From Bacillota bacterium (GTDB lineage Bacteria; Bacillota; Bacilli; Bu12), in assembly GCA_014896485.1 (NCBI GenBank), contig JADBKH010000031.1, positions 1 through 64,000 on the forward strand: a DNA stretch of 64,000 nt, in the 5' to 3' direction. How positions within the stretch are numbered: position 1 is the first letter of the stretch; each line of letters opens with the position of its first letter. A model generated the notes under the pieces. It searched no databases. It had not been told where the DNA came from and saw nothing but the letters and a program-made list of their open reading frames with translations. Below, one piece after another: positions 1 through 64,000 of this stretch. Both the position numbers and the translations under genes were made by a program.

Positions 1-45
1 GCGTAAATCGAAGAAAAAGGCCGTCACGAAAATCTACGACGACCG

Positions 46-564
46 GGACAACCCCGAGGCGTCGACATGGTCGTGTCAGACAGTCATAGCGGATTGGTCA
101 AGGCGCTCCAGATCGAATTTCAGGGTTGCACCTGGCAGAGATGCCAGACGCATCTCATGAGAAATCTGCTGGATGCACCAGACCTGAAGAGGGCTCGACT
201 GCTGATGAATGAGTTTGTGGAGGAATACGCCGACAAAGCACCCAAAGCCGTGCGGGTGCTTGAGGACGGCTTTGACGACGTAACGGCTGTTCTGGCGCTG
301 CCAGATCGGTACCGTCGCCGGCTGCGGACGACCAATGGCGTGGAGCGACTGAACGAAGAGATCCGGCGCAGAGAACGGGTGATTCGCATCTTTCCGAACC
401 GAGAATCCGCCATTCGGCTGTTGGGGGCACTGCTCATGGAGATCGACGAGGCCTGGATCACGGGCCACCGTTACCTGAATATGGACGAGTACTGGCAGTG
501 GAAGAAACAGCAGCAAGAATCAGGCCAACAAGCCAAACTGCATATTCTGAACGCCTCACTGTAG
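46..564 (+). pseudogene. IS256-family (Mutator-type) transposase, C-terminal fragment
   Basis: This is the C-terminal part of a DDE transposase of the IS256/MULE type. Visible family blocks are VVSDSHSGL (second catalytic Asp region), the C..H pair in WQRCQTHLMRNLL, and TTNGVERLNEEIRRR with the catalytic Glu region, followed by IFPN and the closing RY.N.DEY. Family members run to about 400 residues. Here only about 170 remain, and the stretch between NLLD and the LxFP-like block is shortened by roughly 40 residues, which suggests an internal deletion. A stop codon at 4-6 lies in the same frame, so the upstream part is also broken or shifted. The first ATG in frame is at 67. Confidence 0.85.
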
Positions 565-593
565 ACATTACGTGCCGTCTACCGGAGAGGGGA

Positions 594-619
594 TTTTACA
601 CACAATCTCGGACTTGATC
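594..619 (+). repeat. IS256-type right terminal inverted repeat
   Basis: The 26 bases starting TTTTACACA and ending GGACTTGATC match in layout the terminal inverted repeat known for IS256, whose mirror form begins GATAAAGTCCG and ends GTGTAAAA. It lies 30 bases after the transposase stop codon, as expected for a right end. The partner left repeat is outside the window. Confidence 0.75.
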
Positions 620-860
620 CCTTTCCAGGCTGTGGTGATGATCTCGAGATTCTCTCGGAAACGGTCACGGTTTTCTTCCATGGAGAAGGCGAGATACCGT
701 AATGAGAGAAGTGATGTTCTCCAATGGCGACGGAAGCATAGCCCAATGTCTCTGCCAGGCGCACTTCGTCCAGAAACTGTTGGTACCATTGCGTGTCTGT
801 TCGAGCAAGGACTTCTGGAGGGTAGCCGTTGTCTGCGAGAGAAAAAATGCCAAACTGCAT
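620..860 (-). pseudogene. Luciferase-like (LLM-class) flavin oxidoreductase, broken
   Basis: From the ATG at 860 the minus strand encodes a typical LLM N-terminus: MQFGIFSLADNGYPPE, then FLDEVRLAETLGYASVAIGEHHFSHYG. This is the first beta strand and helix of the barrel plus the family's EHHF block. Near 680 the reading jumps in another frame to SMEENRDRFRENLEIITTAW, which in intact LLM proteins lies roughly 90 residues further on, so an internal stretch is missing. The IS256 end then truncates the gene at about 619. Only remnants of an FMN-dependent monooxygenase remain; substrate unknown. It lay downstream of, and in the same direction as, the frameshifted gene at 863-1587. Confidence 0.7.
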
Positions 861-862
861 GC

Positions 863-1587
863 TTAACCGCAACTTCCTTTCTTTTGACTTCCGCATTCCA
901 CTGACGATGCCAAGCAGCTATCCAACATAAGTGCAAAGAGATCGATGGACGTATGCATGCAGTACGGGATAGAGTATCCGGGACGCATAGCCACCATCCC
1001 GTCACAAAGCAGGGCTTCCAGGACCTTCCGATTGAATACACCGTGTGGCATGACGCCTTCTGCGTGGTCTTGTAGGTCTGCCTCTTCGTGCAAGATAAAA
1101 TAGGGAAGTTGGGATTCTGGGTAGCCTTGCCGTTGCCAAGCCGTGCGACACTGTGCACACCAATGACCCACGTACTCCTCCCATGCAATGGGAGACCACC
1201 TCCAAGGGGGTTCCCTCATAGAGCAGGCCCCGGTGCCAGTCCAGTAGCGCCCGAAAGGGAGGGTCCATGGGAAAATCGATCATTTGATCGCGTGTCAGGC
1301 CGAAAATCTCGCCTTGCTCCCAAACGATGAGGACATGTCCAGGTGGTTTGGGGTGAATCAACTCATCGGCTACCTTTTCAGCGAAGGCAGTGTAGAGATC
1401 GAGATGGTGTTTAAAGAACCCCAGGTGCTTTTGATAGGTGCATTGAATCAAGTTGTTGATCTCCACCGCCTACGCGGCGCTCTCCATAGTCGAGCAAATC
1501 GTCGTATGCACTGGTCACCACTGTGGACGCTTCGGACGGTGGCAAAGCAGAAGTAAAGGCGTGGCGGCGTGCTGCAGTATCCGACAA
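863..1587 (-). pseudogene. Helical heme-oxygenase-like (HDO/TenA-like) protein, frameshifted
   Basis: A TTG at 1587 behind a strong AAGGAGGAG starts a protein that can only be read by changing frame near 1470 and again near 1205. The joined product is about 240 residues and mostly helical. A run with H-x3-D-x3-H (HEEADLQDH) near the C-terminus, plus helices with W, E and H, is reminiscent of heme-oxygenase-like diiron oxidases and related TenA/PqqC-fold proteins. The family assignment is inference from short motifs. The neighbouring broken LLM gene on the same strand suggests a former oxidative accessory operon that is now decaying. Confidence 0.45.
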
Positions 1588-1740
1588 TGAGCTCCTCCTT
1601 CCACTGCATGCTTTCGGGTCAGGAGTATTTTATCATGAGGAAAGAGGAGTGGAAATCCATTCCATCGGTCTGTTAACATTCCCCAACGCTCTCTCTCACG
1701 GGATCAGAAGCAAATTCCCCTGTGGCGGGGGATTTGGCGT

Positions 1741-2595
1741 TTGCTGCGGCCGCTTACACTGACCGCTTCCATCATGCCCACGCTGATTGGAACAGCGGTG
1801 GCGATAGAGCAAGGTGCCTGGCATTCCCTCCTCTTTGTTGCCATGCTCGTGGCCTCTCTCTTGATTCAGGTAGCCGTCAATATGTTCAACGAGTACTATG
1901 ACTGGCGTCGGGGATTGGATACCGCCGATTCGGTCGGGATCGCCGGTGTCATCGTAGTTGGCGGTATGAAGGCGAGCCTGGTACGCAACCTGGCTGTGGT
2001 TTTCTTTTTGATTGCCTTGTTGCTGGGCGCTTGGATCTGCAGTGTCACTTCCTGGTGGGTTGCCGTCGTAGGTGCCATCAGCATGGCCGTAGGGTACTTC
2101 TACTCAGGAGGGCCTTATCCCATCGCCTATACCCCTTTTGGGGAGCTTGCCGCAGCTTTCTTTATGGGACCCGTGATCGTCGTGTTGGCCTATTTCATAC
2201 AGACAGGAGATATCGCCTGGAGCGTATGGTTGCATGCGGTGCCTATCTCTGTCCTGACAGGATCGATCTTGATGGCTAACAACATTCGCGATCGAGTGGG
2301 CGATCAACGGAAAAGAAGACATACTCTCGCGATTCGATTGGGACACGAGGACGCGGTGCGTTTTCTCGGCGGCATGTTTGCAGTGGCCTACCTGTGGACA
2401 TTGGGGCTTGTCGCAGTGCGGGTCGCTTCCTTGTGGCTGTTGTTGGTGGTACTCGCACTTCCTGTGGTAGGGCTGGCTATCCGGCGGCTTGTCGGTCCCA
2501 AACAAGCACGCCAGATGCTGCCGGGCATGAAAGCGACGGCGCAGCATCATGCACTCTTTGGGTTGCTCTATACGCTTGGCCTGCTGTTGCCCTAG
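1741..2595 (+). CDS. menA: 1,4-dihydroxy-2-naphthoate polyprenyltransferase (MenA-type UbiA protein)
   Basis: Membrane prenyltransferase of the UbiA superfamily that attaches the polyprenyl tail in menaquinone synthesis. Family features visible are LRPLTLTAS at the N-terminus, the first Asp-rich motif NMFNEYYDWRRGLDTAD, a second motif NNIRDRVGDQRKRRHTLAIRLG, and about eight hydrophobic segments. The start is unresolved: the frame is open upstream to 1639 and the residues just before the TTG at 1741 (WRGIWRLLRPL) look like genuine MenA sequence, yet no ATG or GTG with a ribosome site is in frame. Either a rare start is used or a small indel lies near 1640-1740. MenA is the best fit; other UbiA prenyltransferases are less likely. 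Confidence 0.85.
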   Translation: MLRPLTLTASIMPTLIGTAVAIEQGAWHSLLFVAMLVASLLIQVAVNMFNEYYDWRRGLDTADSVGIAGVIVVGGMKASLVRNLAVVFFLIALLLGAWICSVTSWWVAVVGAISMAVGYFYSGGPYPIAYTPFGELAAAFFMGPVIVVLAYFIQTGDIAWSVWLHAVPISVLTGSILMANNIRDRVGDQRKRRHTLAIRLGHEDAVRFLGGMFAVAYLWTLGLVAVRVASLWLLLVVLALPVVGLAIRRLVGPKQARQMLPGMKATAQHHALFGLLYTLGLLLP

Positions 2596-2672
2596 CGCTT
2601 TTGCAGATAGATCCAAGCAATAAAAGAAGGGCATGCCTCTGTTTTAAGCAGCATCGTGTGTTGGGACAAGCA

Positions 2673-3926
2673 TTAGCCATGAAGCGACTGTAACTGCTTT
2701 CGTTCTGCCGCCGCAGCCAATGTATCTGCTAATGTATTGTCAAAGAAGGAGACAATGTCGGGAACATTGGAGAAACGCGGGTGTTGGCAGTTCGATCCCA
2801 ACCGAAGCAAACCGTCACGTTGTTCTAAAACACCTGTGCGCAACATGTGGGTGACGGCGCGACGGATCGCTCGGGTTGGATGTTTACGCAACTCGGACGC
2901 AATCGCGACATCTTTTTCTATCCAATGGATCTTATTTTTTATGAATTGTATCAAGTCTGTTGGAGAGTAGCTCGGTGATTGACGGAAAGCATGCAATATT
3001 AATGCGCTTACGGTTATGACGCGATTGGCCCGAAGGAATCGGGGTAGGTCTTCATTTGGAGGTACTTCTAAAAGCCTTCCCCACATGCTCAAACGGTGGT
3101 GCGCAAAGGGATCGTAAGTAATGGCCGCAATAAAATGTCGACGGCTCTCTTGGTAAAGGGGTTCCCACGCCATCCGGAAACGGTGAAGATACCCGTCATC
3201 GCTATACTTGCCTTCCGGCGTTATATAGAGCGTTCCACCCGTGCAGACTTCACGGACAAGCGCTTCTAGTTGCTCTTTTAAGACGGTTCGCGTCATGGAT
3301 TGAATGAGGGGGCGCAGCTGTTTTTGGATCACCTGGAGGCTTGCAGGTGCCATGGACTTTTCCAGAATCTTGTGGTTCCAAAGCGCTTTCAAGGGATCCC
3401 TTGGGTTTAATCCCAGATGTTCGATCGCCGGTTCTGTAAAAACCTCCCCCAACAATCGTGGTCCAAACGTACGCAATACCTGGTAAGCGTAACTGGTGAT
3501 GGGCCGTGAGAGTGGCTGATTCTCGATCGGTCGTAAACCAATGACGTGGAACAGGCCAGCCAGGTTTACCCGAGAAATCCACCGTCTAAAAGCTGGGAAG
3601 CGCATTGCCAGAAAGCCTGGTTCAAAGAGACGCTGGGAAGCTGCATAGTAAATCGGATGGCGCCATGGACCGACAGCGGAGAGCCATACCGGAACGATCA
3701 TTCCGTCCAAGTCATGCAGATGATTGGCCACGACAAGGGTAGCGCCGCGGTGGCGGGGCAAATGCCCTTCGAGACGCACGCGGCATTGCACCAAAGCGGA
3801 GATAGCGACGATGAGGCCAATCAACAAGCGCAACGGTACTCCCCAAAGTGGAGAACGCGTCTGTCTCCCTACCCGCAGCACAACCAATTCCCCATTCCAA
3901 AGCTCAATCCGGCCAAGGGGTAGCAT
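2673..3926 (-). CDS. PlsC-like phospholipid/glycerolipid acyltransferase
   Basis: A 417-residue protein with an LPLAT-type acyltransferase domain. The catalytic H-x4-D block is present as NHLHDLDG at about residue 67, and a later TPEGKYSDDG resembles the PEG substrate-binding block. A hydrophobic segment near residues 28-46 suggests membrane attachment. It is longer than simple PlsC proteins (about 200-250 residues), with extra sequence between the motifs and a C-terminal third resembling winged-helix or helical sequence, so the acyl acceptor is unclear. It lies 184 bases upstream of nothing obvious but converges on menA and is followed on the same strand, upstream, by an acyl-CoA synthetase, which fits a lipid role. 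Confidence 0.7.
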   Translation of the reverse strand: MLPLGRIELWNGELVVLRVGRQTRSPLWGVPLRLLIGLIVAISALVQCRVRLEGHLPRHRGATLVVANHLHDLDGMIVPVWLSAVGPWRHPIYYAASQRLFEPGFLAMRFPAFRRWISRVNLAGLFHVIGLRPIENQPLSRPITSYAYQVLRTFGPRLLGEVFTEPAIEHLGLNPRDPLKALWNHKILEKSMAPASLQVIQKQLRPLIQSMTRTVLKEQLEALVREVCTGGTLYITPEGKYSDDGYLHRFRMAWEPLYQESRRHFIAAITYDPFAHHRLSMWGRLLEVPPNEDLPRFLRANRVITVSALILHAFRQSPSYSPTDLIQFIKNKIHWIEKDVAIASELRKHPTRAIRRAVTHMLRTGVLEQRDGLLRLGSNCQHPRFSNVPDIVSFFDNTLADTLAAAAERKQLQSLHG

Positions 3927-4110
3927 CCGCCCTTACCGGGTACCCGAATCTGAAACAGCAGACGGCATCTTGGACGACATGCTTTTAAAAAGATGTCGCC
4001 ACAAGATGCTGAAGCAGTTGTATGGGTATCGCGTGGTTATCAGATACCGCCAGCTACAGGGAAAGGAGTCAAAGTTCAGCCCGTGTGGGATTGCGTTGAT
4101 GCTTGCTGGC

Positions 4111-5655
4111 TCACCGGGCAGTTACAGACTCCCGGATCTGTTCCCGCAGCACGAACTTGCGCACTTTTCCTGTGCCGGTGCGCGGAAAGTCATCGACAAA
4201 CTGAAAGGCGCGAGGAACTTTAAAGTCCGCCAAATGCTGACGGGCAAAATCGCGCAACTCCCGGGCAGTGACTTCCATCCCTTCATTGAGCCGTACCATC
4301 GCCACTGGCTCCTCTCCCTTTAGCGGATCGGGGCGTCCAAGTACGGCTACTTCGGCCACGGCAGGGTGTTCGAGCAAGACCCTTTCGACCTCGGCAGGAT
4401 AGATATTCTCTCCGCCATAGATAATCATGTCTTTCTTGCGGTCGACCACGTAAAGGTAATGCTCCTCGTCAAAGTAACCCAAGTCGCCTGTATGAAACCA
4501 ACCGCCCCGAAAGGCTTGCGCCTCTTCATCGGGGCGGTTCCAATAATGGGAGATGCCTCCTTGATGGCGGACACAGATCTCGCCTACCTGTCCCTCTGGC
4601 AGGGGTTGGTCGTCTTCATCGAGAATGACGATGTCAAAACCAGGGGAAGGTTGTCCGGCCGACCCGATCTTGCGCGCCCGACCCGGTCGCTCCACGGTTC
4701 CCAGAGCAATTTCGGTTGAACCGTAAACCTGGCAGAGTGTGCCGCCGGTCAACGCTTCCCATCGTTTGAGAACCGGTGTAGGGACAGGGGCACCTGAGGT
4801 GATGCCATAGCGGAAAGAACGAATGTCTGCGCCAATCTTTTCTGCCAACTCGCAAAGGATAATAAACATTGCCGGTACCCCACATTCCCAGGTAGCCCGG
4901 TAGCGCGCCATATCAGCCAAAGCCGTATGTGGCTGAAATCCGTCTTCGACAATGAAGGTTCCCCCGAGAATGCCCATCAAGACGTACTCCGCACCGACAG
5001 AAAAGAGATGGTAGCTGGGCAGTACGTTGACACAAACCTCGTGTTCGCTGAGATCCAAGACATTCTTGAGCGCCTGCATGCTAAACAAAATGGTCGAGTG
5101 CATCACCAAAGCGCCCTTGGGAAAGCCTGTCGTTCCCGAAGTGTAGAGCAACACAAAGGGTTGATGAGGATCTTGTTCCAGCGCAAAGGGGGCGCTCGCC
5201 TGCAGCAACACGTGGTAAGGCAGATCATCTCTGTGTAGAGAGGCGTCGCCCCGCACGACCACACGCTTTAGGTCAGGTGCGTGCTGCCGATAACCGTTGA
5301 CCTGTTCGTAAATGGTGCTATCGACAACGGCCAGTTCGCAGGCGGCGTCGTTGAGCATGAAGAGCACCTCATCGGGCTTCATCGCAATGTTGATGGGCAT
5401 TGGAATGGCCCCAATCTTGTCTAGGGCTGTGAGATCGGCGTAGACCTCGGGGCAGTTGGGCAATGCCAAAAGGACGCGGTCTCCCCGTTGGACATGGAGG
5501 GCAACAAAGCCAGCTGCCAGTTGATCGGTCAGGGCATCCCATTCGGCGTAGGTCCATGCCTGATCGTGGTAACGTAGAAACACCTTGTTTGGAAAACGCT
5601 GGGCATTCTGATGGAGCAAACTGTGAATGGTCTCTCCTTCAAATCCCCATCCCAC
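4111..5655 (-). CDS. Acyl-CoA synthetase (AMP-forming ligase, FadD-like)
   Basis: A 514-residue member of the ANL superfamily that activates a carboxylic or fatty acid to its CoA thioester through an acyl-adenylate. The phosphate-binding loop is LLYTSGTTGFPKG near residue 170; YGSTE near 315, the hinge GWFHTGDLG with DRKKDMIIYGGENIYP, and the catalytic Lys in TGTGKVRK near the C-terminus are all present. Its promoter side carries a perfect 6+2+6 inverted repeat at 5699-5712, of the kind bound by TetR-family regulators of fatty acid degradation. Chain-length preference cannot be read from the sequence. Confidence 0.88.
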   Translation of the reverse strand: MGWGFEGETIHSLLHQNAQRFPNKVFLRYHDQAWTYAEWDALTDQLAAGFVALHVQRGDRVLLALPNCPEVYADLTALDKIGAIPMPINIAMKPDEVLFMLNDAACELAVVDSTIYEQVNGYRQHAPDLKRVVVRGDASLHRDDLPYHVLLQASAPFALEQDPHQPFVLLYTSGTTGFPKGALVMHSTILFSMQALKNVLDLSEHEVCVNVLPSYHLFSVGAEYVLMGILGGTFIVEDGFQPHTALADMARYRATWECGVPAMFIILCELAEKIGADIRSFRYGITSGAPVPTPVLKRWEALTGGTLCQVYGSTEIALGTVERPGRARKIGSAGQPSPGFDIVILDEDDQPLPEGQVGEICVRHQGGISHYWNRPDEEAQAFRGGWFHTGDLGYFDEEHYLYVVDRKKDMIIYGGENIYPAEVERVLLEHPAVAEVAVLGRPDPLKGEEPVAMVRLNEGMEVTARELRDFARQHLADFKVPRAFQFVDDFPRTGTGKVRKFVLREQIRESVTAR

Positions 5656-5698
5656 GGTCTATCCCCCCCCCCTCATAGATGAGGTGAGTATATCAGAG

Positions 5699-5712
5699 AC
5701 CGACTGGTCGGT
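5699..5712. promoter_or_regulatory. Perfect inverted repeat, candidate TetR-type operator
   Basis: ACCGAC-TG-GTCGGT lies about 45 bases upstream of the acyl-CoA synthetase start on the minus strand. Both six-base arms match exactly. The shape resembles operators of TetR-family fatty-acid regulators (FadR/FadP types), but the regulator is not identified here. It differs from the RTACG-N4-CGTAY sites found at 22-41 kb. Confidence 0.5.
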
Positions 5713-5820
5713 TCAATGCCTAGGCATAGAGACAGCAGTAAAAATGAACTCCCAGACAGAAGATCTGTGTGAAAAACGCTCCGCCTCTTTATCAAAGAGG
5801 CCCTCATCCACCGTCTGGGT

Positions 5821-5973
5821 TTTGTGTGGATGTCAAACAATCCCTCTGGCACTGTGTGCATTACCGCTATGGAACGGGAGCTGAATCTGATTGACGAGCC
5901 GACGGCCAACGTAGATCCCCGGGCGTGCCTGCGTATTTGGAGGCATATCGAATGCGTCGCGGAGAGCCAATGA
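5821..5973 (+). pseudogene. ABC-transporter ATPase scrap (Walker B region)
   Basis: The plus strand reads LIDEPTANVDPRACLRIWRHIE before a stop at 5971-5973. This is the Walker B and D-loop region of an ABC ATPase. Nothing before it resembles the signature or Walker A motifs, so it is a leftover fragment. It sits in a 2-kb zone without intact genes. Confidence 0.55.
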
Positions 5974-6091
5974 AATGGCACGCGCACCAGGGGAGCGGTG
6001 TAGCGTATGATTCGGTAGATGGTTGCTTCACTTGATTTTGGCTATGTAAAACATGAGCGCTTCTTCTTTCATCAAAGGGACACGTACGGGG

Positions 6092-6842
6092 ATGAATCTT
6101 AAAGGGTCCGTCTTGGCGGTGTTACTGGGAGTGGCAATGTTAAGTCCCGGCATTACGGGCTGTCCTTTTTCAAGCCATCAAGGCAAACAGTAAAGTAAAC
6201 AGAAGCAAATCTAGCAAGCAAACACGGCTCCATCTCAACCATCTGTGGGTACTTTTTCGCCAGCGGTAGCGGTACGATTCAGGCCGAACTATCTTCCAAT
6301 TACCGCACGGTTTCTCTTACTTCTCCAGTTAAAGGTGGTAACGTTCGATCCGAAAAAGGCTCCAACCTTGTTGCTCGATGCCATAATACAAGAAGTCGCC
6401 TTTGAAGCAGGAAGTAAGCAGATCTATCCTATCGCTCAAGACATCATCTATACGCTGAACACACCGAAATTTGGCATTGCTGTCCTGGCATTTCAAAGAC
6501 TGGACGGGACTATCCCCTACTTTGGCTTTACACTGTCCCTGATTCCAAAAGAGGCCCGAGGGGTCGATGGCCAATACGCGATATTTTTCGGAAGAATTCA
6601 ATCCAAAAGATAAAGTACAATGGTTCAGCGGCTACAATAATGGTGTCCTGGAAGGTGAGACCTTTGATGGCAGCCTGCAAAGTCATCCGATGGGTCTATC
6701 CCATGTCGATGTTTACTTTTACTTCAATCCAAAAAGTGCCATTGTGGCGACCACCGGACCTGCATTCAGCGCAGCATCGCAAAAGACGGTGCCGGTTACA
6801 GGCGGGGAAAAAAGCTGCTCTTATCGATACGCGGCAATCTGA
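6092..6842 (+). pseudogene. Decayed secreted lipoprotein gene
   Basis: The ATG at 6092 encodes MNLKGSVLAVLLGVAMLSPGITGC, a lipoprotein signal peptide whose lipobox (ITGC) is followed after nine residues by a stop at 6191. Protein-like sequence then continues in other frames: 6245-6613 (with VVTFDPKKAPTLLLDAII) and, after a shift near 6570, 6567-6842 (FNPKDKVQWFSGYNNGV, SHVDVYFYFNPKSAIV). Read together these look like one extracytoplasmic lipoprotein of about 220 residues that has lost its frame. The family is not recognised. It may have been a small intact peptide followed by unrelated sequence, but composition and continuity favour a broken gene. Confidence 0.45.
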
Positions 6843-7081
6843 CGATTGCAGCATGGAGACGATCAAAATAGATAGATTATCCAGGTGGTTCACTCACTGT
6901 AGGGGGGACAGCGACGCAAGCACAATTGGCGGAGTTGGTTTCTCAAATTCCACACCCCATCTCATAGAACAATGGGCCTAAAAAGGAGCATAGCAGGGCT
7001 CGACGGCGATGTACCGCCAAGGTTATATTACTTTTTATGTATCTTGAACTTTATGATACGTCGGGTTAGGGTAGCACCTTC

Positions 7082-7291
7082 CACTGCCTGCGGCACAGCT
7101 TTGCGAAAAATCTGGTCGATACAGGTATGCCACTGCAAGTGATGGCGCAGCTCGCCGGGCATGAATCGCTGCAGACCACGCTGTGGTATGTGACGTAGAG
7201 CGAAGCGGATCCGAGAAGAGCGATAGACAACATCAGTGGGGGAACGTTGATCGAGTGGCAGGTCGATCAGCTGAAGATCTCGAAGCGCTGA
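7082..7291 (+). pseudogene. Tyrosine recombinase/integrase, C-terminal fragment
   Basis: The plus strand encodes HCLRHSFAKNLVDTG, then LAGHESLQTTLWYVT, an in-frame stop at 7196, and SEADPRRAIDNI to a second stop at 7289. These are the HxxRH, GH and catalytic Tyr blocks of a tyrosine recombinase, in family order and spacing. The N-terminal two thirds are missing and the stop follows the catalytic Tyr, so it is inactive. It marks an old integration site or mobile element in the decay zone, beside the orphan CRISPR. Confidence 0.75.
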
Positions 7292-7447
7292 TGTACGGCA
7301 GTGCCAAGTTTGCCCTGCTCCATGCCTACCTGCTGTACCATACTGCATCGTTTGTCGAAGCAAGTCGAATCTGAACAAGGGCCACGAATCTCCTCATCAA
7401 ACGTGCACAAGAACCCTTCCAATTAAGCGGTTGTATGAAGTCGGACA

Positions 7448-7544
7448 GTTTTAATCCTTCTAAGGTAGGCTGCAAACATGAATCAGGGCGTCCGGTCGAG
7501 GCGGAGCTGAAAACGTTTTAATCCTTCTAAGGTAGGCTGCAAAC
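7448..7544. CRISPR. Orphan mini-CRISPR: two identical 30-base repeats, one 37-base spacer
   Basis: Two identical 30-base repeats at 7448-7477 and 7515-7544 begin GTTTTAATCC and end GGCTGCAAAC. They frame one 37-base spacer at 7478-7514. The GTTTTAAT start, AAAC end and repeat and spacer lengths fit type I-B/III style arrays of Bacillota and clostridia. No third repeat was seen within 100 bases on either side and no cas gene lies in the window. Leader side and transcription direction are unknown. Confidence 0.85.
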
Positions 7545-7754
7545 CATTTTAAAGGCTTCTTCTAGGAGAGCGCGAATGAAGAGGCATTATCCATACATTT
7601 CCCTTTTAGATTGGAACTTCGCGTTCTGCCCGTAGGATCAAGCCTTTGGTGTTTTGCAGAGATGTCGTCGATCCCCCGGACTTTCACTTCATAGAACATC
7701 GACGGCAGCAGTCAAGCTAGGTGGTGACGCGAGAATGTGAGAAAATATCGCCAC
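7545..7754. other. No gene seen
   Basis: About 210 bases between the CRISPR remnant and the HAD gene. No reading frame with a start, ribosome site and recognisable product, and no clear RNA fold, was found. Similarly 6843-7081 and 7292-7447 hold nothing recognisable beyond the fragments listed. Confidence 0.5.
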
Positions 7755-8228
7755 TTATGCTCGGAGGGTGGCGGTTAAGCGGGCGGGGTAGAGGAGCAGG
7801 TCGAGGGCGTCGATGGGAGAAGAGACGCACAGATGGGCAGCGTTGAGTGCTTGCACGGCGACCCCCTCGGTTCCAAGAACGACGATCGACAAACGGGCCA
7901 GATGCAGGGCTGCGACGTCATTGCGCCCGTTGCCCAACATGACACAGCTGGTCCGGCCAAGCGCTTCGATCAATGCCGCTTTTTGAAGGGCCGAGCTTGC
8001 GCCTGAAAGCCGGTGTAACTGTACGGGGATATCCTGCAGCTGTTCCTGTGCCGTGCCGAAGGTATCCGACGTGGCGACAAGGATGCGGATCCGCTGAGAA
8101 AGACGCTTGAGTCGATCAGCGACTTGAGGCAGCAGTTGCCCATCTGTAGCCAGTGTCCCGTTAAAATCACAGACCAAATGGCGCAATTCGACAGGCAGCT
8201 GTCCGGGAATTTCGATGCGGATCGCCAC
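7755..8228 (-). CDS. HAD-superfamily phosphatase (COG4087-type, soluble P-type-ATPase-like)
   Basis: A 157-residue phosphatase with the nucleophile motif CDFNGTLATDG near residue 20 and the acid motif GNGRNDVAALHLA near residue 110. The second Asp of the usual DxD is replaced by Asn (DFN), as is characteristic of COG4087 proteins that resemble the phosphorylation domain of P-type ATPases without membrane parts. The GTG at 8228 is chosen because GAGGAGG lies 8 bases upstream; the frame is open further but without a ribosome site. Substrate unknown. It is divergent from cdd. Confidence 0.75.
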   Translation of the reverse strand: MAIRIEIPGQLPVELRHLVCDFNGTLATDGQLLPQVADRLKRLSQRIRILVATSDTFGTAQEQLQDIPVQLHRLSGASSALQKAALIEALGRTSCVMLGNGRNDVAALHLARLSIVVLGTEGVAVQALNAAHLCVSSPIDALDLLLYPARLTATLRA

Positions 8229-8352
8229 GTGGACGCATCCTCCTCTACTCCTGCTTCCTTTCTCGGTAGGCCATTCCATTGTATGCTGTCCGGTGCCGGC
8301 GCGGTAGCGATCTGTAAGACAGAAGCGTCCTCATGAGGAGAAGAGGTGCAGG

Positions 8353-8751
8353 ATGGATGAGCAAACCGCAACAAAGTTACTTCATTACGCCGAGGCGGCA
8401 CGTGCGCAAGCCTATGTTCCATATTCCCACTTCGCCGTCGGCGCGGCAGTACTGACAACAGAAGGAAAAATATTTTCCGGATGCAACATCGAAAACGCCG
8501 CTTACTCAGCGACGGTCTGCGCTGAGCGTACTGCGCTGTTTAAGGCCGTCTCCGAAGGCGAGCATCATTTCAGCGGCCTGGCGGTCATTGCCGACAGCAA
8601 GGACCCCGTCGTGCCTTGCGGAGTCTGCCGGCAAGTATTGGCAGCCTGGCTTTCGCCACAAACCCCGGTGTTGCTTGCCAACACGTCAGGCCTGTTGCGG
8701 TGGACGACGATGGAGGCACTGTTGCCGATGGCTTTTACCACTATCGGCTGA
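8353..8751 (+). CDS. cdd: Cytidine deaminase
   Basis: Zinc enzyme of pyrimidine salvage that deaminates cytidine and deoxycytidine to uridine forms. At 132 residues it has the usual length of the homotetrameric class. The zinc and catalytic motifs are CAERTALF (Cys, Glu) and PCGVCRQVL (two Cys), with FAVGAAV and GCNIENAAY in the substrate site. AGGAGAAGAGG precedes the ATG. It is convergent with the patatin gene, nine bases away. Confidence 0.96.
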   Translation: MDEQTATKLLHYAEAARAQAYVPYSHFAVGAAVLTTEGKIFSGCNIENAAYSATVCAERTALFKAVSEGEHHFSGLAVIADSKDPVVPCGVCRQVLAAWLSPQTPVLLANTSGLLRWTTMEALLPMAFTTIG

Positions 8752-8760
8752 CCCTGTCGC

Positions 8761-9612
8761 TCAAGCATTTGCTTTCAGAAGCATATCGATGCGGTCCAAC
8801 CAACGTAGCGTCGCATCGTAGCCAGCCTGGATGTTCTGTCGGATGCCGGCTTGATCCCAGCGCTGGGTTGTCCCTTGGATGTCCAGAATCACCGTTGCCC
8901 TTTTGGCGCGATCCATCTCCAAATTATAAATCATCGTGTTGATGCTTTGATTGGCAATATCCCACAAGTTGTTCAGCGGCCGCGGTGTGCCTTCATAGCC
9001 TAGATTGATGCCGACGGTGATCGTACAACCGTACGCATGGAGCACATTGACCGGAAGATCGTTGAGCAAGCCACCGTCTACCAGCAGATCGTTTCCACGT
9101 CTGACGGGTTGGAAAGCGCCAGGGAAGGCGATGCTGGCACGGACCGCAACATCGATGGGCGCGTCTTCGATGATTTGCTTGGCGGTCAGATGGCGGGGTT
9201 GCGTAAAAGGCCGCGTGGTAAAGACGACTTCCTCTGCACAGGTTAAATCTGTGGCGATCAATGCGCAGGGCATCTCTGCTTCGGCGAGCATTCGGTTTCC
9301 GCACAGATCCCGAACCCACTGTTGGAGGCGATCGCCCTTCAGAAAGCCGAGCAGGTCTTTTTTGCGCGAGAAGAGCGCTTTGACGATGCCCCAGTAGTCG
9401 ATATCGAAGTAGCTGGTGCGGAAGGTGTATGCGACCGACTCCATCTCTGCGGCCCGCATGCCACAGGCGTAGATGGCGGCAACCATGCTACCGGCACTGG
9501 TTCCCGAGATGGCAGCGATGGGCACATGCGCCTCTTCCAATGCCTTAAGCACTCCTACATGCGCAAAACCCAATGTCCCTCCACCCGACAAGGCCAATCC
9601 AATGCCATTCAT
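8761..9612 (-). CDS. Patatin-like phospholipase (RssA/YlbK type)
   Basis: A 283-residue serine hydrolase with the Ser-Asp dyad of patatins: oxyanion loop LSGGGTLGFAHVG at the N-terminus, nucleophile elbow GTSAG near residue 40, and DGG near residue 180. There is no signal peptide, so it acts in the cytoplasm or on the inner membrane face, probably as a lysophospholipase or acyl hydrolase. Length and order fit the RssA/YlbK group. The true lipid substrate is not predictable. Confidence 0.88.
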   Translation of the reverse strand: MNGIGLALSGGGTLGFAHVGVLKALEEAHVPIAAISGTSAGSMVAAIYACGMRAAEMESVAYTFRTSYFDIDYWGIVKALFSRKKDLLGFLKGDRLQQWVRDLCGNRMLAEAEMPCALIATDLTCAEEVVFTTRPFTQPRHLTAKQIIEDAPIDVAVRASIAFPGAFQPVRRGNDLLVDGGLLNDLPVNVLHAYGCTITVGINLGYEGTPRPLNNLWDIANQSINTMIYNLEMDRAKRATVILDIQGTTQRWDQAGIRQNIQAGYDATLRWLDRIDMLLKANA

Positions 9613-9672
9613 TGGTCTTCCTCCCCGCCATCAGGCTATGCGGGAGTGCAAGGGACCGCGTATGGCAGCTGC

Positions 9673-9945
9673 CTATTTGACGTGGCCGGTTGTGTCGAGA
9701 ATACGTTCTCTTTTTGCGGGGCTGTTGCGGCGATAGATGCGGACCATACGGATGGACTGCACAATGGTGAAAGCGAGCACGGCCAGATCGTCGGTGGTTC
9801 CCACAAAACTCAACCATGCCTCGGGAATCAGGTCGATTGGCGAGAGCACGTAAAGGATTCCTAAAGCGATCTGCCACTTCATGGAGAAAGGTACGCGTGG
9901 GCTGGTGAAGGCAGAGAGCCAATCACGGAAAGGATTGCGTCGCAC
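9673..9945 (-). CDS. YkvA family protein (DUF1232)
   Basis: A 90-residue membrane-associated protein with the DUF1232 core: VPFSMKWQIALGILYVLSPIDLIPE followed by GTTDDLAVL. The LSPIDLIPE block is the family hallmark. One or two hydrophobic segments are present. Function is unknown in the family. It lies 60 bases upstream of the patatin gene on the same strand and may share its transcript. Confidence 0.85.
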   Translation of the reverse strand: MRRNPFRDWLSAFTSPRVPFSMKWQIALGILYVLSPIDLIPEAWLSFVGTTDDLAVLAFTIVQSIRMVRIYRRNSPAKRERILDTTGHVK

Positions 9946-10071
9946 GTTTGCACCCCCCTGAGGTCTGTGCCGTGGGTTACACAGGCATCCATGTGCGGTT
10001 TGCGCTGTCGACGTTCGTCAAAGTCACTCAGGCGCCTTGATGTGTTTGTTGCACAAAGGGCACCTGGGCTA

Positions 10072-10085
10072 TAGACTAGAGTCTA
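10072..10085. promoter_or_regulatory. Inverted repeat near the promoter of the CHAD-like gene
   Basis: TAGACT-AG-AGTCTA is a perfect 6+2+6 inverted repeat 30 bases before the ATG at 10115. It overlaps a possible TATAGA -10 box, so it could be a repressor operator. Only one copy was noticed in the window. Confidence 0.35.
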
Positions 10086-10114
10086 GCAGAAACATGGGGA
10101 AGGTGTATACCTGT

Positions 10115-10984
10115 ATGGACGGTGGCAGTAGTACCCCCGACCCTGCCATATGGCGAGGGGTACAGCAGCGCCTCTTTCAACAGATCCGTCAAACCGATCG
10201 GGATGCGCGCAGTTTTATGCGGGAAACCGACGAGATCCATTTGCACGAACTTCTCGCCAGCCTCTCTGATTTTAAGGAGATGGTTGACGAGTTACAGCCT
10301 TTTTGGAAGGTAGAAGAGCTGCGGGGAGAGCTTAAGCGCATCCATCACCTGCTGCATGTACTGGAGCGTTTGGAGACCGTCTGGCAAACACGCCAGGCGT
10401 TGGTTGCGCTTGCACACACAGAAGAAGATGGCTTTCGGGCTGTACTTGAGCAAATCGTTACCGAACTGCGCCCCGTTTGTGATGCCAGTGCAAAACGTGC
10501 AGTGCGCGCCGCTGGACGTTTGGTGGAGCGAAATTGGCAGAAAAAGATGGCCCGGGCCATCGAAGCGCTCCCTGGGCGGAAACGCGTACAACCTGCCAAA
10601 CATCCGAAAATGGATGCTCAGTGGGTGGCGCAACGCTGCCAGGTACGTCAGCAGGCCTATCAGTGGGCCCTTAGCCGGCTGCAGGGTTGTGCCCTGGAAG
10701 AGGTGGCACCGCTGGCGCGTAGCGCCCGAAATGCCTTACGTGCCTGGTGTGCCACAGAGCGCCTTTTTGGCATCCAGTCGATTGAACGGGAAAAGGCGAT
10801 GCAGCAAGAAGAGCTGCTAAATGAGATGGTTCGACAGGGCACCTTGTGTGAGGAGTTGGGCTACCACGCCCATCTTCCAGCAGCATTGATCCTGCAGACC
10901 CGCGTCGCCCAAAAAGCAGTCGACGCGGCAGCAGCGCTGGGATTCTCGATCGGGGAAGAAGTCGTTCCCAGCGCGTCGATGTGA
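10115..10984 (+). CDS. CHAD-domain-like helical protein
   Basis: A 289-residue, highly helical, His- and Arg-rich protein. The segment EIHLHELLASLSDFKEMVDE followed by a run of amphipathic helices resembles CHAD (conserved histidine alpha-helical) domains, which bind polyphosphate, but the match is weak and the usual RRLRS arginine block is not clear. It lacks a signal peptide and membrane segments. The ATG at 10115 follows GGGGAAGGTG at a suitable distance; upstream starts lack a ribosome site. A hypothetical cytosolic protein is the safe call. Confidence 0.4.
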   Translation: MDGGSSTPDPAIWRGVQQRLFQQIRQTDRDARSFMRETDEIHLHELLASLSDFKEMVDELQPFWKVEELRGELKRIHHLLHVLERLETVWQTRQALVALAHTEEDGFRAVLEQIVTELRPVCDASAKRAVRAAGRLVERNWQKKMARAIEALPGRKRVQPAKHPKMDAQWVAQRCQVRQQAYQWALSRLQGCALEEVAPLARSARNALRAWCATERLFGIQSIEREKAMQQEELLNEMVRQGTLCEELGYHAHLPAALILQTRVAQKAVDAAAALGFSIGEEVVPSASM

Positions 10985-11002
10985 GCCGTAGGGGAGTGTT
11001 CT

Positions 11003-11284
11003 TCAGAAGGAAAAACGCTCTCGTTCCGAGACGATGCCATCCAGATGGGCATCGACGAAACGTTCGATATGATCCAAAAGCGCTTCGGTTTGGTTGCGCT
11101 GGCCCGAAACAACTGCAATACCGATTTCGGCACGCTGATGGAGATCGGTGAATCCTACTTCCGCCGTTGCGGCGGGGAAATGCGCTCGAATTCCCTCGAG
11201 AAGTGCCCGCACAATCATGCGCTTTTCCTTGAGGGTCTGGCACTGAGGCAGATAGAGCTGAAGTCGCAGGGCTGCTACGATCAT
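11003..11284 (-). CDS. DUF503 protein (YlxP-like)
   Basis: A 93-residue protein of the DUF503/YlxP family. Family features are the N-terminal MIVAALRLQLYLPQCQTLKEKR with the conserved S/TLKxKR block, then VGFTDLHQRAEIGIAVVS. YlxP usually lies in the nusA-infB-rbfA region, whereas here it stands alone. An AAAGGAGG site precedes the ATG. Function is unknown, possibly linked to ribosome assembly by the context seen in other genomes. Confidence 0.85.
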   Translation of the reverse strand: MIVAALRLQLYLPQCQTLKEKRMIVRALLEGIRAHFPAATAEVGFTDLHQRAEIGIAVVSGQRNQTEALLDHIERFVDAHLDGIVSERERFSF

Positions 11285-11706
11285 AAAGTGCCTCCTTTGG
11301 TTCTCGGATGTATAGGATTCTCGTAATGCGCCATCCTAATGCTTGCGCGTTGAGAGAGGAGCATTGCTGATGGCATTGCAGGAAGCCAAAGGCCCTGCGC
11401 TGAATCCAGGTAAGACGGAGGTAGCGGAACCACCCTGCGCCGTTTCGCACTCGGTTCACTGAGAGTGAACGAGACCAAAGCGACGCGGCAGCGGTGGGTG
11501 GCGGACAGGTGATTGTGCGGCGTGATGCCACTGGGATCGGCCTGTCTGCCCCAAAAGCAATGCGCAGCACGGCTCGTGCACCAGTAGAGACGGGCCGCGA
11601 AAAGCGGTCGACCAAGCGTCTGCTGTGATCGTTCCACGCTTCTTCACAGCACTCGAAGACGCTGTGTCACCGCAAGCGTTCCTACTCGGTTCGATCAACG
11701 CGCAGC
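11285..11706. other. Gene-free stretch ending in a plus-strand terminator
   Basis: About 420 bases between two minus-strand genes. No convincing coding frame was found: the short frames lack ribosome sites and family motifs. It contains several hairpin-capable segments, for example arms at about 11502-11511 and 11541-11550, and ends in a strong plus-strand terminator although the nearest plus-strand gene ends 720 bases before. An untranslated RNA is possible; no known RNA class was recognised. Confidence 0.3.
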
Positions 11707-11738
11707 CCCCAGGAATCACTCCTGGGGTGCTTTGTTTT
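11707..11738 (+). terminator. Rho-independent terminator
   Basis: Perfect eight-base-pair stem CCCCAGGA / TCCTGGGG with loop ATCAC, followed by TGCTTTGTTTT. The T-rich side is on the plus strand. It ends inside the last codon region of the convergent minus-strand MBL gene. Confidence 0.75.
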
Positions 11739-12561
11739 AAGCGGGCTCGTAGTGATCTTCGCCTATCCTGCGCACCTCTCCCAGGCTGGTCATCCAGGCC
11801 AACTGTGCTTTGACCATCCAAATGCCGATCGCCATCTGTTCTGGGGGCAGTTGATCTCGGTAGAGAGCAGCTGCAATTTCTGAGGGGCGCTTCTTTCCTT
11901 CCTGAAGCAGTTGGAGGATCTGTGCACTGCGTTCCCGGCGATGTGCGAGGTAATAGCGGAGGTACCCCTCGCCATCCTCTACAAGGGCGCCGTGTCCACA
12001 GCCAATGTGTGCCGGATGGAGGGCCAAAAGGCGCTGCAACGTCTGCATGTAGGCTGCCAAATCCCCATCGGGGGGTGCGATGACGCTGGTCGAGTTGCCC
12101 AATACGTTGTCTCCTGCCAGCAGGAGACGCTGCTGGGAAAACCAGAGATTGAGCTGACCAGGGGTATGGCCGGGAGCATGCAGCAATTCGAAGGAGACGC
12201 CGTCCACTTGATATTGCCCAGCAGAAACGGGTTCTAACGCCAGTTGACCCAGCTGGGCTTCTGCCGCCTTACGATCATCCGGATGGATCCACAACGGACA
12301 CTGCCAGAAGGCCTGTGCCCATCGGCAGCCGCCGATATGGTCGGGATGGCGATGTGTCAGTAGGACTGCTACGACGGTGGGTCGTCCCAGGTGCTCCCAG
12401 TCGTTTTGCAGAACCGCTTGGCTCTGCAGGCCGCCGTCACCGCAGTCGACGAGGAGGACATTTTTGCCGTCCCCTACCCAGTAGCATTCGGTACCCTCAT
12501 AGGGAGGCAATGTCTTACCCGGCGCGTGGGTGTGCCAGACGCCGGCCGCTATCTGTTCCAT
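11737..12561 (-). CDS. Metallo-beta-lactamase-fold hydrolase (LACTB2/glyoxalase-II-like)
   Basis: A 274-residue MBL-fold protein with the binuclear metal motif THRHPDHIGG (HxHxDH) near residue 70, HTPG near 132, GDN near 150, and GHG near 190. A C-terminal helical domain of about 70 residues follows (ERSAQILQLL...KRPSEIAAALY), as in LACTB2-type proteins where it forms a winged-helix-like cap. Likely a thioesterase, nuclease or glyoxalase-II-like hydrolase. It lies 39 bases downstream of the Nudix gene on the same strand, so they probably share an operon. Confidence 0.85.
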   Translation of the reverse strand: MEQIAAGVWHTHAPGKTLPPYEGTECYWVGDGKNVLLVDCGDGGLQSQAVLQNDWEHLGRPTVVAVLLTHRHPDHIGGCRWAQAFWQCPLWIHPDDRKAAEAQLGQLALEPVSAGQYQVDGVSFELLHAPGHTPGQLNLWFSQQRLLLAGDNVLGNSTSVIAPPDGDLAAYMQTLQRLLALHPAHIGCGHGALVEDGEGYLRYYLAHRRERSAQILQLLQEGKKRPSEIAAALYRDQLPPEQMAIGIWMVKAQLAWMTSLGEVRRIGEDHYEPA

Positions 12562-12600
12562 CCGTCTGCCTCCTTTGGAATGCCTTCGCTGCTGTTGGCG

Positions 12601-13422
12601 TTACAACGCAAAGCGAGACCACAGTGCGTCCAGGGAAGGGTAAGGGGCAATGGCTTGCAAGGCGTAACGGGTTGGGGGTGCCATCGGCAGCTGTCCCTCT
12701 TCTGCCAGCTTCACCGCCTCTTGCGAGGTAATCCACCGCTCTTCATCCACCTCTTCTGAGGCACCGAGCCTTCCTTCTGCAGCTGCAGTTTGGGGAAGAA
12801 AGGCAAGGAAGAAGCGTGTGTCGTAGCGGCGTGGTTCGGTCGAAGGGGTGAGCAGTCGTCCCAAATAAGCCAGTGCCTGACGCTGCGGGCGCAGGTTGAA
12901 CTGATGTAAAATGTCAATCAACTGGCGCTCCCCTATCCGCAGCTTTTTACGCGCTTCCAAGAGTGCTGCTGGCTCGGGGAATGCGGTATCTGCCGTCGCT
13001 GGGGTTGCCAGCAGCACCCCGGTCTCTTCAAAAAGCTCACGCAAGGCGGTGACCCATACCGCCAGGTTGGTCGGTGGATCGTCTTGCGGATCGGGGATGG
13101 GATCGTCGGGGACAGGTGCGCCGAGATGGGCGGCAATGATCGCACCCATCGCAGTGCGGAAGCGACGGGTCTCGATACCCACGCCGGTGGTTTCGCGTTG
13201 CTGTGCGATCTGTGTCGCTTCATGCGCGGTGAGCTCCAACAGTGCAGCCCATCGTGGGTCGCGATCTTGTTCGTCGACCGAACCACCCGGAAAAGCCCAC
13301 AAGCCGGCGAAGGCATGTAAGTTTGCAGGGCGGCGCAACAAATAGACCTCTGGATGCGCAGCAGAGCCAGCACGAACCAGCAGCACAGTCGCTGCCTGGC
13401 GAACCCGTGAGGAAGATGACAT
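12601..13422 (-). CDS. Nudix hydrolase with interrupted Nudix box (NUDT19-like)
   Basis: A 273-residue pyrophosphohydrolase. The Nudix signature is split: GLWAFPGGSVDEQD near residue 45, then roughly 70 residues of insertion, then ALRELFEETGVLL with the metal-binding REx2EE. Such an insertion is known for the NUDT19/RP2-type CoA-diphosphatase-like group, so a CoA or acyl-CoA pyrophosphatase role is plausible but inferred. The ATG at 13422 follows GGAGGCACC at good spacing; the upstream frame extension has no ribosome site. Followed by the MBL hydrolase. Confidence 0.82.
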   Translation of the reverse strand: MSSSSRVRQAATVLLVRAGSAAHPEVYLLRRPANLHAFAGLWAFPGGSVDEQDRDPRWAALLELTAHEATQIAQQRETTGVGIETRRFRTAMGAIIAAHLGAPVPDDPIPDPQDDPPTNLAVWVTALRELFEETGVLLATPATADTAFPEPAALLEARKKLRIGERQLIDILHQFNLRPQRQALAYLGRLLTPSTEPRRYDTRFFLAFLPQTAAAEGRLGASEEVDEERWITSQEAVKLAEEGQLPMAPPTRYALQAIAPYPSLDALWSRFAL

Positions 13423-13495
13423 TGAGGTGCCTCCGAACAATGAGATTGAGAAAAGTATGAACGTTTTAAAGGGGTACTGCAACTGTGCTCCACTC

Positions 13496-14792
13496 TTACA
13501 GGCGCGGCCCCCGATAGGAAATGCCGTAGATCTCACGGATTTCATGCTTCTGGCGGTGTCTGCGGCGGCGCAGGAACAGCCCGAGTGCAACGCAGCCGAT
13601 CAGAAAGATCACTCCCCCGATTTGCCACCACCCTGTCATAGCGTTTTCCGGGAACAACAGTGCTGATTTTGCTCCCATGCTTTCAACGGCAGTGGGCTCC
13701 CTCAGCCAATGGGCGTAGAGTGGCAACGTTGCTGGTACGGCTTTGCCATCAATCGTAAATTGCAAGCTTCCGATCAGATCTCCGTCTTTCAGGGGAACCG
13801 GAAACTTCCAGTTTGGAACCAACGTTGCTTGGCTGTCACGTGGTAGAGAGAGAAGGAAAGGCGTTTTGGCTTGTGCAACCCACCCCGGCCGATCGGCGAT
13901 GGGAAGAGCCGCTCCTGGCGGCAAAGGCTGACTCAGGGTAAAGTGTGCGCTGCCCCATGACCACAGGGCTTGTACGGTTTCTTTTGCCTCTTTGTCACTT
14001 TGAGCATGCAGTACTACCGCAACCATCGGCATCCCATCACGGATCACTTCGCCGGCATAGCACCAGCCTGCCTGATCGGTAAACCCACTCTTGCCGCCCA
14101 CGAAGCCTTCTGTCTGCAGAAGGGAGATGTTGCGGAGGGTCTTTTTTTGGCCATCTACATTCAGGATATAACTCGGTGTGCGGACGATCTGTTGGAGGGT
14201 CGGATCGTCTAAAGCGGCGGCGGTGATGCGCGCCATATCTGCTGCAGTGGTCACATGTTTGGGATCATGGAGACCGTTGGGAGTGACAAAATGGGAGTGT
14301 GTCGCCCCCAACTGTGCAGCCGTTTCGTTCATCATGGCCGCAAAAGCCGGAGCACTGCCACCGATCGCTTCTGCCAAGACATACGGCATCATTTGCAGAA
14401 GGAATCGCCCCATACATCATCTCCCGCAATGTGACCTGTGTGCCGGGCTTCATCACCAGATCGACGGGTTCCTGGCGTGCCGCCGTTTGGCTGACTTGGG
14501 TCACGCTGTCCAAATTTGCTGCGTGTCGGACGACGATGAGTGCTGTCAACAACTTGGTCAATGAAGCCGGGTAAAGCGGCTGTTGTGCATTGCGCGCCCA
14601 CAGCACCTGCTGGGAACTGGGATTGTACAGGATGGCTGCCCGAATGTTGGCAGGGACCGATGGGTCTGCTGCCGTCGTAGCAGCAGCCGACGTAGATGGA
14701 AACAAGAGGGCCACGCACAGCATCCATGCAAACAGCCCTTGTAACCAACGCCTCGGACGGACGGGGATCTCCTCCTTGACAAGCATATCCAC
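13496..14792 (-). pseudogene. D-alanyl-D-alanine carboxypeptidase (DacA/DacF type), frameshifted
   Basis: Penicillin-binding serine peptidase that trims peptidoglycan pentapeptides. All three active-site motifs are present: PASLTKLL (SxxK), PSAND (SxN) and GGKSGFT (KSG). There is a signal peptide near residues 15-38, and the C-terminus has a hydrophobic anchor, GVIFLIGCVALGLF, before RRRRHR. The N-terminal part (14792 to about 14390) and the rest (about 14395 to 13496) are in different frames; the break lies within SANDAV/YVLAEAIGG. The joined product of about 430 residues is otherwise complete, so a one-base sequencing error is as likely as a real mutation. Confidence 0.8.
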
Positions 14793-14907
14793 GCTACCAT
14801 AAACCCGTTCGCATGCTACTATAACGACCTGCCCTTGTGAAGCCCCCCTCGGTTGAGCGGATCTTTTTCAAAGCGCTGTGCATCCTATCAGGGAAAGGGG
14901 GATGCCG

Positions 14908-15285
14908 ATGCAAGAGCCGCGACAGGTCACGTTGATCGCACGTTTTCGCCGCAGGCAAGAGGCGGAGGCGGTACGCCAGCAGCTTCAGTCCGCCAAGTGC
15001 GGAGAAGTGGCGGTCGATCGCTTGAGCGAAGATCCGAGCACGCTGAGGGAAGAACGCATCAATCCGTCTACCGGAAACGAGTTTGCGGGTTTGGCCGATT
15101 TGACGATGGATACGGCCGGTTCCGATCGATCCGCCTCGATCCTGCTCGCCAACGATCCGGATGCTTCCGGAGTAGCAGATACCGACCGTGAACCGTTGGG
15201 TACCGCTGTGTTGACGGCCCTCGTTCCTGCGGAGCAGCTTGAGGAAGCGCGACAGATCATCAAAGCCGGTGGCGGGCAGTTTTGA
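14908..15285 (+). CDS. Hypothetical stress-type protein
   Basis: A 125-residue soluble protein beginning [26 protein letters not shown]. The opening strand-helix with a F..R.EAE.A...L pattern resembles YflT/general-stress ferredoxin-like proteins, but the rest (a Ser/Asp-rich middle and a final strand-helix [22 protein letters not shown]) gives no firm family. The ATG at 14908 is preferred to the one at 14902 because of spacing to GGAAAGGGGG. A terminator follows at 15374. Confidence 0.55.
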
Positions 15286-15373
15286 CGATGCGTGACAAAC
15301 GTCACAGGGAGCCGACGCGCTTTTCGGTTGTGCATCGCAAGTGCTATGATAAGGACGCATACCATGCAAGCAT

Positions 15374-15396
15374 GCCCAGCTTCAGCTGGGCTTTTT
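15374..15396 (+). terminator. Rho-independent terminator
   Basis: Stem GCCCAGC / GCTGGGC with loop TTCA followed by TTTTT. It ends the transcript of the 14908-15285 gene just before the uvrA ribosome site, so uvrA must have its own promoter downstream, or expression passes by read-through. Confidence 0.85.
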
Positions 15397-15413
15397 CAGG
15401 TAGGGGGTCGGGC

Positions 15414-18266
15414 ATGCCGGGAAGCATCGAAATCAAAGGTGCACGGGTGCACAATCTGCAGAACATCGATCTCTCCCTTCCGCGTGAGAAGCTGGTGGTG
15501 ATCACCGGCTTGTCCGGCTCTGGGAAATCCTCCTTGGCTTTCGATACTCTGTATGCAGAAGGGCAGCGTCGTTATGTTGAGTCGCTGTCGGCCTATGCAC
15601 GACAATTTTTGGGCCTAATGGAAAAACCGGATGTCGATTCGATTGAAGGTCTCTCTCCCGCCATCTCCATTGACCAGAAGTCGACCAGCCACAATCCGCG
15701 CTCGACGGTCGGGACGGTCACCGAGATCTACGATTACCTGCGGCTGCTCTTTGGACGTGTGGGCCATCCCCACTGTCCGCAGTGTGGCCGACCGATCGAA
15801 TCCCAGACGGTGCAGCAGATCGTCGACCAACTGGTGGCTTTGGGCGAAGGAGCACGGCTGTTGATCCTTGCGCCGTTGGTTCGAGGGCGCAAGGGAGGAC
15901 AGCAAAAACTTTTTGAAAAGTTGCGCCGCGATGGCTATGTGCGCGTGCGCGTCGATGGTACGGTTTATGAGCTCGACGAGGTTCCTGAACTGGAGAAGAA
16001 TCAGAAGCATGATGTCGAGGTCGTCGTCGATCGCATCATCATTCATCCCGACACAACCGCCCGACTGACGGATTCGGTAGAGACAGCGCTGGGATTGGCT
16101 GATGGGCGTGTAATCGCTGCGATCCCGGAGGGCAGCGACCTGCTCTTCTCGACCAATTTCGCCTGTCCCGTCTGCAACCTCTCGATCGAAGAACTTTCCC
16201 CGCGACTTTTCTCTTTCAATGCGCCGTATGGTGCTTGCCCAGAATGCAGCGGGTTGGGGGTCAAGATCGAGGTCGATCCCGATTTGGTGGTGCCCGATCC
16301 AACGCGTACCTTGGCAGAAGGCGCGATCGCACCGTGGACGGAAAGTGCATCGGGGTACTATCACCAGATGTTGCTCGCCTTTTGTGAACAGTACGATCTT
16401 CCCCTCGACCGGCCGTGGGAGGAGCTTCCCCAACAGACCCGCGATATGTTGCTGTGGGGCAAAGGATCTCCGCATTTTCTGTTTACGTATGCAGGGGAAT
16501 TTGGCCCGCGCAAACATCCGAGGATGACCTTTGAAGGTGTCATTCCCAATCTGGAGCGGCGCTACCGTGAGACGCTCTCCGATGCGGTCAAGCGCTACGT
16601 GGAAAACTATATGTCGACCAAACCCTGTCCCAGCTGCCACGGAAAGCGGCTCAAGCCGGAAGTCTTGGCTGTCACCGTTGGAGAGCGCTCCATCGCTGAC
16701 GTGACCGAGATGACCATCGGGCAGGCGCTGCATTTCTTTACGGAAGAGCTCGTGCTCAGCGAGCGCGAGTATGCCATCGCACATATGGTGCTCAAGGAGA
16801 TCCGGGAGCGGTTGCGCTTTCTCGTCGATGTGGGGTTGGATTACCTTACGTTGGCCCGATCGGCGATAAGCCTCTCCGGTGGAGAAGCCCAGCGCATCCG
16901 CCTGGCGACGCAGATCGGATCGGCACTGACCGGCGTTCTCTATATCCTCGATGAGCCATCGATCGGGTTGCACGAACGGGACAATGCCAAATTGATCGGG
17001 ACCCTGCTGCGCCTGCGCGATATGGGCAATACGGTGATCGTGGTCGAACACGATGAGGAGACAATGCGTGCCTCCGATTTTATGGTCGATGTGGGGCCAG
17101 GGGCAGGAGCACGGGGAGGGCGCATTGTGGCGGCAGGTACGCCGGCAGAAATCATGGTCAATGAGAAATCGCTGACCGGACAGTACCTCAGCGGACGGCG
17201 TCGGGTGCCCCAGCCACAAGAACGACGGCAGCCACAGGAGCGTTGGCTGACTATCCGCGGTGCCCGCGAGCATAACCTGCGCAACATCGACGTCTCGATT
17301 CCACTGGGGCTATTGGTCTGTATCACGGGGGTTTCTGGCTCGGGCAAGTCGACGCTCGTTCACGACATCTTGTACAAACGCTTGGCCCATGATCTCAACC
17401 GCGCCCACACGGTCCCCGGCGAACACGCTGGTTTAGAAGGCGAAGATTACTTGGAGAAAGTGATCAATGTCGATCAGTCGCCCATCGGGCGCACGCCGCG
17501 CTCAAATCCAGCGACGTACACCGGTGTCTTTGACGACATTCGCACCCTCTTTGCCCAAACCACCGATGCCAAAGTGCGTGGCTACAACAAAGGGCGTTTC
17601 TCCTTCAATGTACGCGGGGGCCGCTGTGAAGCTTGTCAAGGAGACGGCATCCTCAAAATTGAGATGAATTTTCTGCCCGACGTCTATGTCACCTGCGAGG
17701 TATGCAAGGGCAAACGTTACAACCGGGATACCCTTGAAGTACATTACAAGGGCAAATCGATTGCAGATGTCTTGGAGATGACGGTCGAAGAGGCACTCGC
17801 TTTCTTTACCCATATCCCACGTATCCGCCGCAAACTGCAGACCCTCTACGATGTCGGTTTGGGATACATCCACTTGGGCCAGCCGGCGACTACCCTCTCC
17901 GGGGGAGAAGCGCAGCGGGTCAAGCTAGCGACGGAGCTCTCTCGTCGCTCAGAGGGAAAAACCCTCTATATCTTGGACGAGCCGACTACGGGATTGCATA
18001 TGGAAGATGTGCGCATGCTTTTGAACGTGTTGCACCGCCTGGTCGATGCGGGCAACACGGTCGTGGTCATCGAACACAACATGGACGTCATCAAAAATGC
18101 CGACTACCTCATCGATTTGGGCCCCGAAGGTGGAGATCGAGGTGGTACTGTCGTCGCCTGTGGCACACCGGAGGCGGTTGCCGCTGTAGCGGAGAGCTAT
18201 ACAGGCCAGTTTCTGCAAAAATACCTCGATTCCGTATCCGCCACCGTTGCCATACAAGCCGGTTAA
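15414..18266 (+). CDS. uvrA: Excinuclease ABC subunit A
   Basis: The damage-recognition ATPase of nucleotide excision repair, which loads UvrB on lesions. The 950-residue length is normal. The two ABC modules show Walker A as GLSGSGKSS (about residue 32) and GVSGSGKST (about 638), signatures [10 protein letters not shown] and [10 protein letters not shown], and Walker [13 protein letters not shown] and [12 protein letters not shown]. Zinc-binding cysteine pairs are present (CPQCG, CPVC...CPECSG, and CEACQG...CEVCKG). The ATG at 15414 has TAGGGGG upstream; the frame is open further but crosses the terminator at 15374. uvrB is not adjacent here. Confidence 0.98.
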
Positions 18267-18271
18267 ATCGC

Positions 18272-20278
18272 TTAGGTCAGCTCATCTTTGCGCCGAAAGA
18301 CGGCAATCGCCGACACCAAAAAGAGGAGTGCCCAGCCGGCTAGGGTCACCGTCGGTTGCCAGGCAAAATCGTAACCCGTATGGGTACTTGGAGCCGCACC
18401 CGCGAACCCCCCTTGCGTATTGCCAAGCTCTGCGACAGGAGAAGTGTGGGCGACGAACAAAAAATGGGTCCAACCGGGCAAGTGCAACATGCCCGCAGCA
18501 TCGAGGCCATTGAGAATGCTCCAGCTGATCTCGCCAACGAGAAAGATACCGATGGTCAAGCCGATGGCGACACCTGTACCGCGGGTAAACGAGGAGATCA
18601 GCGTTCCCAATCCTTCTGCCATCAGGCAGAGCAGCATAGCCAGTCCCATCGCCACCAAGCTGTATTGCCAGACCGGCAACAGTAAGAAGGGGCTTGCTGC
18701 AGCGGAAGAGGCGTTTCGCATCAATAAGGTTGCACTTGAAAAGCCACCCCAATGCCCTTGAGTGAGACCTGCAGTGAGATATGTGGCTACCCACGAGAGG
18801 AGCAAGGCCCCCACTGTAGCTGCGACAAGGGCGGTGAACTTGGCGGCCAAGATGGAAGAACGGGAGGCAGGTCGACTGAGCAGCAGCTTGATGGTGCCGT
18901 CGGCCCTCTCCTGTGCGATCAGTTCTGCCGCAAGCCAGGCGAAGAGCAAGACGAACAGGCTCATGCCATTGAGCGTCGTTGTCTGTGTCGCCATACTCGC
19001 GGCATACCAGTTGCTGGGCGGAATGTTGTGATCGAGCTGGTACTGCAGTTGCTGGATCGCCGTTTGCGCGTTCTCGATTTGGTTTTGCACGGCAGATCTT
19101 GCCGATGCAGGGACGTCTTTCGGCATCTCCGCCAGCGATTTTTGCAGCTCTGTGATCGATTCCTGCTGGGATTGGATTTGGGCATGGATCTTATCTTGCC
19201 AATGCTGTGGCTGAGCGGGTCCCGTTAAGGTGGCGACGGCGGTCATGCCTGCAAAAAGACCAGGATGAGGATGGCCGGGATGAGCAGCAAACCGTGCGTT
19301 GTTTGCGCAATTTTTCCCACTCGTTGGCAAACAGCGCAAGGATCTCATGCCTGCCCCTCCTCCAGCTTCGGTCAATTCCAGGAAGGCTTCCTCCAGGCTG
19401 CGGCGCAAGCGGCGCAGTTCGTAAATCTCAACCGGTGCATCCAACAGATTGCGCAACAGCGCACTGGGAGGCGTCTCTTCAGACAAAGAGACCCGCAGGG
19501 TAGCACTGTCTTCCTCATTTCCATCGACCAGCGTGGCCCCAGGGATTTCTGCTATCCGCTGCCGTGCCAAGGCAGTGTCGGAAACAGTCACTGCATAAAG
19601 ATTGCCTTGGGCAGTCGTCAGTTCTGCAACGCTCGCTTCCGTAACGACAGCTCCCTCTTGGATCACCGCGACACGCTGGCAGATCTGCTCGACTTCGGAG
19701 AGCAGATGGCTGGAAAGAAAGACCGCCAAACCCCGTTCTTCGCGCAATTGCTTGATCAATTCGCGGACTTCGTGCATCCCGGATGGATCCAGCCCGTTGG
19801 TCGGTTCGTCGAGGATCAAGATCTTGGGATCGCCCAACAGCGCCTGGGCGATGCCCAAACGCTGCCGCATGCCGAGCGAATACCGCTGCACTTTTTCGTC
19901 TTCGCGATCCTTGAGTCCGACAAGGCGCATCAGCTCATCCATCTTTTGTTCATCGACCGCATCGACCATCCGGGCGAACTGGCGCAGGTTCTGCCGACCG
20001 GTCAGAAAGCCGTATAGGTTGGGATTTTCTACGATGGCCCCGAAGCAGTACGCAGCTGCACGATGGTCGCGCAAGGCATCATGTCCGCAGACGCGGATTG
20101 CGCCCGTTGTTGGTCGGATGAGGCCGACAATCGTACGAATGGTGGTTGTTTTGCCGGCCCCGTTGGGTCCTAGAAATCCATAGACTTCCCCCTCCCGAAC
20201 CGTCAAGCTGACATCTTTGACCGCTTGGCGATGGCCAAAGCGCTTGCTGAGATGTTCGATTTCTAGAACGGCTTCCAC
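18272..20278 (-). CDS. ABC transporter: ATP-binding domain read through into permease (frames disturbed)
   Basis: The first 300 residues are an ABC-2-type ATPase: Walker A GPNGAGKTTT, signature YSLGMRQR, Walker B ILILDEPTNGLDP, and a C-terminal domain as in bacitracin/lantibiotic immunity or YhfS/EcsA-like exporters. The rest is a permease with about six membrane segments and a large helical extracellular loop (DKIHAQIQSQQESITELQ). Between residues 305 and 350 the expected permease N-terminus is spread over three frames: ALFANEWEKLRKQRT in one, GLLLIPAILILVFLQA in another. So this is almost certainly two genes whose junction carries two indels. The GTG at 20278 has GGGGGAGGGA upstream. Confidence 0.75.
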   Translation of the reverse strand: MEAVLEIEHLSKRFGHRQAVKDVSLTVREGEVYGFLGPNGAGKTTTIRTIVGLIRPTTGAIRVCGHDALRDHRAAAYCFGAIVENPNLYGFLTGRQNLRQFARMVDAVDEQKMDELMRLVGLKDREDEKVQRYSLGMRQRLGIAQALLGDPKILILDEPTNGLDPSGMHEVRELIKQLREERGLAVFLSSHLLSEVEQICQRVAVIQEGAVVTEASVAELTTAQGNLYAVTVSDTALARQRIAEIPGATLVDGNEEDSATLRVSLSEETPPSALLRNLLDAPVEIYELRRLRRSLEEAFLELTEAGGGAGMRSLRCLPTSGKNCANNARFAAHPGHPHPGLFAGMTAVATLTGPAQPQHWQDKIHAQIQSQQESITELQKSLAEMPKDVPASARSAVQNQIENAQTAIQQLQYQLDHNIPPSNWYAASMATQTTTLNGMSLFVLLFAWLAAELIAQERADGTIKLLLSRPASRSSILAAKFTALVAATVGALLLSWVATYLTAGLTQGHWGGFSSATLLMRNASSAAASPFLLLPVWQYSLVAMGLAMLLCLMAEGLGTLISSFTRGTGVAIGLTIGIFLVGEISWSILNGLDAAGMLHLPGWTHFLFVAHTSPVAELGNTQGGFAGAAPSTHTGYDFAWQPTVTLAGWALLFLVSAIAVFRRKDELT

Positions 20279-20496
20279 ATCTTCCCTCCCCCGCTACGAT
20301 TAGCGCATAAAACGTTTTTTCAAGTCAAGGGGGTAACAGAAGCTTAACCGATGCACGCCCTTTGTTTTAGACGAAACAAGGGTGTCTTTGGTTTGCCACG
20401 TGCTGTCTCTTTGGCTCCTTCCGTGAACCGATCGCGGCGCTGTTTCGTCTTCTTCTCAGGAGCATTACAAATGCCTAGCAAAGGAGACAAGACGCG

Positions 20497-21214
20497 GTGA
20501 CGATTCCAATCAGTGTGGAGCATGTGTACAAGCGTTATCGGCACAAGCAGATGCTGCAGGATCTTTCCTTGGAGCTGACCACGGGAGTCTACGCCTGCTG
20601 GGCCCCAATGGCGCCGGGAAATCGACGTCGCCCAACTGATCGCCTTGTTGTGGCCGCCCGATGAAGGACGCATCGAATTCGATGGTGTCGATCCCTGGTG
20701 CCTGCCCGAAACGCAGCGTGCCCGCATCAAGCAGCACATTGGCTATGTTCCCCAAGCGCTGCTTTTGCCACAGCGGCTGCGAGTCAGCGCGGTCTTTCGT
20801 TATTTTGCTGTCCTGTGGGGCGTAGAAGAAAAGGCCGCCTTTCGCGCCATGCAAACTTGGGGACTTGCTTCCTTGTGCCGCCAGCGTGTCAGCTATCTCT
20901 TGGGTGGAGAGCGGCAACGTCTGTTGCTGGCGGTCAGTGAACTTGCACAGCCGTCGCTGTGGGTGTTGGATGAGCTCTTTCGTGCCCTCGATGCCGAAGG
21001 AGCGCATCAACTGGAAGGCCGTCTGGCGACGGTGACCCGCGGCCCCCATCCAGTGACGGTCTTCCTGATCACCCATCTTTTTGGACCCATAGAAAGACTG
21101 TGGGACAAACTGCTCCTTTTGGAACACGCTCACTTGGCTGGTCAACTTACTGCTGCTGATACAGGCCTTACGCTTACCGAGGCATATCGACGCCTGCACA
21201 TCGAGCGTCGCTAA
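20497..21214 (+). pseudogene. ABC transporter ATPase with two frameshifts and degenerate motifs
   Basis: A GTG at 20497 behind AAGGAGA opens SVEHVYKRYRHKQMLQDLSLELTTG, a normal ABC ATPase beginning. The Walker A region can be read as LLGPNGAGKST only by shifting frame near 20594 and again near 20628; from there the frame runs open to 21214. The later motifs are unusual: the signature is YLLGGERQR instead of LSGGQ, and Walker B ends LDELF instead of LDEPT. Either an inactive or regulatory ATPase, or a decaying gene. It is divergent from the ABC gene at 18272-20278, and could be its former partner. Confidence 0.6.
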
Positions 21215-21250
21215 ATGCGCCCTGGGCTTGGCGAGAGATCTGCTTTGCCC

Positions 21251-22189
21251 CTACGCTCTTTCCTTATCATAGAGGGAGACAGGGCTTTGCGTCAAGGTGC
21301 GTTTTAACCAAGAAGCGACCGCTTCTTCGAAGCCAATGGGATTGTCCCCCATGACACTGTGGCCGGCGCGTGGGACGATCGCCGTCTCCGCATGTGGCAG
21401 ATGCGCAGCTAGGGTATCTGCCGCTTCCTGGGAGAGCATGTCGCTTTCCGCACCGCGTACGATCAGCGTCGGTGCAGTGACAGCATCGATATCAGCCCAA
21501 AGGGTCTCAGGATGAAAACGGCGGAGGTCTTCTTCCGTGGGCGGTTGGCGAAAGAATGGATCGTATTTCCATGTCCATCTGCCATCTTCGCGTTGCCGCA
21601 AGTTGTGCATCAGGCTAGTGCGTAGCTGATGCTTGGGCCGTCGAGGGTTGAAGCGGTGCGCACGCTCCACCAGTGTTTCGACGTCTTCAAAGATGTCCGG
21701 TGCAGCCATGAATTGGCGTAAGTTCTCAACACCTTTGGGCAGGATCTGCGGGCCAATGTCGACGACGACGAGGGCTTTGATCAATGTGGGCCAGCGTCCT
21801 GCGAAGGTGAGCGCAGTCAAGCCTCCCATCGACAGGCCGACCAAGACGAAAGGGGGCAAGCGCAGCTCATCCTCTACAAGGGCATGGAGATCGGTGGCCA
21901 TTGTTGGACGGGTGTAATCGTGATCGGCTGCCCAAGCGCTATCCCCATGGCCGCGCAAATCCAAGGCCCGTAGATGGAAGTGGCGGCGCATGGAAAGTGC
22001 AAAGAAATCCCACGTATGCGCTTGTTGGCCGACGCCGTGCAGGCAAATCATCGGCGGTTTTCCTTCGCGGCCCCAATCCAAGGCGTGCAAAGTAGTACCA
22101 TTGACGTCCCAAAAACAATCTTTGGGCGGATCAAGCGGTTGATCGACCGCAATGCCCCATTCTTCTGCCGCTTCGAGCAGCGGCGTCAT
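21251..22189 (-). CDS. Alpha/beta-fold hydrolase
   Basis: A 312-residue cytosolic hydrolase with oxyanion block HGVGQQAHTWDFF, DLRGHGDS, nucleophile elbow GLSMGG near residue 117, an acid in IVRGAESDML, and the catalytic His in RAGHSVMGD. This layout fits esterases, haloperoxidase-like or C-C hydrolases. No signal peptide. It lies divergent from the SCP2 gene at 22370. Substrate unknown. Confidence 0.85.
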   Translation of the reverse strand: MTPLLEAAEEWGIAVDQPLDPPKDCFWDVNGTTLHALDWGREGKPPMICLHGVGQQAHTWDFFALSMRRHFHLRALDLRGHGDSAWAADHDYTRPTMATDLHALVEDELRLPPFVLVGLSMGGLTALTFAGRWPTLIKALVVVDIGPQILPKGVENLRQFMAAPDIFEDVETLVERAHRFNPRRPKHQLRTSLMHNLRQREDGRWTWKYDPFFRQPPTEEDLRRFHPETLWADIDAVTAPTLIVRGAESDMLSQEAADTLAAHLPHAETAIVPRAGHSVMGDNPIGFEEAVASWLKRTLTQSPVSLYDKERA

Positions 22190-22369
22190 CCAATCCGTAA
22201 AGGTGCCCCCTTTTGTATGTTGAATCCAGAATTATTTGCTCATTTATAATCTCCCTTCTCCGGGGGAAATGCAAGCTGCAGACAGGGTGGGTAAAAGGAT
22301 TTAGACTGTTTATGAGCAACCAGCAACGGTAAGATTGCGCTGTAGAAAATGAGAAAAAGGGGTAAGACC

Positions 22370-22687
22370 ATGAAAAAATTTGAAGAGATGATGGAGCAAC
22401 TGTTGGATCGCCTGAATGCCCACCCTGAAGCGCTTGTCGATGCGGCCGGTGTCTATCAGTTCGACATTGCTGGAGCGGGAAACTACCAGTTGATTATTGA
22501 AGGGGAGCAGGCCCGTTTAGTGACGCCCCCGGCGGATACGCCGGTCGTGACGATTAAAGTGGCGCTGGAAGATCTGGAACAGATGCGTACCGGCGAACTC
22601 AATCCCGCCTCTGCTTTTATGGCCGGTCGGGTGCAGTTGGAAGGAGATTGGTCCCAGGCGCTTAAATTACAGACGCTCTTCGGCTGA
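22370..22687 (+). CDS. SCP2 sterol-carrier-like lipid-binding protein
   Basis: A 105-residue protein of the SCP2 fold, which binds acyl chains, sterols or other hydrophobic ligands in a tunnel. The pattern VYQFDIAGAGNYQLII, then TIKVALEDLEQM, then NPASAFMAGRVQLEGDWSQALKLQ is the core of small bacterial SCP2 proteins. The ATG at 22370 follows AAAGGGGTAAGACC. It stands alone before the regulated promoter at 22749 but is very like the SCP2 gene at 28797, so they are probably paralogues with a carrier role in the same pathway. Confidence 0.85.
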   Translation: MKKFEEMMEQLLDRLNAHPEALVDAAGVYQFDIAGAGNYQLIIEGEQARLVTPPADTPVVTIKVALEDLEQMRTGELNPASAFMAGRVQLEGDWSQALKLQTLFG

Positions 22688-22748
22688 GCGGAGGTTCTAA
22701 AAGAGAGGGGTGCCCCGTTGCTTCTAAATATAGCAATCTAATTCAAGC

Positions 22749-22794
22749 TTGCAAGAAGACCATTCTTTTGGTAAGATTGATACGTGTACGTTCT
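22749..22794 (+). promoter_or_regulatory. Promoter with RTACG-N4-CGTAY operator (site 1)
   Basis: TTGCAA (22749-22754), 17 bases, TAAGAT (22772-22777), then GATACG-TGTA-CGTTCT (22779-22794). The left arm matches the shared operator exactly; the right arm has one change from CGTAYT. It drives the 22848-25855 operon (SCP2-like, alcohol dehydrogenase, aldehyde dehydrogenase). The placement just after the -10 box is the same as at the other sites. Confidence 0.65.
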
Positions 22795-22847
22795 AGTATT
22801 TGGGCCATTGGCCTTTTTGTTGTACTCAGCAGAAGAGGAGGAGAAAG

Positions 22848-23273
22848 ATGTCGGTTCCCTTTTTTAGCGAAGCATGGGCCAACGTGTGGAAAGAGAAACT
22901 CAATGCCAGCGATGCCTATCATACGGCAGCGGCCAACTGGGAATGGCCGCTGGTTGTTGTCTTTAAGGCAGATCCGGACTTGGGCATCGATGAAGACATT
23001 GGTATCTATCTCGATCTCTACCACGGCGAATGCCGCGAAGCCCGGTTGGCTACCCCCCAGGACCAGGAAAAAGTTCCATATGTGATCAGTGCAGATGCGT
23101 ACACGTGGAAACAAATTTTGAACCGGGAGCTTGATCCCATCATGGGTATCATGCAGGGCAAGATGAAGCTGGAGAAGGGGGATATGGCGACGTTGGCTGG
23201 CTATGTGCTGGCTGCCAAAGAGCTGGTCAACACCGCGTTAGAGATCGAAACCTCTTTTCCCGAGGGATGGTGA
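22848..23273 (+). CDS. SCP2-like lipid-transfer protein
   Basis: A 141-residue protein distantly like SCP2: VVVFKADPDLGIDEDIGIYLDL, a YVISADAYTWKQIL helix, and IMGIMQGKMKLEKGDMATLAGYV, matching the FMAGRxxxEGD block of the smaller paralogues. GAGGAGGAGAAAG precedes the ATG. It is first in an operon, four bases before the alcohol dehydrogenase, so it may present a hydrophobic alcohol or aldehyde to these enzymes; that is inference. Confidence 0.75.
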   Translation: MSVPFFSEAWANVWKEKLNASDAYHTAAANWEWPLVVVFKADPDLGIDEDIGIYLDLYHGECREARLATPQDQEKVPYVISADAYTWKQILNRELDPIMGIMQGKMKLEKGDMATLAGYVLAAKELVNTALEIETSFPEGW

Positions 23274-23276
23274 GCT

Positions 23277-24317
23277 ATGAAAGCGGCGGTTTTCAAGGGA
23301 ATGCATGAAGTCAGCGTGGAAAAGGTTCCCGAACCACAGATTCAACAACCTACAGATGTTGTGATCCGTGTCACGGTGAGTGCCGTCTGTGGTTCAGATC
23401 TCCACCTGTATCACAACAAGATACCTGGGTTGTTGCCGGGAGCGGTGTTGGGGCACGAGTACGTCGGGGTGGTGGAAGAGGTCGGTTCACAGGTCCGCAT
23501 GTTTGCCAAAGGGGATCGGGTGATCGGCGCTTTCAATCCAGCTTGTGGTATCTGTGAATTCTGCCGACGTGGTGCTTATAACCTCTGCAAAAACGGTGGA
23601 ATCCTGGGTTATGGAATGGCTTTCGGAAATTTGGCCGGTACGCAGGCCGAATACGCGCGTATTCCATTTGCCGATACCACTTTGCGCAAAGTCCCAAAAA
23701 CAGTCAGCGATGAGCAAGCCATTTTCTGCGGGGACATTCTGACAACTGCTTATGGAGCGGTAAAGAATGCCGCCCTGGTACCAGGAGAGACGGTCGCCGT
23801 CATCGGTGCAGGGCCGGTTGGCTTGCTGGCCGTGCAAAGTGCCTTTGCACAAGGAGCAGCCAAGGTACTCTCCTTGGATCTGGTCGATGAGCGCCTGCAG
23901 ATGGCCGAGGAGTTCGGAGCGATACCGATCAACTCGTCAAAGAATGCGACAGGCCAAGTCATGGAACAAACCGATGGCATCGGAGCAGATGTGGTGATCG
24001 AAGCGGTGGGGGGTACCCCAACCATTCTAATGGCCTTTGATCTCGTCCGGCCAGGTGGGCGAGTTTCCACGGTGGGCATTACAGCGGAGCCACAGATGAC
24101 CTATCCGTTGATGTCGTCGTTGGTCCGAGACCTAACCTTCCGTATCGGTGTGGCCAACATCCTACGCGATATCGATACGACGCTGCGCTTGGTCGAAAGC
24201 GGTCGACTGCAACCGGAACGGATTATCAGCGACCGATTCTCTTTGGATGATGTGCCGCAAGCCTACCAGAAATTCGCAAATCGCCAAATCCTCAAGGCGA
24301 TCGTGTCGATAAACTAA
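23277..24317 (+). CDS. Zinc-dependent alcohol dehydrogenase (MDR family)
   Basis: A 346-residue medium-chain dehydrogenase. Catalytic zinc ligands are visible in VCGSDLH and GHEYVG, the structural zinc site in CGICEFCRRGAYNLC, and the NAD(P) Rossmann motif in VIGAGPVGLL. Family resemblance is to threonine/butanediol/aryl-alcohol-type dehydrogenases. It is second in the operon with the SCP2-like protein before it and an aldehyde dehydrogenase after it, an arrangement suited to two-step oxidation of an alcohol to an acid. Substrate not predictable. Confidence 0.9.
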   Translation: MKAAVFKGMHEVSVEKVPEPQIQQPTDVVIRVTVSAVCGSDLHLYHNKIPGLLPGAVLGHEYVGVVEEVGSQVRMFAKGDRVIGAFNPACGICEFCRRGAYNLCKNGGILGYGMAFGNLAGTQAEYARIPFADTTLRKVPKTVSDEQAIFCGDILTTAYGAVKNAALVPGETVAVIGAGPVGLLAVQSAFAQGAAKVLSLDLVDERLQMAEEFGAIPINSSKNATGQVMEQTDGIGADVVIEAVGGTPTILMAFDLVRPGGRVSTVGITAEPQMTYPLMSSLVRDLTFRIGVANILRDIDTTLRLVESGRLQPERIISDRFSLDDVPQAYQKFANRQILKAIVSIN

Positions 24318-24343
24318 GAGGTGAGAACGGAGGAGGGAAGGCT

Positions 24344-25855
24344 TTGGCAACCTCGGTGGAAAACGAGCAAGTTATGCCGGCCGTACGTGACTTCATCCGC
24401 AATGGGCCAAAGCGTCTGTTCATTGGTGGAAAGTGGGTTGAATCCCAAGAAGGCAAAACATTCGATGATATCGATCCGGCGACTGGCGAAGGGCTCGCGC
24501 AAGTGTATGAAGCAAAGGAGGCCGATGTCGATCGCGCGGTTGCAGCAGCGCGCCGGGCCTTTGAAGGAACGTGGAGCTCACTGACGTCGGGCGAGCGCGG
24601 CAAGCTGTTGTGGAAACTTGCCGATCTGATGGAAGCACACCAGCTGGAGTTGGCCCAGCTTGAATCGTTGGATACGGGTAAGCCCATCAATGAGGCGATG
24701 ATCGGCGATATTCCGCAAGCCATCAATCACTTTCGCTATTTTGCTGGATGGGCGGGCAAGGTGACGGGTGAGACGCTTACTCCATACGGTCCTTCTCTTC
24801 CCGGAGAGTACCTGGCCTTTACACGTCGCGAACCACTCGGTGTGGTCGGGGCGATCGTACCCTGGAACTTTCCACTGATGATCACGAGCTGGAAAGTGGC
24901 TCCTGCATTGGCTTGTGGCAACACGGTGGTGCTCAAGCCTTCGGAGATGACACCTTTGACTGCCTTACGTTTGGCTGAATTGACACAGGAAGCCGGCTTT
25001 CCGCCTGGGGTCTTCAACGTGTTGCCCGGTTTCGGACAGCCTGCCGGTGCAGCTTTGGCCGACCATATGGGCGTCGACAAGATCTCCTTCACCGGTTCAG
25101 TTGTTGTCGGACGAAGTGTGATGCAGGCGGCAGCGCAGAGCAATTTCAAGCGTGTGACGCTGGAGTTGGGGGGCAAATCGCCCAATATTGTCTTTCCGGA
25201 TGCAGATCTCGACGCAGCGATCAGCGGAGTCATGATGGGTATCTTTTTCAATCAGGGAGAAGTGTGCTGCGCTGGATCACGCCTCTTCTTGCCAAAGTCA
25301 CAATTTGAATCCATGCTGCAGGGATTGGCCGATCGGGCAAAGCAAATTCGCCAAGGTCCTGGGATCTCGCCAATGACGACCATGGGTCCATTGATTTCTG
25401 AAAAACAGATGAACCGAGTTCTGCAGTATATCGAAACCGGAAAGCAAGAGGGGGCACAGGTGGTTTGTGGAGGCGATCGCAATGAAGCGGCTGGCCCTGG
25501 CTACTTTGTGCAGCCAACCATTCTCCTGGGAGAGGATCGGATGACCGTTTCTCAGGAAGAGATCTTTGGACCCGTCTTGGTTGCACTCCCGTACGAGACG
25601 TTTGACGAGGTAATTCAGCGGGCCAACGATACACCTTACGGTTTGGCCGCAGGCATCTGGAGCCGTGATATCAAGACAGCGCTCAAAGCGGCGCACCGCA
25701 TCAAGGCAGGAACGGTCTGGGTCAACGGATACAATGTGCTTGATGCGTCAAGTCCTTGGGGGGGCTTTAAGCAGACAGGAGTTGGGCGAGAGATGGGTTC
25801 GTATGCCCTTGAGCATTATACGGAGGTAAAGAGTGTCTGGGTGAATTTGACCTGA
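24344..25855 (+). CDS. NAD(P)-dependent aldehyde dehydrogenase
   Basis: A 503-residue ALDH-superfamily enzyme that oxidises an aldehyde to a carboxylic acid. Motifs are PWNFPLM, SFTGSVVVGR, the general base Glu in LELGGKSP, and the nucleophile in GEVCCAGSR; the closing PWGGFKQTGVGRE is also present. The start is TTG at 24344 after GGAGGAGGGAAGG. It is the last gene of the operon and ends before a strong hairpin at 25877. Together with the alcohol dehydrogenase it would supply the acid that an acyl-CoA synthetase such as 27105-28676 could activate. Confidence 0.93.
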   Translation: MATSVENEQVMPAVRDFIRNGPKRLFIGGKWVESQEGKTFDDIDPATGEGLAQVYEAKEADVDRAVAAARRAFEGTWSSLTSGERGKLLWKLADLMEAHQLELAQLESLDTGKPINEAMIGDIPQAINHFRYFAGWAGKVTGETLTPYGPSLPGEYLAFTRREPLGVVGAIVPWNFPLMITSWKVAPALACGNTVVLKPSEMTPLTALRLAELTQEAGFPPGVFNVLPGFGQPAGAALADHMGVDKISFTGSVVVGRSVMQAAAQSNFKRVTLELGGKSPNIVFPDADLDAAISGVMMGIFFNQGEVCCAGSRLFLPKSQFESMLQGLADRAKQIRQGPGISPMTTMGPLISEKQMNRVLQYIETGKQEGAQVVCGGDRNEAAGPGYFVQPTILLGEDRMTVSQEEIFGPVLVALPYETFDEVIQRANDTPYGLAAGIWSRDIKTALKAAHRIKAGTVWVNGYNVLDASSPWGGFKQTGVGREMGSYALEHYTEVKSVWVNLT

Positions 25856-25876
25856 GCTTTTGTGGCTACATCACAG

Positions 25877-25920
25877 CGAAGCGAGGAGACCGTTTCAAGC
25901 TTGTCGGTCTCCTCGCTTCG
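25877..25920. terminator. Long perfect hairpin between convergent genes
   Basis: Sixteen-base-pair perfect stem starting CGAAGCGAGG, with a 12-base loop, between the aldehyde dehydrogenase stop and the minus-strand R2lox stop. The T-tract is weak on both strands (TCTC after it on plus), so it may act as a bidirectional terminator or RNA stabiliser. Confidence 0.65.
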
Positions 25921-25944
25921 TCTCATGCGTGGTCATTGATGGCG

Positions 25945-26871
25945 TTAGGTGGCCGCCTGCTCCATTTCTGCCACTTCGGGTTCGTACTCCTCGGCTGGCA
26001 GACGATAAAGTTCTTCAATTTTCTTGCCACGGGCGCGTTCGATGACAGCCATCCGTCCCTGGAATTTCCGTATGCCATATTGCATAAAATCATTCGGATC
26101 GAATGCAAATGGCGGATTTTCTCCGTAAGATGCAGTCAATTCCGAGATTACGCCTGCGGCGTACTGCATCAGGTAGCTCATGCGATTTTGGATCACCTGA
26201 AAAATACTGTCGTCGACAGCGACGAGTCGGGATAGCAGATAGACCCCGTATGCAATGTGTCTTGACTCATCTGTCGCGATGAGTTGGATAGTTCTTCGAA
26301 ATCCAGGTGCCAAGCCCCGCGGCTCGAGCGCCTTGCGAAACCCGTAATAGCCCGTTTCCGCGAGGACACCTTCTACAATCATATTATACGTGACGGAGGC
26401 TTCAGCTTGAGCAGCAGGAGAGGGATCTGTCAGCAATCGGTGCATGGCTCCAGGCAATTCTTCATAGAATATTTTTTTGTAAGATGGAGTATGATACTGG
26501 CTCAGATCTTCATGACATCCGATGGCATCGAGGAATCGGCGAAATGCCTCGGTATGCTTGGATTCTTCAAAAAGAAAGTCAGTCAAGTACATTTCCTCTT
26601 CTAGGCGCCCTTCTTCCGCCATTGTCTTGACCAGCGGGAGCAGGTCTAAGGTGACGGCTTCTTCGCCAGCTCCAAAAAGCGAGACCAATTGCAACATGGC
26701 GTTTCGCTCTGCTTCTGTGATAGCATTCCAGTCTTTCACGTCTTGTGAATAGTCGATCTCATGAGGGTTCCATGTGCCCAGTCGTTTGCCCTTTTCATAC
26801 AGACGCGCGGGAAGCAGTGTCCAGTCAATTCCCTTGTTGATGGATTGGAAAGAGGTATGGATTTCTGCCAT
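25945..26871 (-). CDS. R2-like ligand-binding oxidase (R2lox), copy 1
   Basis: Ferritin-fold dimetal (Mn/Fe) oxidase related to ribonucleotide reductase R2. All six metal ligands known for the family can be placed: E70 in GAGEEAV, E103 and H106 in FEESKH, E167 in NMIVEGVL, E202 and H205 in DESRH. The Val-Tyr pair that forms the ether cross-link in characterised R2lox is also kept (V73, Y162). R2lox binds a long-chain fatty acid ligand, but its reaction is unknown. The ATG at 26871 gives the usual N-terminus; see the leader hairpin. The promoter carries the shared operator. A second copy lies at 33520. Confidence 0.92.
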   Translation of the reverse strand: MAEIHTSFQSINKGIDWTLLPARLYEKGKRLGTWNPHEIDYSQDVKDWNAITEAERNAMLQLVSLFGAGEEAVTLDLLPLVKTMAEEGRLEEEMYLTDFLFEESKHTEAFRRFLDAIGCHEDLSQYHTPSYKKIFYEELPGAMHRLLTDPSPAAQAEASVTYNMIVEGVLAETGYYGFRKALEPRGLAPGFRRTIQLIATDESRHIAYGVYLLSRLVAVDDSIFQVIQNRMSYLMQYAAGVISELTASYGENPPFAFDPNDFMQYGIRKFQGRMAVIERARGKKIEELYRLPAEEYEPEVAEMEQAAT

Positions 26872-26877
26872 TGATCT

Positions 26878-26895
26878 CGTGCCGCACCGCGGCAC
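26878..26895 (-). promoter_or_regulatory. Hairpin between ribosome site and start of R2lox-1
   Basis: On the minus strand GAGGAGGGA is followed by the perfect stem GTGCCGC-GGT-GCGGCAC and then seven bases later by the ATG at 26871. The ribosome site is 24 bases from that ATG, too far unless the hairpin folds and brings the two together. The alternative is a GTG start at 26895 inside the stem with a very short spacing. Confidence 0.5.
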
Positions 26896-26924
26896 TCCCT
26901 CCTCACGTAAAGGAAATGTAGGTT

Positions 26925-26979
26925 AGTACGATAGAGTACTATCTTTGTGGAGTTTACACGTGGGTTATGATACTGTCAA
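26925..26979 (-). promoter_or_regulatory. R2lox-1 promoter with RTACG-N4-CGTAY operator (site 2)
   Basis: Minus strand: TTGACA (26979-26974), 17 bases, TAAACT (26956-26951), then AGTACT-CTAT-CGTACT at 26940-26925. The arms AGTAC/GTACT are perfect. The operator covers the start-point region, so binding should repress. It faces the divergent promoter at 26989. Confidence 0.75.
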
Positions 26980-26988
26980 GACAATTTC

Positions 26989-27044
26989 TTGACACGTCAC
27001 GGAGAAGGTGATATAAAAATCAAAGATTGATACGACATCGTACT
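26989..27044 (+). promoter_or_regulatory. Acyl-CoA synthetase promoter with operator (site 3)
   Basis: TTGACA (26989-26994), 17 bases, TATAAA (27012-27017), then GATACG-ACAT-CGTACT (27029-27044). Near-consensus promoter with the operator at about +5 to +20. With site 2 it forms a divergent regulatory region for R2lox-1 and the acyl-CoA synthetase. Confidence 0.78.
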
Positions 27045-27104
27045 AATTTGAGAAAGCCGGAATTGGAAGTTTTATCTTTTTATTCAACAAGAGGGGCGAG
27101 AGAA

Positions 27105-28676
27105 ATGGCTGTTCGGGACATTTTGCGCAATACCGCTTCACGCTTCCCCGATCGTGAAGCAGTTGTTGCGGCAGATGGCCGTTACCGTTACGACGAGTTG
27201 CAAGATACGAGCTACAAGCTAGCGGGTTTGCTGCAGCAACGGGGCGTGGGAAAAGGGGACAAGATTGCGCTGTGTTTTGCCAATGATGAGGCGGGGAGCT
27301 TTATCCTGTGTTATTTTGCACTCCATTGGATTGGAGCAGTACCCGTGCCAGTCAATTCCCGCTGGGCACCTGATGAGAAGGCATTTGTCGCTGGCCATGC
27401 TCAAGTCAAGGGAGTGGTCAGTGGGGATGCCTATCTCGAACAATGGGAAGAAGGGTTGTCCCATAACGGATGGAAGCTTGATTTAAAGATAGCACGGCAC
27501 GCGACGCGAGAAGGATGGGAGAACTTGGATCAGCTTTTGGCTCAGTCTGCCCCATCCCCTCAGGAACCGCCTATTGACGATGCCGATCTGGCTGATCTGC
27601 TCTACACCTCCGGGACGACAGGACTACCCAAGGGGGTTGCGACTCCAGAAGGAAACTTGCAGATCCGTGCAGGCGATCCAATGGCGGCGGTAGCAGGCCT
27701 CATCTTTTCTGGGCGCATCCTGCACACGGTCCCCCTCTGTGGTTATACAGGGTTACATGGGTGCATGTTGATGAGTATCGAGGCGGGAGGGACGCAGATC
27801 ATTTTGCCTCACTTCGACGCAGGCGAATTCTTGCGGACCATTCCGGAAGAAAAGGTAAGTACGCTGGCTGCGGTACCCTCGATGCTCACGTTGATGATGA
27901 ACCATCCTGATCGCGAAAAGTATGCCTATTCTTCTCTGAAAATCGTCTTCTTCGCCAGTGCCCCTATGCCTCCCGGAACGTTGCGTGAGATGGTGCGCCT
28001 CTGGCCAGGACGGGCCTTGCTCAACGTCTACGGACAGACAGAAGCAGGCGGTGATCTCCTCCTTGTCATGGGTCCCGATCCCAAAGAACATTTGGAGCAC
28101 CTTGGTGCCTTGGGCAAACCAGTACCGGGGTGTGAGGTTGCCATCTTAGACGACAAGGATCAGCCGCTTTCAGAAGGGACAGTGGGTGAAATCTGCCTGC
28201 GCTCAAGCCGTACTCAACGTCATTATTACCGAAACGAGGACGCTGAGAAGCAACTTTGGCGCAATGGTTGGCTACACACAGGGGATGTGGGCTATATCGA
28301 CAAAGACGGCTATGTCCATTTGACCGATCGCAAGAAGGATATGATCATTCGGGGCGGCTACAACATTTTTGCGATAGAGGTTGAAAATGTACTGGATGAG
28401 CATCCAGACGTTGTCGAATCTGCGGTGGTCGGCTTGCCCCACCCAGTTTTGGGAGAAGATGTTGTCGCATTTGTCGTCTTGCGATCGGGCGCGAGCGTGA
28501 CCCCGCAAGCCCTCTATGATTTTTGCCGGCAACGCTTGGCTGATTACAAATGTCCGCGCCATATTCTCTTTGTGGACGCACTACCCCGCAATGCGATGGG
28601 GAAAGTGATCAAAGCAGAGCTGCGGGATCAATACCACGATCTCATTCTCGCAGAGCATGCGAAGCAAGGTGCCTAG
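27105..28676 (+). CDS. Acyl-CoA synthetase (AMP-forming)
   Basis: A 523-residue ANL-superfamily ligase that activates a carboxylic acid as CoA thioester. Motifs: LLYTSGTTGLPKGV (phosphate loop), YGQTEAGG, GWLHTGDVGYIDKDGY, DRKKDMIIRGGYNIF, and the catalytic Lys in PRNAMGKVIK. The ATG at 27105 with GAGGGGCGAGAG upstream is chosen; an apparent upstream TTG start would lie inside the operator at 27029-27044. It is divergent from R2lox-1 and co-regulated with it, so it may act on the same lipid pathway. It is a different subgroup from the ligase at 4111-5655. Confidence 0.92.
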   Translation: MAVRDILRNTASRFPDREAVVAADGRYRYDELQDTSYKLAGLLQQRGVGKGDKIALCFANDEAGSFILCYFALHWIGAVPVPVNSRWAPDEKAFVAGHAQVKGVVSGDAYLEQWEEGLSHNGWKLDLKIARHATREGWENLDQLLAQSAPSPQEPPIDDADLADLLYTSGTTGLPKGVATPEGNLQIRAGDPMAAVAGLIFSGRILHTVPLCGYTGLHGCMLMSIEAGGTQIILPHFDAGEFLRTIPEEKVSTLAAVPSMLTLMMNHPDREKYAYSSLKIVFFASAPMPPGTLREMVRLWPGRALLNVYGQTEAGGDLLLVMGPDPKEHLEHLGALGKPVPGCEVAILDDKDQPLSEGTVGEICLRSSRTQRHYYRNEDAEKQLWRNGWLHTGDVGYIDKDGYVHLTDRKKDMIIRGGYNIFAIEVENVLDEHPDVVESAVVGLPHPVLGEDVVAFVVLRSGASVTPQALYDFCRQRLADYKCPRHILFVDALPRNAMGKVIKAELRDQYHDLILAEHAKQGA

Positions 28677-28796
28677 CGGATGAACCCAAAGCAGGAGAGA
28701 GGAGGTGAGGGCGCCCGATAGAGAGTAAAAATAAGCTATTATGCAAAATTTGGGTGGAAGTAGAAAGAAGAAAGTTATGGGAGAGGAGCAAAAAGT

Positions 28797-29108
28797 ATGG
28801 CTACGTTAGAAGAAACATTGCAGCAGGTTGAAAAGCGATTGGAAGGAAAAAACTTTGCTGGCTCTGATGGGGTCTATCAATTTGACATAGAAGGTGCGGG
28901 ATCCTACCAGTTGGTAGTCCAAGATGGTCAAGCCAAAGTCATATCACCCCCAACAGAGCGTGCTGGGGTAACCATTAAGATGAACGCGGAGAATTTTCAA
29001 AAGATGATCAGCGGTGAACAAAATCCGACGGCCATGTTTATGGCAGGGCAGCTGCAGATCGAAGGCGATATGATGATGGCGATGAAACTGCAGTCGCTCT
29101 TGGCGTAG
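28797..29108 (+). CDS. SCP2 sterol-carrier-like lipid-binding protein
   Basis: A 103-residue SCP2 protein, clearly paralogous to 22370-22687: VYQFDIEGAGSYQLVV, VTIKMNAENFQKM and NPTAMFMAGQLQIEGDMMMAMKLQ. The Met-rich C-terminal helix would line the hydrophobic tunnel. It is 120 bases after the acyl-CoA synthetase on the same strand with GGGAGAGGAGC before the ATG. It probably shares the transcript and carries substrate or product for the ligase, by inference. Confidence 0.87.
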   Translation: MATLEETLQQVEKRLEGKNFAGSDGVYQFDIEGAGSYQLVVQDGQAKVISPPTERAGVTIKMNAENFQKMISGEQNPTAMFMAGQLQIEGDMMMAMKLQSLLA

Positions 29109-29139
29109 CCCCCGTTTCGCAGGGAGAGGCTCTCTTGTA

Positions 29140-29170
29140 AAATCCCCCGGTGCTTTACACCGAGGGATTT
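29140..29170. terminator. Hairpin after the SCP2 gene
   Basis: Thirteen-base arms (AAATCCCCCGGTG / CACCGAGGGATTT, one mismatch) with a five-base loop. There is no T-run after it on the plus strand, so termination efficiency is uncertain. It separates the ligase-SCP2 transcript from the TetR gene. Confidence 0.55.
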
Positions 29171-29245
29171 ACATGCGAGATGCTTGCCGTTTGCCTTCAA
29201 TTGCTCTAAGATGGTCATCGCGGTTGCGGCAAGAGCTTCTATATA

Positions 29246-29265
29246 CTTCATACATTGTATATAAG
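29246..29265. promoter_or_regulatory. Imperfect palindrome at the TetR gene start, candidate own operator
   Basis: CTTCATACATTGTATATAAG is an imperfect dyad around ATACATTGTAT, directly before the ribosome site AGAAGGG of the TetR gene. It shares the half-site CATTGTA with the perfect repeat at the 3' end of the same gene (29895-29914), which suggests self-control. It does not match the RTACG-N4-CGTAY class. Confidence 0.4.
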
Positions 29266-29275
29266 AAGGGATAAC

Positions 29276-29914
29276 TTGCAAAGTTTATATGAAATCCTCG
29301 ACTTGGATCGGTACTGTCAAACGTTTGCGGAGCGCAAGTTGGTTGCCGCAACGCTTGAGCTGCTGGAAGAACGGCCTTTCAATGAGATTTCTGTTCTCGA
29401 TATTGTCGAACGATCCCACCAATCCAAGACGAGTTTCTACAATCTATTTGAAAACAAAGAAGCACTCGCAGTCTTCCTGTTTGATATTGTTGCGCGTGCG
29501 GTGTGGGAGAAGATGGCCAGGGCGATCGATGCAGAACCGCAGTGGCGGGAAAAGCCCCGTGCTGCTGTCCGGACTTATGTCGATCTTTGCCTAAGTTATC
29601 CGCGGACTGCTCGTTTTTTGATCATCGATTCGGCTGGCGGAATTACTGCGTTGGATCAGTCTCGCTTAAATGCGCATGCAGCCTTTGCACAGCTGGTCGC
29701 ATCACGGTTGGGTTTCGAGCATCAAGACGAGAAGACACTCCATCTGTTATCGACCGCCATTGTCGGCGCAGCCAACGAAGTAGTCATCGATGCACTGCTG
29801 CGCAGTGAGAAAGGGAAGATCGATCGGGAGGCAGAAGCTGCCCGTTTGATCAATTTTTTACATCACGTGATTCTACAATTGTCCGTCTCCTTTGTTACAA
29901 TGCAAACATTGTAA
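29276..29914 (+). CDS. TetR/AcrR-family transcriptional regulator
   Basis: A 212-residue regulator with an N-terminal helix-turn-helix: RKLVAATLELLEERPFNEISVLDIVERSHQSKTSFYNLFENKEAL, in which TSFYNLF fills the TTFYRHF position. The C-terminal 150 residues are helical and would bind a ligand. The TTG at 29276 is chosen because AGAAGGG lies five bases upstream. It sits in the middle of the lipid-related regulon and is the only TetR gene in the window, so it is a candidate for the factor binding the RTACG-N4-CGTAY sites, but its own flanks carry a different dyad. Confidence 0.9.
   Translation: MQSLYEILDLDRYCQTFAERKLVAATLELLEERPFNEISVLDIVERSHQSKTSFYNLFENKEALAVFLFDIVARAVWEKMARAIDAEPQWREKPRAAVRTYVDLCLSYPRTARFLIIDSAGGITALDQSRLNAHAAFAQLVASRLGFEHQDEKTLHLLSTAIVGAANEVVIDALLRSEKGKIDREAEAARLINFLHHVILQLSVSFVTMQTL
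29895..29914. promoter_or_regulatory. Perfect 8+4+8 inverted repeat across the TetR stop codon
   Basis: TTACAATG-CAAA-CATTGTAA is a perfect 20-base dyad whose last three bases are the TAA stop. The spacing of four bases resembles a TetR operator. An alternative is a weak AT-rich RNA hairpin. Confidence 0.45.
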
Positions 29915-29937
29915 TCGGGGATGTTTTGTAACCAAAG

Positions 29938-29965
29938 GGAGAGGGCTCCGCGTGGGAGCCTCTCC
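29938..29965. terminator. Hairpin between convergent TetR and CWB2 genes
   Basis: GGAGAGG-G-CTCC pairs with GGAGCCTCTCC around a short GCGT loop with one bulge. No strong T-run follows on the plus strand (TTGCG). A likely transcription barrier between convergent genes. Confidence 0.5.
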
Positions 29966-30005
29966 TTGCGTATGGGGGTAGCTAACCTTTAAGAAAAAGA
30001 GGGGA

Positions 30006-31853
30006 TTACTGCTGTAGCAAGGAAAATGCTTCTTTTAGCGCATTGTCCGTGACAGCAGCTGGGCCACCTGCCACCATCAGATTGGCATGACTGAGGTACT
30101 GACTCTGTAGAAATGCAGCCGATTCAGCTGGCAAAGTATCTGTGTCATTGCTCAACACTGTAGCTGCATGATGGGCCGCAGCATACGGCGCTGCTGTAAG
30201 GGCATCGATCATATGAGCATCGACACCGTCGGCTAAGACCACTTCCGGATACCCCTCTTGTGGAGCAAACTTGGTGTTTACGGCAACAGCGGTCGCGTAG
30301 CGGTTTTGTCCCGTTATGGGGGTTACCTGGCCGGGAAGCGTTAACCCATAGTTCGCTGCCGCCCCAATGACGTACTCTTTCTGGCCAGACCCCAAGTAAC
30401 GCGCTTCATCGTCAGAGAGCGTGCCTTTACCTGAGGCAAGCAAGATCGGAGCTACCTGCTGTGCAGCAAACGGACTGGCCACGATTGCATCGACCATATG
30501 GCTGTCTTCTTCTGGCGCAATAAAGGCTGAGGAAAAGCTCGTCTTGCCGGTTACTGCAGCAAGCTCTTCCGCGATGAGCGCTGCTGTCGCCTCTCGGTTT
30601 TTCCCTTGCAGGGAGATCACGCGGGCACTTCCAGGAAGCGCCGCTTTCACGGCATCACTGTTGGCCGCTCCTAACAAGACGATCGATTGGGGTTGTAACC
30701 GTGTCAACTCAGCCAGGGTGTTGCTGTCAAGGGTCACTTGGCCCTTGCTGTACTCTGTCGCCAAAAGAATCGGAGCGTTTAATGCTGAAGCGAGCGGACC
30801 AGCAGGAAGCGCGTCGATTAAATGCCAGGCACTGCCGTCTACAATCACTACGTTATTGGCCCCGTTGGGATAAAGCTTTTTGGAGATGTAAGCAGCGGTT
30901 TGCATCCGGTTCTGCCCACCCAAGCGAAGCGAAGACTGAGGGGGCATCTGCGGCTGCGTGGCTACAGCTTCAAGCTGTCCCAATTGAAGCGAGACGCCGC
31001 CAAAAAGAATGGGAAGCAGTTTCACGTTTAAGCCCGAGTAACTGGCGCCAATGACTTGACCGCTGCTATCTGTGATCGGCGTTGTTTTTCCGAGTGAGAT
31101 CTCGCCGACAAGCGGTACGTTGATGCTGTTTCCCGGAAGTAGCGTATGTTCGCTGCCGCCGATCTGCAGGATAGCAGCACCGGTGTTATCTGTGACATGT
31201 ACCTGGCCGGAAGGGTCATGAGTGACCGTGATCTTGGGCTCCCAATCCAAGATCTTCACTGCCCCATCCAACAAGGAAACACCCCCGAGCTGTAAACCGG
31301 CTTGGGTGTAACCTGGTTGTGCAAGGGTATCCGAGCCGATCCGCCCAATGCTGAGCAAGCTCAGCAAGTTGATGGAGGCTACTGTGCTTGATGCATTTGC
31401 TTGGGGCGTACCATCCTGCAGCTTATCTGCATCTGCACTCGCATTGAGCAAGCCTAAAGAGATGCCCAAGAGGCTGAAATTAGGAAGGCCCTTCTGCTTG
31501 GTCCCACCCGGCGGCAGCTGGGAAGTTGCCTCTACTGGAGCTGTTAAGTCACCAGTGAGCAGCTTCACACGAAGTGCTGAGCCATTGCCTAACCCTGTGC
31601 CGTTGGAATCAACGCCTGCAGAGCTATAGCCGGCATCTAGACCCAACAGGATCTTTTCCAAGGCACCTACATGAAGCACATCCGCAGTCGCATAATTCGG
31701 ATAGCCGTTTACCTCTACTTGCGCCGCGAGACTTGTCGTCGTAAGCGGAGCACTAGGTTCAGCTGCGTGTACAGCGGGCAGACCAAAGGTTGCGGCTCCG
31801 ACTGCAAATACGGTCACGGCACCGATCAGGTGCCCTTTGCGGTGAGGTTTCAT
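30006..31853 (-). CDS. Exported protein with three cell-wall-binding type 2 (CWB2) repeats
   Basis: A 615-residue secreted protein. A signal peptide covers about residues 8-30 (GAVTVFAVGAATFGLPAVHAA). The C-terminal half has three CWB2 repeats, each with a GxNRxxTA block and a DALxAxPxAA block (LGGQNRMQTAAYI, LQGKNREATAALI, ITGQNRYATAVAV), which anchor proteins to wall polymers. The N-terminal half is a Gly/Leu-rich beta-type region (GLGNGSALRVKLLTG, LLGISLGLLNASADAD) of unknown function. Its promoter carries the shared operator, which puts this surface protein in the lipid-related regulon. A ribosome site AGAAAGGAGC precedes the ATG. Confidence 0.85.
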   Translation of the reverse strand: MKPHRKGHLIGAVTVFAVGAATFGLPAVHAAEPSAPLTTTSLAAQVEVNGYPNYATADVLHVGALEKILLGLDAGYSSAGVDSNGTGLGNGSALRVKLLTGDLTAPVEATSQLPPGGTKQKGLPNFSLLGISLGLLNASADADKLQDGTPQANASSTVASINLLSLLSIGRIGSDTLAQPGYTQAGLQLGGVSLLDGAVKILDWEPKITVTHDPSGQVHVTDNTGAAILQIGGSEHTLLPGNSINVPLVGEISLGKTTPITDSSGQVIGASYSGLNVKLLPILFGGVSLQLGQLEAVATQPQMPPQSSLRLGGQNRMQTAAYISKKLYPNGANNVVIVDGSAWHLIDALPAGPLASALNAPILLATEYSKGQVTLDSNTLAELTRLQPQSIVLLGAANSDAVKAALPGSARVISLQGKNREATAALIAEELAAVTGKTSFSSAFIAPEEDSHMVDAIVASPFAAQQVAPILLASGKGTLSDDEARYLGSGQKEYVIGAAANYGLTLPGQVTPITGQNRYATAVAVNTKFAPQEGYPEVVLADGVDAHMIDALTAAPYAAAHHAATVLSNDTDTLPAESAAFLQSQYLSHANLMVAGGPAAVTDNALKEAFSLLQQ

Positions 31854-31894
31854 GGACTATGCTCCTTTCTAGTGAGAATCGCCGGAAAAATACT

Positions 31895-31954
31895 AATACG
31901 TATCAGTATGATTACGGCGAATCTTAAAATACACACTTGCTCTAATCTTGTCAA
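31895..31954 (-). promoter_or_regulatory. CWB2-protein promoter with operator (site 4)
   Basis: Minus strand: TTGACA (31954-31949), 17 bases, TATTTT (31931-31926), then CATACT-GATA-CGTATT (31910-31895). The CGTATT arm matches exactly, the other arm has one change. Same architecture as sites 1-8. Confidence 0.7.
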
Positions 31955-32019
31955 CACTCCTTGAACGGATTCGAAATCCTTCGTACTGAAGTGCTTCAAT
32001 AATTTTAAAAGAGGTTTTG

Positions 32020-32066
32020 TTGACAATAGAGTCGATACTGCTCTAGGATTGATACGTTATCGTATC
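32020..32066 (+). promoter_or_regulatory. SDR promoter with perfect operator (site 5)
   Basis: TTGACA (32020-32025), 18 bases, TAGGAT (32044-32049), then GATACG-TTAT-CGTATC (32051-32066), a perfect 6+4+6 dyad starting one base after the -10 box. Confidence 0.8.
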
Positions 32067-32096
32067 TACCCTTGGGTAACAGTGGGAGGCGTATGT

Positions 32097-32939
32097 GTGG
32101 GCAGTTGGGATGCATTGCTTTCTGGAAAAGTTGCGATTGTAACAGGTGGATCACGCGGCATCGGACGCCAAGATGCACTGGCGTTGGCCGAAGCCGGTGC
32201 AGATGTGGTGATCACGGACATTTTGCTTGAAAGCGACGAAGGCAGTGCTCAGGCAGCCCAACAGTACGGGCCGCTGGAACAGGTGATGGTAAGCGGCAAA
32301 GTGGTCTACGCAGAAAAGACGGCCAAAGAAATTGAGGCGATGGGCAGACGCGCCTTGGCCATAAAGATGGATGTGACCGATCGGGAGCAGATTGCCGAGA
32401 CATTTCGGTTGGTGGAAGCGCAATTCGGCCACATCGACATTCTGGTCAACAATGCCGGAATGCTGGATCATGTTGCCCAGATCGAACAGCAGAATGACGC
32501 TTTTTGGGAGCGCGATCTCAAAGTAAACCTGACGGGTACCTACAACTGCACCAAAGCGGTTTGGCCCTATATGCGCCAACAGGGGTGGGGACGCATCATC
32601 AACATGTCCTCCGTTGCGGGCACCTTGGGTGGATTTGGCCAGGCCAGCTACAGCGCGACCAAGGGAGGTATCCTCAGCTTCACCAAATCCATGGCACTGG
32701 AAGGTGCACGACTGGGCATTAACGTCAATGCGATCGTGCCCGGTATTATCGCGACCGAAGCCTGGAAGATGGGCAATCCCAAAATGAATGAGCGGATGGT
32801 TCAGCGTACCGCTTTCCATCGCCCTGGCGATCCTGAAGATGTTGCCAACGCCATCGTCTTTCTTTGTTCCGAAAAAGCAAAGTATATCACCGGCGTAGGA
32901 CTGCCCGTTTCCGGTGGGATCGAGCTTTTCACCTTCTGA
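32097..32939 (+). CDS. Short-chain dehydrogenase/reductase (FabG-like, extended insert)
   Basis: A 280-residue SDR oxidoreductase. The cofactor motif is TGGSRGIG, with NNAG, the catalytic Ser in NMSSVAG and YSATKGG (YxxxK). Asp at the end of beta-2 (VVITDILL) points to NAD rather than NADP. An insert of about 35 residues after beta-2 makes it longer than FabG (about 245) and resembles dehydrogenases acting on larger hydrophobic substrates. The GTG at 32097 has GGGAGG seven bases upstream; an apparent earlier TTG would lie inside the operator. First gene of an operator-controlled pair with 32955-33383. Confidence 0.9.
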   Translation: MGSWDALLSGKVAIVTGGSRGIGRQDALALAEAGADVVITDILLESDEGSAQAAQQYGPLEQVMVSGKVVYAEKTAKEIEAMGRRALAIKMDVTDREQIAETFRLVEAQFGHIDILVNNAGMLDHVAQIEQQNDAFWERDLKVNLTGTYNCTKAVWPYMRQQGWGRIINMSSVAGTLGGFGQASYSATKGGILSFTKSMALEGARLGINVNAIVPGIIATEAWKMGNPKMNERMVQRTAFHRPGDPEDVANAIVFLCSEKAKYITGVGLPVSGGIELFTF

Positions 32940-32954
32940 AAGGCCAGGTGCATC

Positions 32955-33383
32955 GTGGAACTTCTTTTAAGTCGGGTAGACTTTAACACTTTGTCCTTCC
33001 AGGGGGAGTTAGAGGTGCGTGCGACCCACATCCTTGGACACCAAGTGGAGTTGCTGCTTTTTCGAGCAGGGGTTCCGAGGATAACCATGCAAAAAGTGAC
33101 TGTCACCAATTTCGAAGTACGGGCGTTGACAGCAAACCAGGCGACATTGCTTCTGCGCGTCAATGGAGTTTTGGAGGCTGAACAACTAAACGCCTCGTCG
33201 AAAGCCTTTCGTGATATCCGAACTGCTTTGGGGGGCTTCGCACGGTTTGGCGATCTTTTGCGGCTCTCTTTAGGTAACACGTTACAAGAGCTTGAGTTGC
33301 ACCACGTACATTTACAGATCGACTCAGGTCTGGGAGTCCTCCGGGCGAGGGTGCCGGAACTCCAAGTAAGCTGGACAGGATGA
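32955..33383 (+). CDS. Hypothetical protein in the SDR operon
   Basis: A 142-residue soluble protein starting at a GTG 15 bases after the SDR stop, with AGGCCAGGTG upstream. It is rich in short beta-strand patterns (MQKVTVTNFEVRALTANQATLLLRVNG, LGNTLQELELHHVHLQI), a layout recalling lipid- or membrane-binding beta-proteins, but no family is recognised. No signal peptide. Co-transcription with the SDR places it in the same regulon. Confidence 0.6.
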   Translation: MELLLSRVDFNTLSFQGELEVRATHILGHQVELLLFRAGVPRITMQKVTVTNFEVRALTANQATLLLRVNGVLEAEQLNASSKAFRDIRTALGGFARFGDLLRLSLGNTLQELELHHVHLQIDSGLGVLRARVPELQVSWTG

Positions 33384-33413
33384 TTTCACTCAAACAATTT
33401 TTTGTTCTAATCC

Positions 33414-33458
33414 TTGACTCTACTAGAAGAACATAGTAGGATAGTACGTGGTTGTATC
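33414..33458 (+). promoter_or_regulatory. R2lox-2 promoter with operator (site 6)
   Basis: TTGACT (33414-33419), 17 bases, TAGGAT (33437-33442), then AGTACG-TGGT-TGTATC (33443-33458). The -10 box and the immediate junction to the operator are the same as at site 5. Confidence 0.75.
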
Positions 33459-33519
33459 AGCCTTGTAACCTGCTCGATGCGCAGCACATGAACTTCATTG
33501 AAGGGAGGCATTCTACGGA

Positions 33520-34443
33520 ATGCCGCAAGGAGTGGCCGTTCAAGCACAGCGAACGTATACCTCGGTCAGTGGACGGGGTATTGACTGGGGACTGATGCCC
33601 GCTAGGCTCTTTTCGAAAGGTAAGAGGCTCTATTGGGATCCGGAGAAGATCTCGTTTGAACAGGATAAGGTGGATTGGAAAAAACTCAATGAAGATGAGC
33701 AGGATATGATTCTCAGGCTGACATCCCTCTTTGGAGCTGGGGAGGAAGCGGTGACGCTTGACCTGCTGCCATTGGTCAATGTGATGGCACAGGAAGGTCG
33801 GTTGGAAGAGGAAATGTACCTCACTCAGTTTCTGTTCGAAGAGGCAAAACACACGGAAGCATTTCGCCGTTTCTTGGACAGCATCGACTGTCACGAAGAT
33901 CTGCATCGCTATCATACTGGAAGCTATCAGACGGTTTTCTATGAAGCACTTCCCCAGGCGATGGGCCGTCTCAACCAAGACCCATCTCCTGCCGCACAGG
34001 CCGAGGCTTCAGTGACGTATAACATGATCGTCGAAGGGGTGCTTGCTGAGACAGGATACCATGCGTGGCGGTCGATTCTAGAGTCGCGTGGGTTGATGCC
34101 TGGTGTCCAGGAGATCATCAGCAAAATTGCGACTGACGAATCGAGGCATATCGCCTACGGTGTCTATCTGCTGTCTCGGCTGATTGCGGTGGACGATGAG
34201 ATTTATGGCGTGGTTCAGAAGAAGATGAGCGACTTAATGGTGCCTTCGACGGGGGTGATTAACGATTTACTCGGTGCTTATGCGGGAAAAGAGGTACCCT
34301 TTGGATTATCCCCTGATGACTTTGTTAACTTTGCGATTCGCAAGTTTCAAGGGCGTATGGCAGTGATCGAACGCGCCCGCGGCAAAGCGGTCGACGAACT
34401 TTACCGGGCGCCGATCGAGACATTTGAAGAAGCAGACGCGTGA
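33520..34443 (+). CDS. R2-like ligand-binding oxidase (R2lox), copy 2
   Basis: A 307-residue paralogue of 25945-26871. Metal ligands align as E75, E108 (FEEAKH), H111, E172, E207 and H210 (DESRH), and the cross-link pair as V78 and Y167, so it should build the same Mn/Fe cofactor. The two copies share long identical blocks (GAGEEAVTLDLLPL, AEASVTYNMIVEGVLAETGY). The residues lining the ligand channel differ in places, so they may act on different chains or form a pair. The ATG at 33520 follows GGGAGG at 11 bases. A terminator follows at 34501. Confidence 0.92.
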   Translation: MPQGVAVQAQRTYTSVSGRGIDWGLMPARLFSKGKRLYWDPEKISFEQDKVDWKKLNEDEQDMILRLTSLFGAGEEAVTLDLLPLVNVMAQEGRLEEEMYLTQFLFEEAKHTEAFRRFLDSIDCHEDLHRYHTGSYQTVFYEALPQAMGRLNQDPSPAAQAEASVTYNMIVEGVLAETGYHAWRSILESRGLMPGVQEIISKIATDESRHIAYGVYLLSRLIAVDDEIYGVVQKKMSDLMVPSTGVINDLLGAYAGKEVPFGLSPDDFVNFAIRKFQGRMAVIERARGKAVDELYRAPIETFEEADA

Positions 34444-34500
34444 CGTCAGATTTAGACGGATCCATGGAAAGCAACGAATAAGTGGATGCAAGATGTTTAT

Positions 34501-34557
34501 ACTTGGCGTTTCGCTAACATGCACCACGAGTAGCGGGAGACGCCAAGTTCTTTTTTA
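34501..34557 (+). terminator. Rho-independent terminator after R2lox-2
   Basis: Nine perfect pairs ACTTGGCGT / ACGCCAAGT, extended by CGCTA/TAGCG inside, then TCTTTTTT. It isolates R2lox-2 from the following kinase-like gene. Confidence 0.85.
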
Positions 34558-34567
34558 AACAAGATGG

Positions 34568-34610
34568 TTGCATCAAGTAGTATATAAGATCTATAATACG
34601 AAAACGTATT
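34568..34610 (+). promoter_or_regulatory. ABC1-kinase-like gene promoter with perfect operator (site 7)
   Basis: TTGCAT (34568-34573), 18 bases, TATAAT (34592-34597), overlapped by AATACG-AAAA-CGTATT (34595-34610), a perfect 6+4+6 dyad. Confidence 0.78.
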
Positions 34611-34672
34611 GAACGGTTCTCGGCAAATGACAATGATACAAAAATTTAGAAACTGTCAGGAGGGGAAGCGGG

Positions 34673-36382
34673 ATGGCAGTGGCATTGCCGATTCAACAAG
34701 AGGTCTACCACATCGACGCAAGAGATCTGACGCCTGCCAAGCGTCGCAATCTCATCGTGCGTACCTTCACAAAGTATGGGTTAACCTTGGTTTTTCGAGA
34801 CGGTGGATTGGCAATCTTTCGCAATGGTGGTGTGAATCTTTCAGAGGATCAACAAGCCCGTCTTGGCACGAATATCCGTCGATGTTTCGAGGAGTTGGGA
34901 CCCACCTTTATCAAGCTCGGTCAAGTGTTGGCGACGCGGTCGGATTTCTTGCCGGAATTCATCTGTGACGAACTGACCCTGTTGTTGGATGCCATTCCTC
35001 CTGCGCCCTTTGGTGAAGTGGCTGCGGTCCTTGAGGCGGAGTTGCCGGATGGCATGCGTACTTTCCGCCGGCTGGATCCGCAGCCGCTCGGTTCAGCGTC
35101 GCTGGCTTGCGTCTACAAAGCTGAACTACGGGACGGACGACCGTGTGCCGTAAAAGTTGTGCGACCCAATGTAGAGAAACTGTTTCAGACCGATATCGCG
35201 CTTATTAAGGGTTGGGTGAGGCGTTTGTCCAAACTCCTGCCCCCCCCTTTGGCGGCAGCGTTTGATCTGAACGGATTGCTGGATGACTACTATTCTTCCA
35301 GCTTGGCTGAGACCGATATGCGTCAGGAAGCCCAGCACATGGAAGATCATCGTGCATATATGGCGGAGTACGACCATTTGCGTGTGCCGGAAGTCTATCT
35401 CAAGCCGACGAAAAATGTACTTGTACAAGAGCTGGTGGATGGATGGAGCATTAAGGAGTTTCCTGTCGATTTCTTGACTTTGGAAGATCGTGCCATGTTG
35501 ATGAACGAAGCGGCACATTATTACATTAAGACGATCATGGAAGGGTATTATCATGCCGATTTTCATGCCTCGAACCTTCTGGTCGGTCGAGCTAAACAAC
35601 TTTATGCCATTGATTGGGGCATGGTTGGGCATGTTGACACCAATCTGACTGAGAACATCTTGAAACTGGTTAGTTACGTGTTCACCAATCGCATCAGTGA
35701 AGCGGCCGAAGTGGCTCTGCAGGTGATGCGGCCTACTGAGTACACGGATATGCAGGATTTCAAGCAGCAGTTTGTGACCCACGCAGAGAAGTACGCATGG
35801 AATGTCCAAGGAGATACCAAAGCCAACTGGGGTACGATGGTGATGGAGTTCATTCAGGTGGCCGCTGCTCATTACTGTAAGGTTCCCTCCGGGCTGGCGC
35901 TGTGGGCAAAAGGATGGTCGGCGACGGAGGCCGTGGCGCGCTGGTTGCTTCCCGAGTACAGTTATGCCCGGTCGGTAGAAACGTTTGATACCAATCTTCT
36001 CGAAATCTTCCTGCAGCATCATCTCAGTTTTCGTACCAACGGTTTCGCCATTTTCGATGTCGTGAAGATGCTTACGGCACTGCCCCAGCGCGTCGATGTC
36101 ATTACTGAACAGTTGGCGGATGGCACATTGACACTACAGACCGAACATCGTTTGACCCAGGCAACGGCACGTACCGTCAACACAGCGATTAATCGCGTTG
36201 TACTCGCCGCAATTGTCTGTGCCTTGTTGATAACGAGCGGGCTTTTTGCCATTGCAATGAAAGGGACAGCCCACACAGTGGCGTGGATCTGGATTGGCAG
36301 TGCCGCAACCGTTTGCGCGGTTGCTGGGGCTGTTTTGGGCATATGGACCCTGTGGCGTTTGCGACGATCGTCAAAAACGTAA
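34673..36382 (+). CDS. ABC1/UbiB-family atypical kinase-like protein
   Basis: A 569-residue AarF/UbiB/ADCK-type protein. Family motifs are FIKLGQVLATRSDFLP (the KxGQ block), GSASLACVYKAEL in place of the Ala-rich loop, AVKVV (Lys), YHADFHASNLLV (catalytic loop) and IDWGMVG (DFG equivalent). Two membrane segments close the C-terminus (VVLAAIVCALLITSGLFAI and a second). These ATPases support metabolism or movement of quinones and other isoprenoid lipids. CAGGAGGGGAAG precedes the ATG. It is under the shared operator; the stop region has a tandem repeat. Confidence 0.9.
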   Translation: MAVALPIQQEVYHIDARDLTPAKRRNLIVRTFTKYGLTLVFRDGGLAIFRNGGVNLSEDQQARLGTNIRRCFEELGPTFIKLGQVLATRSDFLPEFICDELTLLLDAIPPAPFGEVAAVLEAELPDGMRTFRRLDPQPLGSASLACVYKAELRDGRPCAVKVVRPNVEKLFQTDIALIKGWVRRLSKLLPPPLAAAFDLNGLLDDYYSSSLAETDMRQEAQHMEDHRAYMAEYDHLRVPEVYLKPTKNVLVQELVDGWSIKEFPVDFLTLEDRAMLMNEAAHYYIKTIMEGYYHADFHASNLLVGRAKQLYAIDWGMVGHVDTNLTENILKLVSYVFTNRISEAAEVALQVMRPTEYTDMQDFKQQFVTHAEKYAWNVQGDTKANWGTMVMEFIQVAAAHYCKVPSGLALWAKGWSATEAVARWLLPEYSYARSVETFDTNLLEIFLQHHLSFRTNGFAIFDVVKMLTALPQRVDVITEQLADGTLTLQTEHRLTQATARTVNTAINRVVLAAIVCALLITSGLFAIAMKGTAHTVAWIWIGSAATVCAVAGAVLGIWTLWRLRRSSKT

Positions 36383-36403
36383 GACGATCGTCAAAAACGT
36401 AAG
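36364..36403. repeat. Perfect tandem duplication of 20 bases at the stop of the kinase-like gene
   Basis: The unit ACGATCGTCAAAAACGTAAG occurs twice in a row (36364-36383, 36384-36403). The first copy includes the TAA stop, the second lies in the untranslated part. A recent slippage-type duplication; the downstream copy does not extend the protein. Confidence 0.9.
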
Positions 36404-36468
36404 TAGGGTAGTTAGGAAATGTACGTGAAATGTACGTGCGTATCGAGGTGGGGGAGGAGAAAGGGCCA

Positions 36469-36984
36469 ATGGAAAATAGGGCACAGGTTCAGACAGTAGC
36501 ATCGACGCTGAATCTTCCGGAAGTCACCGGACCCGACCGTGCCAAAGAGGAGAAGCAGAAAGAGAAGGCAGAGATCGCAGCACGGATTCAAGCGCTCTAT
36601 GAACGCAGTGGGGGGCCGACCAAAGCCGCTGAAAAGATTGAGCATGTGATCCGGGAGCATTTGAAGTATGGGAGAGATCACGGCGAATCAGGGCGTATCG
36701 AAACCTACGACAATGTCATTCGGCGTTTCCTCAATACGGATCGCAGTTGGTCTGGTTTTGTCAAGGAAGGGCAAAAGGCGGGTGCCCTCCTAATGAATTT
36801 TGCCAGTCAATTTATCCCGCGCCCTGATCCAGGTATCGAACATGTGGCCAAAGAGCTGCATGACCTAAATGAGACGCTCTCGACCTTTGTTACCATGCAG
36901 GAACGGATGGCGCGTCTGGAAGCCAAGCTGGATCTGGTTTTGCGGCAACGCAGTGAACTTAGAGATGGAGGCGGGCGGGGATGA
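36469..36984 (+). CDS. Hypothetical coiled-coil protein
   Basis: A 171-residue soluble protein, charged and helical: a Lys/Glu-rich N-terminus (AKEEKQKEKAEIAARIQALY), a central EHVIREHLKYGRDHGESGRIETYD, and a C-terminal leucine-heptad coil (MARLEAKLDLVL). No family recognised. GGGGAGGAGAAAGG precedes the ATG. Its end overlaps the start of the next gene by four bases, so the two are translationally coupled and likely work together. Confidence 0.65.
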   Translation: MENRAQVQTVASTLNLPEVTGPDRAKEEKQKEKAEIAARIQALYERSGGPTKAAEKIEHVIREHLKYGRDHGESGRIETYDNVIRRFLNTDRSWSGFVKEGQKAGALLMNFASQFIPRPDPGIEHVAKELHDLNETLSTFVTMQERMARLEAKLDLVLRQRSELRDGGGRG

Positions 36985-38030
36985 AGCATCCTCGTGCTTT
37001 CCGTGTGTTCCTGCTGGGCAGTGTAGCGGCCTGGGCGGTGGTAAGCGGCACGTGGCCGGCTGTTGCCGCCACGCCAGGAAAGAACTCCCTTTCGTCGATG
37101 GCCCATCCTTTGGGAACGCGCTTTACGTCGTGGGTGGATGAGCTCCCCTTCTTTGGTAGTGGCGGGATACAGGAGCCCTCCGGGAGCGTTGATCCATCCG
37201 GGGATAACTCGATAAGCCCTGAACCCGTGCCAGTGCCACTTCCTGAACAGCCGCCGGTTGTAGCGCAACCGCATGATCCGACGGTTTTACCGGATCCCCC
37301 TGCGCAGCAATCGCCTTCTGCCAGCTCACCTTCGCCGGTTTCCTCTCACCCGATGGCGTCAGGCGATGCGAATGCGACACCAGAAACGGCCTTGCCTGTT
37401 TCTTCTGGCAGCCGAGAAACTGTGTCAACAGCGCAACAGGCCGTCCTGCAGTCTGGACCGATGGCGACAACGCCGGCTGCTCCGATGACGCAACCATCTA
37501 GTCCTGTTTCGTCTGCGCAGACCAATGAAATGCCTGCTTCATTCTCCTCACAAATGACGGTGACGCAGCTTCAGCGCCTCCCCAAAGCTCAGTTGACCAA
37601 GCAGATGGATCAGCAAGCGCAACAAGTGGCCCAAAACGTCAACCTAGCTGGAATCAAAGCGCCTATCGAAGTACAAGCCGAGCGACTCGACGGTACCCAT
37701 GCACACATGTCACTGGCACTGTCGCCCACACTGAGTCTGGAGCACGCGACACTGAGCAACTTGAAGATTATCTATCAAGCTGATAACGGAGCGAAGATAG
37801 TCATTGAAGTGCCGCAGGCGCAGGCAGAAAACCTGATTATCCAATCTTCTCTGCTTTACTACGTGCCTACTGCACTGAAAATGCTCAATACGCCACTGTC
37901 CTTGTTGGCCCTGTTACTTGGAAACGAGGTGAATCACCTTTCACTCTCTAACGTAAGCTTAAAAGTAAGTCAGTTTATATCTGCGGGTTCCATGGATTCT
38001 AACGGGTTGAGTTTGAGCATTGGGCAGTGA
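36981..38030 (+). CDS. Exported Pro/Ser-rich protein with beta-type C-terminal domain
   Basis: A 349-residue protein with a signal peptide (FLLGSVAAWAVVSGTWPAVAA), then about 150 residues rich in Pro, Ser and Gln that look like a wall-spanning linker, and a C-terminal domain of strand-like repeats (LAGIKAPIEVQAERLDG, ATLSNLKIIYQ, LSLSNVSLKVSQFISAGSM). The repeat style recalls the DUF6230-like protein encoded next. No sortase motif at the end. Probably a surface protein of the same lipid-linked system, by context. Confidence 0.7.
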   Translation: MKHPRAFRVFLLGSVAAWAVVSGTWPAVAATPGKNSLSSMAHPLGTRFTSWVDELPFFGSGGIQEPSGSVDPSGDNSISPEPVPVPLPEQPPVVAQPHDPTVLPDPPAQQSPSASSPSPVSSHPMASGDANATPETALPVSSGSRETVSTAQQAVLQSGPMATTPAAPMTQPSSPVSSAQTNEMPASFSSQMTVTQLQRLPKAQLTKQMDQQAQQVAQNVNLAGIKAPIEVQAERLDGTHAHMSLALSPTLSLEHATLSNLKIIYQADNGAKIVIEVPQAQAENLIIQSSLLYYVPTALKMLNTPLSLLALLLGNEVNHLSLSNVSLKVSQFISAGSMDSNGLSLSIGQ

Positions 38031-38178
38031 TGTCCATGTGGGGCACTGTTTTGAATTTCCTGCGAGCAAGGACTTTGGAAAAAATGAAGGGAGGTGAGCG
38101 TGATGAAATGAGTGTGAGAAAAGGGAAAAGTTGAGTCCGCTGAATATAAAAAGTGATTTTGAAAGGAGAGGAAGGATC

Positions 38179-38748
38179 GTGGCCACAGTGCTTTCTACCC
38201 CTGAGCGTGTGATGGTGGCTCCTATCTATGGTAGGACCAATCGAATGCGCTTCTGGGTCGTACTGTTCGCTGGTTTGGTGATTCTTGGAGGAATTCTCGC
38301 AGCGGTTTCGAGGGGAGCTGTGGCAATGGCGGCAACGATACCGCTGCCCCTCGATATCAGGGTGACCAATCTGACTGGGACAAATTTCATGCTGGTACCT
38401 GGGACTGCCAAAGGAACAGGCGCACCGACCGGGGTGGGGAACTTAACCGGCGATTTAAAAGGATTGTCCATCTCTAAATCGCTGGGAATTGCAGGCCATG
38501 ATGTAACCTTGAACATCACCACGGGTCCGGGAAGCGTTGCCCATGCTACCGGTTTGACTCTGGATCTTGATTCGTTGAACAGCAGTGGTGCAACTTTCAG
38601 CGGCCTGAGTTTCGCCACAGGGGGCCAAAACGGCTTATCGCTGGGAGCGAACCAGATTGTGCTAGACAATGGCGTCATTCACTCGCCCTTTTTGATGGCC
38701 AACAGCATTACGCTGCCAGGACTAGGCTTGTCATTCACCCTCAAATGA
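38179..38748 (+). CDS. Membrane-anchored/exported DUF6230-like protein
   Basis: A 189-residue protein beginning with GRTNRMRFWVVLFAG and one hydrophobic signal-anchor (LVILGGILAAVSRGAVAMAA), then a strand-rich exported domain with LTGTNFMLVPG. This matches the layout of DUF6230 proteins, common in actinobacteria where they neighbour DUF6114 proteins and are sometimes loosely labelled cholesterol esterase. A DUF6114 protein is encoded 1.1 kb away on the other strand. The GTG at 38179 follows AAAGGAGAGGAAGG. Function unknown. Confidence 0.65.
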   Translation: MATVLSTPERVMVAPIYGRTNRMRFWVVLFAGLVILGGILAAVSRGAVAMAATIPLPLDIRVTNLTGTNFMLVPGTAKGTGAPTGVGNLTGDLKGLSISKSLGIAGHDVTLNITTGPGSVAHATGLTLDLDSLNSSGATFSGLSFATGGQNGLSLGANQIVLDNGVIHSPFLMANSITLPGLGLSFTLK

Positions 38749-38789
38749 TCATTCCCACGTTGCCCAGTGTAGGCTGCGATTCCGTTTGA

Positions 38790-38820
38790 AAAAAGGATTG
38801 CCGAATCGGCAATCCTTTTT
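38790..38820. terminator. Bidirectional rho-independent terminator
   Basis: Fourteen-base arms AAAAAGGATTGCCG / CGGCAATCCTTTTT, perfect, with a three-base loop AAT. T-runs exist on both strands, so it ends both the DUF6230-like gene and the convergent methyltransferase gene. Confidence 0.9.
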
Positions 38821-38850
38821 ATGAGCAGAAGGTGCTGAAATTACGACAAT

Positions 38851-39777
38851 TTATGCCGGCTTTTCGGCGCGAATAATGCCATATCGCCACAGATCGTTGC
38901 GAAAAGCTCTGTACTGTGCAAAACAAGCTTTGTAGTTCTCCCACTCGTGGTTGACGAATTGACCCAATATGTGCCCGGTAATAGCAGGAACGGTGGTGAG
39001 CAGCGCCATGTGGTGGAGTCTTTTGACGCTAGGGGCAACATATGCGCTGTGATCGCTGGCTTGCACTTGCTCAAAGCCTGTATCCTCGATCATACGACGC
39101 ATCTCGGTTAAAGTCGTGAAATGTGTTACCCAACCCCGGTTCCATTGGCGGATCCAACGCTCTTCTGTTGAAGAAAAAGTATGCTTTGTCAGTAGAAAGT
39201 CGCTCATCAGCAAAATGCCGCCCGGTCTGAGCAGCCGAAAGGCTTCTTCGCAAAAGCGCCGTTTGTCAAGGGCATGACAAAGCGATTCAATAGCCCAAAC
39301 TTGATCAAAAGAGTCATCGGGAAAAGAAGTGTTGCAGTAATCTTCCACATAAAATGAAACGGAATCTTCTAGATGCAGCCGCCTGCAGTTTGCGTTGGCC
39401 TGTGTGATCTGATCTTCAACAATGTTGATACCCACTACTGGACCACCGTGGTGGCGAGCGAGCCAAACAGCCGTTCCACCCACCCCACAGCCGGCATCTA
39501 AGATAGACGCATTCTTTGTGGCCCCGCTGATCTCGTAGAGTTTCTCGTTGAGGCGAAGCAATGCCTTCTGATGGCTGTGAACCCCCCGATCCCAGTACCC
39601 GTAATGATAAGCGAGCGTCTCATCATTAAACCAGAGTAAGCGATAGTCGCGCAGTGTTTGGCGGTAATATGCGCGTATTGCTTCGTAATCGTCGGCTTGA
39701 ATCACTTCTGATGGGGGATGCACCAATAAACGTGTCGCTGTGGTCTCCCTTTCATCGGGTTCGGGCGCAGTGGGCAT
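38851..39777 (-). CDS. SAM-dependent methyltransferase (sterol/isoprenoid methyltransferase-like)
   Basis: A 308-residue class I methyltransferase. The SAM motif is ILDAGCGVGGTAVWLA near residue 94, with VWAIESLCHALDK and LRPGGILLMSDF later. The opening YHYGYWDRGVHSHQKALLRLNEKL resembles sterol C-24, tocopherol and geranyl-diphosphate methyltransferases, which act on isoprenoid lipids. GAAGGAGGGATCCC precedes the ATG. It follows the SCP2-DUF6114 gene by 36 bases on the same strand, so it belongs to the operator-controlled transcript from 40811. Confidence 0.82.
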   Translation of the reverse strand: MPTAPEPDERETTATRLLVHPPSEVIQADDYEAIRAYYRQTLRDYRLLWFNDETLAYHYGYWDRGVHSHQKALLRLNEKLYEISGATKNASILDAGCGVGGTAVWLARHHGGPVVGINIVEDQITQANANCRRLHLEDSVSFYVEDYCNTSFPDDSFDQVWAIESLCHALDKRRFCEEAFRLLRPGGILLMSDFLLTKHTFSSTEERWIRQWNRGWVTHFTTLTEMRRMIEDTGFEQVQASDHSAYVAPSVKRLHHMALLTTVPAITGHILGQFVNHEWENYKACFAQYRAFRNDLWRYGIIRAEKPA

Positions 39778-39813
39778 GGGATCCCTCCTTCGTTCTGCGC
39801 TTCTGCTGCTTAA

Positions 39814-40749
39814 TTACACTTTGCGAACCGCCTTGCCTACCTGCGGTGCCGCTTGCCACCCTTGTTCTGCAGGACGCATCACGGGTGTCCAGGCGACGCC
39901 CAAAGCACCTCCGACCAAGCCGAATAGCAGACCGACGACGAGTCCTCCCATCGACGTGATCAAGGAGACGAGTGCTAAAACGATCGTGATGCCGCCGACA
40001 AGGGTGCTGTAATAAGGGGTTAGAAGCTGGGCCAATCCCATGACGATGAGCAGCCCTCCTACTATCAGGCCTTCCCAGAGATTGCTGCCCGGAAGTAAAG
40101 CGAATTGAAGGAAGGATGCTGGCCCAACCACGACAAAGATTCCACTGAGCAGGGTAAGAATACCGGCATAGAAAGGTCGTGTATGGCGCCAACGCCAGAA
40201 CCTGCTGTTTGCTTCCTGAGTTTCGTCTGCTGCAGGCGTCTCTGTGGTGCGCTCCTGCACCCTAGCAGCGGCAGCTTCGCTGGACCCTTGTGGATTCGTA
40301 GCTGAAACCGCAGAGGTGCTTTTCACAACTGGAAGGGCTGTTTTGGAGTGACGGTGACGCTTTCCTGGAGGCTGTAGGAGAGTCAAGCGCCTACCTATTT
40401 CACCTATCACAGCGGAGAGAAGGGGAGCCCAAATGACCACATCTGCCACTTGAGCGCCATCCACTTTGATCTGACCGGTGGTCAGCAGGGAAGTGATCTC
40501 GGCGCTACCCCTGCTTGCGAGCTGCCAAGTCGTCTCGGGTGCATGCAGGACGTAGACAGGGGTATCTGGTTCGGGAGCGGGAGTATAGAGTGCCCAAGTA
40601 TCCTCGATCCGCAGGTAGAGTGGGCTGGCATCGTCGATGCTGAAGCCGAAGGTCACGCTTTCCGTTGTGCTGTCATTGAGGCGTATCGGTTGTTGGATCG
40701 CTTCAAGCCAATGCTCTTGCGGGGTGGATTGTTGTTCGGTACGCGCCAT
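39814..40749 (-). CDS. SCP2-like domain fused to a DUF6114 membrane domain
   Basis: A 311-residue protein. Residues about 25-115 look like an SCP2 lipid-binding domain (ESVTFGFSIDDASPLYLRIED, TPVYVLHAPETTWQLASRG, ITSLLTTGQIKVDGAQV in place of FMAGRxxxEGD). A Ser/Ala/Thr linker follows. Residues about 190-295 form the DUF6114 core, opening with RPFYAGILTLLSG, then three or four membrane segments and the closing LVGGALGVAWTP. DUF6114 proteins in actinobacteria accompany DUF6230 proteins. The fusion suggests the membrane domain handles an SCP2 ligand. First gene of an operator-controlled operon. Confidence 0.75.
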   Translation of the reverse strand: MARTEQQSTPQEHWLEAIQQPIRLNDSTTESVTFGFSIDDASPLYLRIEDTWALYTPAPEPDTPVYVLHAPETTWQLASRGSAEITSLLTTGQIKVDGAQVADVVIWAPLLSAVIGEIGRRLTLLQPPGKRHRHSKTALPVVKSTSAVSATNPQGSSEAAAARVQERTTETPAADETQEANSRFWRWRHTRPFYAGILTLLSGIFVVVGPASFLQFALLPGSNLWEGLIVGGLLIVMGLAQLLTPYYSTLVGGITIVLALVSLITSMGGLVVGLLFGLVGGALGVAWTPVMRPAEQGWQAAPQVGKAVRKV

Positions 40750-40769
40750 TTTTTACCTCCTATAATACC

Positions 40770-40811
40770 GATACGTACCAGTATTAAAACACAAAGACCC
40801 TGTTTTTGCAA
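40770..40811 (-). promoter_or_regulatory. SCP2-DUF6114 operon promoter with operator (site 8)
   Basis: Minus strand: TTGCAA (40811-40806), 17 bases, TTTAAT (40788-40783), overlapped by AATACT-GGTA-CGTATC (40785-40770). The CGTATC arm is exact, the other has one change. Same architecture as sites 1-7. Confidence 0.72.
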
Positions 40812-40900
40812 GTGTTCTTAGCTTATATAATACACCCTGCTTACAGCCGATTGCTGTTTTTGCGCCTGTGTTATACTTCTTCTGTGAAAGGAGCCTTTTC

Positions 40901-41707
40901 ATGCGTTACCGCCTGCTGGCGCTCGATTTAGATGATACTTTGCTCTACGATGATTTTTCGATAGCTGACGAAGAAAAGCGCGCCGTTGAGGCGGTGGTAG
41001 CAGCAGGAGGTACCGTGGCCTTGGCCACAGGGCGAATGTACTCGGCTGCCCGCAAGGTGGCCGAGGAGTTGGGTATTGCTGCACCGATCATTTCCTATGG
41101 GGGCGCTTCTGCTCGGATGGCCGACGGCACCCCGATCTTTGTGCGAAATGTCCCCAGAGAGCTGGCCTTGCAGATCCTAGAATATGCCCGACGATACCAG
41201 ATTCACATTCACGCGTACGCCGGCGATCAGTTGGTCGGTGAACAGGATGATGAGATCTTGCGAGAGTATGCACGTGTCAATCGGGTCGATTACCACCTTG
41301 TCGACTTGGAAGAAGCCTTTTCTGAAGAGGAGCCCCCCAAATTGTTGTTGATCGACCAACCGGAAAGGATCGATGCGTTGCAACAAGCGCTGGCGGCCAA
41401 CTACGGTGAACGACTCCATTTGACCAAGTCCAAGCCGTACTTCTTGGAAGTGACCCACCCGGAAGGGACCAAGGGACGTGCGCTCGCCGCCTTGGCTGCA
41501 GCATTGGGGGTAAATCGCGAGGAGGTCTTCGCAATTGGCGATGCGCCCAATGATCGAGAGATGATCGCTTGGGCCGGCCTGGGTGTTGCGGTTGCCAATG
41601 CGACAGAGGCCGTGCGAAGCATTGCCGATCGGGTCGTTCCTTCCAACAAAGATCATGGTGTGGCCTATGCCTTGATGCATTTGGTGCTGGCCCATGAGCG
41701 CGTCTGA
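40901..41707 (+). CDS. Cof-type HAD-IIB phosphatase
   Basis: A 268-residue cytosolic sugar-phosphate or nucleotide phosphatase of the Cof/YkrA group. Motifs are the nucleophile block LDLDDTLLYDD, ALATGR (motif II), KGRALAALA (Lys) and GDAPNDREMI (motif IV). The substrate-specifying C2B cap lies between motifs II and III. AAAGGAGCC precedes the ATG at 40901. It overlaps the next gene by 14 bases. Confidence 0.92.
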   Translation: MRYRLLALDLDDTLLYDDFSIADEEKRAVEAVVAAGGTVALATGRMYSAARKVAEELGIAAPIISYGGASARMADGTPIFVRNVPRELALQILEYARRYQIHIHAYAGDQLVGEQDDEILREYARVNRVDYHLVDLEEAFSEEEPPKLLLIDQPERIDALQQALAANYGERLHLTKSKPYFLEVTHPEGTKGRALAALAAALGVNREEVFAIGDAPNDREMIAWAGLGVAVANATEAVRSIADRVVPSNKDHGVAYALMHLVLAHERV

Positions 41708-42392
41708 GCAGAAGGTGTTATTGTCTGCCCTATCACGGCTGCAATTGCGTGCAGACGAGACAATTTTGTTGGTCATCGCCACAAAAACCCGGCAAGATGA
41801 GGGGACGTTTCTCGGCGAGGTGTTGGAACAGGAGCCTGCTTTTGCGCAGGAGTGGAAGTGTTTTGGAAAGTCCCGGGCAGTTCTCCGCGTGCACCGCAAG
41901 GATGCTTTGGAGACTTCCGCAGCATTGCTACAGACACTGGCGGAAGACGTAGGTATCGATGCCCGTGTGGCACTTCCCGGCGCACATGCTCTCACGCTAG
42001 CCGTCGCCTTGGCCCAGGCCGAGGAAAGTTACGCGGCAGGGCGTTGCTTCTATCCGAACCAGCCGATCTACCGCTATGAGGACTTGGTGCTCGAACGTCT
42101 GCTCCTCTGCTTGCCCACCGATGCGGCCAAGGTATTTGTGCAACAATCCCTGGGCGATCTAGCCCATGGGTTGAACCCCGATCTCCAAGCGACACTGCAG
42201 ACGTTTTTTAGGGAAGATCTCAGTCTTACAGAAGCTGCCAAACAGCTTTATCTGCACCGCAATAGCATCTCGTACCGCTTGGAAAAAGTGCGTCAAGCAA
42301 GTGGCCGCGATGTGCGGCACTTCCAAGACGCAGTTTTGGTCTACTTGGGACTGTTGCTTTCAGAGAGAGTGCGGCATCAGGGAGCCTTTTAA
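41694..42392 (+). CDS. PucR/CdaR-type transcriptional regulator
   Basis: A 232-residue protein whose last 60 residues form the PucR-type helix-turn-helix: LQATLQTFFREDLSLTEAAKQLYLHRNSISYRLEKVRQASG. The N-terminal part has no recognised sensor domain and resembles the GGDEF-like CdaR core. It overlaps the HAD phosphatase gene, so it likely controls a small regulon linked to that enzyme. Confidence 0.85.
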   Translation: MSASEQKVLLSALSRLQLRADETILLVIATKTRQDEGTFLGEVLEQEPAFAQEWKCFGKSRAVLRVHRKDALETSAALLQTLAEDVGIDARVALPGAHALTLAVALAQAEESYAAGRCFYPNQPIYRYEDLVLERLLLCLPTDAAKVFVQQSLGDLAHGLNPDLQATLQTFFREDLSLTEAAKQLYLHRNSISYRLEKVRQASGRDVRHFQDAVLVYLGLLLSERVRHQGAF

Positions 42393-42395
42393 CGC

Positions 42396-42581
42396 TTACA
42401 TTTCCTTTCTTGTTTCTTCCGAGGAGCTCTGCTCTTGCCCTTTGTCAGGCAGCGTACAAAAACCATCTGCATCGCAGATCGGTGCAGCCTCTCCGAGTGG
42501 AATGAGTCGCTCTAAGGGTTGTCGCTTCAGCTTTTCGATTGTCTGAGGGTATCCTTTTTCCTTTTCTTGTACTCTTTTCAC
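42396..42581 (-). CDS. Small hypothetical protein with a CDADGFC motif
   Basis: A 61-residue protein starting at a GTG with GCAGGAGG nine bases upstream. It is charged, with a central ICDADGFC that could bind a metal or form a disulfide, and a Ser/Glu-rich tail. It lies 48 bases downstream of the DsbA-like gene on the same strand. No known family. The good ribosome site and the Cys pair next to a thiol-type oxidoreductase support it as a real gene. Confidence 0.55.
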   Translation of the reverse strand: MKRVQEKEKGYPQTIEKLKRQPLERLIPLGEAAPICDADGFCTLPDKGQEQSSSEETRKEM

Positions 42582-42629
42582 TAGGGTTTGCCTCCTGCAG
42601 TGCACGCCTTCGATCTTCAAATCGGGGAA

Positions 42630-43295
42630 TTACGGCGTAACTTGCTTGCGACGTATCTGTTCGAAAGCACGTTTAAGTTGATCATATGGCTGAGCTCCCT
42701 GTAACAGGTATTGGTGGTTGATCACCAACGAGGGTACCGCTTGGATGCCGTAGGCGCTCGCTTCGGCCAAATCGGCCTCAAGGCGTTGCCGAGCTTCGGG
42801 GGATCGCATGGCTTGTGCAAACGTGTCGCGATCAAATCCACACTCGGCGGCGCAACGCAGCAAGACTGCTTCATCTGTCACGTCCTCGCATTCGGTTAGA
42901 TGGGCATACTGGACGCGGTCGAAGTAGCGACCATGACCTTCTTCCCCACCGAGGATCTCGGCTGCTTGGCAGGCCAACAACGCAGGCGTCGAATAGGGGT
43001 AGGGAAAATCACGCGTTGCTTCGATATCGGCCCGGATTCGGTGTGCGTCGTCATTGCGGTTGGCCGCTTCCCAGTGATGCAGGATTTCCTGTTTACCAGC
43101 CTGGGGCGATCCGAACATCTGTGCAATCGAGTCCGGATTCGGTGCCAAGGCGAAGGAGCGGTGTTCCAGTTGGATGGTTGTTCCTTCCTCTTTTAGCTCC
43201 TCAACCAGTCGGTGGACGCGTGGAGTCAGTGCATAGCACCATGCGCAGAGCACGTCATGAAAAAACAGGATTGATATCTCTTCTTGCTCAGCCAT
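42630..43295 (-). CDS. DsbA-family/FrnE-like thiol oxidoreductase
   Basis: A 221-residue thioredoxin-fold protein with CAWC near residue 18 inside FFHDVLCAWCYALTPR, an inserted helical domain, and the cis-Pro loop AVPSLVIN. No signal peptide, so it works in the cytosol, like FrnE and 2-hydroxychromene-2-carboxylate isomerase relatives, with a possible role in thiol or stress redox control. Followed by the small Cys-pair protein. Confidence 0.87.
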   Translation of the reverse strand: MAEQEEISILFFHDVLCAWCYALTPRVHRLVEELKEEGTTIQLEHRSFALAPNPDSIAQMFGSPQAGKQEILHHWEAANRNDDAHRIRADIEATRDFPYPYSTPALLACQAAEILGGEEGHGRYFDRVQYAHLTECEDVTDEAVLLRCAAECGFDRDTFAQAMRSPEARQRLEADLAEASAYGIQAVPSLVINHQYLLQGAQPYDQLKRAFEQIRRKQVTP

Positions 43296-43487
43296 TGCTC
43301 AGCACCACCTATATAGATCGAAGTAGCTTACACAACAAAAGTATACACGTGGATTGCAGCTTTGCAACGTGCGGTGCAGTGGGTGCGGGGTATGTTTTTG
43401 TGCAATCGGCGAATGGACGTTTTGGGAGGGAGCCCATACACTCGTCTTGTTGAAGAAACGCATCTTTACCCTAGGGGAGGAATGGCT

Positions 43488-44588
43488 GTGGCCAGTGTGA
43501 CATTGGAACATGTTTTCAAGCAATACGGCGAGGTTACGGCAGTCAAGGATTTTAACCTCGATGTAAAAGATAAAGAATTTATCGTCTTGGTCGGTCCCTC
43601 AGGATGCGGGAAGTCGACCACATTGCGCATGGTTGCTGGTTTGGAGGAGATCAGCGACGGTATTATCAAAATTGGGGATCGGGTGGTCAACGATGTTGCC
43701 CCCAAGGATCGAGATATTGCCATGGTCTTCCAATCCTACGCCTTGTACCCGCATATGAACGTATACGACAATATGGCATTTGGATTAAAGCTGCGCAAGT
43801 ACCCGAAAGCGGAGATCGAGCGGCGTGTACGTGAGACGGCACAGATGCTCGGGATCGAGGCGTATTTGGATCGCAAGCCGAAAGAGCTTTCCGGCGGACA
43901 ACGCCAGCGGGTCGCCTTGGGTCGGGCGATTGTCCGTGACCCGCACGTCTTTTTGATGGATGAGCCGCTTTCCAACCTCGATGCCAAGCTGCGGGTTCAG
44001 ATGCGCACTGAGATCACCAAGCTGCACAATCGTCTGGAGACGACCGTCATCTACGTCACCCACGACCAGACGGAAGCGATGACGATGGGAGATCGCATTG
44101 TCTGTATGAAAGATGGCGTCATTCAACAGGTCGATACGCCACAGAGGATGTATGAGCATCCTGCCAATTTGTTTGTGGCCGGATTTATCGGCTCTCCGGC
44201 TATGAATTTCATTCCTGGACGCCTGCAGGTAGAAGGGGAGGATCTGTTTTTTGTAGCGGAAGGAATGAAAGTGAAAATCCCCGCAGGGAAGGCGAAGCAA
44301 TTACAGCAAGGGGCCAGCCGCGAGGTGATCTTCGGCATTCGACCGGAGGACATTCATGACGAAGCGGTCTTTTTGGAATCTGCACCCGATGCGCAGATCG
44401 ACGTGCAGATCGATGTGACCGAATTGATGGGTGCAGAAACCTATCTCTACTTTGAGATAGCGGGGCAACAGGTCACTGCCCGGGTTGATGCACGAACACA
44501 GGCAAGAGATGGGGAACGTGCCCGATTGGCTTTGGATATGAACAAGTGTCATCTTTTTGATGCCCAGACGGAACAAGCGATTCTGTAA
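43488..44588 (+). CDS. Sugar ABC transporter ATPase (MsmX/UgpC type)
   Basis: A 366-residue ABC ATPase that energises carbohydrate importers. Motifs: GPSGCGKST (Walker A), ELSGGQRQRVALGRAI (signature), VFLMDEPLSNLDAKLR (Walker B), THDQTEAMTMGD, and a C-terminal regulatory OB-fold domain (GIRPEDIH). No permease or binding protein genes are adjacent, as for MsmX, which serves several transporters. Both ATG 43482 and GTG 43488 follow AGGGGAGG; the GTG has the better spacing. Confidence 0.93.
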   Translation: MASVTLEHVFKQYGEVTAVKDFNLDVKDKEFIVLVGPSGCGKSTTLRMVAGLEEISDGIIKIGDRVVNDVAPKDRDIAMVFQSYALYPHMNVYDNMAFGLKLRKYPKAEIERRVRETAQMLGIEAYLDRKPKELSGGQRQRVALGRAIVRDPHVFLMDEPLSNLDAKLRVQMRTEITKLHNRLETTVIYVTHDQTEAMTMGDRIVCMKDGVIQQVDTPQRMYEHPANLFVAGFIGSPAMNFIPGRLQVEGEDLFFVAEGMKVKIPAGKAKQLQQGASREVIFGIRPEDIHDEAVFLESAPDAQIDVQIDVTELMGAETYLYFEIAGQQVTARVDARTQARDGERARLALDMNKCHLFDAQTEQAIL

Positions 44589-44832
44589 GGCTCCTTAGGT
44601 GGGGATTCGTAGATTTATATCGGTAGATCGGCTGAGCGTCAAAGAGAAGAATACGGCAATGCCTGGATGTAAGCGCGACAAATCGGTGGCATGGTAATAG
44701 CCAGCATATCGCACAACGTCGGTGTTGCCGATGGCTGTCCAAACCGGTGCGCGCGGGGATCCTGCCGGGGATTTCAGCGCGCACTTTCGTGATAAGATGA
44801 ATAAGAAACCGCATTTGGAAAGGAAGGCGCCT

Positions 44833-45798
44833 ATGGCCAAGGTGGTGCGCGTCGCCGATCTGCTTAAGGCGGTACAGCTCGAAGTGGTTGTGGAAGGAGA
44901 CTTACAAAAACCAATCGGGGTACCAGATGTCAATCGGCCTGCTTTGGAGCTGGCTGGCTACTTCGATTATTATCCGCCAGAGCGGGTACAGGTGTTGGGC
45001 CGCACCGAAATGACTTTTTTGGAGCGGCTGCCTCGCTCGGTACAAGAAGAGCGCCTCGATCGGCTCTGCCGAGAAGCCGCACTGCCTTGCCTGATTTTAG
45101 CGCGCAATTGGCCATTGCCTTCTCCGGTTGAAACAGCAGCCAGCAAATATGGCGTGGCCGTGTTGCGCAGTCCGGACAACACTTCACGATTGGCCAGCCG
45201 AATTACGGAGTTTTTAGAGCGTGTGCTTGCGCCTGAGATCACGCTTCACGGCGTTTTGGTGGACGTCTACGGCTTGGGCATCCTATTGACGGGGGAGTCG
45301 GGTGTCGGCAAGAGTGAGACGGCGCTGGAGTTGGTCAAACGGGGTCATCGCCTCGTTGCTGACGATGCGGTCGAGATTCGGCGCAGGGATGAATCGACTT
45401 TGGAAGGTCGCGCTCCCGAGCTGATTGAACATTTGATGGAGATTCGTGGCATTGGGATTATTGATGTCATGACGCTTTTTGGTGCTGGCGCTGTCCGGGC
45501 GCACAAAAACGTGGAGATCGTGATGCAATTGGAAAACTGGCGGGAAGGCAAATCGTATGACCGCCTGGGATTGGAAGAGCGGACGACGACCATCTTGGAT
45601 GTCACACTTCCTCTGTTGGAGATACCAGTGCGGCCCGGACGCAATCTCGCTGTCATTGTAGAAGTAGCAGCGATGAACCAACGGTTGAAGGCGATCGGCG
45701 TGCACGCAGCACGTGCCCTTTCCCAGCAGATGTCGGAGATGATGGAGCGGGAGCAGCTGGAGCGTAATGCACCCCATCCTCTGCAAGGAGGAGTATAA
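44833..45798 (+). CDS. hprK: HPr kinase/phosphorylase
   Basis: Bifunctional enzyme that phosphorylates HPr on Ser and removes the phosphate, the sensor of carbon catabolite repression in Gram-positive bacteria. The 321-residue protein has the P-loop GESGVGKSE near residue 154 and the family signature LMEIRGIGIIDVMTLFGAGAVR. The N-terminal domain (EVVVEGDLQKPI) is typical. AAAGGAAGGCGCCT precedes the ATG at 44833. The following lgt and acetyltransferase genes are in the same order as in Bacillus. Confidence 0.97.
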   Translation: MAKVVRVADLLKAVQLEVVVEGDLQKPIGVPDVNRPALELAGYFDYYPPERVQVLGRTEMTFLERLPRSVQEERLDRLCREAALPCLILARNWPLPSPVETAASKYGVAVLRSPDNTSRLASRITEFLERVLAPEITLHGVLVDVYGLGILLTGESGVGKSETALELVKRGHRLVADDAVEIRRRDESTLEGRAPELIEHLMEIRGIGIIDVMTLFGAGAVRAHKNVEIVMQLENWREGKSYDRLGLEERTTTILDVTLPLLEIPVRPGRNLAVIVEVAAMNQRLKAIGVHAARALSQQMSEMMEREQLERNAPHPLQGGV

Positions 45799-45929
45799 CG
45801 CGGACAGGGTGGTGCTTATCCGGCACGAAAAGCACGTTTCTTGTCTTCCGATAAGGTGGCATGCTAAGATGTGTCCAATGTCCCGAGGCGATGCCGCTTA
45901 GGATGAAAGAAAGCAGGGAGCACTTGAAA

Positions 45930-46886
45930 ATGGCAGAGGCTGCGCCATCGCAATCCGTATCCATGCGAAAGAGGCGATGGTTGCCTTATGCGATTGGCCT
46001 GGCAGTGGTACTGCTGGGTATCTTTCTCTACTTTTGGCTTCGTCCGATCTTTGCAGGAAAATGGGTACCCAGCCCCATCGCCTTTCAAATTGGCAACTTG
46101 ACCGTACGTTGGTATGGCTTACTGATTGGCCTTTCCATCATTCCCGGTTGGTTTCTGGCAGAAGCAGCGGGCAAACGCGCTGGTTTAAATCCCGATGCGC
46201 TTTTCAATGTCTTGATCATGGCCTTGCCCGCTGGAATTATCGGCGCACGGCTTGGCTTTGTGATTCAAAATTTGGCTTACTTTACGCAGCATCCGGGAGA
46301 GATCATGGCGCTTTGGACAGGGGGCCTTTCGATCCACGGTGGGCTGGTCTTGGGTTTGGGCGTTGTCGTAGCTTATGCACTGATCACCAAGACCAACTTC
46401 TTTCGGATTACAGATGTGGTGATGCCTTCGATTTTGCTGGGCCAGGCGATTGGCCGGTGGGGCAATTTTTTCAACGAAGAGCTCTATGGATATCCCACAG
46501 ACCTTCCCTGGAAAATGTACATTGCGCCTGAACACCGTCTGCCTGGCTTTGAGCAATATAGCTTTTTTCATCCGACGTTTCTCTACGAATCTATCCTAGA
46601 TCTGATCGGTTTCGCCTTCTTGTATTGGTATCGGGGGCGACGGGAGACTCGACCTGGGGATGTCCTTTGGTTGTACCTGATCCTCTATTCCATCATCCGG
46701 TTCATTGTGGAAATTTTCCGGATTGGGCAGTCGGTTGAAGGCGGTTTGACCTTGGCACAGCTGGTTTCCATCGGATTGGTTGTCGTCGCATTGGTCGGGA
46801 TGTGGGGGACGCGGCGATGGGACAAGGCACATGGCGTCTACCTCAATCTTCCAGAAAACGACCAACGTAATGCTGCTGGCGCTTAG
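45930..46886 (+). CDS. lgt: Prolipoprotein diacylglyceryl transferase
   Basis: Membrane enzyme that transfers diacylglycerol to the lipobox Cys of prelipoproteins. Family signatures: [21 protein letters not shown], and [13 protein letters not shown] with the essential Arg and Asn, and HPTFLYES. It has about seven membrane segments. The 318-residue protein has an N-terminal extension with an extra hydrophobic segment ([18 protein letters not shown]) compared with the usual 270-290. The ATG at 45930 with AAGCAGGGAG upstream is preferred over an ATG at 45903. Confidence 0.95.
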
Positions 46887-46903
46887 ACGAAGGAGTACTG
46901 CCG

Positions 46904-47419
46904 ATGAGAAGGCTGACGGTTCATCCGATCCAAGGGCCCAACGCCTTATGGCAGTGGCGTGAGACCGTTCCAGTCTGGAAAGTCGTGCGCAACTTTATCG
47001 GAATGCAGATTATCCGCTATGCCCCTTCGATGGCGCTCAAGTGTTTTGTCGGGCGACACCTGCTAAAGATGAGACTGGGTCGACACGTCTCCTTCGCGTT
47101 GATGGCAGTGCCGGATATTTTTTTCCCGGAACTGATTACGATTGGAGAAGAGAGTATCATCGGGTTTTCTGCAACCCTGCTATGCCATGAGTATCTGCCC
47201 GGGGAGTGGCGTACCGGGCCGATCCAGATTGGGTCACGTGTTCTCATTGGTGCAAATGCAACCGTATTGGCAGGTGTGACCATCGGCGATAATGCCGTCG
47301 TCGCGGCAGGGGCCGTTGTCACCCACGACGTGCCCCCAAATGTGTTTGTTGCTGGCGTTCCAGCGAGGGTCGTCGAGACGCTTCCCCAAACTACAGCGAA
47401 AAAGCCAAGTTTATGGTAA
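46904..47419 (+). CDS. Left-handed beta-helix acetyltransferase (YvoF-like)
   Basis: A 171-residue hexapeptide-repeat acyltransferase. Repeats are visible as [56 protein letters not shown], ending [11 protein letters not shown]. The position right after hprK and lgt and the CGAAGGAG ribosome site match yvoF in Bacillus. The acetyl acceptor is unknown. Confidence 0.88.
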
Positions 47420-47664
47420 AATGCGAGAAAGCAGGATATCTGAAAAAGAGGTACAGAAACAGCACGATTCTTTCGCAAAATAGAATGTAGCCCAGAAAGC
47501 GAGAAAGGACAGGGGTTCCTGTTCCAGAAGTGAGGTGGCCCATTTACGATGGATGTTCCCTCGGGAAGTGAGGGAGATTGTAGACAGATCGACCGCGCCA
47601 TTCTCTGGCCAGTGAGCGGCGCGGCGTGCAAAGGCAGCTTGGCTGGGGAGGTGAAGGCTGCATC
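47420..47664 (+). other. 245-base leader upstream of the CNNM/CorC gene
   Basis: No gene. Several short stems can be drawn, such as ACAGG-GGTT-CCTGT and CCCTC-GGGAAGT-GAGGG. No known riboswitch class (magnesium M-box, ykoY) was recognised, although such leaders often precede cation-transport genes. Confidence 0.25.
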
Positions 47665-49074
47665 ATGCATCCCTCAGCGGGCTGGATACTCCTTGCGATC
47701 GTTCTGATCGCCCTCAATGCGGTGTTTGTGGTGGCAGAGTTTTCGTTGGTTGCAGCGGAGCCTGTCCGATTGCGGCAAGAGCGCAAAAAAGGAAATCGCC
47801 GGGCTTCAAGGGCACTTACATTGGTCCGAGATCTGGATCGAACCCTTTCCGCCACACAACTGGGCATCACGTTGGCTTCTCTTGGTCTGGGTTGGCTTGG
47901 AGAGCCCGCCTTTGCCGCTCTCTTTGGCCCGGCATTTGAGGCCCTTCACCTTTCTCCTTCTGCTGCACATACTGTGGGCGGCATTGTTGGGTTCATCCTA
48001 CTGACCATCCTGGAAATTGTCTTTGGTGAGCTCGTTCCCAAGGCGGTGGCCATCCGCTATCCGGAACGATCCGCGCTGTTTATCACCCCCTTTCTGAGCG
48101 GGTTCGAGCTGGTCTTTCGTTTTGCAGTCGTCGCCCTCGACGCGATGGCGTCGGCTGTTGCGCGCCTCTTTCATGCATCTGGGGCTGTCGCCAATGGCGG
48201 TGTCCACAGCGAAGAAGAGATCCGCATGTTGATGGCCCAAAGCCACGAGCAAGGTACCCTCTCGGATACGGACTATCGCTTGGTGGAAGCTGCATTCAAT
48301 TTCGGGGACCGCATTGCTCGCGAAGTGATGGTTCCCCGCGAAGATGCCATCGTGCTCTATACGGACATGGATTGGGACGACCTGCTCGAGGTGATGCAAC
48401 GTTTTGGCCATACGCGTTACCCCGTTTGTGAAGAGGAAAAAGACCATGTCATCGGCATCGTCAACGTGCGTGAATTGCTCCGACAGGGTGGTTATCCACA
48501 AAAAGGGCCCGTTCCGTGGGAGAAAGTGGTTCGGCCCGTTCGCACGGTTCCCGGAACGATTCCAGTCGCCACTTTACTGCGCCAGATGCAGCAAGCGCGG
48601 GAACATATGGTCATTGTCGCAGATGAATACGGCGGTATGGCGGGTATCTGTACCATGGAAGACATCCTGGAAGCGTTGGTTGGCGAGATTCCGGATGAGA
48701 ACGAGCAAGAACCGGCGCCCTGGCGTTCGTTGCCCAGCGGCGGTTTTGCTGCAGCAGGTGATTTGCTCATTGAAGAAGTGGCCGACCAGTTGGGTGTTGA
48801 CTTGCCTCCTGTGGAAGGAACAGAGACGATTGGAGGATGGGTCTTCGGCCGGCTGGGTCGCGAGCCGCGGCCTGGAGATGAGGTCGAAGAGGCAGGTTAC
48901 CGCTTTCAGGTGAGCAAACAACAGGGTTCACGGATTCTCGAGCTGCACATCTTACCCATCGAAGCCCAAGACGAGCAGCCGATCGAAGAGATACAAGCTG
49001 TAGAGGAGACCGAAGAGCAGGGAGAGAAGAGTGAGGCAACCACCTCGTGGGAAAAGACCGGAGAGGGGGGGTAA
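47665..49074 (+). CDS. CNNM/CorC-family (HlyC/CorC) transporter
   Basis: A 469-residue membrane protein: an N-terminal CNNM domain with about four membrane segments (ILLAIVLIALNAVFVVAEF first), then a CBS pair (EVMVPREDAIVLYTDMDWDD...HVIGIVNVREL and VPVATLLRQMQQAREHMVIV-type sequence), then a CorC-type C-terminal domain (FAAAGDLLIEEVADQLGVDL). Members move or control Mg2+ and other divalent cations. The acidic tail is longer than usual. GGGGAGGTGAAGG precedes the ATG at 47665. Confidence 0.92.
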   Translation: MHPSAGWILLAIVLIALNAVFVVAEFSLVAAEPVRLRQERKKGNRRASRALTLVRDLDRTLSATQLGITLASLGLGWLGEPAFAALFGPAFEALHLSPSAAHTVGGIVGFILLTILEIVFGELVPKAVAIRYPERSALFITPFLSGFELVFRFAVVALDAMASAVARLFHASGAVANGGVHSEEEIRMLMAQSHEQGTLSDTDYRLVEAAFNFGDRIAREVMVPREDAIVLYTDMDWDDLLEVMQRFGHTRYPVCEEEKDHVIGIVNVRELLRQGGYPQKGPVPWEKVVRPVRTVPGTIPVATLLRQMQQAREHMVIVADEYGGMAGICTMEDILEALVGEIPDENEQEPAPWRSLPSGGFAAAGDLLIEEVADQLGVDLPPVEGTETIGGWVFGRLGREPRPGDEVEEAGYRFQVSKQQGSRILELHILPIEAQDEQPIEEIQAVEETEEQGEKSEATTSWEKTGEGG

Positions 49075-49104
49075 ACCAAAGCTATTGCATTGCCGAGGGG
49101 GTCG

Positions 49105-49713
49105 TCACCCTCGCGTTTCTGTTTGGGCACGCTGGTGACGGCGGAACCATAGGGAACCGAGCAGGCTCACGAGCGTGGAAGTGAGTAAGGCAATGCCGAT
49201 GGGCGTCGAGGCATGGTGTACGGTGGACCAAAGTGCAGGGAAACGGGAGCCGACGATTCGTCCCAGTACCAGCAGCGGGGTTACCCACAGCAGCGTCCCG
49301 GCGGCGTTGTAAGCCATCAAAAGGGGCCATCTTATCTGCAGGATACCTGCCAGATAGGGGACCAGGTGGCGTATTCCGTAAAGGTAACGCCCAAAAAGCA
49401 GCAGCCAGAGACCGTAGTGTCGGAAGTAGCGCTCAGATAACTGCCACTGGCGATCCGAAAGGCCGAAAAAGCCGAGAATACGCAAGAGCAGGGGACGTCC
49501 GGCGAAACGACCGAAGGCATAGGCAAGGGTAAAACCGATGAAAGAGCCTGCACTGGCCAAGAGGAGCTGTCGTCCAAAGGTCAACCAGTCGTTGTTAGCC
49601 AAGGCGACACCTGTCAATCCTAGCATTGTCTCTCCCGGAACAGGGAATCCGAGAAACTCCAGGAGAAGAGCAATGGGGAGCCCAAAGGATCCTTTTGTGA
49701 AAAAGTCCAACAT
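49105..49713 (-). CDS. DedA-family membrane protein
   Basis: A 202-residue DedA (SNARE-associated/VTT) protein with four or five membrane segments. Visible motifs are FLGFPVPGETMLGLTG (the PxPG/E block), GSFIGFTLAYAFGRFAG and FGRYLYGIRHLVPYLAG (RxxxxxR..VP..AG). DedA proteins act in lipid carrier (undecaprenyl phosphate, phospholipid) translocation across the membrane. Convergent with the CNNM gene. Confidence 0.93.
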   Translation of the reverse strand: MLDFFTKGSFGLPIALLLEFLGFPVPGETMLGLTGVALANNDWLTFGRQLLLASAGSFIGFTLAYAFGRFAGRPLLLRILGFFGLSDRQWQLSERYFRHYGLWLLLFGRYLYGIRHLVPYLAGILQIRWPLLMAYNAAGTLLWVTPLLVLGRIVGSRFPALWSTVHHASTPIGIALLTSTLVSLLGSLWFRRHQRAQTETRG

Positions 49714-49860
49714 CGCTTCGATACCTCGCTCGTTCTACCATAATGATCTTGCATTTTCAGTCTAACCGAAACGCAGGGAGGTGCCTGTTAGCAATTCGTA
49801 ACAGGTGTCTCATCCAAGCCCAGGGGATCTGCGCGGGTGGAAGGGTAGGATGTGGGCCGT

Positions 49861-51180
49861 TTAGCTGTGCTGTCGCGTCGGCTGGGGAATCTCTCGCCGG
49901 ATTGGAATGGTGGCGAAGAGCAGCGCGCCGATCAGCGAGGCGAGGGCGACTGCACTAAACATGGCGGAAAAACCTCGCCAAGCCTGTGCGAGGGTGAGCA
50001 AGACCGGCCCAGCAGCCAGCCCGATCGAGCGGAAGACGGCGACCAAGGAGAGTGCTTGGCTGGCGCTCTCTTCACCATAGAGGTGGATGGCCAGGTGATT
50101 GAGGGGTGCGCCCATCGTAAAAGCAGTGCCGATTCCCAAAAGCACCATGGCGATCACAAACCGGAGGAATGTCAGACCTGGCCAGGCCAGTAGCATTGCT
50201 CCGAAAACGGCTGCAACCAAACCGATGACCAATACGAGCCGGGCACCGCTGCGATCGGTCAACATGCCGCCAAGACCCGCAAATATGGCGCCAGAGAGGG
50301 CTGCGGGCATCAGAGCGACGCCGGATGCGAAGACCGAAAAGTGCAGGATCGACTGTGCCAACAACGGGACAAAAACAGCAGCGGACATATCCAAACCAAT
50401 CAACGCGGCACCACTGATCAGGGCAATTCCCTGGGCGCCCCGTAGCGGCCCGGTATCTAAGAAAGGGGTGGCGGCGACAGATTGCCGCCAGCGAAATCCG
50501 GCGAAGGAAAGCAAAGCGCCTGCCAAGAAGGCCCAACGCAGCGGCGTGTCGATGGCCAAAGTCAGCAGGATGGTGGCCAAAAAAGTGGCAAACGCGATGC
50601 TGCCCGCCACGTCTGGTAGGGCGTGTTCTTGACGCGAAGTCTCTGAGACGCCGATCGAAAGCAGCAACACCAACACCGCGATGGGGATATTGATGAGAAA
50701 GATCCATTGCCAGCCGAAATACTGCGCCAGCGCCCCGCCGGCATTGGGGCCGATGATGCTGGCTACGCCAAAAACCGCGCCGAACAAACCGAGTGCCATT
50801 CCGCGGCGTTCTTGTGGAAATTGAGCCACCCCCTCCGCTTGTGCATTGGGATAGACGGCTCCTGCGCCAATGCCCTGCAGGGCCCGGGCGCACAGAAAGA
50901 GCCAAAAGACGTGTGCGAAAGCCGCCAATGCAGAGGCTGCCCCAAAGAGGATGATTCCCAGCAGGAAGAGCCGCTTTCGCCCAAATCGATCTCCTGCGGC
51001 TCCAGCCAGAGAAGTGGCCGCAACATAGGCGACCGTATAGGCAGTAATCGTCCATGCCACCCAGGTCATCGGAACGTGAAAGCTGCGCGAGATCAATGAA
51101 AAGGCGGGAGCGATGATGTTGTTGTCCAGGGCTCCGATAAAGACGCCGAGCATGAAAACCGTCAGGGCACGCTTGTTCAA
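49861..51180 (-). CDS. MFS exporter (DHA2/EmrB-like)
   Basis: A 439-residue major-facilitator transporter with about 12-14 membrane segments. The N-terminus LNKRALTVFMLGVFIGALDNNIIAPAF and GDRFGRKRLFLLG (motif A), RALQGIGAGAVYP (motif B) and GPNAGG (motif C) place it with drug/H+ antiporters. The TTG at 51180 is chosen because GAAGGAAGG lies 9 bases upstream. Forty bases downstream of ctaA on the same strand. Substrate unknown. Confidence 0.87.
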   Translation of the reverse strand: MNKRALTVFMLGVFIGALDNNIIAPAFSLISRSFHVPMTWVAWTITAYTVAYVAATSLAGAAGDRFGRKRLFLLGIILFGAASALAAFAHVFWLFLCARALQGIGAGAVYPNAQAEGVAQFPQERRGMALGLFGAVFGVASIIGPNAGGALAQYFGWQWIFLINIPIAVLVLLLSIGVSETSRQEHALPDVAGSIAFATFLATILLTLAIDTPLRWAFLAGALLSFAGFRWRQSVAATPFLDTGPLRGAQGIALISGAALIGLDMSAAVFVPLLAQSILHFSVFASGVALMPAALSGAIFAGLGGMLTDRSGARLVLVIGLVAAVFGAMLLAWPGLTFLRFVIAMVLLGIGTAFTMGAPLNHLAIHLYGEESASQALSLVAVFRSIGLAAGPVLLTLAQAWRGFSAMFSAVALASLIGALLFATIPIRREIPQPTRQHS

Positions 51181-51220
51181 CCGTGCAATCCTTCCTTCAA
51201 CAGATGTGATGCTTGCTGGG

Positions 51221-52198
51221 CTAAGGCTGTAACGCTGCCTTTTCACCCAAGGATTCCCCGAGGTCGTCTGCGCGGGCAGAACGGGGTTCGGGAAAACTGG
51301 CAAAACACAAGTAGCTGAGTGCCCCAAAGAGCAATGTCATCAGCGCTACGTGTACCAGGCTGGCAAAGACAGAGATCGCTGAAAAGACCATAAAAGCACC
51401 GCTGGCTGCCTGCAACACGACCAGAACAAGCAGTGTGGCCGCCGCTCGAAAAAGATCGCGCCGTGCGTGTCGAAAGCGCCATGTCTGTAGAAGGATCCAC
51501 ACTGCGTACGCGAGCAGCCCTACCGTAGCCAAGCGATGGGCAAAAGCGATGCCCGCTTGGCCCGAAAATCCCGGAAACCACGACCCCTGGCAAAGCGGCC
51601 AGCCACCACAGGCAAGGCCTGCTTTGCGATGGGTGACATAGGCACCGAGGTAGACCGTTCCGTAGGTATAGGCAAACAGTCCCCAGTACCACCATGAAGC
51701 ATGCCCGGGCGCCCTCTGGCTGCGTACCGTCATGCCTTTGCCGGCGTGTAACTGGGTCAAGGAAATGGCTGTCAAGAGCACGCCCGCAAAAGCCAGTAAA
51801 GAAAACCCAAAGTGCAAGGCAAGCACTTCGGCCGATTCAGGCCAGATGACGTCTGCAGCACCAATACCGGCCTGAACCAACACAAAGAGCATGCCGACAC
51901 TGGCAGGTAAAAGGACATCGGGCCGTCGTATGCCGCGCAACGACCAGAGCAAGAGAATGAAGACCAAAAATCCGGCCACACCAGTGACCGCTCGGTGACT
52001 GTACTCGATCAAGGAAGCGATCGTGTATGCTGGAATGAACTGTCCATGGCACAACGGCCACGAGTGACCACAACCTTGGCCAGAGCCTGTAGTGGTCACC
52101 GTGAAACCCATCAGGAGTACGAGGAACATCGCTGCCGTTGTGATCCAAGCATAGTAGACAAAAGCACGGGAAGGAAAATTACGGTTCGCACGCTTCAT
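51221..52198 (-). CDS. ctaA: Heme A synthase
   Basis: Integral membrane oxygenase that converts heme O to heme A for cytochrome oxidase. The 325-residue protein has eight membrane segments and the four His heme-ligand areas (EYSHRAVTG, LALHFGFSLLA, FAHRLATVG, LVHVALM). The Cys pairs GCGHSWPLCHG and ACGGWPLCQG characteristic of the Gram-positive type are present. GGGGAGG precedes the ATG at 52198. It is divergent from ctaC and matches ctaB downstream, which makes heme O. Confidence 0.96.
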   Translation of the reverse strand: MKRANRNFPSRAFVYYAWITTAAMFLVLLMGFTVTTTGSGQGCGHSWPLCHGQFIPAYTIASLIEYSHRAVTGVAGFLVFILLLWSLRGIRRPDVLLPASVGMLFVLVQAGIGAADVIWPESAEVLALHFGFSLLAFAGVLLTAISLTQLHAGKGMTVRSQRAPGHASWWYWGLFAYTYGTVYLGAYVTHRKAGLACGGWPLCQGSWFPGFSGQAGIAFAHRLATVGLLAYAVWILLQTWRFRHARRDLFRAAATLLVLVVLQAASGAFMVFSAISVFASLVHVALMTLLFGALSYLCFASFPEPRSARADDLGESLGEKAALQP

Positions 52199-52625
52199 TG
52201 CCGCAACCTCCCCATTTTGATGGAGCAACCATTCAACTTCTTGCAGTGTAACACCTGCTTTGGGCGAGTCCAACGCCGCCTCTCTCAGATAGACCAAGTG
52301 GCCCCAGACAAATCCCCTAAGGCATTTTGCCGGTAAAAGCCGCAAGAGGATACATCAATCCATCGATATCCCCTACTGCACGGTGCTGTAAAATGAAGGC
52401 ATCCATTGGGCTAGGAGCAGGCAGACAGACGCTTTTAGCGTTTGAATCAGTGCCGTGTAAAGTGTATGCTCCTACCCAGACAGCTGAAAGGACTCCGTAT
52501 CTTTACCGGGCGGACTCAGCAAATCGGCTGTGTCCGTTTGAAAGTGGGATATGGCCGCGAGAGGTGGCATCGTCGGCTCATCCATTCTGTGTTCATTCCG
52601 ACTCCAGGGGAAGGGTGGTAGGTGC
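52199..52625. other. Divergent intergenic region between ctaA and ctaC
   Basis: 427 bases that must hold both promoters. No intact gene was found. Weak -10/-35 candidates exist on both strands but none is near-consensus, and no clear repeat or riboswitch stands out. Confidence 0.4.
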
Positions 52626-53675
52626 GTGCAGCGAAGTCGTTGGCGTCGGCTGCGGGTCCTGTTACCCGCACTCGGTGTCGCTGGCCTGGGATTGGCGGGA
52701 TGCTCTTCGGCACCTGCCTCGGTCTTGGATCCGGCCGGGCCCGTGGCAAAAGACGAGTTAAATCTCATCACCTTTAGTTTTTGGATCATGATGTTCGTTT
52801 TGGCAGCGGTCTTTATCCTCCTCGGAATGGCATTGTGGAAGGCGCATCGTCAAAAGCAGCGGGAGGGGTTACCACCACAGACAGAAGGCAATAACCGCCT
52901 TGAGATCACTTGGACCGTGATTCCCGTGATCATTGTGATCGCACTGATGGTTCCTTCAATAAGCACGACCTTTCGGGTAGGTGTCGTACCTGCGCAAGCC
53001 AAAGATTTTCAGGTTACGGTCATTGGCCATCAATACTGGTGGGAATTTCAATATCCTGGTGAGGGCATCGTGACAGCAGATGAGTTGCACATTCCAGTCG
53101 GACAGGAGGTTGATCTGGAGATCACCTCTACCGATGTCATGCACTCATTCTGGGTGCCCCGTCTGGGTGGAAAGGTCGAAGCACTTCCGGGACATGTCAA
53201 CCAGTTGTGGCTCAAGGCCGACAAGACAGGGGTCTATCCAGGCCAATGTGCCCAGTTCTGTGGGACGGGACATGCTGACATGGCTTTCAAGGTGGTCGTC
53301 GATACGCCCCAACAGTATCAACAGTGGGTGGCTTCAATGAAGCAGACTGCAGCTACTCCCGTTTCGGCACAGGCCCAGCAAGGAAAGCAACTCTTTCAGC
53401 AGAACTGCCAGTCTTGCCATGCAATCAACGGCGTCAGCCAAGGCGCCCAGATTCCTGTCTATGGAACAGAGTACAAGGGGAGTATGGGACCCAACTTGAC
53501 CAACTTTGGATTGCATACCGGCATCGCTGGTGACACGTTGTCGAATACGCCAGCGAATCTAGCACAGTGGATTGCAGATCCACAGGCGGTCAAGCCTGGA
53601 GCGACCATGCCTCGGCTCGGTTTAAATCAATCACAGATCAATGCCGTTGCAGCTTATCTGGAAGGACTCAAGTGA
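52626..53675 (+). CDS. ctaC: Cytochrome caa3 oxidase subunit II with cytochrome c domain
   Basis: A 349-residue lipoprotein. A signal peptide ends in the lipobox LAGC near residue 24; two membrane helices follow, then the CuA domain with CAQFCGTGHADM (CxxxCxxxH..M), and a fused class I cytochrome c with heme motif CQSCH near residue 262 and a distal Met in GATMPRLGL. This fused form defines caa3-type oxidases and accepts electrons from cytochrome c. The GTG at 52626 follows GGGGAAGGGTGGTAGG. First gene of ctaCDEF. Confidence 0.96.
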   Translation: MQRSRWRRLRVLLPALGVAGLGLAGCSSAPASVLDPAGPVAKDELNLITFSFWIMMFVLAAVFILLGMALWKAHRQKQREGLPPQTEGNNRLEITWTVIPVIIVIALMVPSISTTFRVGVVPAQAKDFQVTVIGHQYWWEFQYPGEGIVTADELHIPVGQEVDLEITSTDVMHSFWVPRLGGKVEALPGHVNQLWLKADKTGVYPGQCAQFCGTGHADMAFKVVVDTPQQYQQWVASMKQTAATPVSAQAQQGKQLFQQNCQSCHAINGVSQGAQIPVYGTEYKGSMGPNLTNFGLHTGIAGDTLSNTPANLAQWIADPQAVKPGATMPRLGLNQSQINAVAAYLEGLK

Positions 53676-53730
53676 GCACGACTCCCAGGCGATAAAGACG
53701 GCTGGGTAATAGTGGAAAGGAGGAGCATCT

Positions 53731-55620
53731 GTGGCGAAGCCACAACCTCAAGAATTACCGGCACATCCAGGTGCCCAAGAGCTTCCTCAAGGCTTTTTTG
53801 GCTGGCTGTGGAGCTGGTTGACGACGGTCGACCACAAGCGTATTGCCAAGCTCTACTTTTTATTTAGCGCCCTCTTTGTCGCTATTGCTGGCGCAGAAGC
53901 CTTGGCGATGCGTATGCAGTTGATGACACCTCAGAACACGTTGATCGATGCGGCCACTTTCAACCAACTCTTTACCATGCATGGGACTTCGATGATCTTT
54001 CTGGTCGGCATGCCGTTAATTTTTGGATTTATCAACGCGGTGATGCCGTTGCAGATTGGTGCAAGGGATATGGCCTTTCCCTTTATGAATGCCCTGAGTC
54101 TGTGGCTGTTCGTCGTGGGAGGGTTGATGCTCAACTCCAGTTGGTTTTTGGGGGGGGCACCGGATGCCGGGTGGTTTGCCTATGCACCCGTCAGTACCAC
54201 GCCTTATAACCCGGGGCCGGGAATGGATTTTTACGCAATTGGTCTTCAGATCGCAGGCCTGGGGACTTTTATGAGCGGTATCAATTTCTTGGCGACGATC
54301 ATCGGCTGCCGGGCACCCGGGATGAGCTTTTGGCGGATGCCGATGTTTTCCTGGACCGCTTTTGTAACCTCTGCACTTGTTTTGTTTGCCATGCCTCCCT
54401 TGACGATCGACTTGTTTGAGCTCATCTTCGATCGTCTCTTTGGGACGAACTTCTTCAATGTGGCCGGTGGCGGCAATGTTGTCGTCTGGGATCAGCTTTT
54501 CTGGATCTTCGGTCACCCAGAGGTTTACATCCTCATCCTGCCAGCATTCGGGATCTTTTCGGAAGTTGTGCCCACCATGTCCAAAAAACCGCTGTTCGGA
54601 TATAGCTCGATGGTCTTTGCGACGCTGTTGATCGGATTTCTTTCTTACATGGTGTGGACCCATCACATGTTTGATTTCGGCTTTGGTCCGGTCATCAACA
54701 CAATCTTTACCATCAGCTCAATGCTCATCGCCGTGCCCACCGGCATCAAGATCTTCAACTGGATCTTTACGATGTGGAACGGACACATTCGCTGGAGTAC
54801 AGCGATGTATTTTGCAGTCGGGTTCATCCCTTCGTTTGTCATGGGGGGTGTCACTGGGGTGATGCTGGCCATGGCACCTGCCGACCTGCAGTATCACGAC
54901 AGCTACTTTGTAGTTGCACACTTCCATTATGTCTTGATCGGGGGGCTGATCTTCGGCTTATTTGCCGGGATCTTCTACTGGTTTCCAAAGATCTACGGCC
55001 GGATGCTCAACGAGCGTTTGGGAAAAATCACGTTTTGGCTGGTATTTGTCGGTTTCCACACCACTTTCTTGCCTCAACACTTTATGGGCCTATTGGGGAT
55101 GCCGCGGCGTGTCTTTACGTACAAGGCTGGCATGGGCTTGGAGACGTTGAATCTGATCAGCACGATCGGTTCTTGGATCATGGGGGTCGGGTTCTTGATC
55201 TTCCTGATCAATTTGGTCCACACCCTGCGCTCTGGGCCACGCGCAAGTGCCGATCCGTGGGATGGGCGCACCTTGGAGTGGGCAACCTCCTCTCCGGCTC
55301 CAGAGTATAACTTTGCGGCAGTGCCTTTGATCCGCGCGCGGGATGCGTTGTGGGCGGAAAAGCAGCATGGCAACGGGCGGATTCCTGCCGCACAACCTCC
55401 TGGGCCGATCCATATGCCATCGCCGTCCATTTTGCCTTTTGTCATGTCTGTGGGGTTGATGATCGCGGGGTATGGAGGTATCTATCGCTCGATTATCGCC
55501 GGTGCTGTAGGGTTGATCATTACGGCAGTGGGCGTGATCTATTCAATTGTCCACCAGGATCGTGGCTTCCATGTCCATCCGGCTGCACCTGAGGCACAAG
55601 AGGAGGGTGCACCCGCATGA
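53731..55620 (+). CDS. ctaD: Cytochrome c oxidase subunit I
   Basis: Catalytic subunit, 629 residues, with at least 12 membrane helices. The heme ligands and CuB site are visible: MHGTSMIF (low-spin heme His), IFGHPEVYILILPAFG (CuB His and cross-linked Tyr), WTHHMF (two CuB His) and HFHYVLIGG (heme a3 and a His). GGAGGAGCATCT precedes the GTG. It overlaps ctaE by four bases (ATGA). It reduces O2 to water and pumps protons. Confidence 0.98.
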   Translation: MAKPQPQELPAHPGAQELPQGFFGWLWSWLTTVDHKRIAKLYFLFSALFVAIAGAEALAMRMQLMTPQNTLIDAATFNQLFTMHGTSMIFLVGMPLIFGFINAVMPLQIGARDMAFPFMNALSLWLFVVGGLMLNSSWFLGGAPDAGWFAYAPVSTTPYNPGPGMDFYAIGLQIAGLGTFMSGINFLATIIGCRAPGMSFWRMPMFSWTAFVTSALVLFAMPPLTIDLFELIFDRLFGTNFFNVAGGGNVVVWDQLFWIFGHPEVYILILPAFGIFSEVVPTMSKKPLFGYSSMVFATLLIGFLSYMVWTHHMFDFGFGPVINTIFTISSMLIAVPTGIKIFNWIFTMWNGHIRWSTAMYFAVGFIPSFVMGGVTGVMLAMAPADLQYHDSYFVVAHFHYVLIGGLIFGLFAGIFYWFPKIYGRMLNERLGKITFWLVFVGFHTTFLPQHFMGLLGMPRRVFTYKAGMGLETLNLISTIGSWIMGVGFLIFLINLVHTLRSGPRASADPWDGRTLEWATSSPAPEYNFAAVPLIRARDALWAEKQHGNGRIPAAQPPGPIHMPSPSILPFVMSVGLMIAGYGGIYRSIIAGAVGLIITAVGVIYSIVHQDRGFHVHPAAPEAQEEGAPA

Positions 55621-56234
55621 GCAGCTCTACAGGACAAGTGCAGCAAGGGTCTCAAACGTTGGAAGCATCTACCGAACATGGCCGCTTGCGTATCTTGGGC
55701 TTTTGGATCTTTCTGGCCGGTGAATGTGCGCTCTTCGCCTCCTTGATCGGCAGCTATCTGGCGTTGCATGGTCAAACCGCTGGCGGCCCGACGGCGCAGC
55801 AAGTATTCAACTTACCAATGACCGGAGCGGCGACGGTTGCGCTGCTCTCCAGCAGCTTTACCTGCGTGTTGGCGATTGTCGGCATGCAACGGGGGAGTCG
55901 CGGTGCCGTAACAGGGGGACTGATTGCCACCATCCTGTTGGGTCTGTGTTTCATGGGCTTTCAGGTTTTTGAGTTCGTTCACTATTACAAAGAGGGCTTC
56001 ACCTTTACCAACAGCGCTTTCGGCTCGTCGTTCTACACATTGGTCGGCTTTCACGGTGGTCACGTGACCTTTGGCATCATTTGGCTCGTGGCGCTCCTGC
56101 TGACCACGATGCGACGCGAGCTGGATGGTGATCTCGCTTCCCGCCTGTATGTCGGTGGACTGTACTGGCATTTTGTCGATGTGGTATGGGTGATCATTTT
56201 TACGGTGGTCTATCTGATGGGAAAGATGGGGTGA
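55617..56234 (+). CDS. ctaE: Cytochrome c oxidase subunit III
   Basis: A 205-residue membrane subunit with five helices. The family blocks are LGFWIFLAGECALFASLIGSY, FHGGHVTFGIIWL and YWHFVDVVWVIIFTVVYL. It stabilises subunit I. It overlaps ctaD and is followed three bases later by ctaF. Confidence 0.97.
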   Translation: MSSSTGQVQQGSQTLEASTEHGRLRILGFWIFLAGECALFASLIGSYLALHGQTAGGPTAQQVFNLPMTGAATVALLSSSFTCVLAIVGMQRGSRGAVTGGLIATILLGLCFMGFQVFEFVHYYKEGFTFTNSAFGSSFYTLVGFHGGHVTFGIIWLVALLLTTMRRELDGDLASRLYVGGLYWHFVDVVWVIIFTVVYLMGKMG

Positions 56235-56237
56235 ACG

Positions 56238-56585
56238 ATGGAACCGGATTCCGAATTGATGCAGGTGGGCGCGCGGGAGGGCGAAGAACTCGGCGATCCT
56301 GAGCTGTTGCGCGATACAGGGCGCCACTTGGCCGAATGGGCCGTCATGATCTTCCTCACCCTTGTCGCTTTTGCCGCCACAGGCTTTCATTGGCTCTCTG
56401 TCCCGGGCCTCGTGGTCGTGCTGCTCGTTTTGGCCGCGGTTCAAGTGGTGCTTCAACTGGTTCGTTTCATGCACCTGGATCCTCGCCGTGAAGGGATGGT
56501 AACCGCTTTTATCGGTGGTGGACTTGGACTAGGGATCATCATCGCCCTTTCCGTCGCGTATTTGGTCTATACGTTCCATTCCTAA
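56238..56585 (+). CDS. ctaF: Cytochrome c oxidase subunit IV (CtaF/CoxD type)
   Basis: A 115-residue small subunit with three membrane segments (MIFLTLVAFAATGFHWL, LVVVLLVLAAVQVVLQLV, GGGLGLGIIIALSVAYLVY) and the conserved VRFMHLDP. Last gene of ctaCDEF, followed by a terminator. Confidence 0.93.
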   Translation: MEPDSELMQVGAREGEELGDPELLRDTGRHLAEWAVMIFLTLVAFAATGFHWLSVPGLVVVLLVLAAVQVVLQLVRFMHLDPRREGMVTAFIGGGLGLGIIIALSVAYLVYTFHS

Positions 56586-56612
56586 ATCGGGGGCGCTGCT
56601 GCGCAATTTTAC

Positions 56613-56645
56613 TGCCCGCCTTCGCGCGGGCATTTTCCCTTTTTG
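56613..56645 (+). terminator. Terminator after ctaF
   Basis: Stem TGCCCGC / GCGGGCA with loop CTTCGC followed by TTTTCCCTTTTT. It separates ctaCDEF from ctaB. Confidence 0.85.
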
Positions 56646-56774
56646 TGAAACGCCGCTCCAATCAGATGCTTTTGTCGGGTCCCTTTCTTCTCCATTGACG
56701 GATTGGACGACCTGGGTAATCCTTTGTACAGGAGTAGTGTGGTGTCTCGAGGGGAAAAGGGAGGGACAAGGGAA

Positions 56775-57725
56775 GTGGATCGAGCAGCACAGGGGTACGA
56801 AGCAATCGTACCCGCTGGCAAGAGAGAAGAGACCCCTGCAGAACGGCAACCGATCCGAGAGCGGTTGGCTGTCGCTTCAGATTATTTTTCCCTGATGAAA
56901 CCACGTATTGTGGCTCTACTGGTGATAACCAGTTTTTGCGCGATGATCGTTGCCGGCGGAGGATGGCCCCAAGGCTGGCTTTTGTTGTGGACATCGCTGG
57001 GACTTGCTCTCTCCGCCGGAGGGGCCAATGCGATCAACATGTGGTATGACCGCGACATCGATGCGGTGATGGAGCGGACGCGGCATCGTCCGATCCCTTC
57101 AGGACGCATGGAAGCGCGCAACGCGTTGATTTTTGGCATTGCGCTTGAAATCGCTTCGATTCTGTTGCTTCTGCCGGCAGCCGGGCTTCTGCCGACGATC
57201 TTCTCGACCGCAGGTTTTGTCTACTACGTGTTTATCTATACGATGTGGCTCAAGCGCCGTACTCCCCAGAATATCGTCATTGGCGGTGCAGCAGGCGCTT
57301 TTCCTCCGATGGTCGGATGGAGTGCTGTGACGGGTGCGCTCAACGTTGCCCCATTGTTGATGTTTCTGATCATTTTCCTATGGACGCCGCCGCACTTTTG
57401 GGCTTTGGCGATCAGCAAACAGGAGGAGTATCGTACCGCAGGGGTCCCAATGATGCCTGTGGCAAAGGATCGTGCTGCAAGGCAGCAGAGCATTGTCTAC
57501 GACGTGTTGCTGTTGGCGGTCAGTGTGGCCCTTTACTTTACGGGGTATGTCGGACGTGTCTACCTCGTCTTTGCAATCGCTTTGGGGGTTGGTTTTCTCG
57601 TGCACAATGCGTTTCTTTTGAGAGAGCCCAATGGGCCCCAAAGTGTATGGGCGAGGCGTACATTTCGCTATTCGGTCATCTACCTGACGGTGCTGTTTGC
57701 GGTCATGGTGATCAACGTCCGGTAG
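56775..57725 (+). CDS. ctaB: Protoheme IX farnesyltransferase (heme O synthase)
   Basis: UbiA-superfamily enzyme that adds a farnesyl group to heme, the step before CtaA. The Asp-rich motif is NMWYDRDIDAVMERTRHRPIPSG and the second is PPHFWALAISKQEEYRTAGVPMMP. About eight membrane helices. The GTG at 56775 follows AGGGACAAGGG. The 316-residue protein is of normal length. With ctaA, it supplies the heme a of the adjacent oxidase. Confidence 0.96.
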   Translation: MDRAAQGYEAIVPAGKREETPAERQPIRERLAVASDYFSLMKPRIVALLVITSFCAMIVAGGGWPQGWLLLWTSLGLALSAGGANAINMWYDRDIDAVMERTRHRPIPSGRMEARNALIFGIALEIASILLLLPAAGLLPTIFSTAGFVYYVFIYTMWLKRRTPQNIVIGGAAGAFPPMVGWSAVTGALNVAPLLMFLIIFLWTPPHFWALAISKQEEYRTAGVPMMPVAKDRAARQQSIVYDVLLLAVSVALYFTGYVGRVYLVFAIALGVGFLVHNAFLLREPNGPQSVWARRTFRYSVIYLTVLFAVMVINVR

Positions 57726-57751
57726 AACGTGGAGGGGATGAGGGGAGTTCA

Positions 57752-58205
57752 ATGGGTCTAGCGCTGGCTTACTTCAACGAAGCCTGTATGATTCTCAGTG
57801 CGGTACTTATGGGTTTTTTGCGATTCCATTCGTCACCATCGTGTTCATCGCCATCGTGCGATCATGTTGACGGCCGCGGGTTTTGCGACCGCCTTCTTTT
57901 TGAGCTATGTAGCCAAAACGCTCCTGGTCGGGGATACGACTTTCGGTGGACCAAAGTCTTGGGAAGCACCCTACCAAATCTTTTTGCAGGTACATGTCAT
58001 CCTGGCGACGTTGGCAGGAGTGGCGGGCATTTTTACGCTGGTTTGGGCGTTGCAAGGACGTTTTCGTCGGCACCGCCGAATCGCCCCCTGGACGGCCAGC
58101 GGTTGGTTTGTGGCAGCGGCTACAGGGCTGGTGGTTTTCTTGTTGCTCTATATTCTCTATCCCCCTGGGCCTACTCAAGACATTTGGAAGACCATTTCAG
58201 GGTAA
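57752..58205 (+). pseudogene. DUF420 (YozB-like) membrane protein, one frameshift
   Basis: The ATG at 57752 with GAGGGGATGAGGGGAG upstream opens FNEACMILSAVLMGF, then the frame must change within the TTTTTT run near 57812 to continue HRHRAIMLTAAGFATAFFLSYVAKTLLVGDTTFGG to the stop at 58205. Joined, it is a typical DUF420 protein of about 150 residues with four membrane segments and the conserved HR.IML and FGG blocks. DUF420 genes commonly lie with ctaB and oxidase genes. The homopolymer position makes a sequencing error likely. Confidence 0.75.
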
Positions 58206-58298
58206 AAAGGATGGGTCGATTGGCCCGACGTCGTGGGCGCTGGCCTTATGCATGAGGAGAGAAGAGAAGGGCGACGCTGCAGACAGGAGGGAGATCGC

Positions 58299-59210
58299 AT
58301 GACCATCGGACTGGTGGGATTGGGGAAGATGGGCCTCAATCTCGCATTGAATGCGCAGGAACACGGACATTCAGTGATAGGTACCGATCTCAACGCAGAA
58401 AGCCGACGTAAAGCACAAGAAGCTGGGGTGGAGAGCGAGACAGCGCTCGCTTCCTTGGTTCAACGCTTGGTGCCGCCGCGGGTCATCTGGGTGATGGTTC
58501 CAGCCGGTGAAGCGGTGGATGCCGTGATGACCGAGCTTACGCAGCTGCTTTCTCCCGGGGATACGGTCATCGATGCCGGCAATTCGCATTTCCGCGATTC
58601 ATTGAACCATCACCAGCAGCTGAAGGAGAAGCAGATCGGCTTTCTGGACGTGGGCACCAGTGGTGGGATTGCCGGGGCGCGTCGAGGTGCTTGTTTCATG
58701 GTCGGCGGTGAGCCTGAAGTAGCGGGACGGGTGGCGCCTCTCCTGCAGCAGATGGCGGTGGAAGGGGGCTACCTTTACGCTGGCGGTCCAGGAGCAGGCC
58801 ACTTTTTAAAGATGGTGCATAACGGCATCGAGTACGGCATGATGCAGGCCATTGGAGAAGGTTTTGCCGTTTTGGAAGGCTCTCCTTATTCGTACGATCT
58901 GGCCAAGGTTGCCCACTGTTTTAACCATGGTTCGGTAGTACGTAGTTGGCTGATGGAGCTGTGCGAACAGGCCTTTCAAAAATCACCCCATCTCGATGAA
59001 ATTGCAGATGTCATGCATTCTTCTGGGGAAGGCCAGTGGACCGTAGAGGAAGCGTTGCGCGAGCGGGTGCCTGTGCCTGTCATTGCGCTTTCCCTACTGA
59101 TGCGTTTCCGTTCGGAAGAAAAAAGTTCCTTTACCGGCAAGGTGGTTGCTGCCCTGCGCAACGAATTTGGCGGTCATCCCGTCGACCGGGTGGAGTCGAC
59201 TGATTCCTAG
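58299..59210 (+). CDS. 6-phosphogluconate dehydrogenase, short (YqeC/GntZ-like, likely NAD) type
   Basis: A 303-residue 6-phosphogluconate dehydrogenase that decarboxylates 6-phosphogluconate to ribulose 5-phosphate. The cofactor motif is GLVGLGKMGLNLA; the active-site blocks are DVGTSGGIAGARRGACFMVGG and GHFLKMVHNGIEYGMMQAIGEG (catalytic Lys). The short length (about 300 against 470) marks the NAD-preferring group. The ATG at 58299 has GGGAGATCGC upstream. It provides ribulose 5-phosphate, one of the precursors used by RibB in the neighbouring operon. Confidence 0.93.
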   Translation: MTIGLVGLGKMGLNLALNAQEHGHSVIGTDLNAESRRKAQEAGVESETALASLVQRLVPPRVIWVMVPAGEAVDAVMTELTQLLSPGDTVIDAGNSHFRDSLNHHQQLKEKQIGFLDVGTSGGIAGARRGACFMVGGEPEVAGRVAPLLQQMAVEGGYLYAGGPGAGHFLKMVHNGIEYGMMQAIGEGFAVLEGSPYSYDLAKVAHCFNHGSVVRSWLMELCEQAFQKSPHLDEIADVMHSSGEGQWTVEEALRERVPVPVIALSLLMRFRSEEKSSFTGKVVAALRNEFGGHPVDRVESTDS

Positions 59211-59263
59211 CGAGGGATCGCCTCGGTTCGCCTCTGGCGATCGTGTTGTGATGATCGTTGTGC

Positions 59264-59269
59264 TATACT
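59264..59269 (+). promoter_or_regulatory. Extended -10 promoter for the rib operon
   Basis: TGCTATACT includes an extended TG and TATACT -10 box, 19 bases before the riboswitch P1 stem. No good -35 box lies 17 bases upstream, which fits extended -10 promoters. Confidence 0.5.
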
Positions 59270-59287
59270 ATCTTTCAACTTTTGCAA

Positions 59288-59414
59288 GGCTCTCGGGGCA
59301 GGGTGCGATTCCCGACCGGCGGTATGCGGATTTCCGCGAGCCCGCGACCCGGTGGATCCGGTGGATCTGGTGAGAGACCAGAGCCGACAGTGATAGTCTG
59401 GAGGGGAGAGAGCC
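59288..59414 (+). promoter_or_regulatory. FMN riboswitch (RFN element)
   Basis: Conserved RFN blocks are present in order: GGGGCAGGGTG, ATTCCCGACCGGCGGTA, AGCCCGCGA, GGTGAGA, CCAGAGCCGACAGTGATAGT and CTGGA. The P1 stem is GGCTCTC (59288-59294) with GAGAGCC (59408-59414). Binding of FMN should reduce expression of the rib genes. Confidence 0.95.
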
Positions 59415-59484
59415 GATATACCGACAGGATCGTACTGTCGGTCTCTCTCCGATCTGTGCCCTTCGCTTTGCGAGGGGCACATTT
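59408..59484 (+). terminator. Riboswitch expression platform with two hairpins
   Basis: The 3' strand of P1 (GAGAGAG, from 59406) can instead pair with CTCTCTC at 59443-59449, across the stem CCGACAG/CTGTCGG. A second hairpin at 59456-59480 (11 pairs, GTGCCC... / ...GGGCAC) is followed by ATTTGT, a weak terminator. Mutually exclusive pairing with P1 is the expected switch; the exact mode is inferred. Confidence 0.55.
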
Positions 59485-59515
59485 GTCGATCGAAGGGCGA
59501 GAGAAGGGACGCTGG

Positions 59516-60664
59516 GTGGACGGAGATCGACACTGGATGGAGCAAGCGGTGGCATTGGCGGCATTGGGAGAGGGGCAAACAATGCCCAACCCTTTGGTGG
59601 GCGCTGTGATTGTGCAACAGGGCCGCTTGGTCGGTCAAGGTGCCCATCTTTGGCCGGGAGAACCACATGCAGAGATCCTCGCACTGGCACAGGCGGGTAA
59701 AGCGGCGAGAGGGGCTACACTCTTTGTCACGTTAGAGCCCTGCAACCACTGGGGGCGCACACCTCCGTGTACCCACGCTATTCTCGAAGCAGGGATCGCG
59801 CGTGTCGTCGTTGGAGCATGTGACCCCAATCCAGTGGCGGCCGGCGGGATCGCTGCTTTGACTGCGGCAGGGGTAGAGGTCGAAACTGGCCTGCTCGAAA
59901 CTGTCGTACAGGAGCAGAACCGTGCTTTCTTCTTCGCTGTTACACACGGCCGGCCCTATGTGGTTGCCAAATGGGCGATGACATTGGACGGGCGTGTCGC
60001 CACGGTTTCAGGAGATAGTCGCTGGGTGACGGGAGAGGCCGCCCGCCGCGAGGTACATCGCTTACGGGCCCAAAGCGGCGCTGTGTTGGTTGGACGTGGC
60101 ACGGTGGCAGCCGATGATCCCCAGTTGACCGTGCGGCTGGTCTCTGCCGCACGCCAGCCTTTGCGGGTTGTTCTCGATAGCCAACTGCGCCTTCCACTCG
60201 ACCGAAAGATCTTTGATACACGGGATGCACCAACCTTGCTTTTCCACACCGAAAAAGCCTCTTCGCAAAAGCAAGCAGCGTTGCGGGAGCGCGGTGTCGA
60301 AGTGCTGCAGTGTCCCTCCACCGAAGCAGGCACAGTTGATCTGTCTGAAGTGTTGGCGGAGCTTGCCCGCCGACAGATCCGTCAGTTGCTTGTTGAGGCG
60401 GGCCCACAGCTTATGAGCACTTTTTTGCGCCAAGGATTCGTCGATGAAATGTGGATCTACATCGCTCCTGCTGTGGAAGGCGGAGCGGGACGGCCACCGA
60501 CATTGGGAAGCGGTGCGGTGCGAATGGCCGAGGTCTCACGGTGGGAGTGGGTGGAAACCACACGGATCGGAGACGATCTCCGCCTGACTTTGCGCCCCCG
60601 ACAGCAGTCGGGCGCACAAACCGATCAAGAAAGTGGAGGAGAAAGGGGCGAGAGCCTTGTTTAG
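59516..60664 (+). CDS. ribD: Bifunctional riboflavin deaminase/reductase
   Basis: A 382-residue bifunctional enzyme for the second and third steps of riboflavin synthesis. The N-terminal deaminase has PHAEILAL and PCNHWGRTPPC (zinc); the C-terminal reductase has KWAMTLDGRVATVSGDSRWVTG and LLVEAGPQLMSTFL. The GTG at 59516 follows GAGAAGGGA; ATG 59537 is an alternative. It is first gene of the rib operon after the FMN riboswitch and overlaps ribE by eight bases. Confidence 0.95.
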   Translation: MDGDRHWMEQAVALAALGEGQTMPNPLVGAVIVQQGRLVGQGAHLWPGEPHAEILALAQAGKAARGATLFVTLEPCNHWGRTPPCTHAILEAGIARVVVGACDPNPVAAGGIAALTAAGVEVETGLLETVVQEQNRAFFFAVTHGRPYVVAKWAMTLDGRVATVSGDSRWVTGEAARREVHRLRAQSGAVLVGRGTVAADDPQLTVRLVSAARQPLRVVLDSQLRLPLDRKIFDTRDAPTLLFHTEKASSQKQAALRERGVEVLQCPSTEAGTVDLSEVLAELARRQIRQLLVEAGPQLMSTFLRQGFVDEMWIYIAPAVEGGAGRPPTLGSGAVRMAEVSRWEWVETTRIGDDLRLTLRPRQQSGAQTDQESGGERGESLV

Positions 60665-61277
60665 CGGGATTGTCGCAGAGATGGGCAAGGTCACCGCGTT
60701 GGAAGATCATTTCCCGGGAAAGTCCCTTACGGTTTACGCGCCTCAAACTGCACCCAAGCTTGCCATTGGCGGATCCGTGGCTGTCAATGGGTGCTGCCTG
60801 ACGGTGACAAAGCTATCAAAGGATCGGTTGAGTGTTGATTTGACTCCGGAGACGCTACAGCGCACGGCACTGGGAAGTGCACAAGTCGACGAAGCAGTCA
60901 ACTTGGAGCCGCCACTGACATTGGCTACCCCTCTTGATGGCCACTTGGTGCTGGGACACATCGATGGTCTGGGACAGATCGAGGAAGTGCGCAATGGGGC
61001 GGAAGGGCGCTGGCTGATCGTTGCATTCAGTGCTGAGCTGGCACCGTTTGTGGCCGCGAAAGGGTCGATCGCGGTAGACGGTGTGAGTCTGACCGTGGTA
61101 GAAGCAGAAGAGAATTGGTTTTCGGTAACCGTGATTCCGCATACCGCTGCCGTGACCACACTAGGGCACAGGCAGGCCGGGGATCGTGTGGCCATCGAAG
61201 TCGATGTGCTGGCGCGGTATTTAGCGCGTTTGATGCAGGCAGGCACAGCGAGAGGGAAAGGGGTTGCGCAGCCATGA
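60657..61277 (+). CDS. ribE: Riboflavin synthase alpha chain
   Basis: A 206-residue protein with two tandem beta-barrel lumazine-binding domains: [11 protein letters not shown] and [17 protein letters not shown] each starting a repeat, with VNGCCLTVT and VDGVSLTVV as matching blocks. It converts two 6,7-dimethyl-8-ribityllumazine to riboflavin. The start is TTG 60657, overlapping ribD. It overlaps ribBA by four bases. Confidence 0.95.
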
Positions 61278-62464
61278 CCGATCGCGTGGCCGAAGCGCTG
61301 CAACAGCTGCGTGAGGGACGGCCGATTCTCGTGCGTGACGATGCCAACCGGGAAAACGAGACCGACTTGGTGGCACTGGCCCAACAGATTGCGCCAGAGA
61401 CGGTCGACTTCATGCTGCGCTATGGACGTGGACTGCTGTGTGCCCCAATGAGCGCGCAACGCGCCCGAGCGCTTCGGTTGGATCCCATGGCGACGCGCAA
61501 CGAGGATCGTCACCAGACGGCATTTACCATTTCGGTCGACGCGGCAGAGGGGACAACAACAGGAATCTCTGCCCAAGATCGCGCAATGACCTTGCGAAGG
61601 CTGGCGGATCCGCAAGCGAAGCCGGAAGACTTTCTGCGCCCGGGGCACCTTTTTCCGCTGGTGGCACGTCCCAGAGGCCTGTTGGAGCGGCGGGGCCATA
61701 CGGAAGCAGCGGTCGATTTGGCGCGCCTAGCAGGAGCGGCGCCGGTTGCTGCGATTTGTGAAGTTTTGGGCGAGAAAGGAAATGCCGCAACGCAAGAGGA
61801 GGCCGATGCACTTGCCTTCCGGTTTGGATTGGTCTCTGTCAGTGTGGCAGAGATTGTGGCCTATCGCATCCGTCATGAACGCCTGGTGGATCGTTCGGCA
61901 GAAGCGGCACTCCCAACCCTCTATGGTGATTTTCGCGTGATCGCCTATACCAGCCAGATCGATGCTAAAGAGCATGTTGCATTGGTTTGCGGGGATCTTT
62001 CAGGAGAAGCGCCCGTCTTGTGCCGCATCCATTCCCAATGTCTGACGGGAGACCTATTTGGGTCTTTGCGCTGTGACTGCGGTCCACAGCTGCACGCCGC
62101 ACTGCAACGTATTGCAGAGGAGGGGCGGGGCGTGCTGCTCTACCTACAGCAGGAAGGACGGGGCATCGGCTTGGTCAACAAGCTGCGTGCTTATGCCCTA
62201 CAGGATGAAGGCATGGATACGGTCGAAGCGAACGAGGCGCTTGGCTTTGCAGCGGATCAACGCGACTATGGGACAGCTGCTCAGATGCTCACCGATCTCG
62301 GTGTGCGAGCTGTCCGCTTGCTGACCAACAATCCGCAGAAGGTCGACGAGCTGCAAGCCTGTGGTATCACGGTGGCTGAACGTTTACCCCTTTGGGTAGG
62401 GCAGGGGGCACAAAACGCCTCGTATCTGGCCGTCAAGCGGTCCAAGCTCGGGCATCTCGCGTAG
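61274..62464 (+). CDS. ribBA: DHBP synthase / GTP cyclohydrolase II
   Basis: A 396-residue fusion. The N-terminal RibB part makes dihydroxybutanone phosphate from ribulose 5-phosphate; its acidic loop reads [10 protein letters not shown] rather than the usual DDEDRENEGD, although the catalytic RE..E and the His region ([10 protein letters not shown]), [11 protein letters not shown] and ICE are kept. The C-terminal RibA part has the zinc Cys block [15 protein letters not shown] and [10 protein letters not shown] and opens GTP. The ATG overlaps the ribE stop. The altered loop could mean a weaker RibB. Confidence 0.93.
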
Positions 62465-62490
62465 CCGGAAGAAAAGGGGGAGAGAAAGCC

Positions 62491-62958
62491 ATGCCGACCT
62501 TGGAAGGAACGTTGCGTGCCGACGGATTGCGGATCGGGATCCTGGTCAGCCGCTTCAATGAGCGGGTGACCCGTGCCCTTTTGGAAGGTGCCCTAGAAGC
62601 ACTGCGCCGCATGGGTGCTGCTGCAGAAGAGATCACTACCGTCTGGGTGCCGGGCGCTTTTGAGTTGCCTCTGGCAGCCAAAGCGCTGGCAGAGAGCGGA
62701 CGGTATGATGCCCTTGTTGCTTTGGGAGCAGTGATTCGGGGGGAGACAGCCCACTTCGAGTATGTGGCCGGAGGAGCTGCCAACGGCTTGGCATCGGTTG
62801 CCCAGTCGTTTACCCTTCCCATTGGATTTGGGGTGTTGACCACCGAAGATGAGGCCCAAGCCTTTTCGCGAGCAGGAGGCAAGGGGGGAAACAAGGGAGC
62901 GGAAGCTGCTCAGGCAGCCGTTGAGATGGCGAGCCTATTGAGACAGTTGAAGGGGTGA
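62491..62958 (+). CDS. ribH: 6,7-dimethyl-8-ribityllumazine synthase
   Basis: A 155-residue lumazine synthase with VSRFNERVT, the PGAFELPLA block, GAVIRGETAHFEYV with the active His region, and GFGVLTTE. It combines the RibD product with dihydroxybutanone phosphate. It forms icosahedral or pentameric shells in relatives. Last gene of the core rib operon; a hydrolase gene follows after six bases. Confidence 0.97.
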   Translation: MPTLEGTLRADGLRIGILVSRFNERVTRALLEGALEALRRMGAAAEEITTVWVPGAFELPLAAKALAESGRYDALVALGAVIRGETAHFEYVAGGAANGLASVAQSFTLPIGFGVLTTEDEAQAFSRAGGKGGNKGAEAAQAAVEMASLLRQLKG

Positions 62959-62964
62959 AAGACG

Positions 62965-63744
62965 GTGAATCGTGCGGTGGAAGAGGCGATCCATTACATG
63001 GGTCCGCGTGGCGTGCTGCGAGGGATGGCCCACCTTCCGCAGGGCAAAGGTCCCTATCCTGCTGTTGCGCTGTTGCATGGCTTTACGGGGGATCGTCGGG
63101 AAGATCATTGGATTTTTGTCAAGCTCGCACGTGCGTTGGTTGCTATAGGCATCGCCAGCGTTCGCTTCGATTTCTACGGATCCGGGGAGTCTGATGGTTC
63201 ATTTGAAGAGATGACGGTTGCGTCAGAAATGGCAGATGCGGAGGCGATTTGGTCGTACCTGCGTAGTCAGTCGTGGGCCGATGCAAGCAGGTTGGGGGTG
63301 TTGGGCCTTTCCCTCGGCGGGGCGATCGCCGCCCAACTGGCAGCCCACCATGCGAAAGAGGTGGCGCGACTGGTATTGTGGGCACCGGCCGGCAATTTCG
63401 GAGAATTGATTCTCCAGGGATTTGAAGCAGCCCATCCTTCTGATTCAGTGGGGCCCTATGAGAGCGAAGGGCTCGAAATCGGCCAGGCGCTGATCGCGGA
63501 AGCTGTCCAACTTGAGCTTTTTGAGGGTGTGGAAGCGTATCGTGGGCCCGTGCTTCTCGTTCATGGGAATGAAGATCAAAGTGTGCCCCTCGATATCAGC
63601 CGGGTTTACCAGGCGCGCTATGGAGAACAAGCTGTCCTGCATGTCGTGCCAGGAGGTTCACATACCTTTACTGCGCTGGCCGCCCAGCAAGAGGCCACTG
63701 CGGTGACACTCGACTTTCTGCGTCCGCTGGTGGTGGAGGGATGA
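62965..63744 (+). CDS. Alpha/beta hydrolase (esterase, feruloyl/acyl-type)
   Basis: A 259-residue serine hydrolase with HGFTGDRREDHW, nucleophile elbow GLSLGG near residue 117, an acid in HGNEDQSVPL and the catalytic His in GGSHTFTA. Starting at a GTG. It lies six bases after ribH and overlaps the next gene by four bases (ATGA), so it is co-transcribed with the rib genes. No riboflavin role is known; possibly a phosphatase or esterase of unrelated function. Confidence 0.82.
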   Translation: MNRAVEEAIHYMGPRGVLRGMAHLPQGKGPYPAVALLHGFTGDRREDHWIFVKLARALVAIGIASVRFDFYGSGESDGSFEEMTVASEMADAEAIWSYLRSQSWADASRLGVLGLSLGGAIAAQLAAHHAKEVARLVLWAPAGNFGELILQGFEAAHPSDSVGPYESEGLEIGQALIAEAVQLELFEGVEAYRGPVLLVHGNEDQSVPLDISRVYQARYGEQAVLHVVPGGSHTFTALAAQQEATAVTLDFLRPLVVEG

Positions 63745-64000
63745 CAGCCCCGCCTGCGCTACAGTTGGAAAGTGTTCGGCTGGGGCGCTTTGGCCCTTTC
63801 ACTTTGCATGCGGACTTCGGAGAGCGTTTGGCAATCTACGATCCGGGAGAAACTGTACCCCTTTTTTGGGATTTTTTGGCTGGATTGCGACAACCCTCCC
63901 GGGGATCGCAGACAGAAGCGGGCGGGCAAATGCATTACATCGATGCAGATGGAACGCTCTATCCACGGCTCAGCTTGGCAGAAAATTTCTCCTTTTATGC
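63741..64000 (+). CDS. ABC-ATPase-like protein lacking a clear Walker A, partial
   Basis: The ATG at 63741 overlaps the preceding stop. The 86 residues present begin LESVRLGRFGPFTLHADFGERLAIY, the shape of an ABC ATPase N-terminus, followed by DPGETVPLFWDFLAGLRQPSRG where Walker A and the next helix should be: the GxxGxGKS motif is missing. LYPRLSLAENFSFY then looks like the Q-loop and following helix. It may be a degenerate subunit of an ABC exporter. The frame runs off the window; the signature and Walker B are not seen. Confidence 0.5.
   Translation, partial: MTAPPALQLESVRLGRFGPFTLHADFGERLAIYDPGETVPLFWDFLAGLRQPSRGSQTEAGGQMHYIDADGTLYPRLSLAENFSFY

Follow-up and report, generated by a model that had tools for sequence, protein, structure and literature searches.

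Eight promoters in a cluster of lipid genes from a Bacillota bacterium (Bacilli; Bu12) carry short dyad sites. Judging from the sequence, it is very probable that one repressor, whose own gene is part of the cluster, binds them all. We work here with a window of 64,000 nt (GCA_014896485.1, contig JADBKH010000031.1, positions 1 to 64,000, forward strand), within which the region of interest runs from 22,749 to 40,811, and we read from it and from related genomes the sites, their promoter positions, their conservation and their co-occurrence with a TetR gene. In full, the explanation that we think likely is that the eight sites are operators of a single autoregulated TetR-family protein, encoded at 29255–29914, which represses a lipid-oxidation programme that includes R2lox, the R2-like ligand-binding oxidase.

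Two forms of operator in one gene cluster

The preliminary description listed eight sites of the form RTACG-N4-CGTAY, and all were found (at 22780, 26926, 27030, 31890, 32052, 33444, 34596 and 40765); the two that it called perfect 6+4+6 dyads are those at 32052 and 34596. It took the eight for one class of near-identical sites, and there we part from it. At 22780, 31890 and 40765 the site is part of a larger operator of 20 bp, RTAC-N2-RTACGTAY-N2-GTAY, in which two overlapping dyads offset by 6 bp place four half-sites in about 20 bp. The remaining five sites each consist of one 14-bp dyad and are less certain as operators.

The cluster opens with a 20-bp operator bearing one mismatch (22780–22799, plus strand), 2 bp after the -10 box of a plus-strand operon for an SCP2-domain protein (22848–23273; PF02036, 27.9 bits, cut-off 21.3), a zinc alcohol dehydrogenase (ADH; 23277–24317) and an aldehyde dehydrogenase (ALDH; 24344–25855). 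The weakest of the eight sites, a single dyad (26926–26939, minus strand), lies downstream of the promoter of R2lox-A (25945–26895, minus), a paralog that is 67% identical to R2lox-B. Another single dyad, an exact 14-mer (27030–27043, plus), follows the promoter of an acyl-CoA synthetase (ACS) gene (27099–28676, plus), and co-directional with it as far as 29914 are the genes for a further SCP2-domain protein (28797–29108; PF02036, 81.9 bits, cut-off 21.3) and for the TetR, our proposed repressor. On the minus strand, an exact 20-bp operator (31890–31909) is found downstream of the promoter for a surface protein with CWB2 cell-wall-binding repeats (30006–31853). Three single dyads on the plus strand follow: a perfect one (32052–32065) 2 bp after the -10 box of a short-chain dehydrogenase/reductase (SDR) gene (32097–32939, plus; GTG start read from sequence), homologs of which are also found in the relatives' regulon; one with a single change (33444–33457) 1 bp after the -10 box of R2lox-B (33520–34443, plus); and a perfect one (34596–34609) that overlaps the -10 box of an ABC1/UbiB-like atypical kinase gene (34673–36382, plus). 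A conserved small protein (36430–36984, plus) comes after ABC1 here and in several relatives. The last site, an exact 20-bp operator (40765–40784, minus), stands after the -10 box of a DUF6114 gene (39814–40749, minus) and, downstream of it, a SAM-dependent methyltransferase gene (38851–39777, minus). The DUF6114 protein had been labeled SCP2, a label that we drop, as Pfam gives DUF6114 alone at E<=0.001 and no PF02036. A DUF6230 structure model was of low confidence (pLDDT 59.7).

That the sites fall on or just after -10 boxes holds up well: eight of eight lie beside a plausible promoter, the best-scoring -35/-10 pair at each has a spacing of 17–18, and in these best pairs the site starts anywhere from 2 bp inside the -10 box to 22 bp after it. 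A stricter promoter scan was passed by four of the eight pairs (26926, 31890, 32052 and 33444); it returned 20 promoter-like sites in the region versus 13.0 (sd 3.9) in shuffles.

How unusual are these sites? Exact RTACGNNNNCGTAY occurs 3 times in the window where shuffles predict 0.04, and at <=1 mismatch the 20-mer is present at 3 places in the 2.17-Mb genome, all of them within the cluster; at <=3 mismatches the genome-wide total is 35, below the 44 of the control. Two 20-mers with two mismatches, on contigs C14 and C28, both lie inside (overlapping) ORFs and were taken as chance. The 14-mer at <=1 mismatch has 138 matches in the genome, that is, 1.1 expected per 18-kb cluster versus the 8 places in this one (Poisson P about 3e-5, for a region chosen post hoc). 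Those 138 matches compare with 218 for a reversed control pattern, and because the 14-mer is not enriched over the whole genome, it is not reliable on its own as a detector. A motif at random frequency elsewhere in the genome had been named beforehand as evidence against the regulon; the 14-mer does in part behave in this way, and it is only the 20-mer and conservation that answer the objection.

We also scored the window with a matrix of 32 distinct operators from genomes of the TetR clade T1 (below) and from R2lox loci, leaving out sites known solely from 13 TetR-less genomes and from genome G180. Because its member sites were picked for agreeing exactly with a pattern that came from the window itself, this matrix is not fully independent. 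In its 14-bp form it gives seven of the eight sites a higher score than any other position in the window. Shuffles, the best of which scored 14.3, do however reach the values at 32052 (6.4), 27030 (5.0) and 33444 (4.8), and the site at 26926 is absent from the 24 best matches in the window.

The TetR and its operator in related genomes

The TetR at 29276 that the preliminary description put forward as a candidate is the ORF 29255–29914, and it is now the best-supported candidate regulator: in related genomes its orthologs have this operator just before their own gene, and members of the same gene families follow it there too. Both the earlier idea of one regulator and that of a lipid-linked gene set are supported. 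The protein belongs to the TetR family by its PF00440 domain (E=6e-9) and its all-helical model (pLDDT 74.6). Among the structures that match this model in fold are B. subtilis FadR with stearoyl-CoA (rank 2), FasR (rank 6) and DesT with palmitoyl-CoA (rank 12), although such matches are generic for any TetR model. Within its own genome it is the closest match to the T1 orthologs (E=3e-26), with about 30–39% identity to T1 members, and it groups with T1 at a local support of 1.0 in a 30-sequence FastTree tree that left out L154 (a gene fragment of G066), L131 (a copy of the window) and L136 (a copy of L026).

Our comparison set was 398 genomes of the class, in which the order and family of the source are represented by its own genome alone. 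The exact 20-mer is present in 33 of these genomes (versus 6 for the reversed control) and a TetR homolog at E<=1e-20 in 21, 20 of which carry the exact 20-mer (Fisher p=5e-24, ignoring kinship). Among the T1 loci of other genomes (L136–L152), 16 of 17 have the exact 20-mer about 20–40 bp upstream of the matched TetR stretch, a count that leaves out L153 (G180, T2 group), L154 and L155 (G359, outside group, no operator); in one T1 locus, L141, the operator lies solely downstream of TetR, before an acyl-CoA dehydrogenase (ACAD) gene. The homolog at L153, which groups with the sister clade T2, likewise has the exact 20-mer upstream. In T2 itself, the exact 14-mer lies upstream of TetR in 5/6 loci, and therefore this TetR group can read a single dyad too.

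What does the operator precede in these relatives? The 20-mer stands before sets of ACAD, SCP2, ACS and SDR genes and before an SCP2-R2lox-ABC1 operon. We examined 29 R2lox loci from other genomes: the operator is present at 6/9 in T1 genomes, and in TetR-less genomes (n=20) there are 0 operators at <=1 mismatch and one at 2. Four of the 11 other genomes with both TetR and R2lox have no exact 20-mer at R2lox, and in the source genome both R2lox genes are preceded by single dyads only. Relatives of the Alicyclobacillus type have the operon but lack the operator. Five regions upstream of operator-less R2lox operons (in L009, L036, L054 and L051) hold a few dyads, none of them common to the regions, so that we claim no alternative operator for them; in L054, ATACGAGTAC just before SCP2 amounts to two half-sites without partners. 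The 20-mer occurs without a TetR homolog in 13 genomes, and these sites were set aside, the site being inside an ORF in 7/7 inspected loci (L089, L090, L092, L093 and L100–L102). The remaining six genomes, all of family f22, have the same 20 bases as L093.

It is doubtful that the operators are a feature of the cluster only. Dyads also precede an acyl-CoA synthetase gene on contig C4 and an ACAD operon on contig C45, and the regulon probably reaches both. The C45 dyad, which would arise by chance with a probability of about 0.006 in every 100 bp, precedes homologs of ACAD1-ACAD2, which are orthologous acyl-CoA dehydrogenases; over the ACAD loci, 1-mismatch matches number 3/16, at background. 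The C4 site is flanked by two minus-strand ORFs but is also covered by a 114-aa ORF on the opposite strand. Outside the window, there are three exact 14-mers, and the two inside ORFs (C1:37862 and C27:6358) were taken as chance.

A proposed switch and its rivals

From these observations we infer binding, repression, dimer number, ligand and pathway order as follows. A TetR dimer would read the dyad RTAC-N6-GTAY, and because two such dyads overlap at three promoters, two dimers could bind there. Bound at or just after the -10 box, the repressor would for that reason block RNA polymerase at the eight promoters. TetR would be autoregulated via operator 27030, since its own gene follows ACS and SCP2 behind that site. 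By analogy with FadR-type TetRs, long-chain acyl-CoA probably releases the repressor, and release would switch on the SCP2 carriers, the two R2lox proteins, the alcohol and aldehyde dehydrogenases, ACS, SDR and the ABC1 kinase and, from other parts of the genome, probably a further acyl-CoA synthetase and acyl-CoA dehydrogenases as well.

Might the sites instead be chance dyads in AT-rich promoters? The background frequency of the 14-mer over the genome would fit, but the excess of exact RTACGNNNNCGTAY over shuffles speaks against it and conservation across genomes makes chance very unlikely for the 20-mers; we find this reading hardly credible. It is also quite improbable that some unrelated DNA-binding protein is the regulator, with TetR a mere passenger in the cluster. 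In its favor, no operator turned up immediately before the start of the window TetR, but in 16 of 17 T1 loci the operator lies just upstream of TetR, even in genomes without detected R2lox, and TetR and 20-mer go together in 20 of 21 genomes.

Nor do we see much chance that TetR is mainly an activator, or has some other non-repressor role, at these sites. Nothing direct favors this and the sign of regulation is not readable from sequence, but all eight best promoter matches have the site at or downstream of the -10 box, the usual place for a repressor. A division of labor, in which TetR would be confined to the three 20-bp operators and another factor would read the five single dyads, is unlikely, although it would account for the two operator forms, for the single dyad that the sister clade T2 carries in relatives and for the weak scores of most single dyads with a T1-derived matrix. 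Against it, no second member of this TetR group was found in the genome (the next-best match to the T1 orthologs has E=8e-12 and 25% identity), the 20-mer contains the single dyad as one of its halves, and the promoter position is the same for both forms. A single repressor for all eight sites is the reading that we carry forward.

Known relatives and the place of R2lox

This kind of system is already known; what is of interest is the link to R2lox and the mixture of operators. FadR of the TetR type (in B. subtilis, B. halodurans and Thermus thermophilus) has the same repressor fold as the window TetR and controls fatty-acid degradation genes, much like the ACS- and ACAD-type targets here. According to one account, Thermus FadR acts on genes such as those for acyl-CoA ligases and acyl-CoA dehydrogenases through the operator TTRNACYNRGTNYAA, which differs from our RTAC/GTAY dyads (PMC5597230). 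In sequence the window TetR is not a close relation of B. subtilis FadR, the similarity being weak: a Paludifilum T1 TetR matches FadR (3whb) at E=1e-8 only, and 3whb is not among the window TetR's matches at E<=0.01. The B. subtilis FadR operator, TGAATGA...TCATTCA, is not matched by the dyads here either. By analogy, then, our TetR is probably a FadR-like, autoregulated, acyl-CoA-released repressor of a lipid-oxidation regulon, one that differs from FadR systems by containing both R2lox genes. TetR regulators of the QacR and CprB type bind overlapping dyads as two dimers, and the 20-bp operator has the corresponding layout of offset dyads; in the present case, two-dimer binding is a prediction, and the regulon, unlike theirs, seems to hold single-dyad operators too.

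Both R2lox proteins in the window match the R2lox family, further marks of which are a Mn/Fe cofactor and a bound fatty acid. In an alignment with 3ee4 (E=8e-81), R2lox-B retains the Val and Tyr that form the ether cross-link, and the same Val/Tyr motifs can be read in the R2lox-A translation. What sets this case apart within the family is that two paralogs share one regulon with SCP2, alcohol and aldehyde dehydrogenases and acyl-CoA enzymes. As of 2019, what R2lox does in the cell was described as not yet identified (PMC6399176). A regulator and operator shared with ACS, ACAD, SCP2 and SDR genes offer a testable physiological context, and an operator switch conserved in related bacteria links R2lox to fatty-acid breakdown. 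We suggest, tentatively and as one possibility, that R2lox might perform an O2-dependent hydroxylating first step, to be followed by ADH, ALDH, ACS and ACAD with SCP2 as lipid carrier, and that one acyl-CoA-sensing TetR might grade its targets by one- and two-dimer operators. Among the literature matches listed, titles and abstract openings gave no account of a TetR/R2lox regulon, in a search whose coverage excluded most subscription journals. The 20-bp consensus allows the regulon to be mapped in culturable Thermoactinomycetaceae. R2lox homologs are widespread (63/398 class genomes at E<=1e-40), and relatives of the SCP2 protein at 22848–23273 adjoin R2lox.

Two forms of proposed operator in one cluster

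All eight proposed TetR operators are present in the window where the preliminary description had placed them, and each has, as its top-scoring promoter, a -35/-10 pair of the TTGACA or TTGCAA type with 17-18 bp spacing; the start of the site ranges from 2 bp within the -10 box of that pair to 22 bp downstream of it (8/8). A stricter promoter scan retained four of the eight pairs; it reported 20 promoter-like sites across the region, where shuffled sequence gave 13.0 (sd 3.9). What has to be given up is the idea that the sites are near-identical: they come in two forms, 20-mers at 22780, 31890 and 40765 (RTAC-N2-RTACGTAY-N2-GTAY), each made of two overlapping 14-bp dyads offset by 6, and single dyads (RTACG-N4-CGTAY) at 26926, 27030, 32052, 33444 and 34596.

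How unusual are such sequences? Exact RTACGNNNNCGTAY occurs three times among the sites (0.04 expected), and the 18-kb cluster, a region picked after the fact, holds 8 places against an expected 1.1 one-mismatch matches. Yet across the 2.17-Mb genome the 14-mer at one mismatch is not enriched (138, against 218 for the reversed control). The 20-mer occurs three times in the genome at up to one mismatch, every time inside the cluster; at up to three mismatches it occurs 35 times, fewer than its control (44). A scoring matrix built from 32 operators of relatives gave the three 20-mers 31.6, 31.5 and 20.5, the best score among 20 shuffled windows being 5.1. With its 14-bp half, seven of the eight sites outranked every other window position; the scores of 32052, 27030 and 33444 fall within the range of shuffled windows, and 26926 is absent from the 24 best matrix positions in the window.

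Six exact 14-mers exist in the genome, two inside ORFs and four before genes: acyl-CoA synthetase, SDR, ABC1 and a second acyl-CoA synthetase, whose dyad (contig C4, position 2706) lies 33 bp before the gene start. Of the 17 acyl-CoA synthetase matches, this locus and the window's are the only two to contain an exact 14-mer. Among 16 acyl-CoA dehydrogenase (ACAD) matches, one-mismatch 14-mers occur at three loci, about as many as chance predicts; the one at locus L195 sits 40 bp upstream of where the ACAD1-ACAD2 homologs begin, and it overlaps a promoter-like pair, TTGAAT-N17-TAGAAT. As sequences, these outside dyads are suggestive of further regulon members.

The TetR protein and its relatives

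In Paludifilum (L026), the 20-mer stands directly upstream of a gene for a homolog of the window's TetR (29255-29914). The Paludifilum protein has matches (E<=1e-20) in 21 of 398 class genomes, and 20 of these 21 contain the 20-mer (Fisher p=5e-24, kinship ignored); the exact 20-mer is found in 33 of the 398, against 6 for the reversed control. The 21 are our own genome, 17 with a protein of clade T1, G180, whose TetR groups with the sister clade T2 (support 0.84), G066, whose match is a gene fragment, and G359, whose TetR falls outside the group and which alone lacks the operator. In 16 of 17 T1 loci, and also in G180, about 20-40 bp separate the operator from the downstream stretch that matched TetR. 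The window TetR falls in T1 (local support 1.0), retains the SKT[TS]FY motif, which we take to be the recognition helix, and tops the matches in its own genome by 14 orders of magnitude.

T2 loci have an exact single dyad upstream of the TetR gene in five of six cases (L157-L161; the miss is L156), so one protein of this group could, on sequence grounds, read both operator forms. An acyl-CoA synthetase follows the T2 TetR gene in two of those five (L157, L158) and in L156; none stands beside it in the examined flanks of L159-L161.

The likely core of the regulon, and R2lox

Relatives have the operator ahead of varying combinations of TetR, acyl-CoA dehydrogenases, SCP2, acyl-CoA synthetase and SDR and, separately, ahead of SCP2-(ADH)-R2lox-(ALDH)-ABC1. 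Among R2lox-bearing loci, the exact 20-mer is upstream of SCP2-R2lox in Paludifilum, two species of Melghirimyces, Kroppenstedtia and another Bacillota genome. Three Alicyclobacillus-type loci (L009, L036, L054) keep the order SCP2-ADH-R2lox-ALDH-ABC1 with no 20-mer there, so that operon is presumably under other control.

Both window R2lox proteins match the R2lox family; the paralogs (25945-26895 and 33520-34443) are 67% identical and lie in one cluster with separate sites, which are single dyads rather than 20-mers. R2lox homologs occur in 63 of 398 class genomes and in 12 of the 21 TetR-positive ones, our own included. An exact 20-mer precedes the R2lox operon in seven of the 11 other genomes with both proteins and is lacking there in G016, G130, G180 and G230. 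Of 29 R2lox loci scanned from other genomes, those of T1 genomes contain the operator in six of nine (in G354 it lies just beyond the scanned locus; compare L026), and those of TetR-less genomes in 0/20 at up to one mismatch and 1/20 at two. R2lox was not found at E<=1e-40 in seven of the 17 other T1 genomes, and ACAD-SCP2-ACS (acyl-CoA synthetase)-SDR therefore looks like the core, with R2lox a frequent addition.

Control, and place among known systems

The positions of the sites relative to the promoters point to TetR as a repressor. Downstream of operator 27030, the genes for acyl-CoA synthetase, SCP2 and TetR lie in that order on one strand, separated by 120 and 146 bases; given a weak promoter-like sequence at 29116, the TetR gene may be transcribed apart from the other two. 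A structure model (pLDDT 74.6, from a two-sequence alignment) has among its best fold matches the acyl-CoA-binding TetRs FadR of B. subtilis with stearoyl-CoA (rank 2), FasR (rank 6) and DesT with palmitoyl-CoA (rank 12), along with EthR, EthR2 and Rv0078. Taken with the enzymes controlled, the acyl-CoA-binding matches point to long-chain acyl-CoA, which would induce the regulon through TetR.

The way of working is probably that of a FadR-type fatty-acid regulon, but the protein is not close to FadR in sequence and its proposed operators differ from those of Thermus and B. subtilis FadR, so we do not class the window TetR as FadR. The kind of regulon is known. New are the connection between R2lox and an acyl-CoA regulon and the mixture of operator forms; a literature search, at the level of listings, found no account of this regulon.

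A PucR-type helix-turn-helix regulator lies just beyond the cluster (41694-42392). Genes for DUF6230 (38131-38748; its structure model is beta-rich, with low confidence) and DUF6114 (39814-40749) are near R2lox in the window, and likewise in several Alicyclobacillus-type and related loci.

Follow-up and report, generated by a model that had tools for sequence, protein, structure and literature searches.

A predicted SCP2-like-DUF6114 fusion protein in an R2lox gene cluster of a Bacilli genome

The window analyzed here, 64,000 bp at the start of contig JADBKH010000031.1 of a Bacillota bacterium (class Bacilli; assembly GCA_014896485.1), contains a gene (bp 39814-40749, minus strand) whose 311 amino acid product joins an SCP2-like N-terminal domain to a DUF6114 membrane domain. 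We lean toward a reading in which this fusion protein is a membrane-anchored lipid carrier, with a cytosolic SCP2-like domain, a flexible linker and a four-helix DUF6114 domain, that would serve an alkane-type gene module.

The fusion ORF is a real gene. It is uninterrupted, has exactly the boundaries given above, and translates to 311 amino acids from an ATG codon that lies 5 nt downstream of the Shine-Dalgarno sequence AGGAGGT (bp 40755-40761, minus strand). There is no sign of a frameshift or chimera artifact, since the reading frame is unbroken, the N-terminal and DUF6114 parts are similar in GC content by codon position, and both lie in one contig. The SCP2-like domain comprises residues 8-114 (bp 40408-40728); a reading of the sequence places a charged low-complexity linker at residues 126-183 (bp 40201-40374), and the DUF6114 domain occupies residues 184-288 (bp 39886-40200; all on the minus strand). 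After the linker, the first TM segment is preceded by an arginine-rich stretch that lacks acidic residues, NSRFWRWRHTRP (residues 181-192, including SRFWRWRHTRP), and by the positive-inside rule the N-terminus of the protein is therefore predicted to be on the cytosolic side of the membrane. A gene for a CMAS/Methyltransf_11-type SAM methyltransferase (profile match; bp 38851-39777, minus strand) lies 36 nt downstream of the fusion gene and is probably co-transcribed with it.

That the C-terminal part belongs to DUF6114 (PF19609), as the original prediction had it, is now certain. The match spans the whole model (positions 1-106 of 106; residues 184-288) with E=8e-25 and 88 bits, far above the gathering cut-off of 27.9, and the RPF, GG and AW positions of the family are kept. 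Hydropathy and alignment with relatives indicate about four TM segments, probably four TM helices. A whole-genome search found no second DUF6114 gene in this genome, and no plasmid match was found for the family, which is indeed common in Streptomyces, in keeping with the earlier description of it as best known from actinobacteria. A number of DUF6114 proteins elsewhere are longer than the domain itself. One group from Bacilli (L038-L043) has a long hydrophobic N-terminal part, apparently several extra TM helices, and Alicyclobacillus ORFs (L026-L030) have low-complexity N-terminal extensions of 160-280 residues with recurring motifs (TPTQIVRGDPLRLP), although their real starts are uncertain. 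Three actinobacterial ORFs (L119:9968-11104, L144:2170-3738 and L147:9974-11359) are extended at the C-terminus, apparently by an extra TM helix and an extracellular beta-rich domain.

The N-terminal part had been recognized as SCP2 by eye, and profile searches of both parts had been proposed; that for DUF6114 was decisive (E=8e-25), and that for SCP2 was sub-threshold. Pfam SCP2 (PF02036) aligns residues 33-98 with positions 23-88 of its 101-position model at E=0.17 and 12.6 bits, below the cut-off of 21.3 bits, and the domain is consequently named only SCP2-like here. The score in a single-genome SCP2 search is 15.1 bits, still below the Pfam gathering cut-off. In the whole genome such a search finds four places, all in the window, of which the fusion domain is the fourth and last, behind three true SCP2 genes. 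The reading by eye gains support from alignment: MAFFT places residues 8-114 against two SCP2 proteins of the window and three of Alicyclobacillus with small gaps only, about 105 residues in register, and G81, G92 and G98 of the fusion are invariant columns in the six-sequence alignment. The conserved glycine block of SCP2 before the last helix (GklxixGD) is present, but it lacks the FMAG part and the final Asp. The segment TTGQIKVDGA (residues 90-99) aligns in register with the FMAGQLQIEGD block of the window SCP2 protein at bp 28797-29108, which bears out the view that GQIKVDG stands in place of the MAGRxxxEG-type block. We trained a local SCP2 HMM on 26 SCP2 proteins taken from this genome and from its class; with it, residues 1-135 obtain 7.1 bits (per-sequence E=3e-4), and 20,000 shuffles gave no score as high. 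When 1,448 protein segments of neighboring loci were scored, only SCP2 or SCP2-like ORFs exceeded the fusion domain, and one of these (L043:2064-2489) itself has no Pfam SCP2 match. Comparison of the fusion domain with SCP2 by hhalign gave a probability of 35% and P=4e-4 over 85 columns in full register, above 500 of 500 shuffles; four of 500 decoy segments outscore it, and these come from three ORFs, one SCP2 (two overlapping segments) and two SCP2-like.

It might be argued that the N-terminus is an unrelated small alpha+beta domain (for example, regulatory or adaptor) that resembles SCP2, and that only the DUF6114 part is meaningful. The sub-threshold Pfam score agrees with such a view, as does the performance of the full-length protein with the local HMM, which is much less distinct and barely above noise (4.8 bits versus 4.2 for the next ORF). 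The domain is also an orphan: no homolog of it rises above background in 399 genomes of the class, none was found among PLSDB plasmids or by sequence in the PDB, and searches of IMG/VR viral contigs and GTDB contigs with the full fusion protein found none, so that the SCP2 reading has no evolutionary depth. Among 104 DUF6114 ORFs an SCP2 signal is present only in the fusion of the window, and the fusion is thus limited to one lineage. We nevertheless regard an unrelated domain as improbable, given the outcomes of the shuffle, decoy and hhalign tests, the near-gapless register over about 105 residues, and the linkage of SCP2 genes to DUF6114 across many genomes (below), which provides a prior for SCP2.

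The structure test proposed originally, on residues 25-115, was informative only in part. AlphaFold2 without an alignment gave a pLDDT of 36, and a fold search with this unguided model returned no match, which is again what an unrelated domain could give. With five SCP2 sequences as the alignment the pLDDT was 73 and the pTM 0.63, and the first 29 PDB matches of the guided model (E<=0.001) are all SCP2 proteins or SCP2-type alkylsulfatase C-domains, among them UbiJ-SCP2, AF1534 and Yarrowia SCP2. Because its alignment consisted of SCP2 sequences, the guided model is not independent proof; it is a threading test rather than an independent prediction, and it indicates that the fusion sequence is compatible with the SCP2 fold. 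(A mixed SCP2 and DUF6114 alignment, in which MAFFT placed the SCP2 rows on the membrane part, was discarded.) On the basis of the alignment with the window SCP2 proteins, the shuffles, the SCP2-guided model and the genome context, the N-terminus probably has the SCP2 fold.

The fusion gene is preceded by an operator-like inverted repeat, GATACGTACCAGTATT (bp 40770-40785). This is one of eight sites of a 16 bp inverted repeat (DRTACGNNNNHGTAYH) in the window, versus 0.13 expected in shuffles, a chance estimate that is optimistic because the pattern was drawn from some of the same sites. The pattern RRTACG-N4-hGTAYY, which replaced an initial 20 bp pattern, covers all eight (a looser form is DRTACGN4HGTAYH), and matches elsewhere in the 2.17-Mb genome are scattered singles. 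From left to right, the remaining seven sites lie before the genes for SCP2-like protein b, a zinc alcohol dehydrogenase (ADH) and an aldehyde dehydrogenase (ALDH) (site at bp 22785-22800; genes at 22845-23273, E=3.2e-6, 23277-24317 and 24344-25855, the latter two by profile match; all plus strand); before R2-like ligand-binding oxidase (R2lox) gene 1 (site 26925-26940; gene 25945-26895, minus strand, PF00268, with R2lox relatives in other loci); before an acyl-CoA ligase (AMP-binding; profile match) and free-standing SCP2 protein c (site 27029-27044; genes 27027-28676 and 28797-29108, both plus strand, the latter with E=4.5e-23); before a CWB2 cell-wall-binding surface protein with three CWB2 repeats (site 31889-31904; gene 30006-31853, minus strand, profile match); at the start of a short-chain dehydrogenase (SDR) gene (site 32051-32066; gene 32049-32939, plus strand, profile match); before R2lox gene 2 (site 33443-33458; gene 33520-34443, plus strand, NCBIfam NF006202, E=1e-108, above cut-off); and before a run of plus-strand genes from ABC1 to DUF6230 (site 34595-34610). 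Another free-standing SCP2 protein, a, is encoded farther left (bp 22349-22687, plus strand, E=1.7e-18). The eight repeats mark out about 18 kb as a local regulon. A TetR-family regulator gene lies mid-way (bp 29255-29914, plus strand, E=6.4e-9), whose product is a candidate reader of these sites, and the site before the CWB2 protein suggests that the regulon includes a cell-surface part. The earlier proposal that the fusion shares a regulon with SCP2 carriers thus holds at the sequence level, the motif being common to SCP2, R2lox and ABC1 genes.

The run of genes behind the last of these sites encodes an ABC1/UbiB-like atypical kinase (bp 34673-36382, E=1.1e-44), a small helical protein that looks PhaP-like by eye (bp 36430-36984; no Pfam match, a conserved neighbor of ABC1), an unnamed secreted or anchored protein with a C-terminal beta-rich domain (bp 36981-38030; no Pfam match) and a DUF6230 protein (bp 38131-38748; Pfam E=1.3e-7, local HMM 7e-59). 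The unnamed secreted family recurs beside DUF6230 in Bacilli and Ktedonobacteria (other members are L103:11458-12252, L110:11485-12264 and L101:11203-11715). The kinase, SCP2 and small helical protein (bp 34673-36984 and 28797-29108) recall the UbiB, UbiJ and UbiK set of ubiquinone synthesis, where the SCP2 domain of UbiJ helps organize the Ubi complex with UbiB and UbiK (PMC6747719). The presence of a UbiB-like kinase makes a scaffold of this type the main rival to a carrier: the N-terminus would have the SCP2 fold but, in the manner of UbiJ, would serve as a docking or scaffold domain that holds R2lox, ABC1 and the helical protein at DUF6114, and carry nothing itself. In favor of this, the cluster contains comparable components, the best fold matches include UbiJ-SCP2 structures, and UbiJ, besides binding intermediates, gives structure to a multiprotein complex (PMC6747719). 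On the other hand, ABC1 and SCP2 are common families and Pfam does not match the helical protein to UbiK, and we consider a pure scaffold rather unlikely.

DUF6114 was found in 21 of 121 genomes (20 besides that of the window). Fifteen relatives have DUF6114 as well as SCP2, and in 12 of them the distance from DUF6114 to an SCP2 gene is 1.4-10.5 kb, a linkage with P of about 4e-21 under random placement, or 7e-7 when counted by families (4 of 7). Searches with the window proteins (phmmer) showed a repeated set of R2lox, ADH, ALDH, SCP2, ABC1, the small helical protein, DUF6230 and DUF6114; in the Bacilli neighborhoods none of the matches was to the methyltransferase at bp 38851-39777. DUF6230 adjoins DUF6114 in 20 of 20 Bacilli loci and in 77 of 80 wider loci from Alicyclobacillus, Geobacillus, Thermogemmatispora, Ktedonobacter and actinobacteria (mostly Streptomyces); of the three loci that depart from this, two are contig ends. 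In Thermogemmatispora a distant R2lox gene lies beside the DUF6230-DUF6114 pair. No R2lox or SCP2 neighbors were detected for the Streptomyces pairs, and the general role of the pair may therefore be broader than alkanes.

The near-constant partner DUF6230 provides a stronger clue to function than the one offered by the original prediction, which missed it. Kato et al. (2009) described P21 and P16, two Geobacillus thermoleovorans B23 membrane proteins that are induced by long-chain alkanes but by neither palmitic acid nor triglycerides; they sequenced peptides, reported the proteins as signal-anchored on the outside, and were unsuccessful in attempts to disrupt them (PMC2676291). All four P21 peptides match a 201 amino acid protein (L043:5575-6180; one of them exactly) encoded between R2lox and DUF6114, and the P16 N-terminus matches two proteins (L112:9363-9953 and L033:80-694) whose genes each lie 14-17 nt before a DUF6114 gene. 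All three are DUF6230 proteins by Pfam. Thus, the alkane-inducible P21 and P16 are DUF6230 proteins encoded beside DUF6114, and P21 is also encoded beside R2lox. P21 corresponds to GK2770, in the cluster of the Geobacillus R2lox GK2771 that was reported in 2024 to be a Mn/Fe alkane monooxygenase (PMC10867098). The link between DUF6230/DUF6114 and the R2lox clusters is made by the present analysis; the available text of the earlier alkane papers does not mention DUF6114, SCP2 or ABC1. In the window, R2lox, ADH, ALDH and acyl-CoA ligase genes occur along with a gene for a P21/P16-type DUF6230 protein. Clusters of R2lox, ADH, ALDH, acyl-CoA ligase, SCP2 and ABC1 genes most likely oxidize long-chain alkanes or similar hydrophobic chains. 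The suggestion that DUF6114 is a lipid-related membrane module is well supported by genome context, which ties it to hydrophobic-substrate metabolism, and it can be narrowed to alkane-type substrates; the SCP2 part of the suggestion is probable but sub-threshold.

The methyltransferase directly downstream in the operon of the fusion gene could instead indicate that the module exports or deposits an envelope lipid (a wax, triterpenoid or other) modified by this CMAS-type enzyme, and does not take up alkanes. Streptomyces pairs with no R2lox detected nearby and an extracellular DUF6230 protein would suit such a role. This too appears improbable, since P21 and P16 respond to alkanes rather than to palmitic acid or triglycerides (PMC2676291), the cluster is dominated by alkane-oxidation enzymes, and the methyltransferase is not part of the matched Bacilli set.

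If the fusion protein is a membrane-anchored carrier, DUF6230, a signal-anchored extracellular beta-rich protein, and related surface proteins would gather or bind the hydrophobic substrate outside the cell, and DUF6114 would take it over within the membrane. The fused SCP2-like pocket would then pick it up at the cytosolic face and pass it to R2lox and the subsequent enzymes (ADH, ALDH and acyl-CoA ligase), while the free SCP2 proteins would act as soluble carriers; the ligand, the direction of transport and the order of transfer are what we infer here. By the classical gene-fusion argument, the joining in one protein of an SCP2-like carrier and DUF6114, which are linked separate genes in relatives, suggests that the two act together. 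A more tentative possibility is that DUF6230-DUF6114 is a dedicated hydrocarbon-acquisition system of monoderms that feeds R2lox, in which case the fusion would display its cytosolic hand-over to an SCP2-like carrier.

DUF6114 and DUF6230 are widespread (more than 100 loci in Streptomyces, Ktedonobacteria and Bacilli in the present searches), and the paper library searched contained no literature on DUF6114, one incidental paper on DUF6230, and no function for either. The single domains are known; judged from the same library, both their combination and the placing of DUF6230/DUF6114 in R2lox clusters appear to be new. Taken together, the fusion, the common operator motif and the finding that P21/P16 are DUF6230 proteins lead to a testable proposal: in monoderms, long hydrophobic chains would pass through the envelope by a route that serves R2lox. 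If true, it would give names to two families of unknown function and add an uptake step to R2lox alkane oxidation.

Compared with known systems, the fusion resembles SCP2 domain proteins (PF02036, including UbiJ and UbiT) in its predicted order of helix, four strands, helices, strand and helix and in its glycine-anchored G-x-[IL]-[KQ]-[VI]-x-G block, but it differs from them in its sub-cut-off score, in having LTTG instead of FMAG, and in being membrane-tethered rather than free. It resembles the DUF6114 (PF19609)/DUF6230 (PF19741) system in having a DUF6230 gene nearby, as in almost all relatives, whereas the extra N-terminal SCP2-like domain sets it apart from the 103 other DUF6114 ORFs. The arrangement in the window is unusual in that DUF6230 is on the opposite strand, convergent with the fusion gene and parted from it by the methyltransferase gene, while elsewhere the two are directly adjacent. 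The DUF6114 proteins of Gandjariella (L119), Planosporangium (L144) and an actinomycete MAG (L147) likewise carry an additional domain from this system; theirs is C-terminal and apparently outside, and that of the fusion is N-terminal and a predicted cytosolic carrier. Finally, the window is like the Geobacillus kaustophilus R2lox cluster GK2769-GK2782 in its R2lox, ADH, ALDH, acyl-CoA ligase and P21-type DUF6230 genes (PMC10867098; for P21/P16, PMC2676291). DUF6230, DUF6114, SCP2 and ABC1 are not named as members of that cluster in the available portions of these two papers, and in comparison with the cluster as described there the window differs in its two R2lox genes, its four SCP2 or SCP2-like domains, and the fusion itself.
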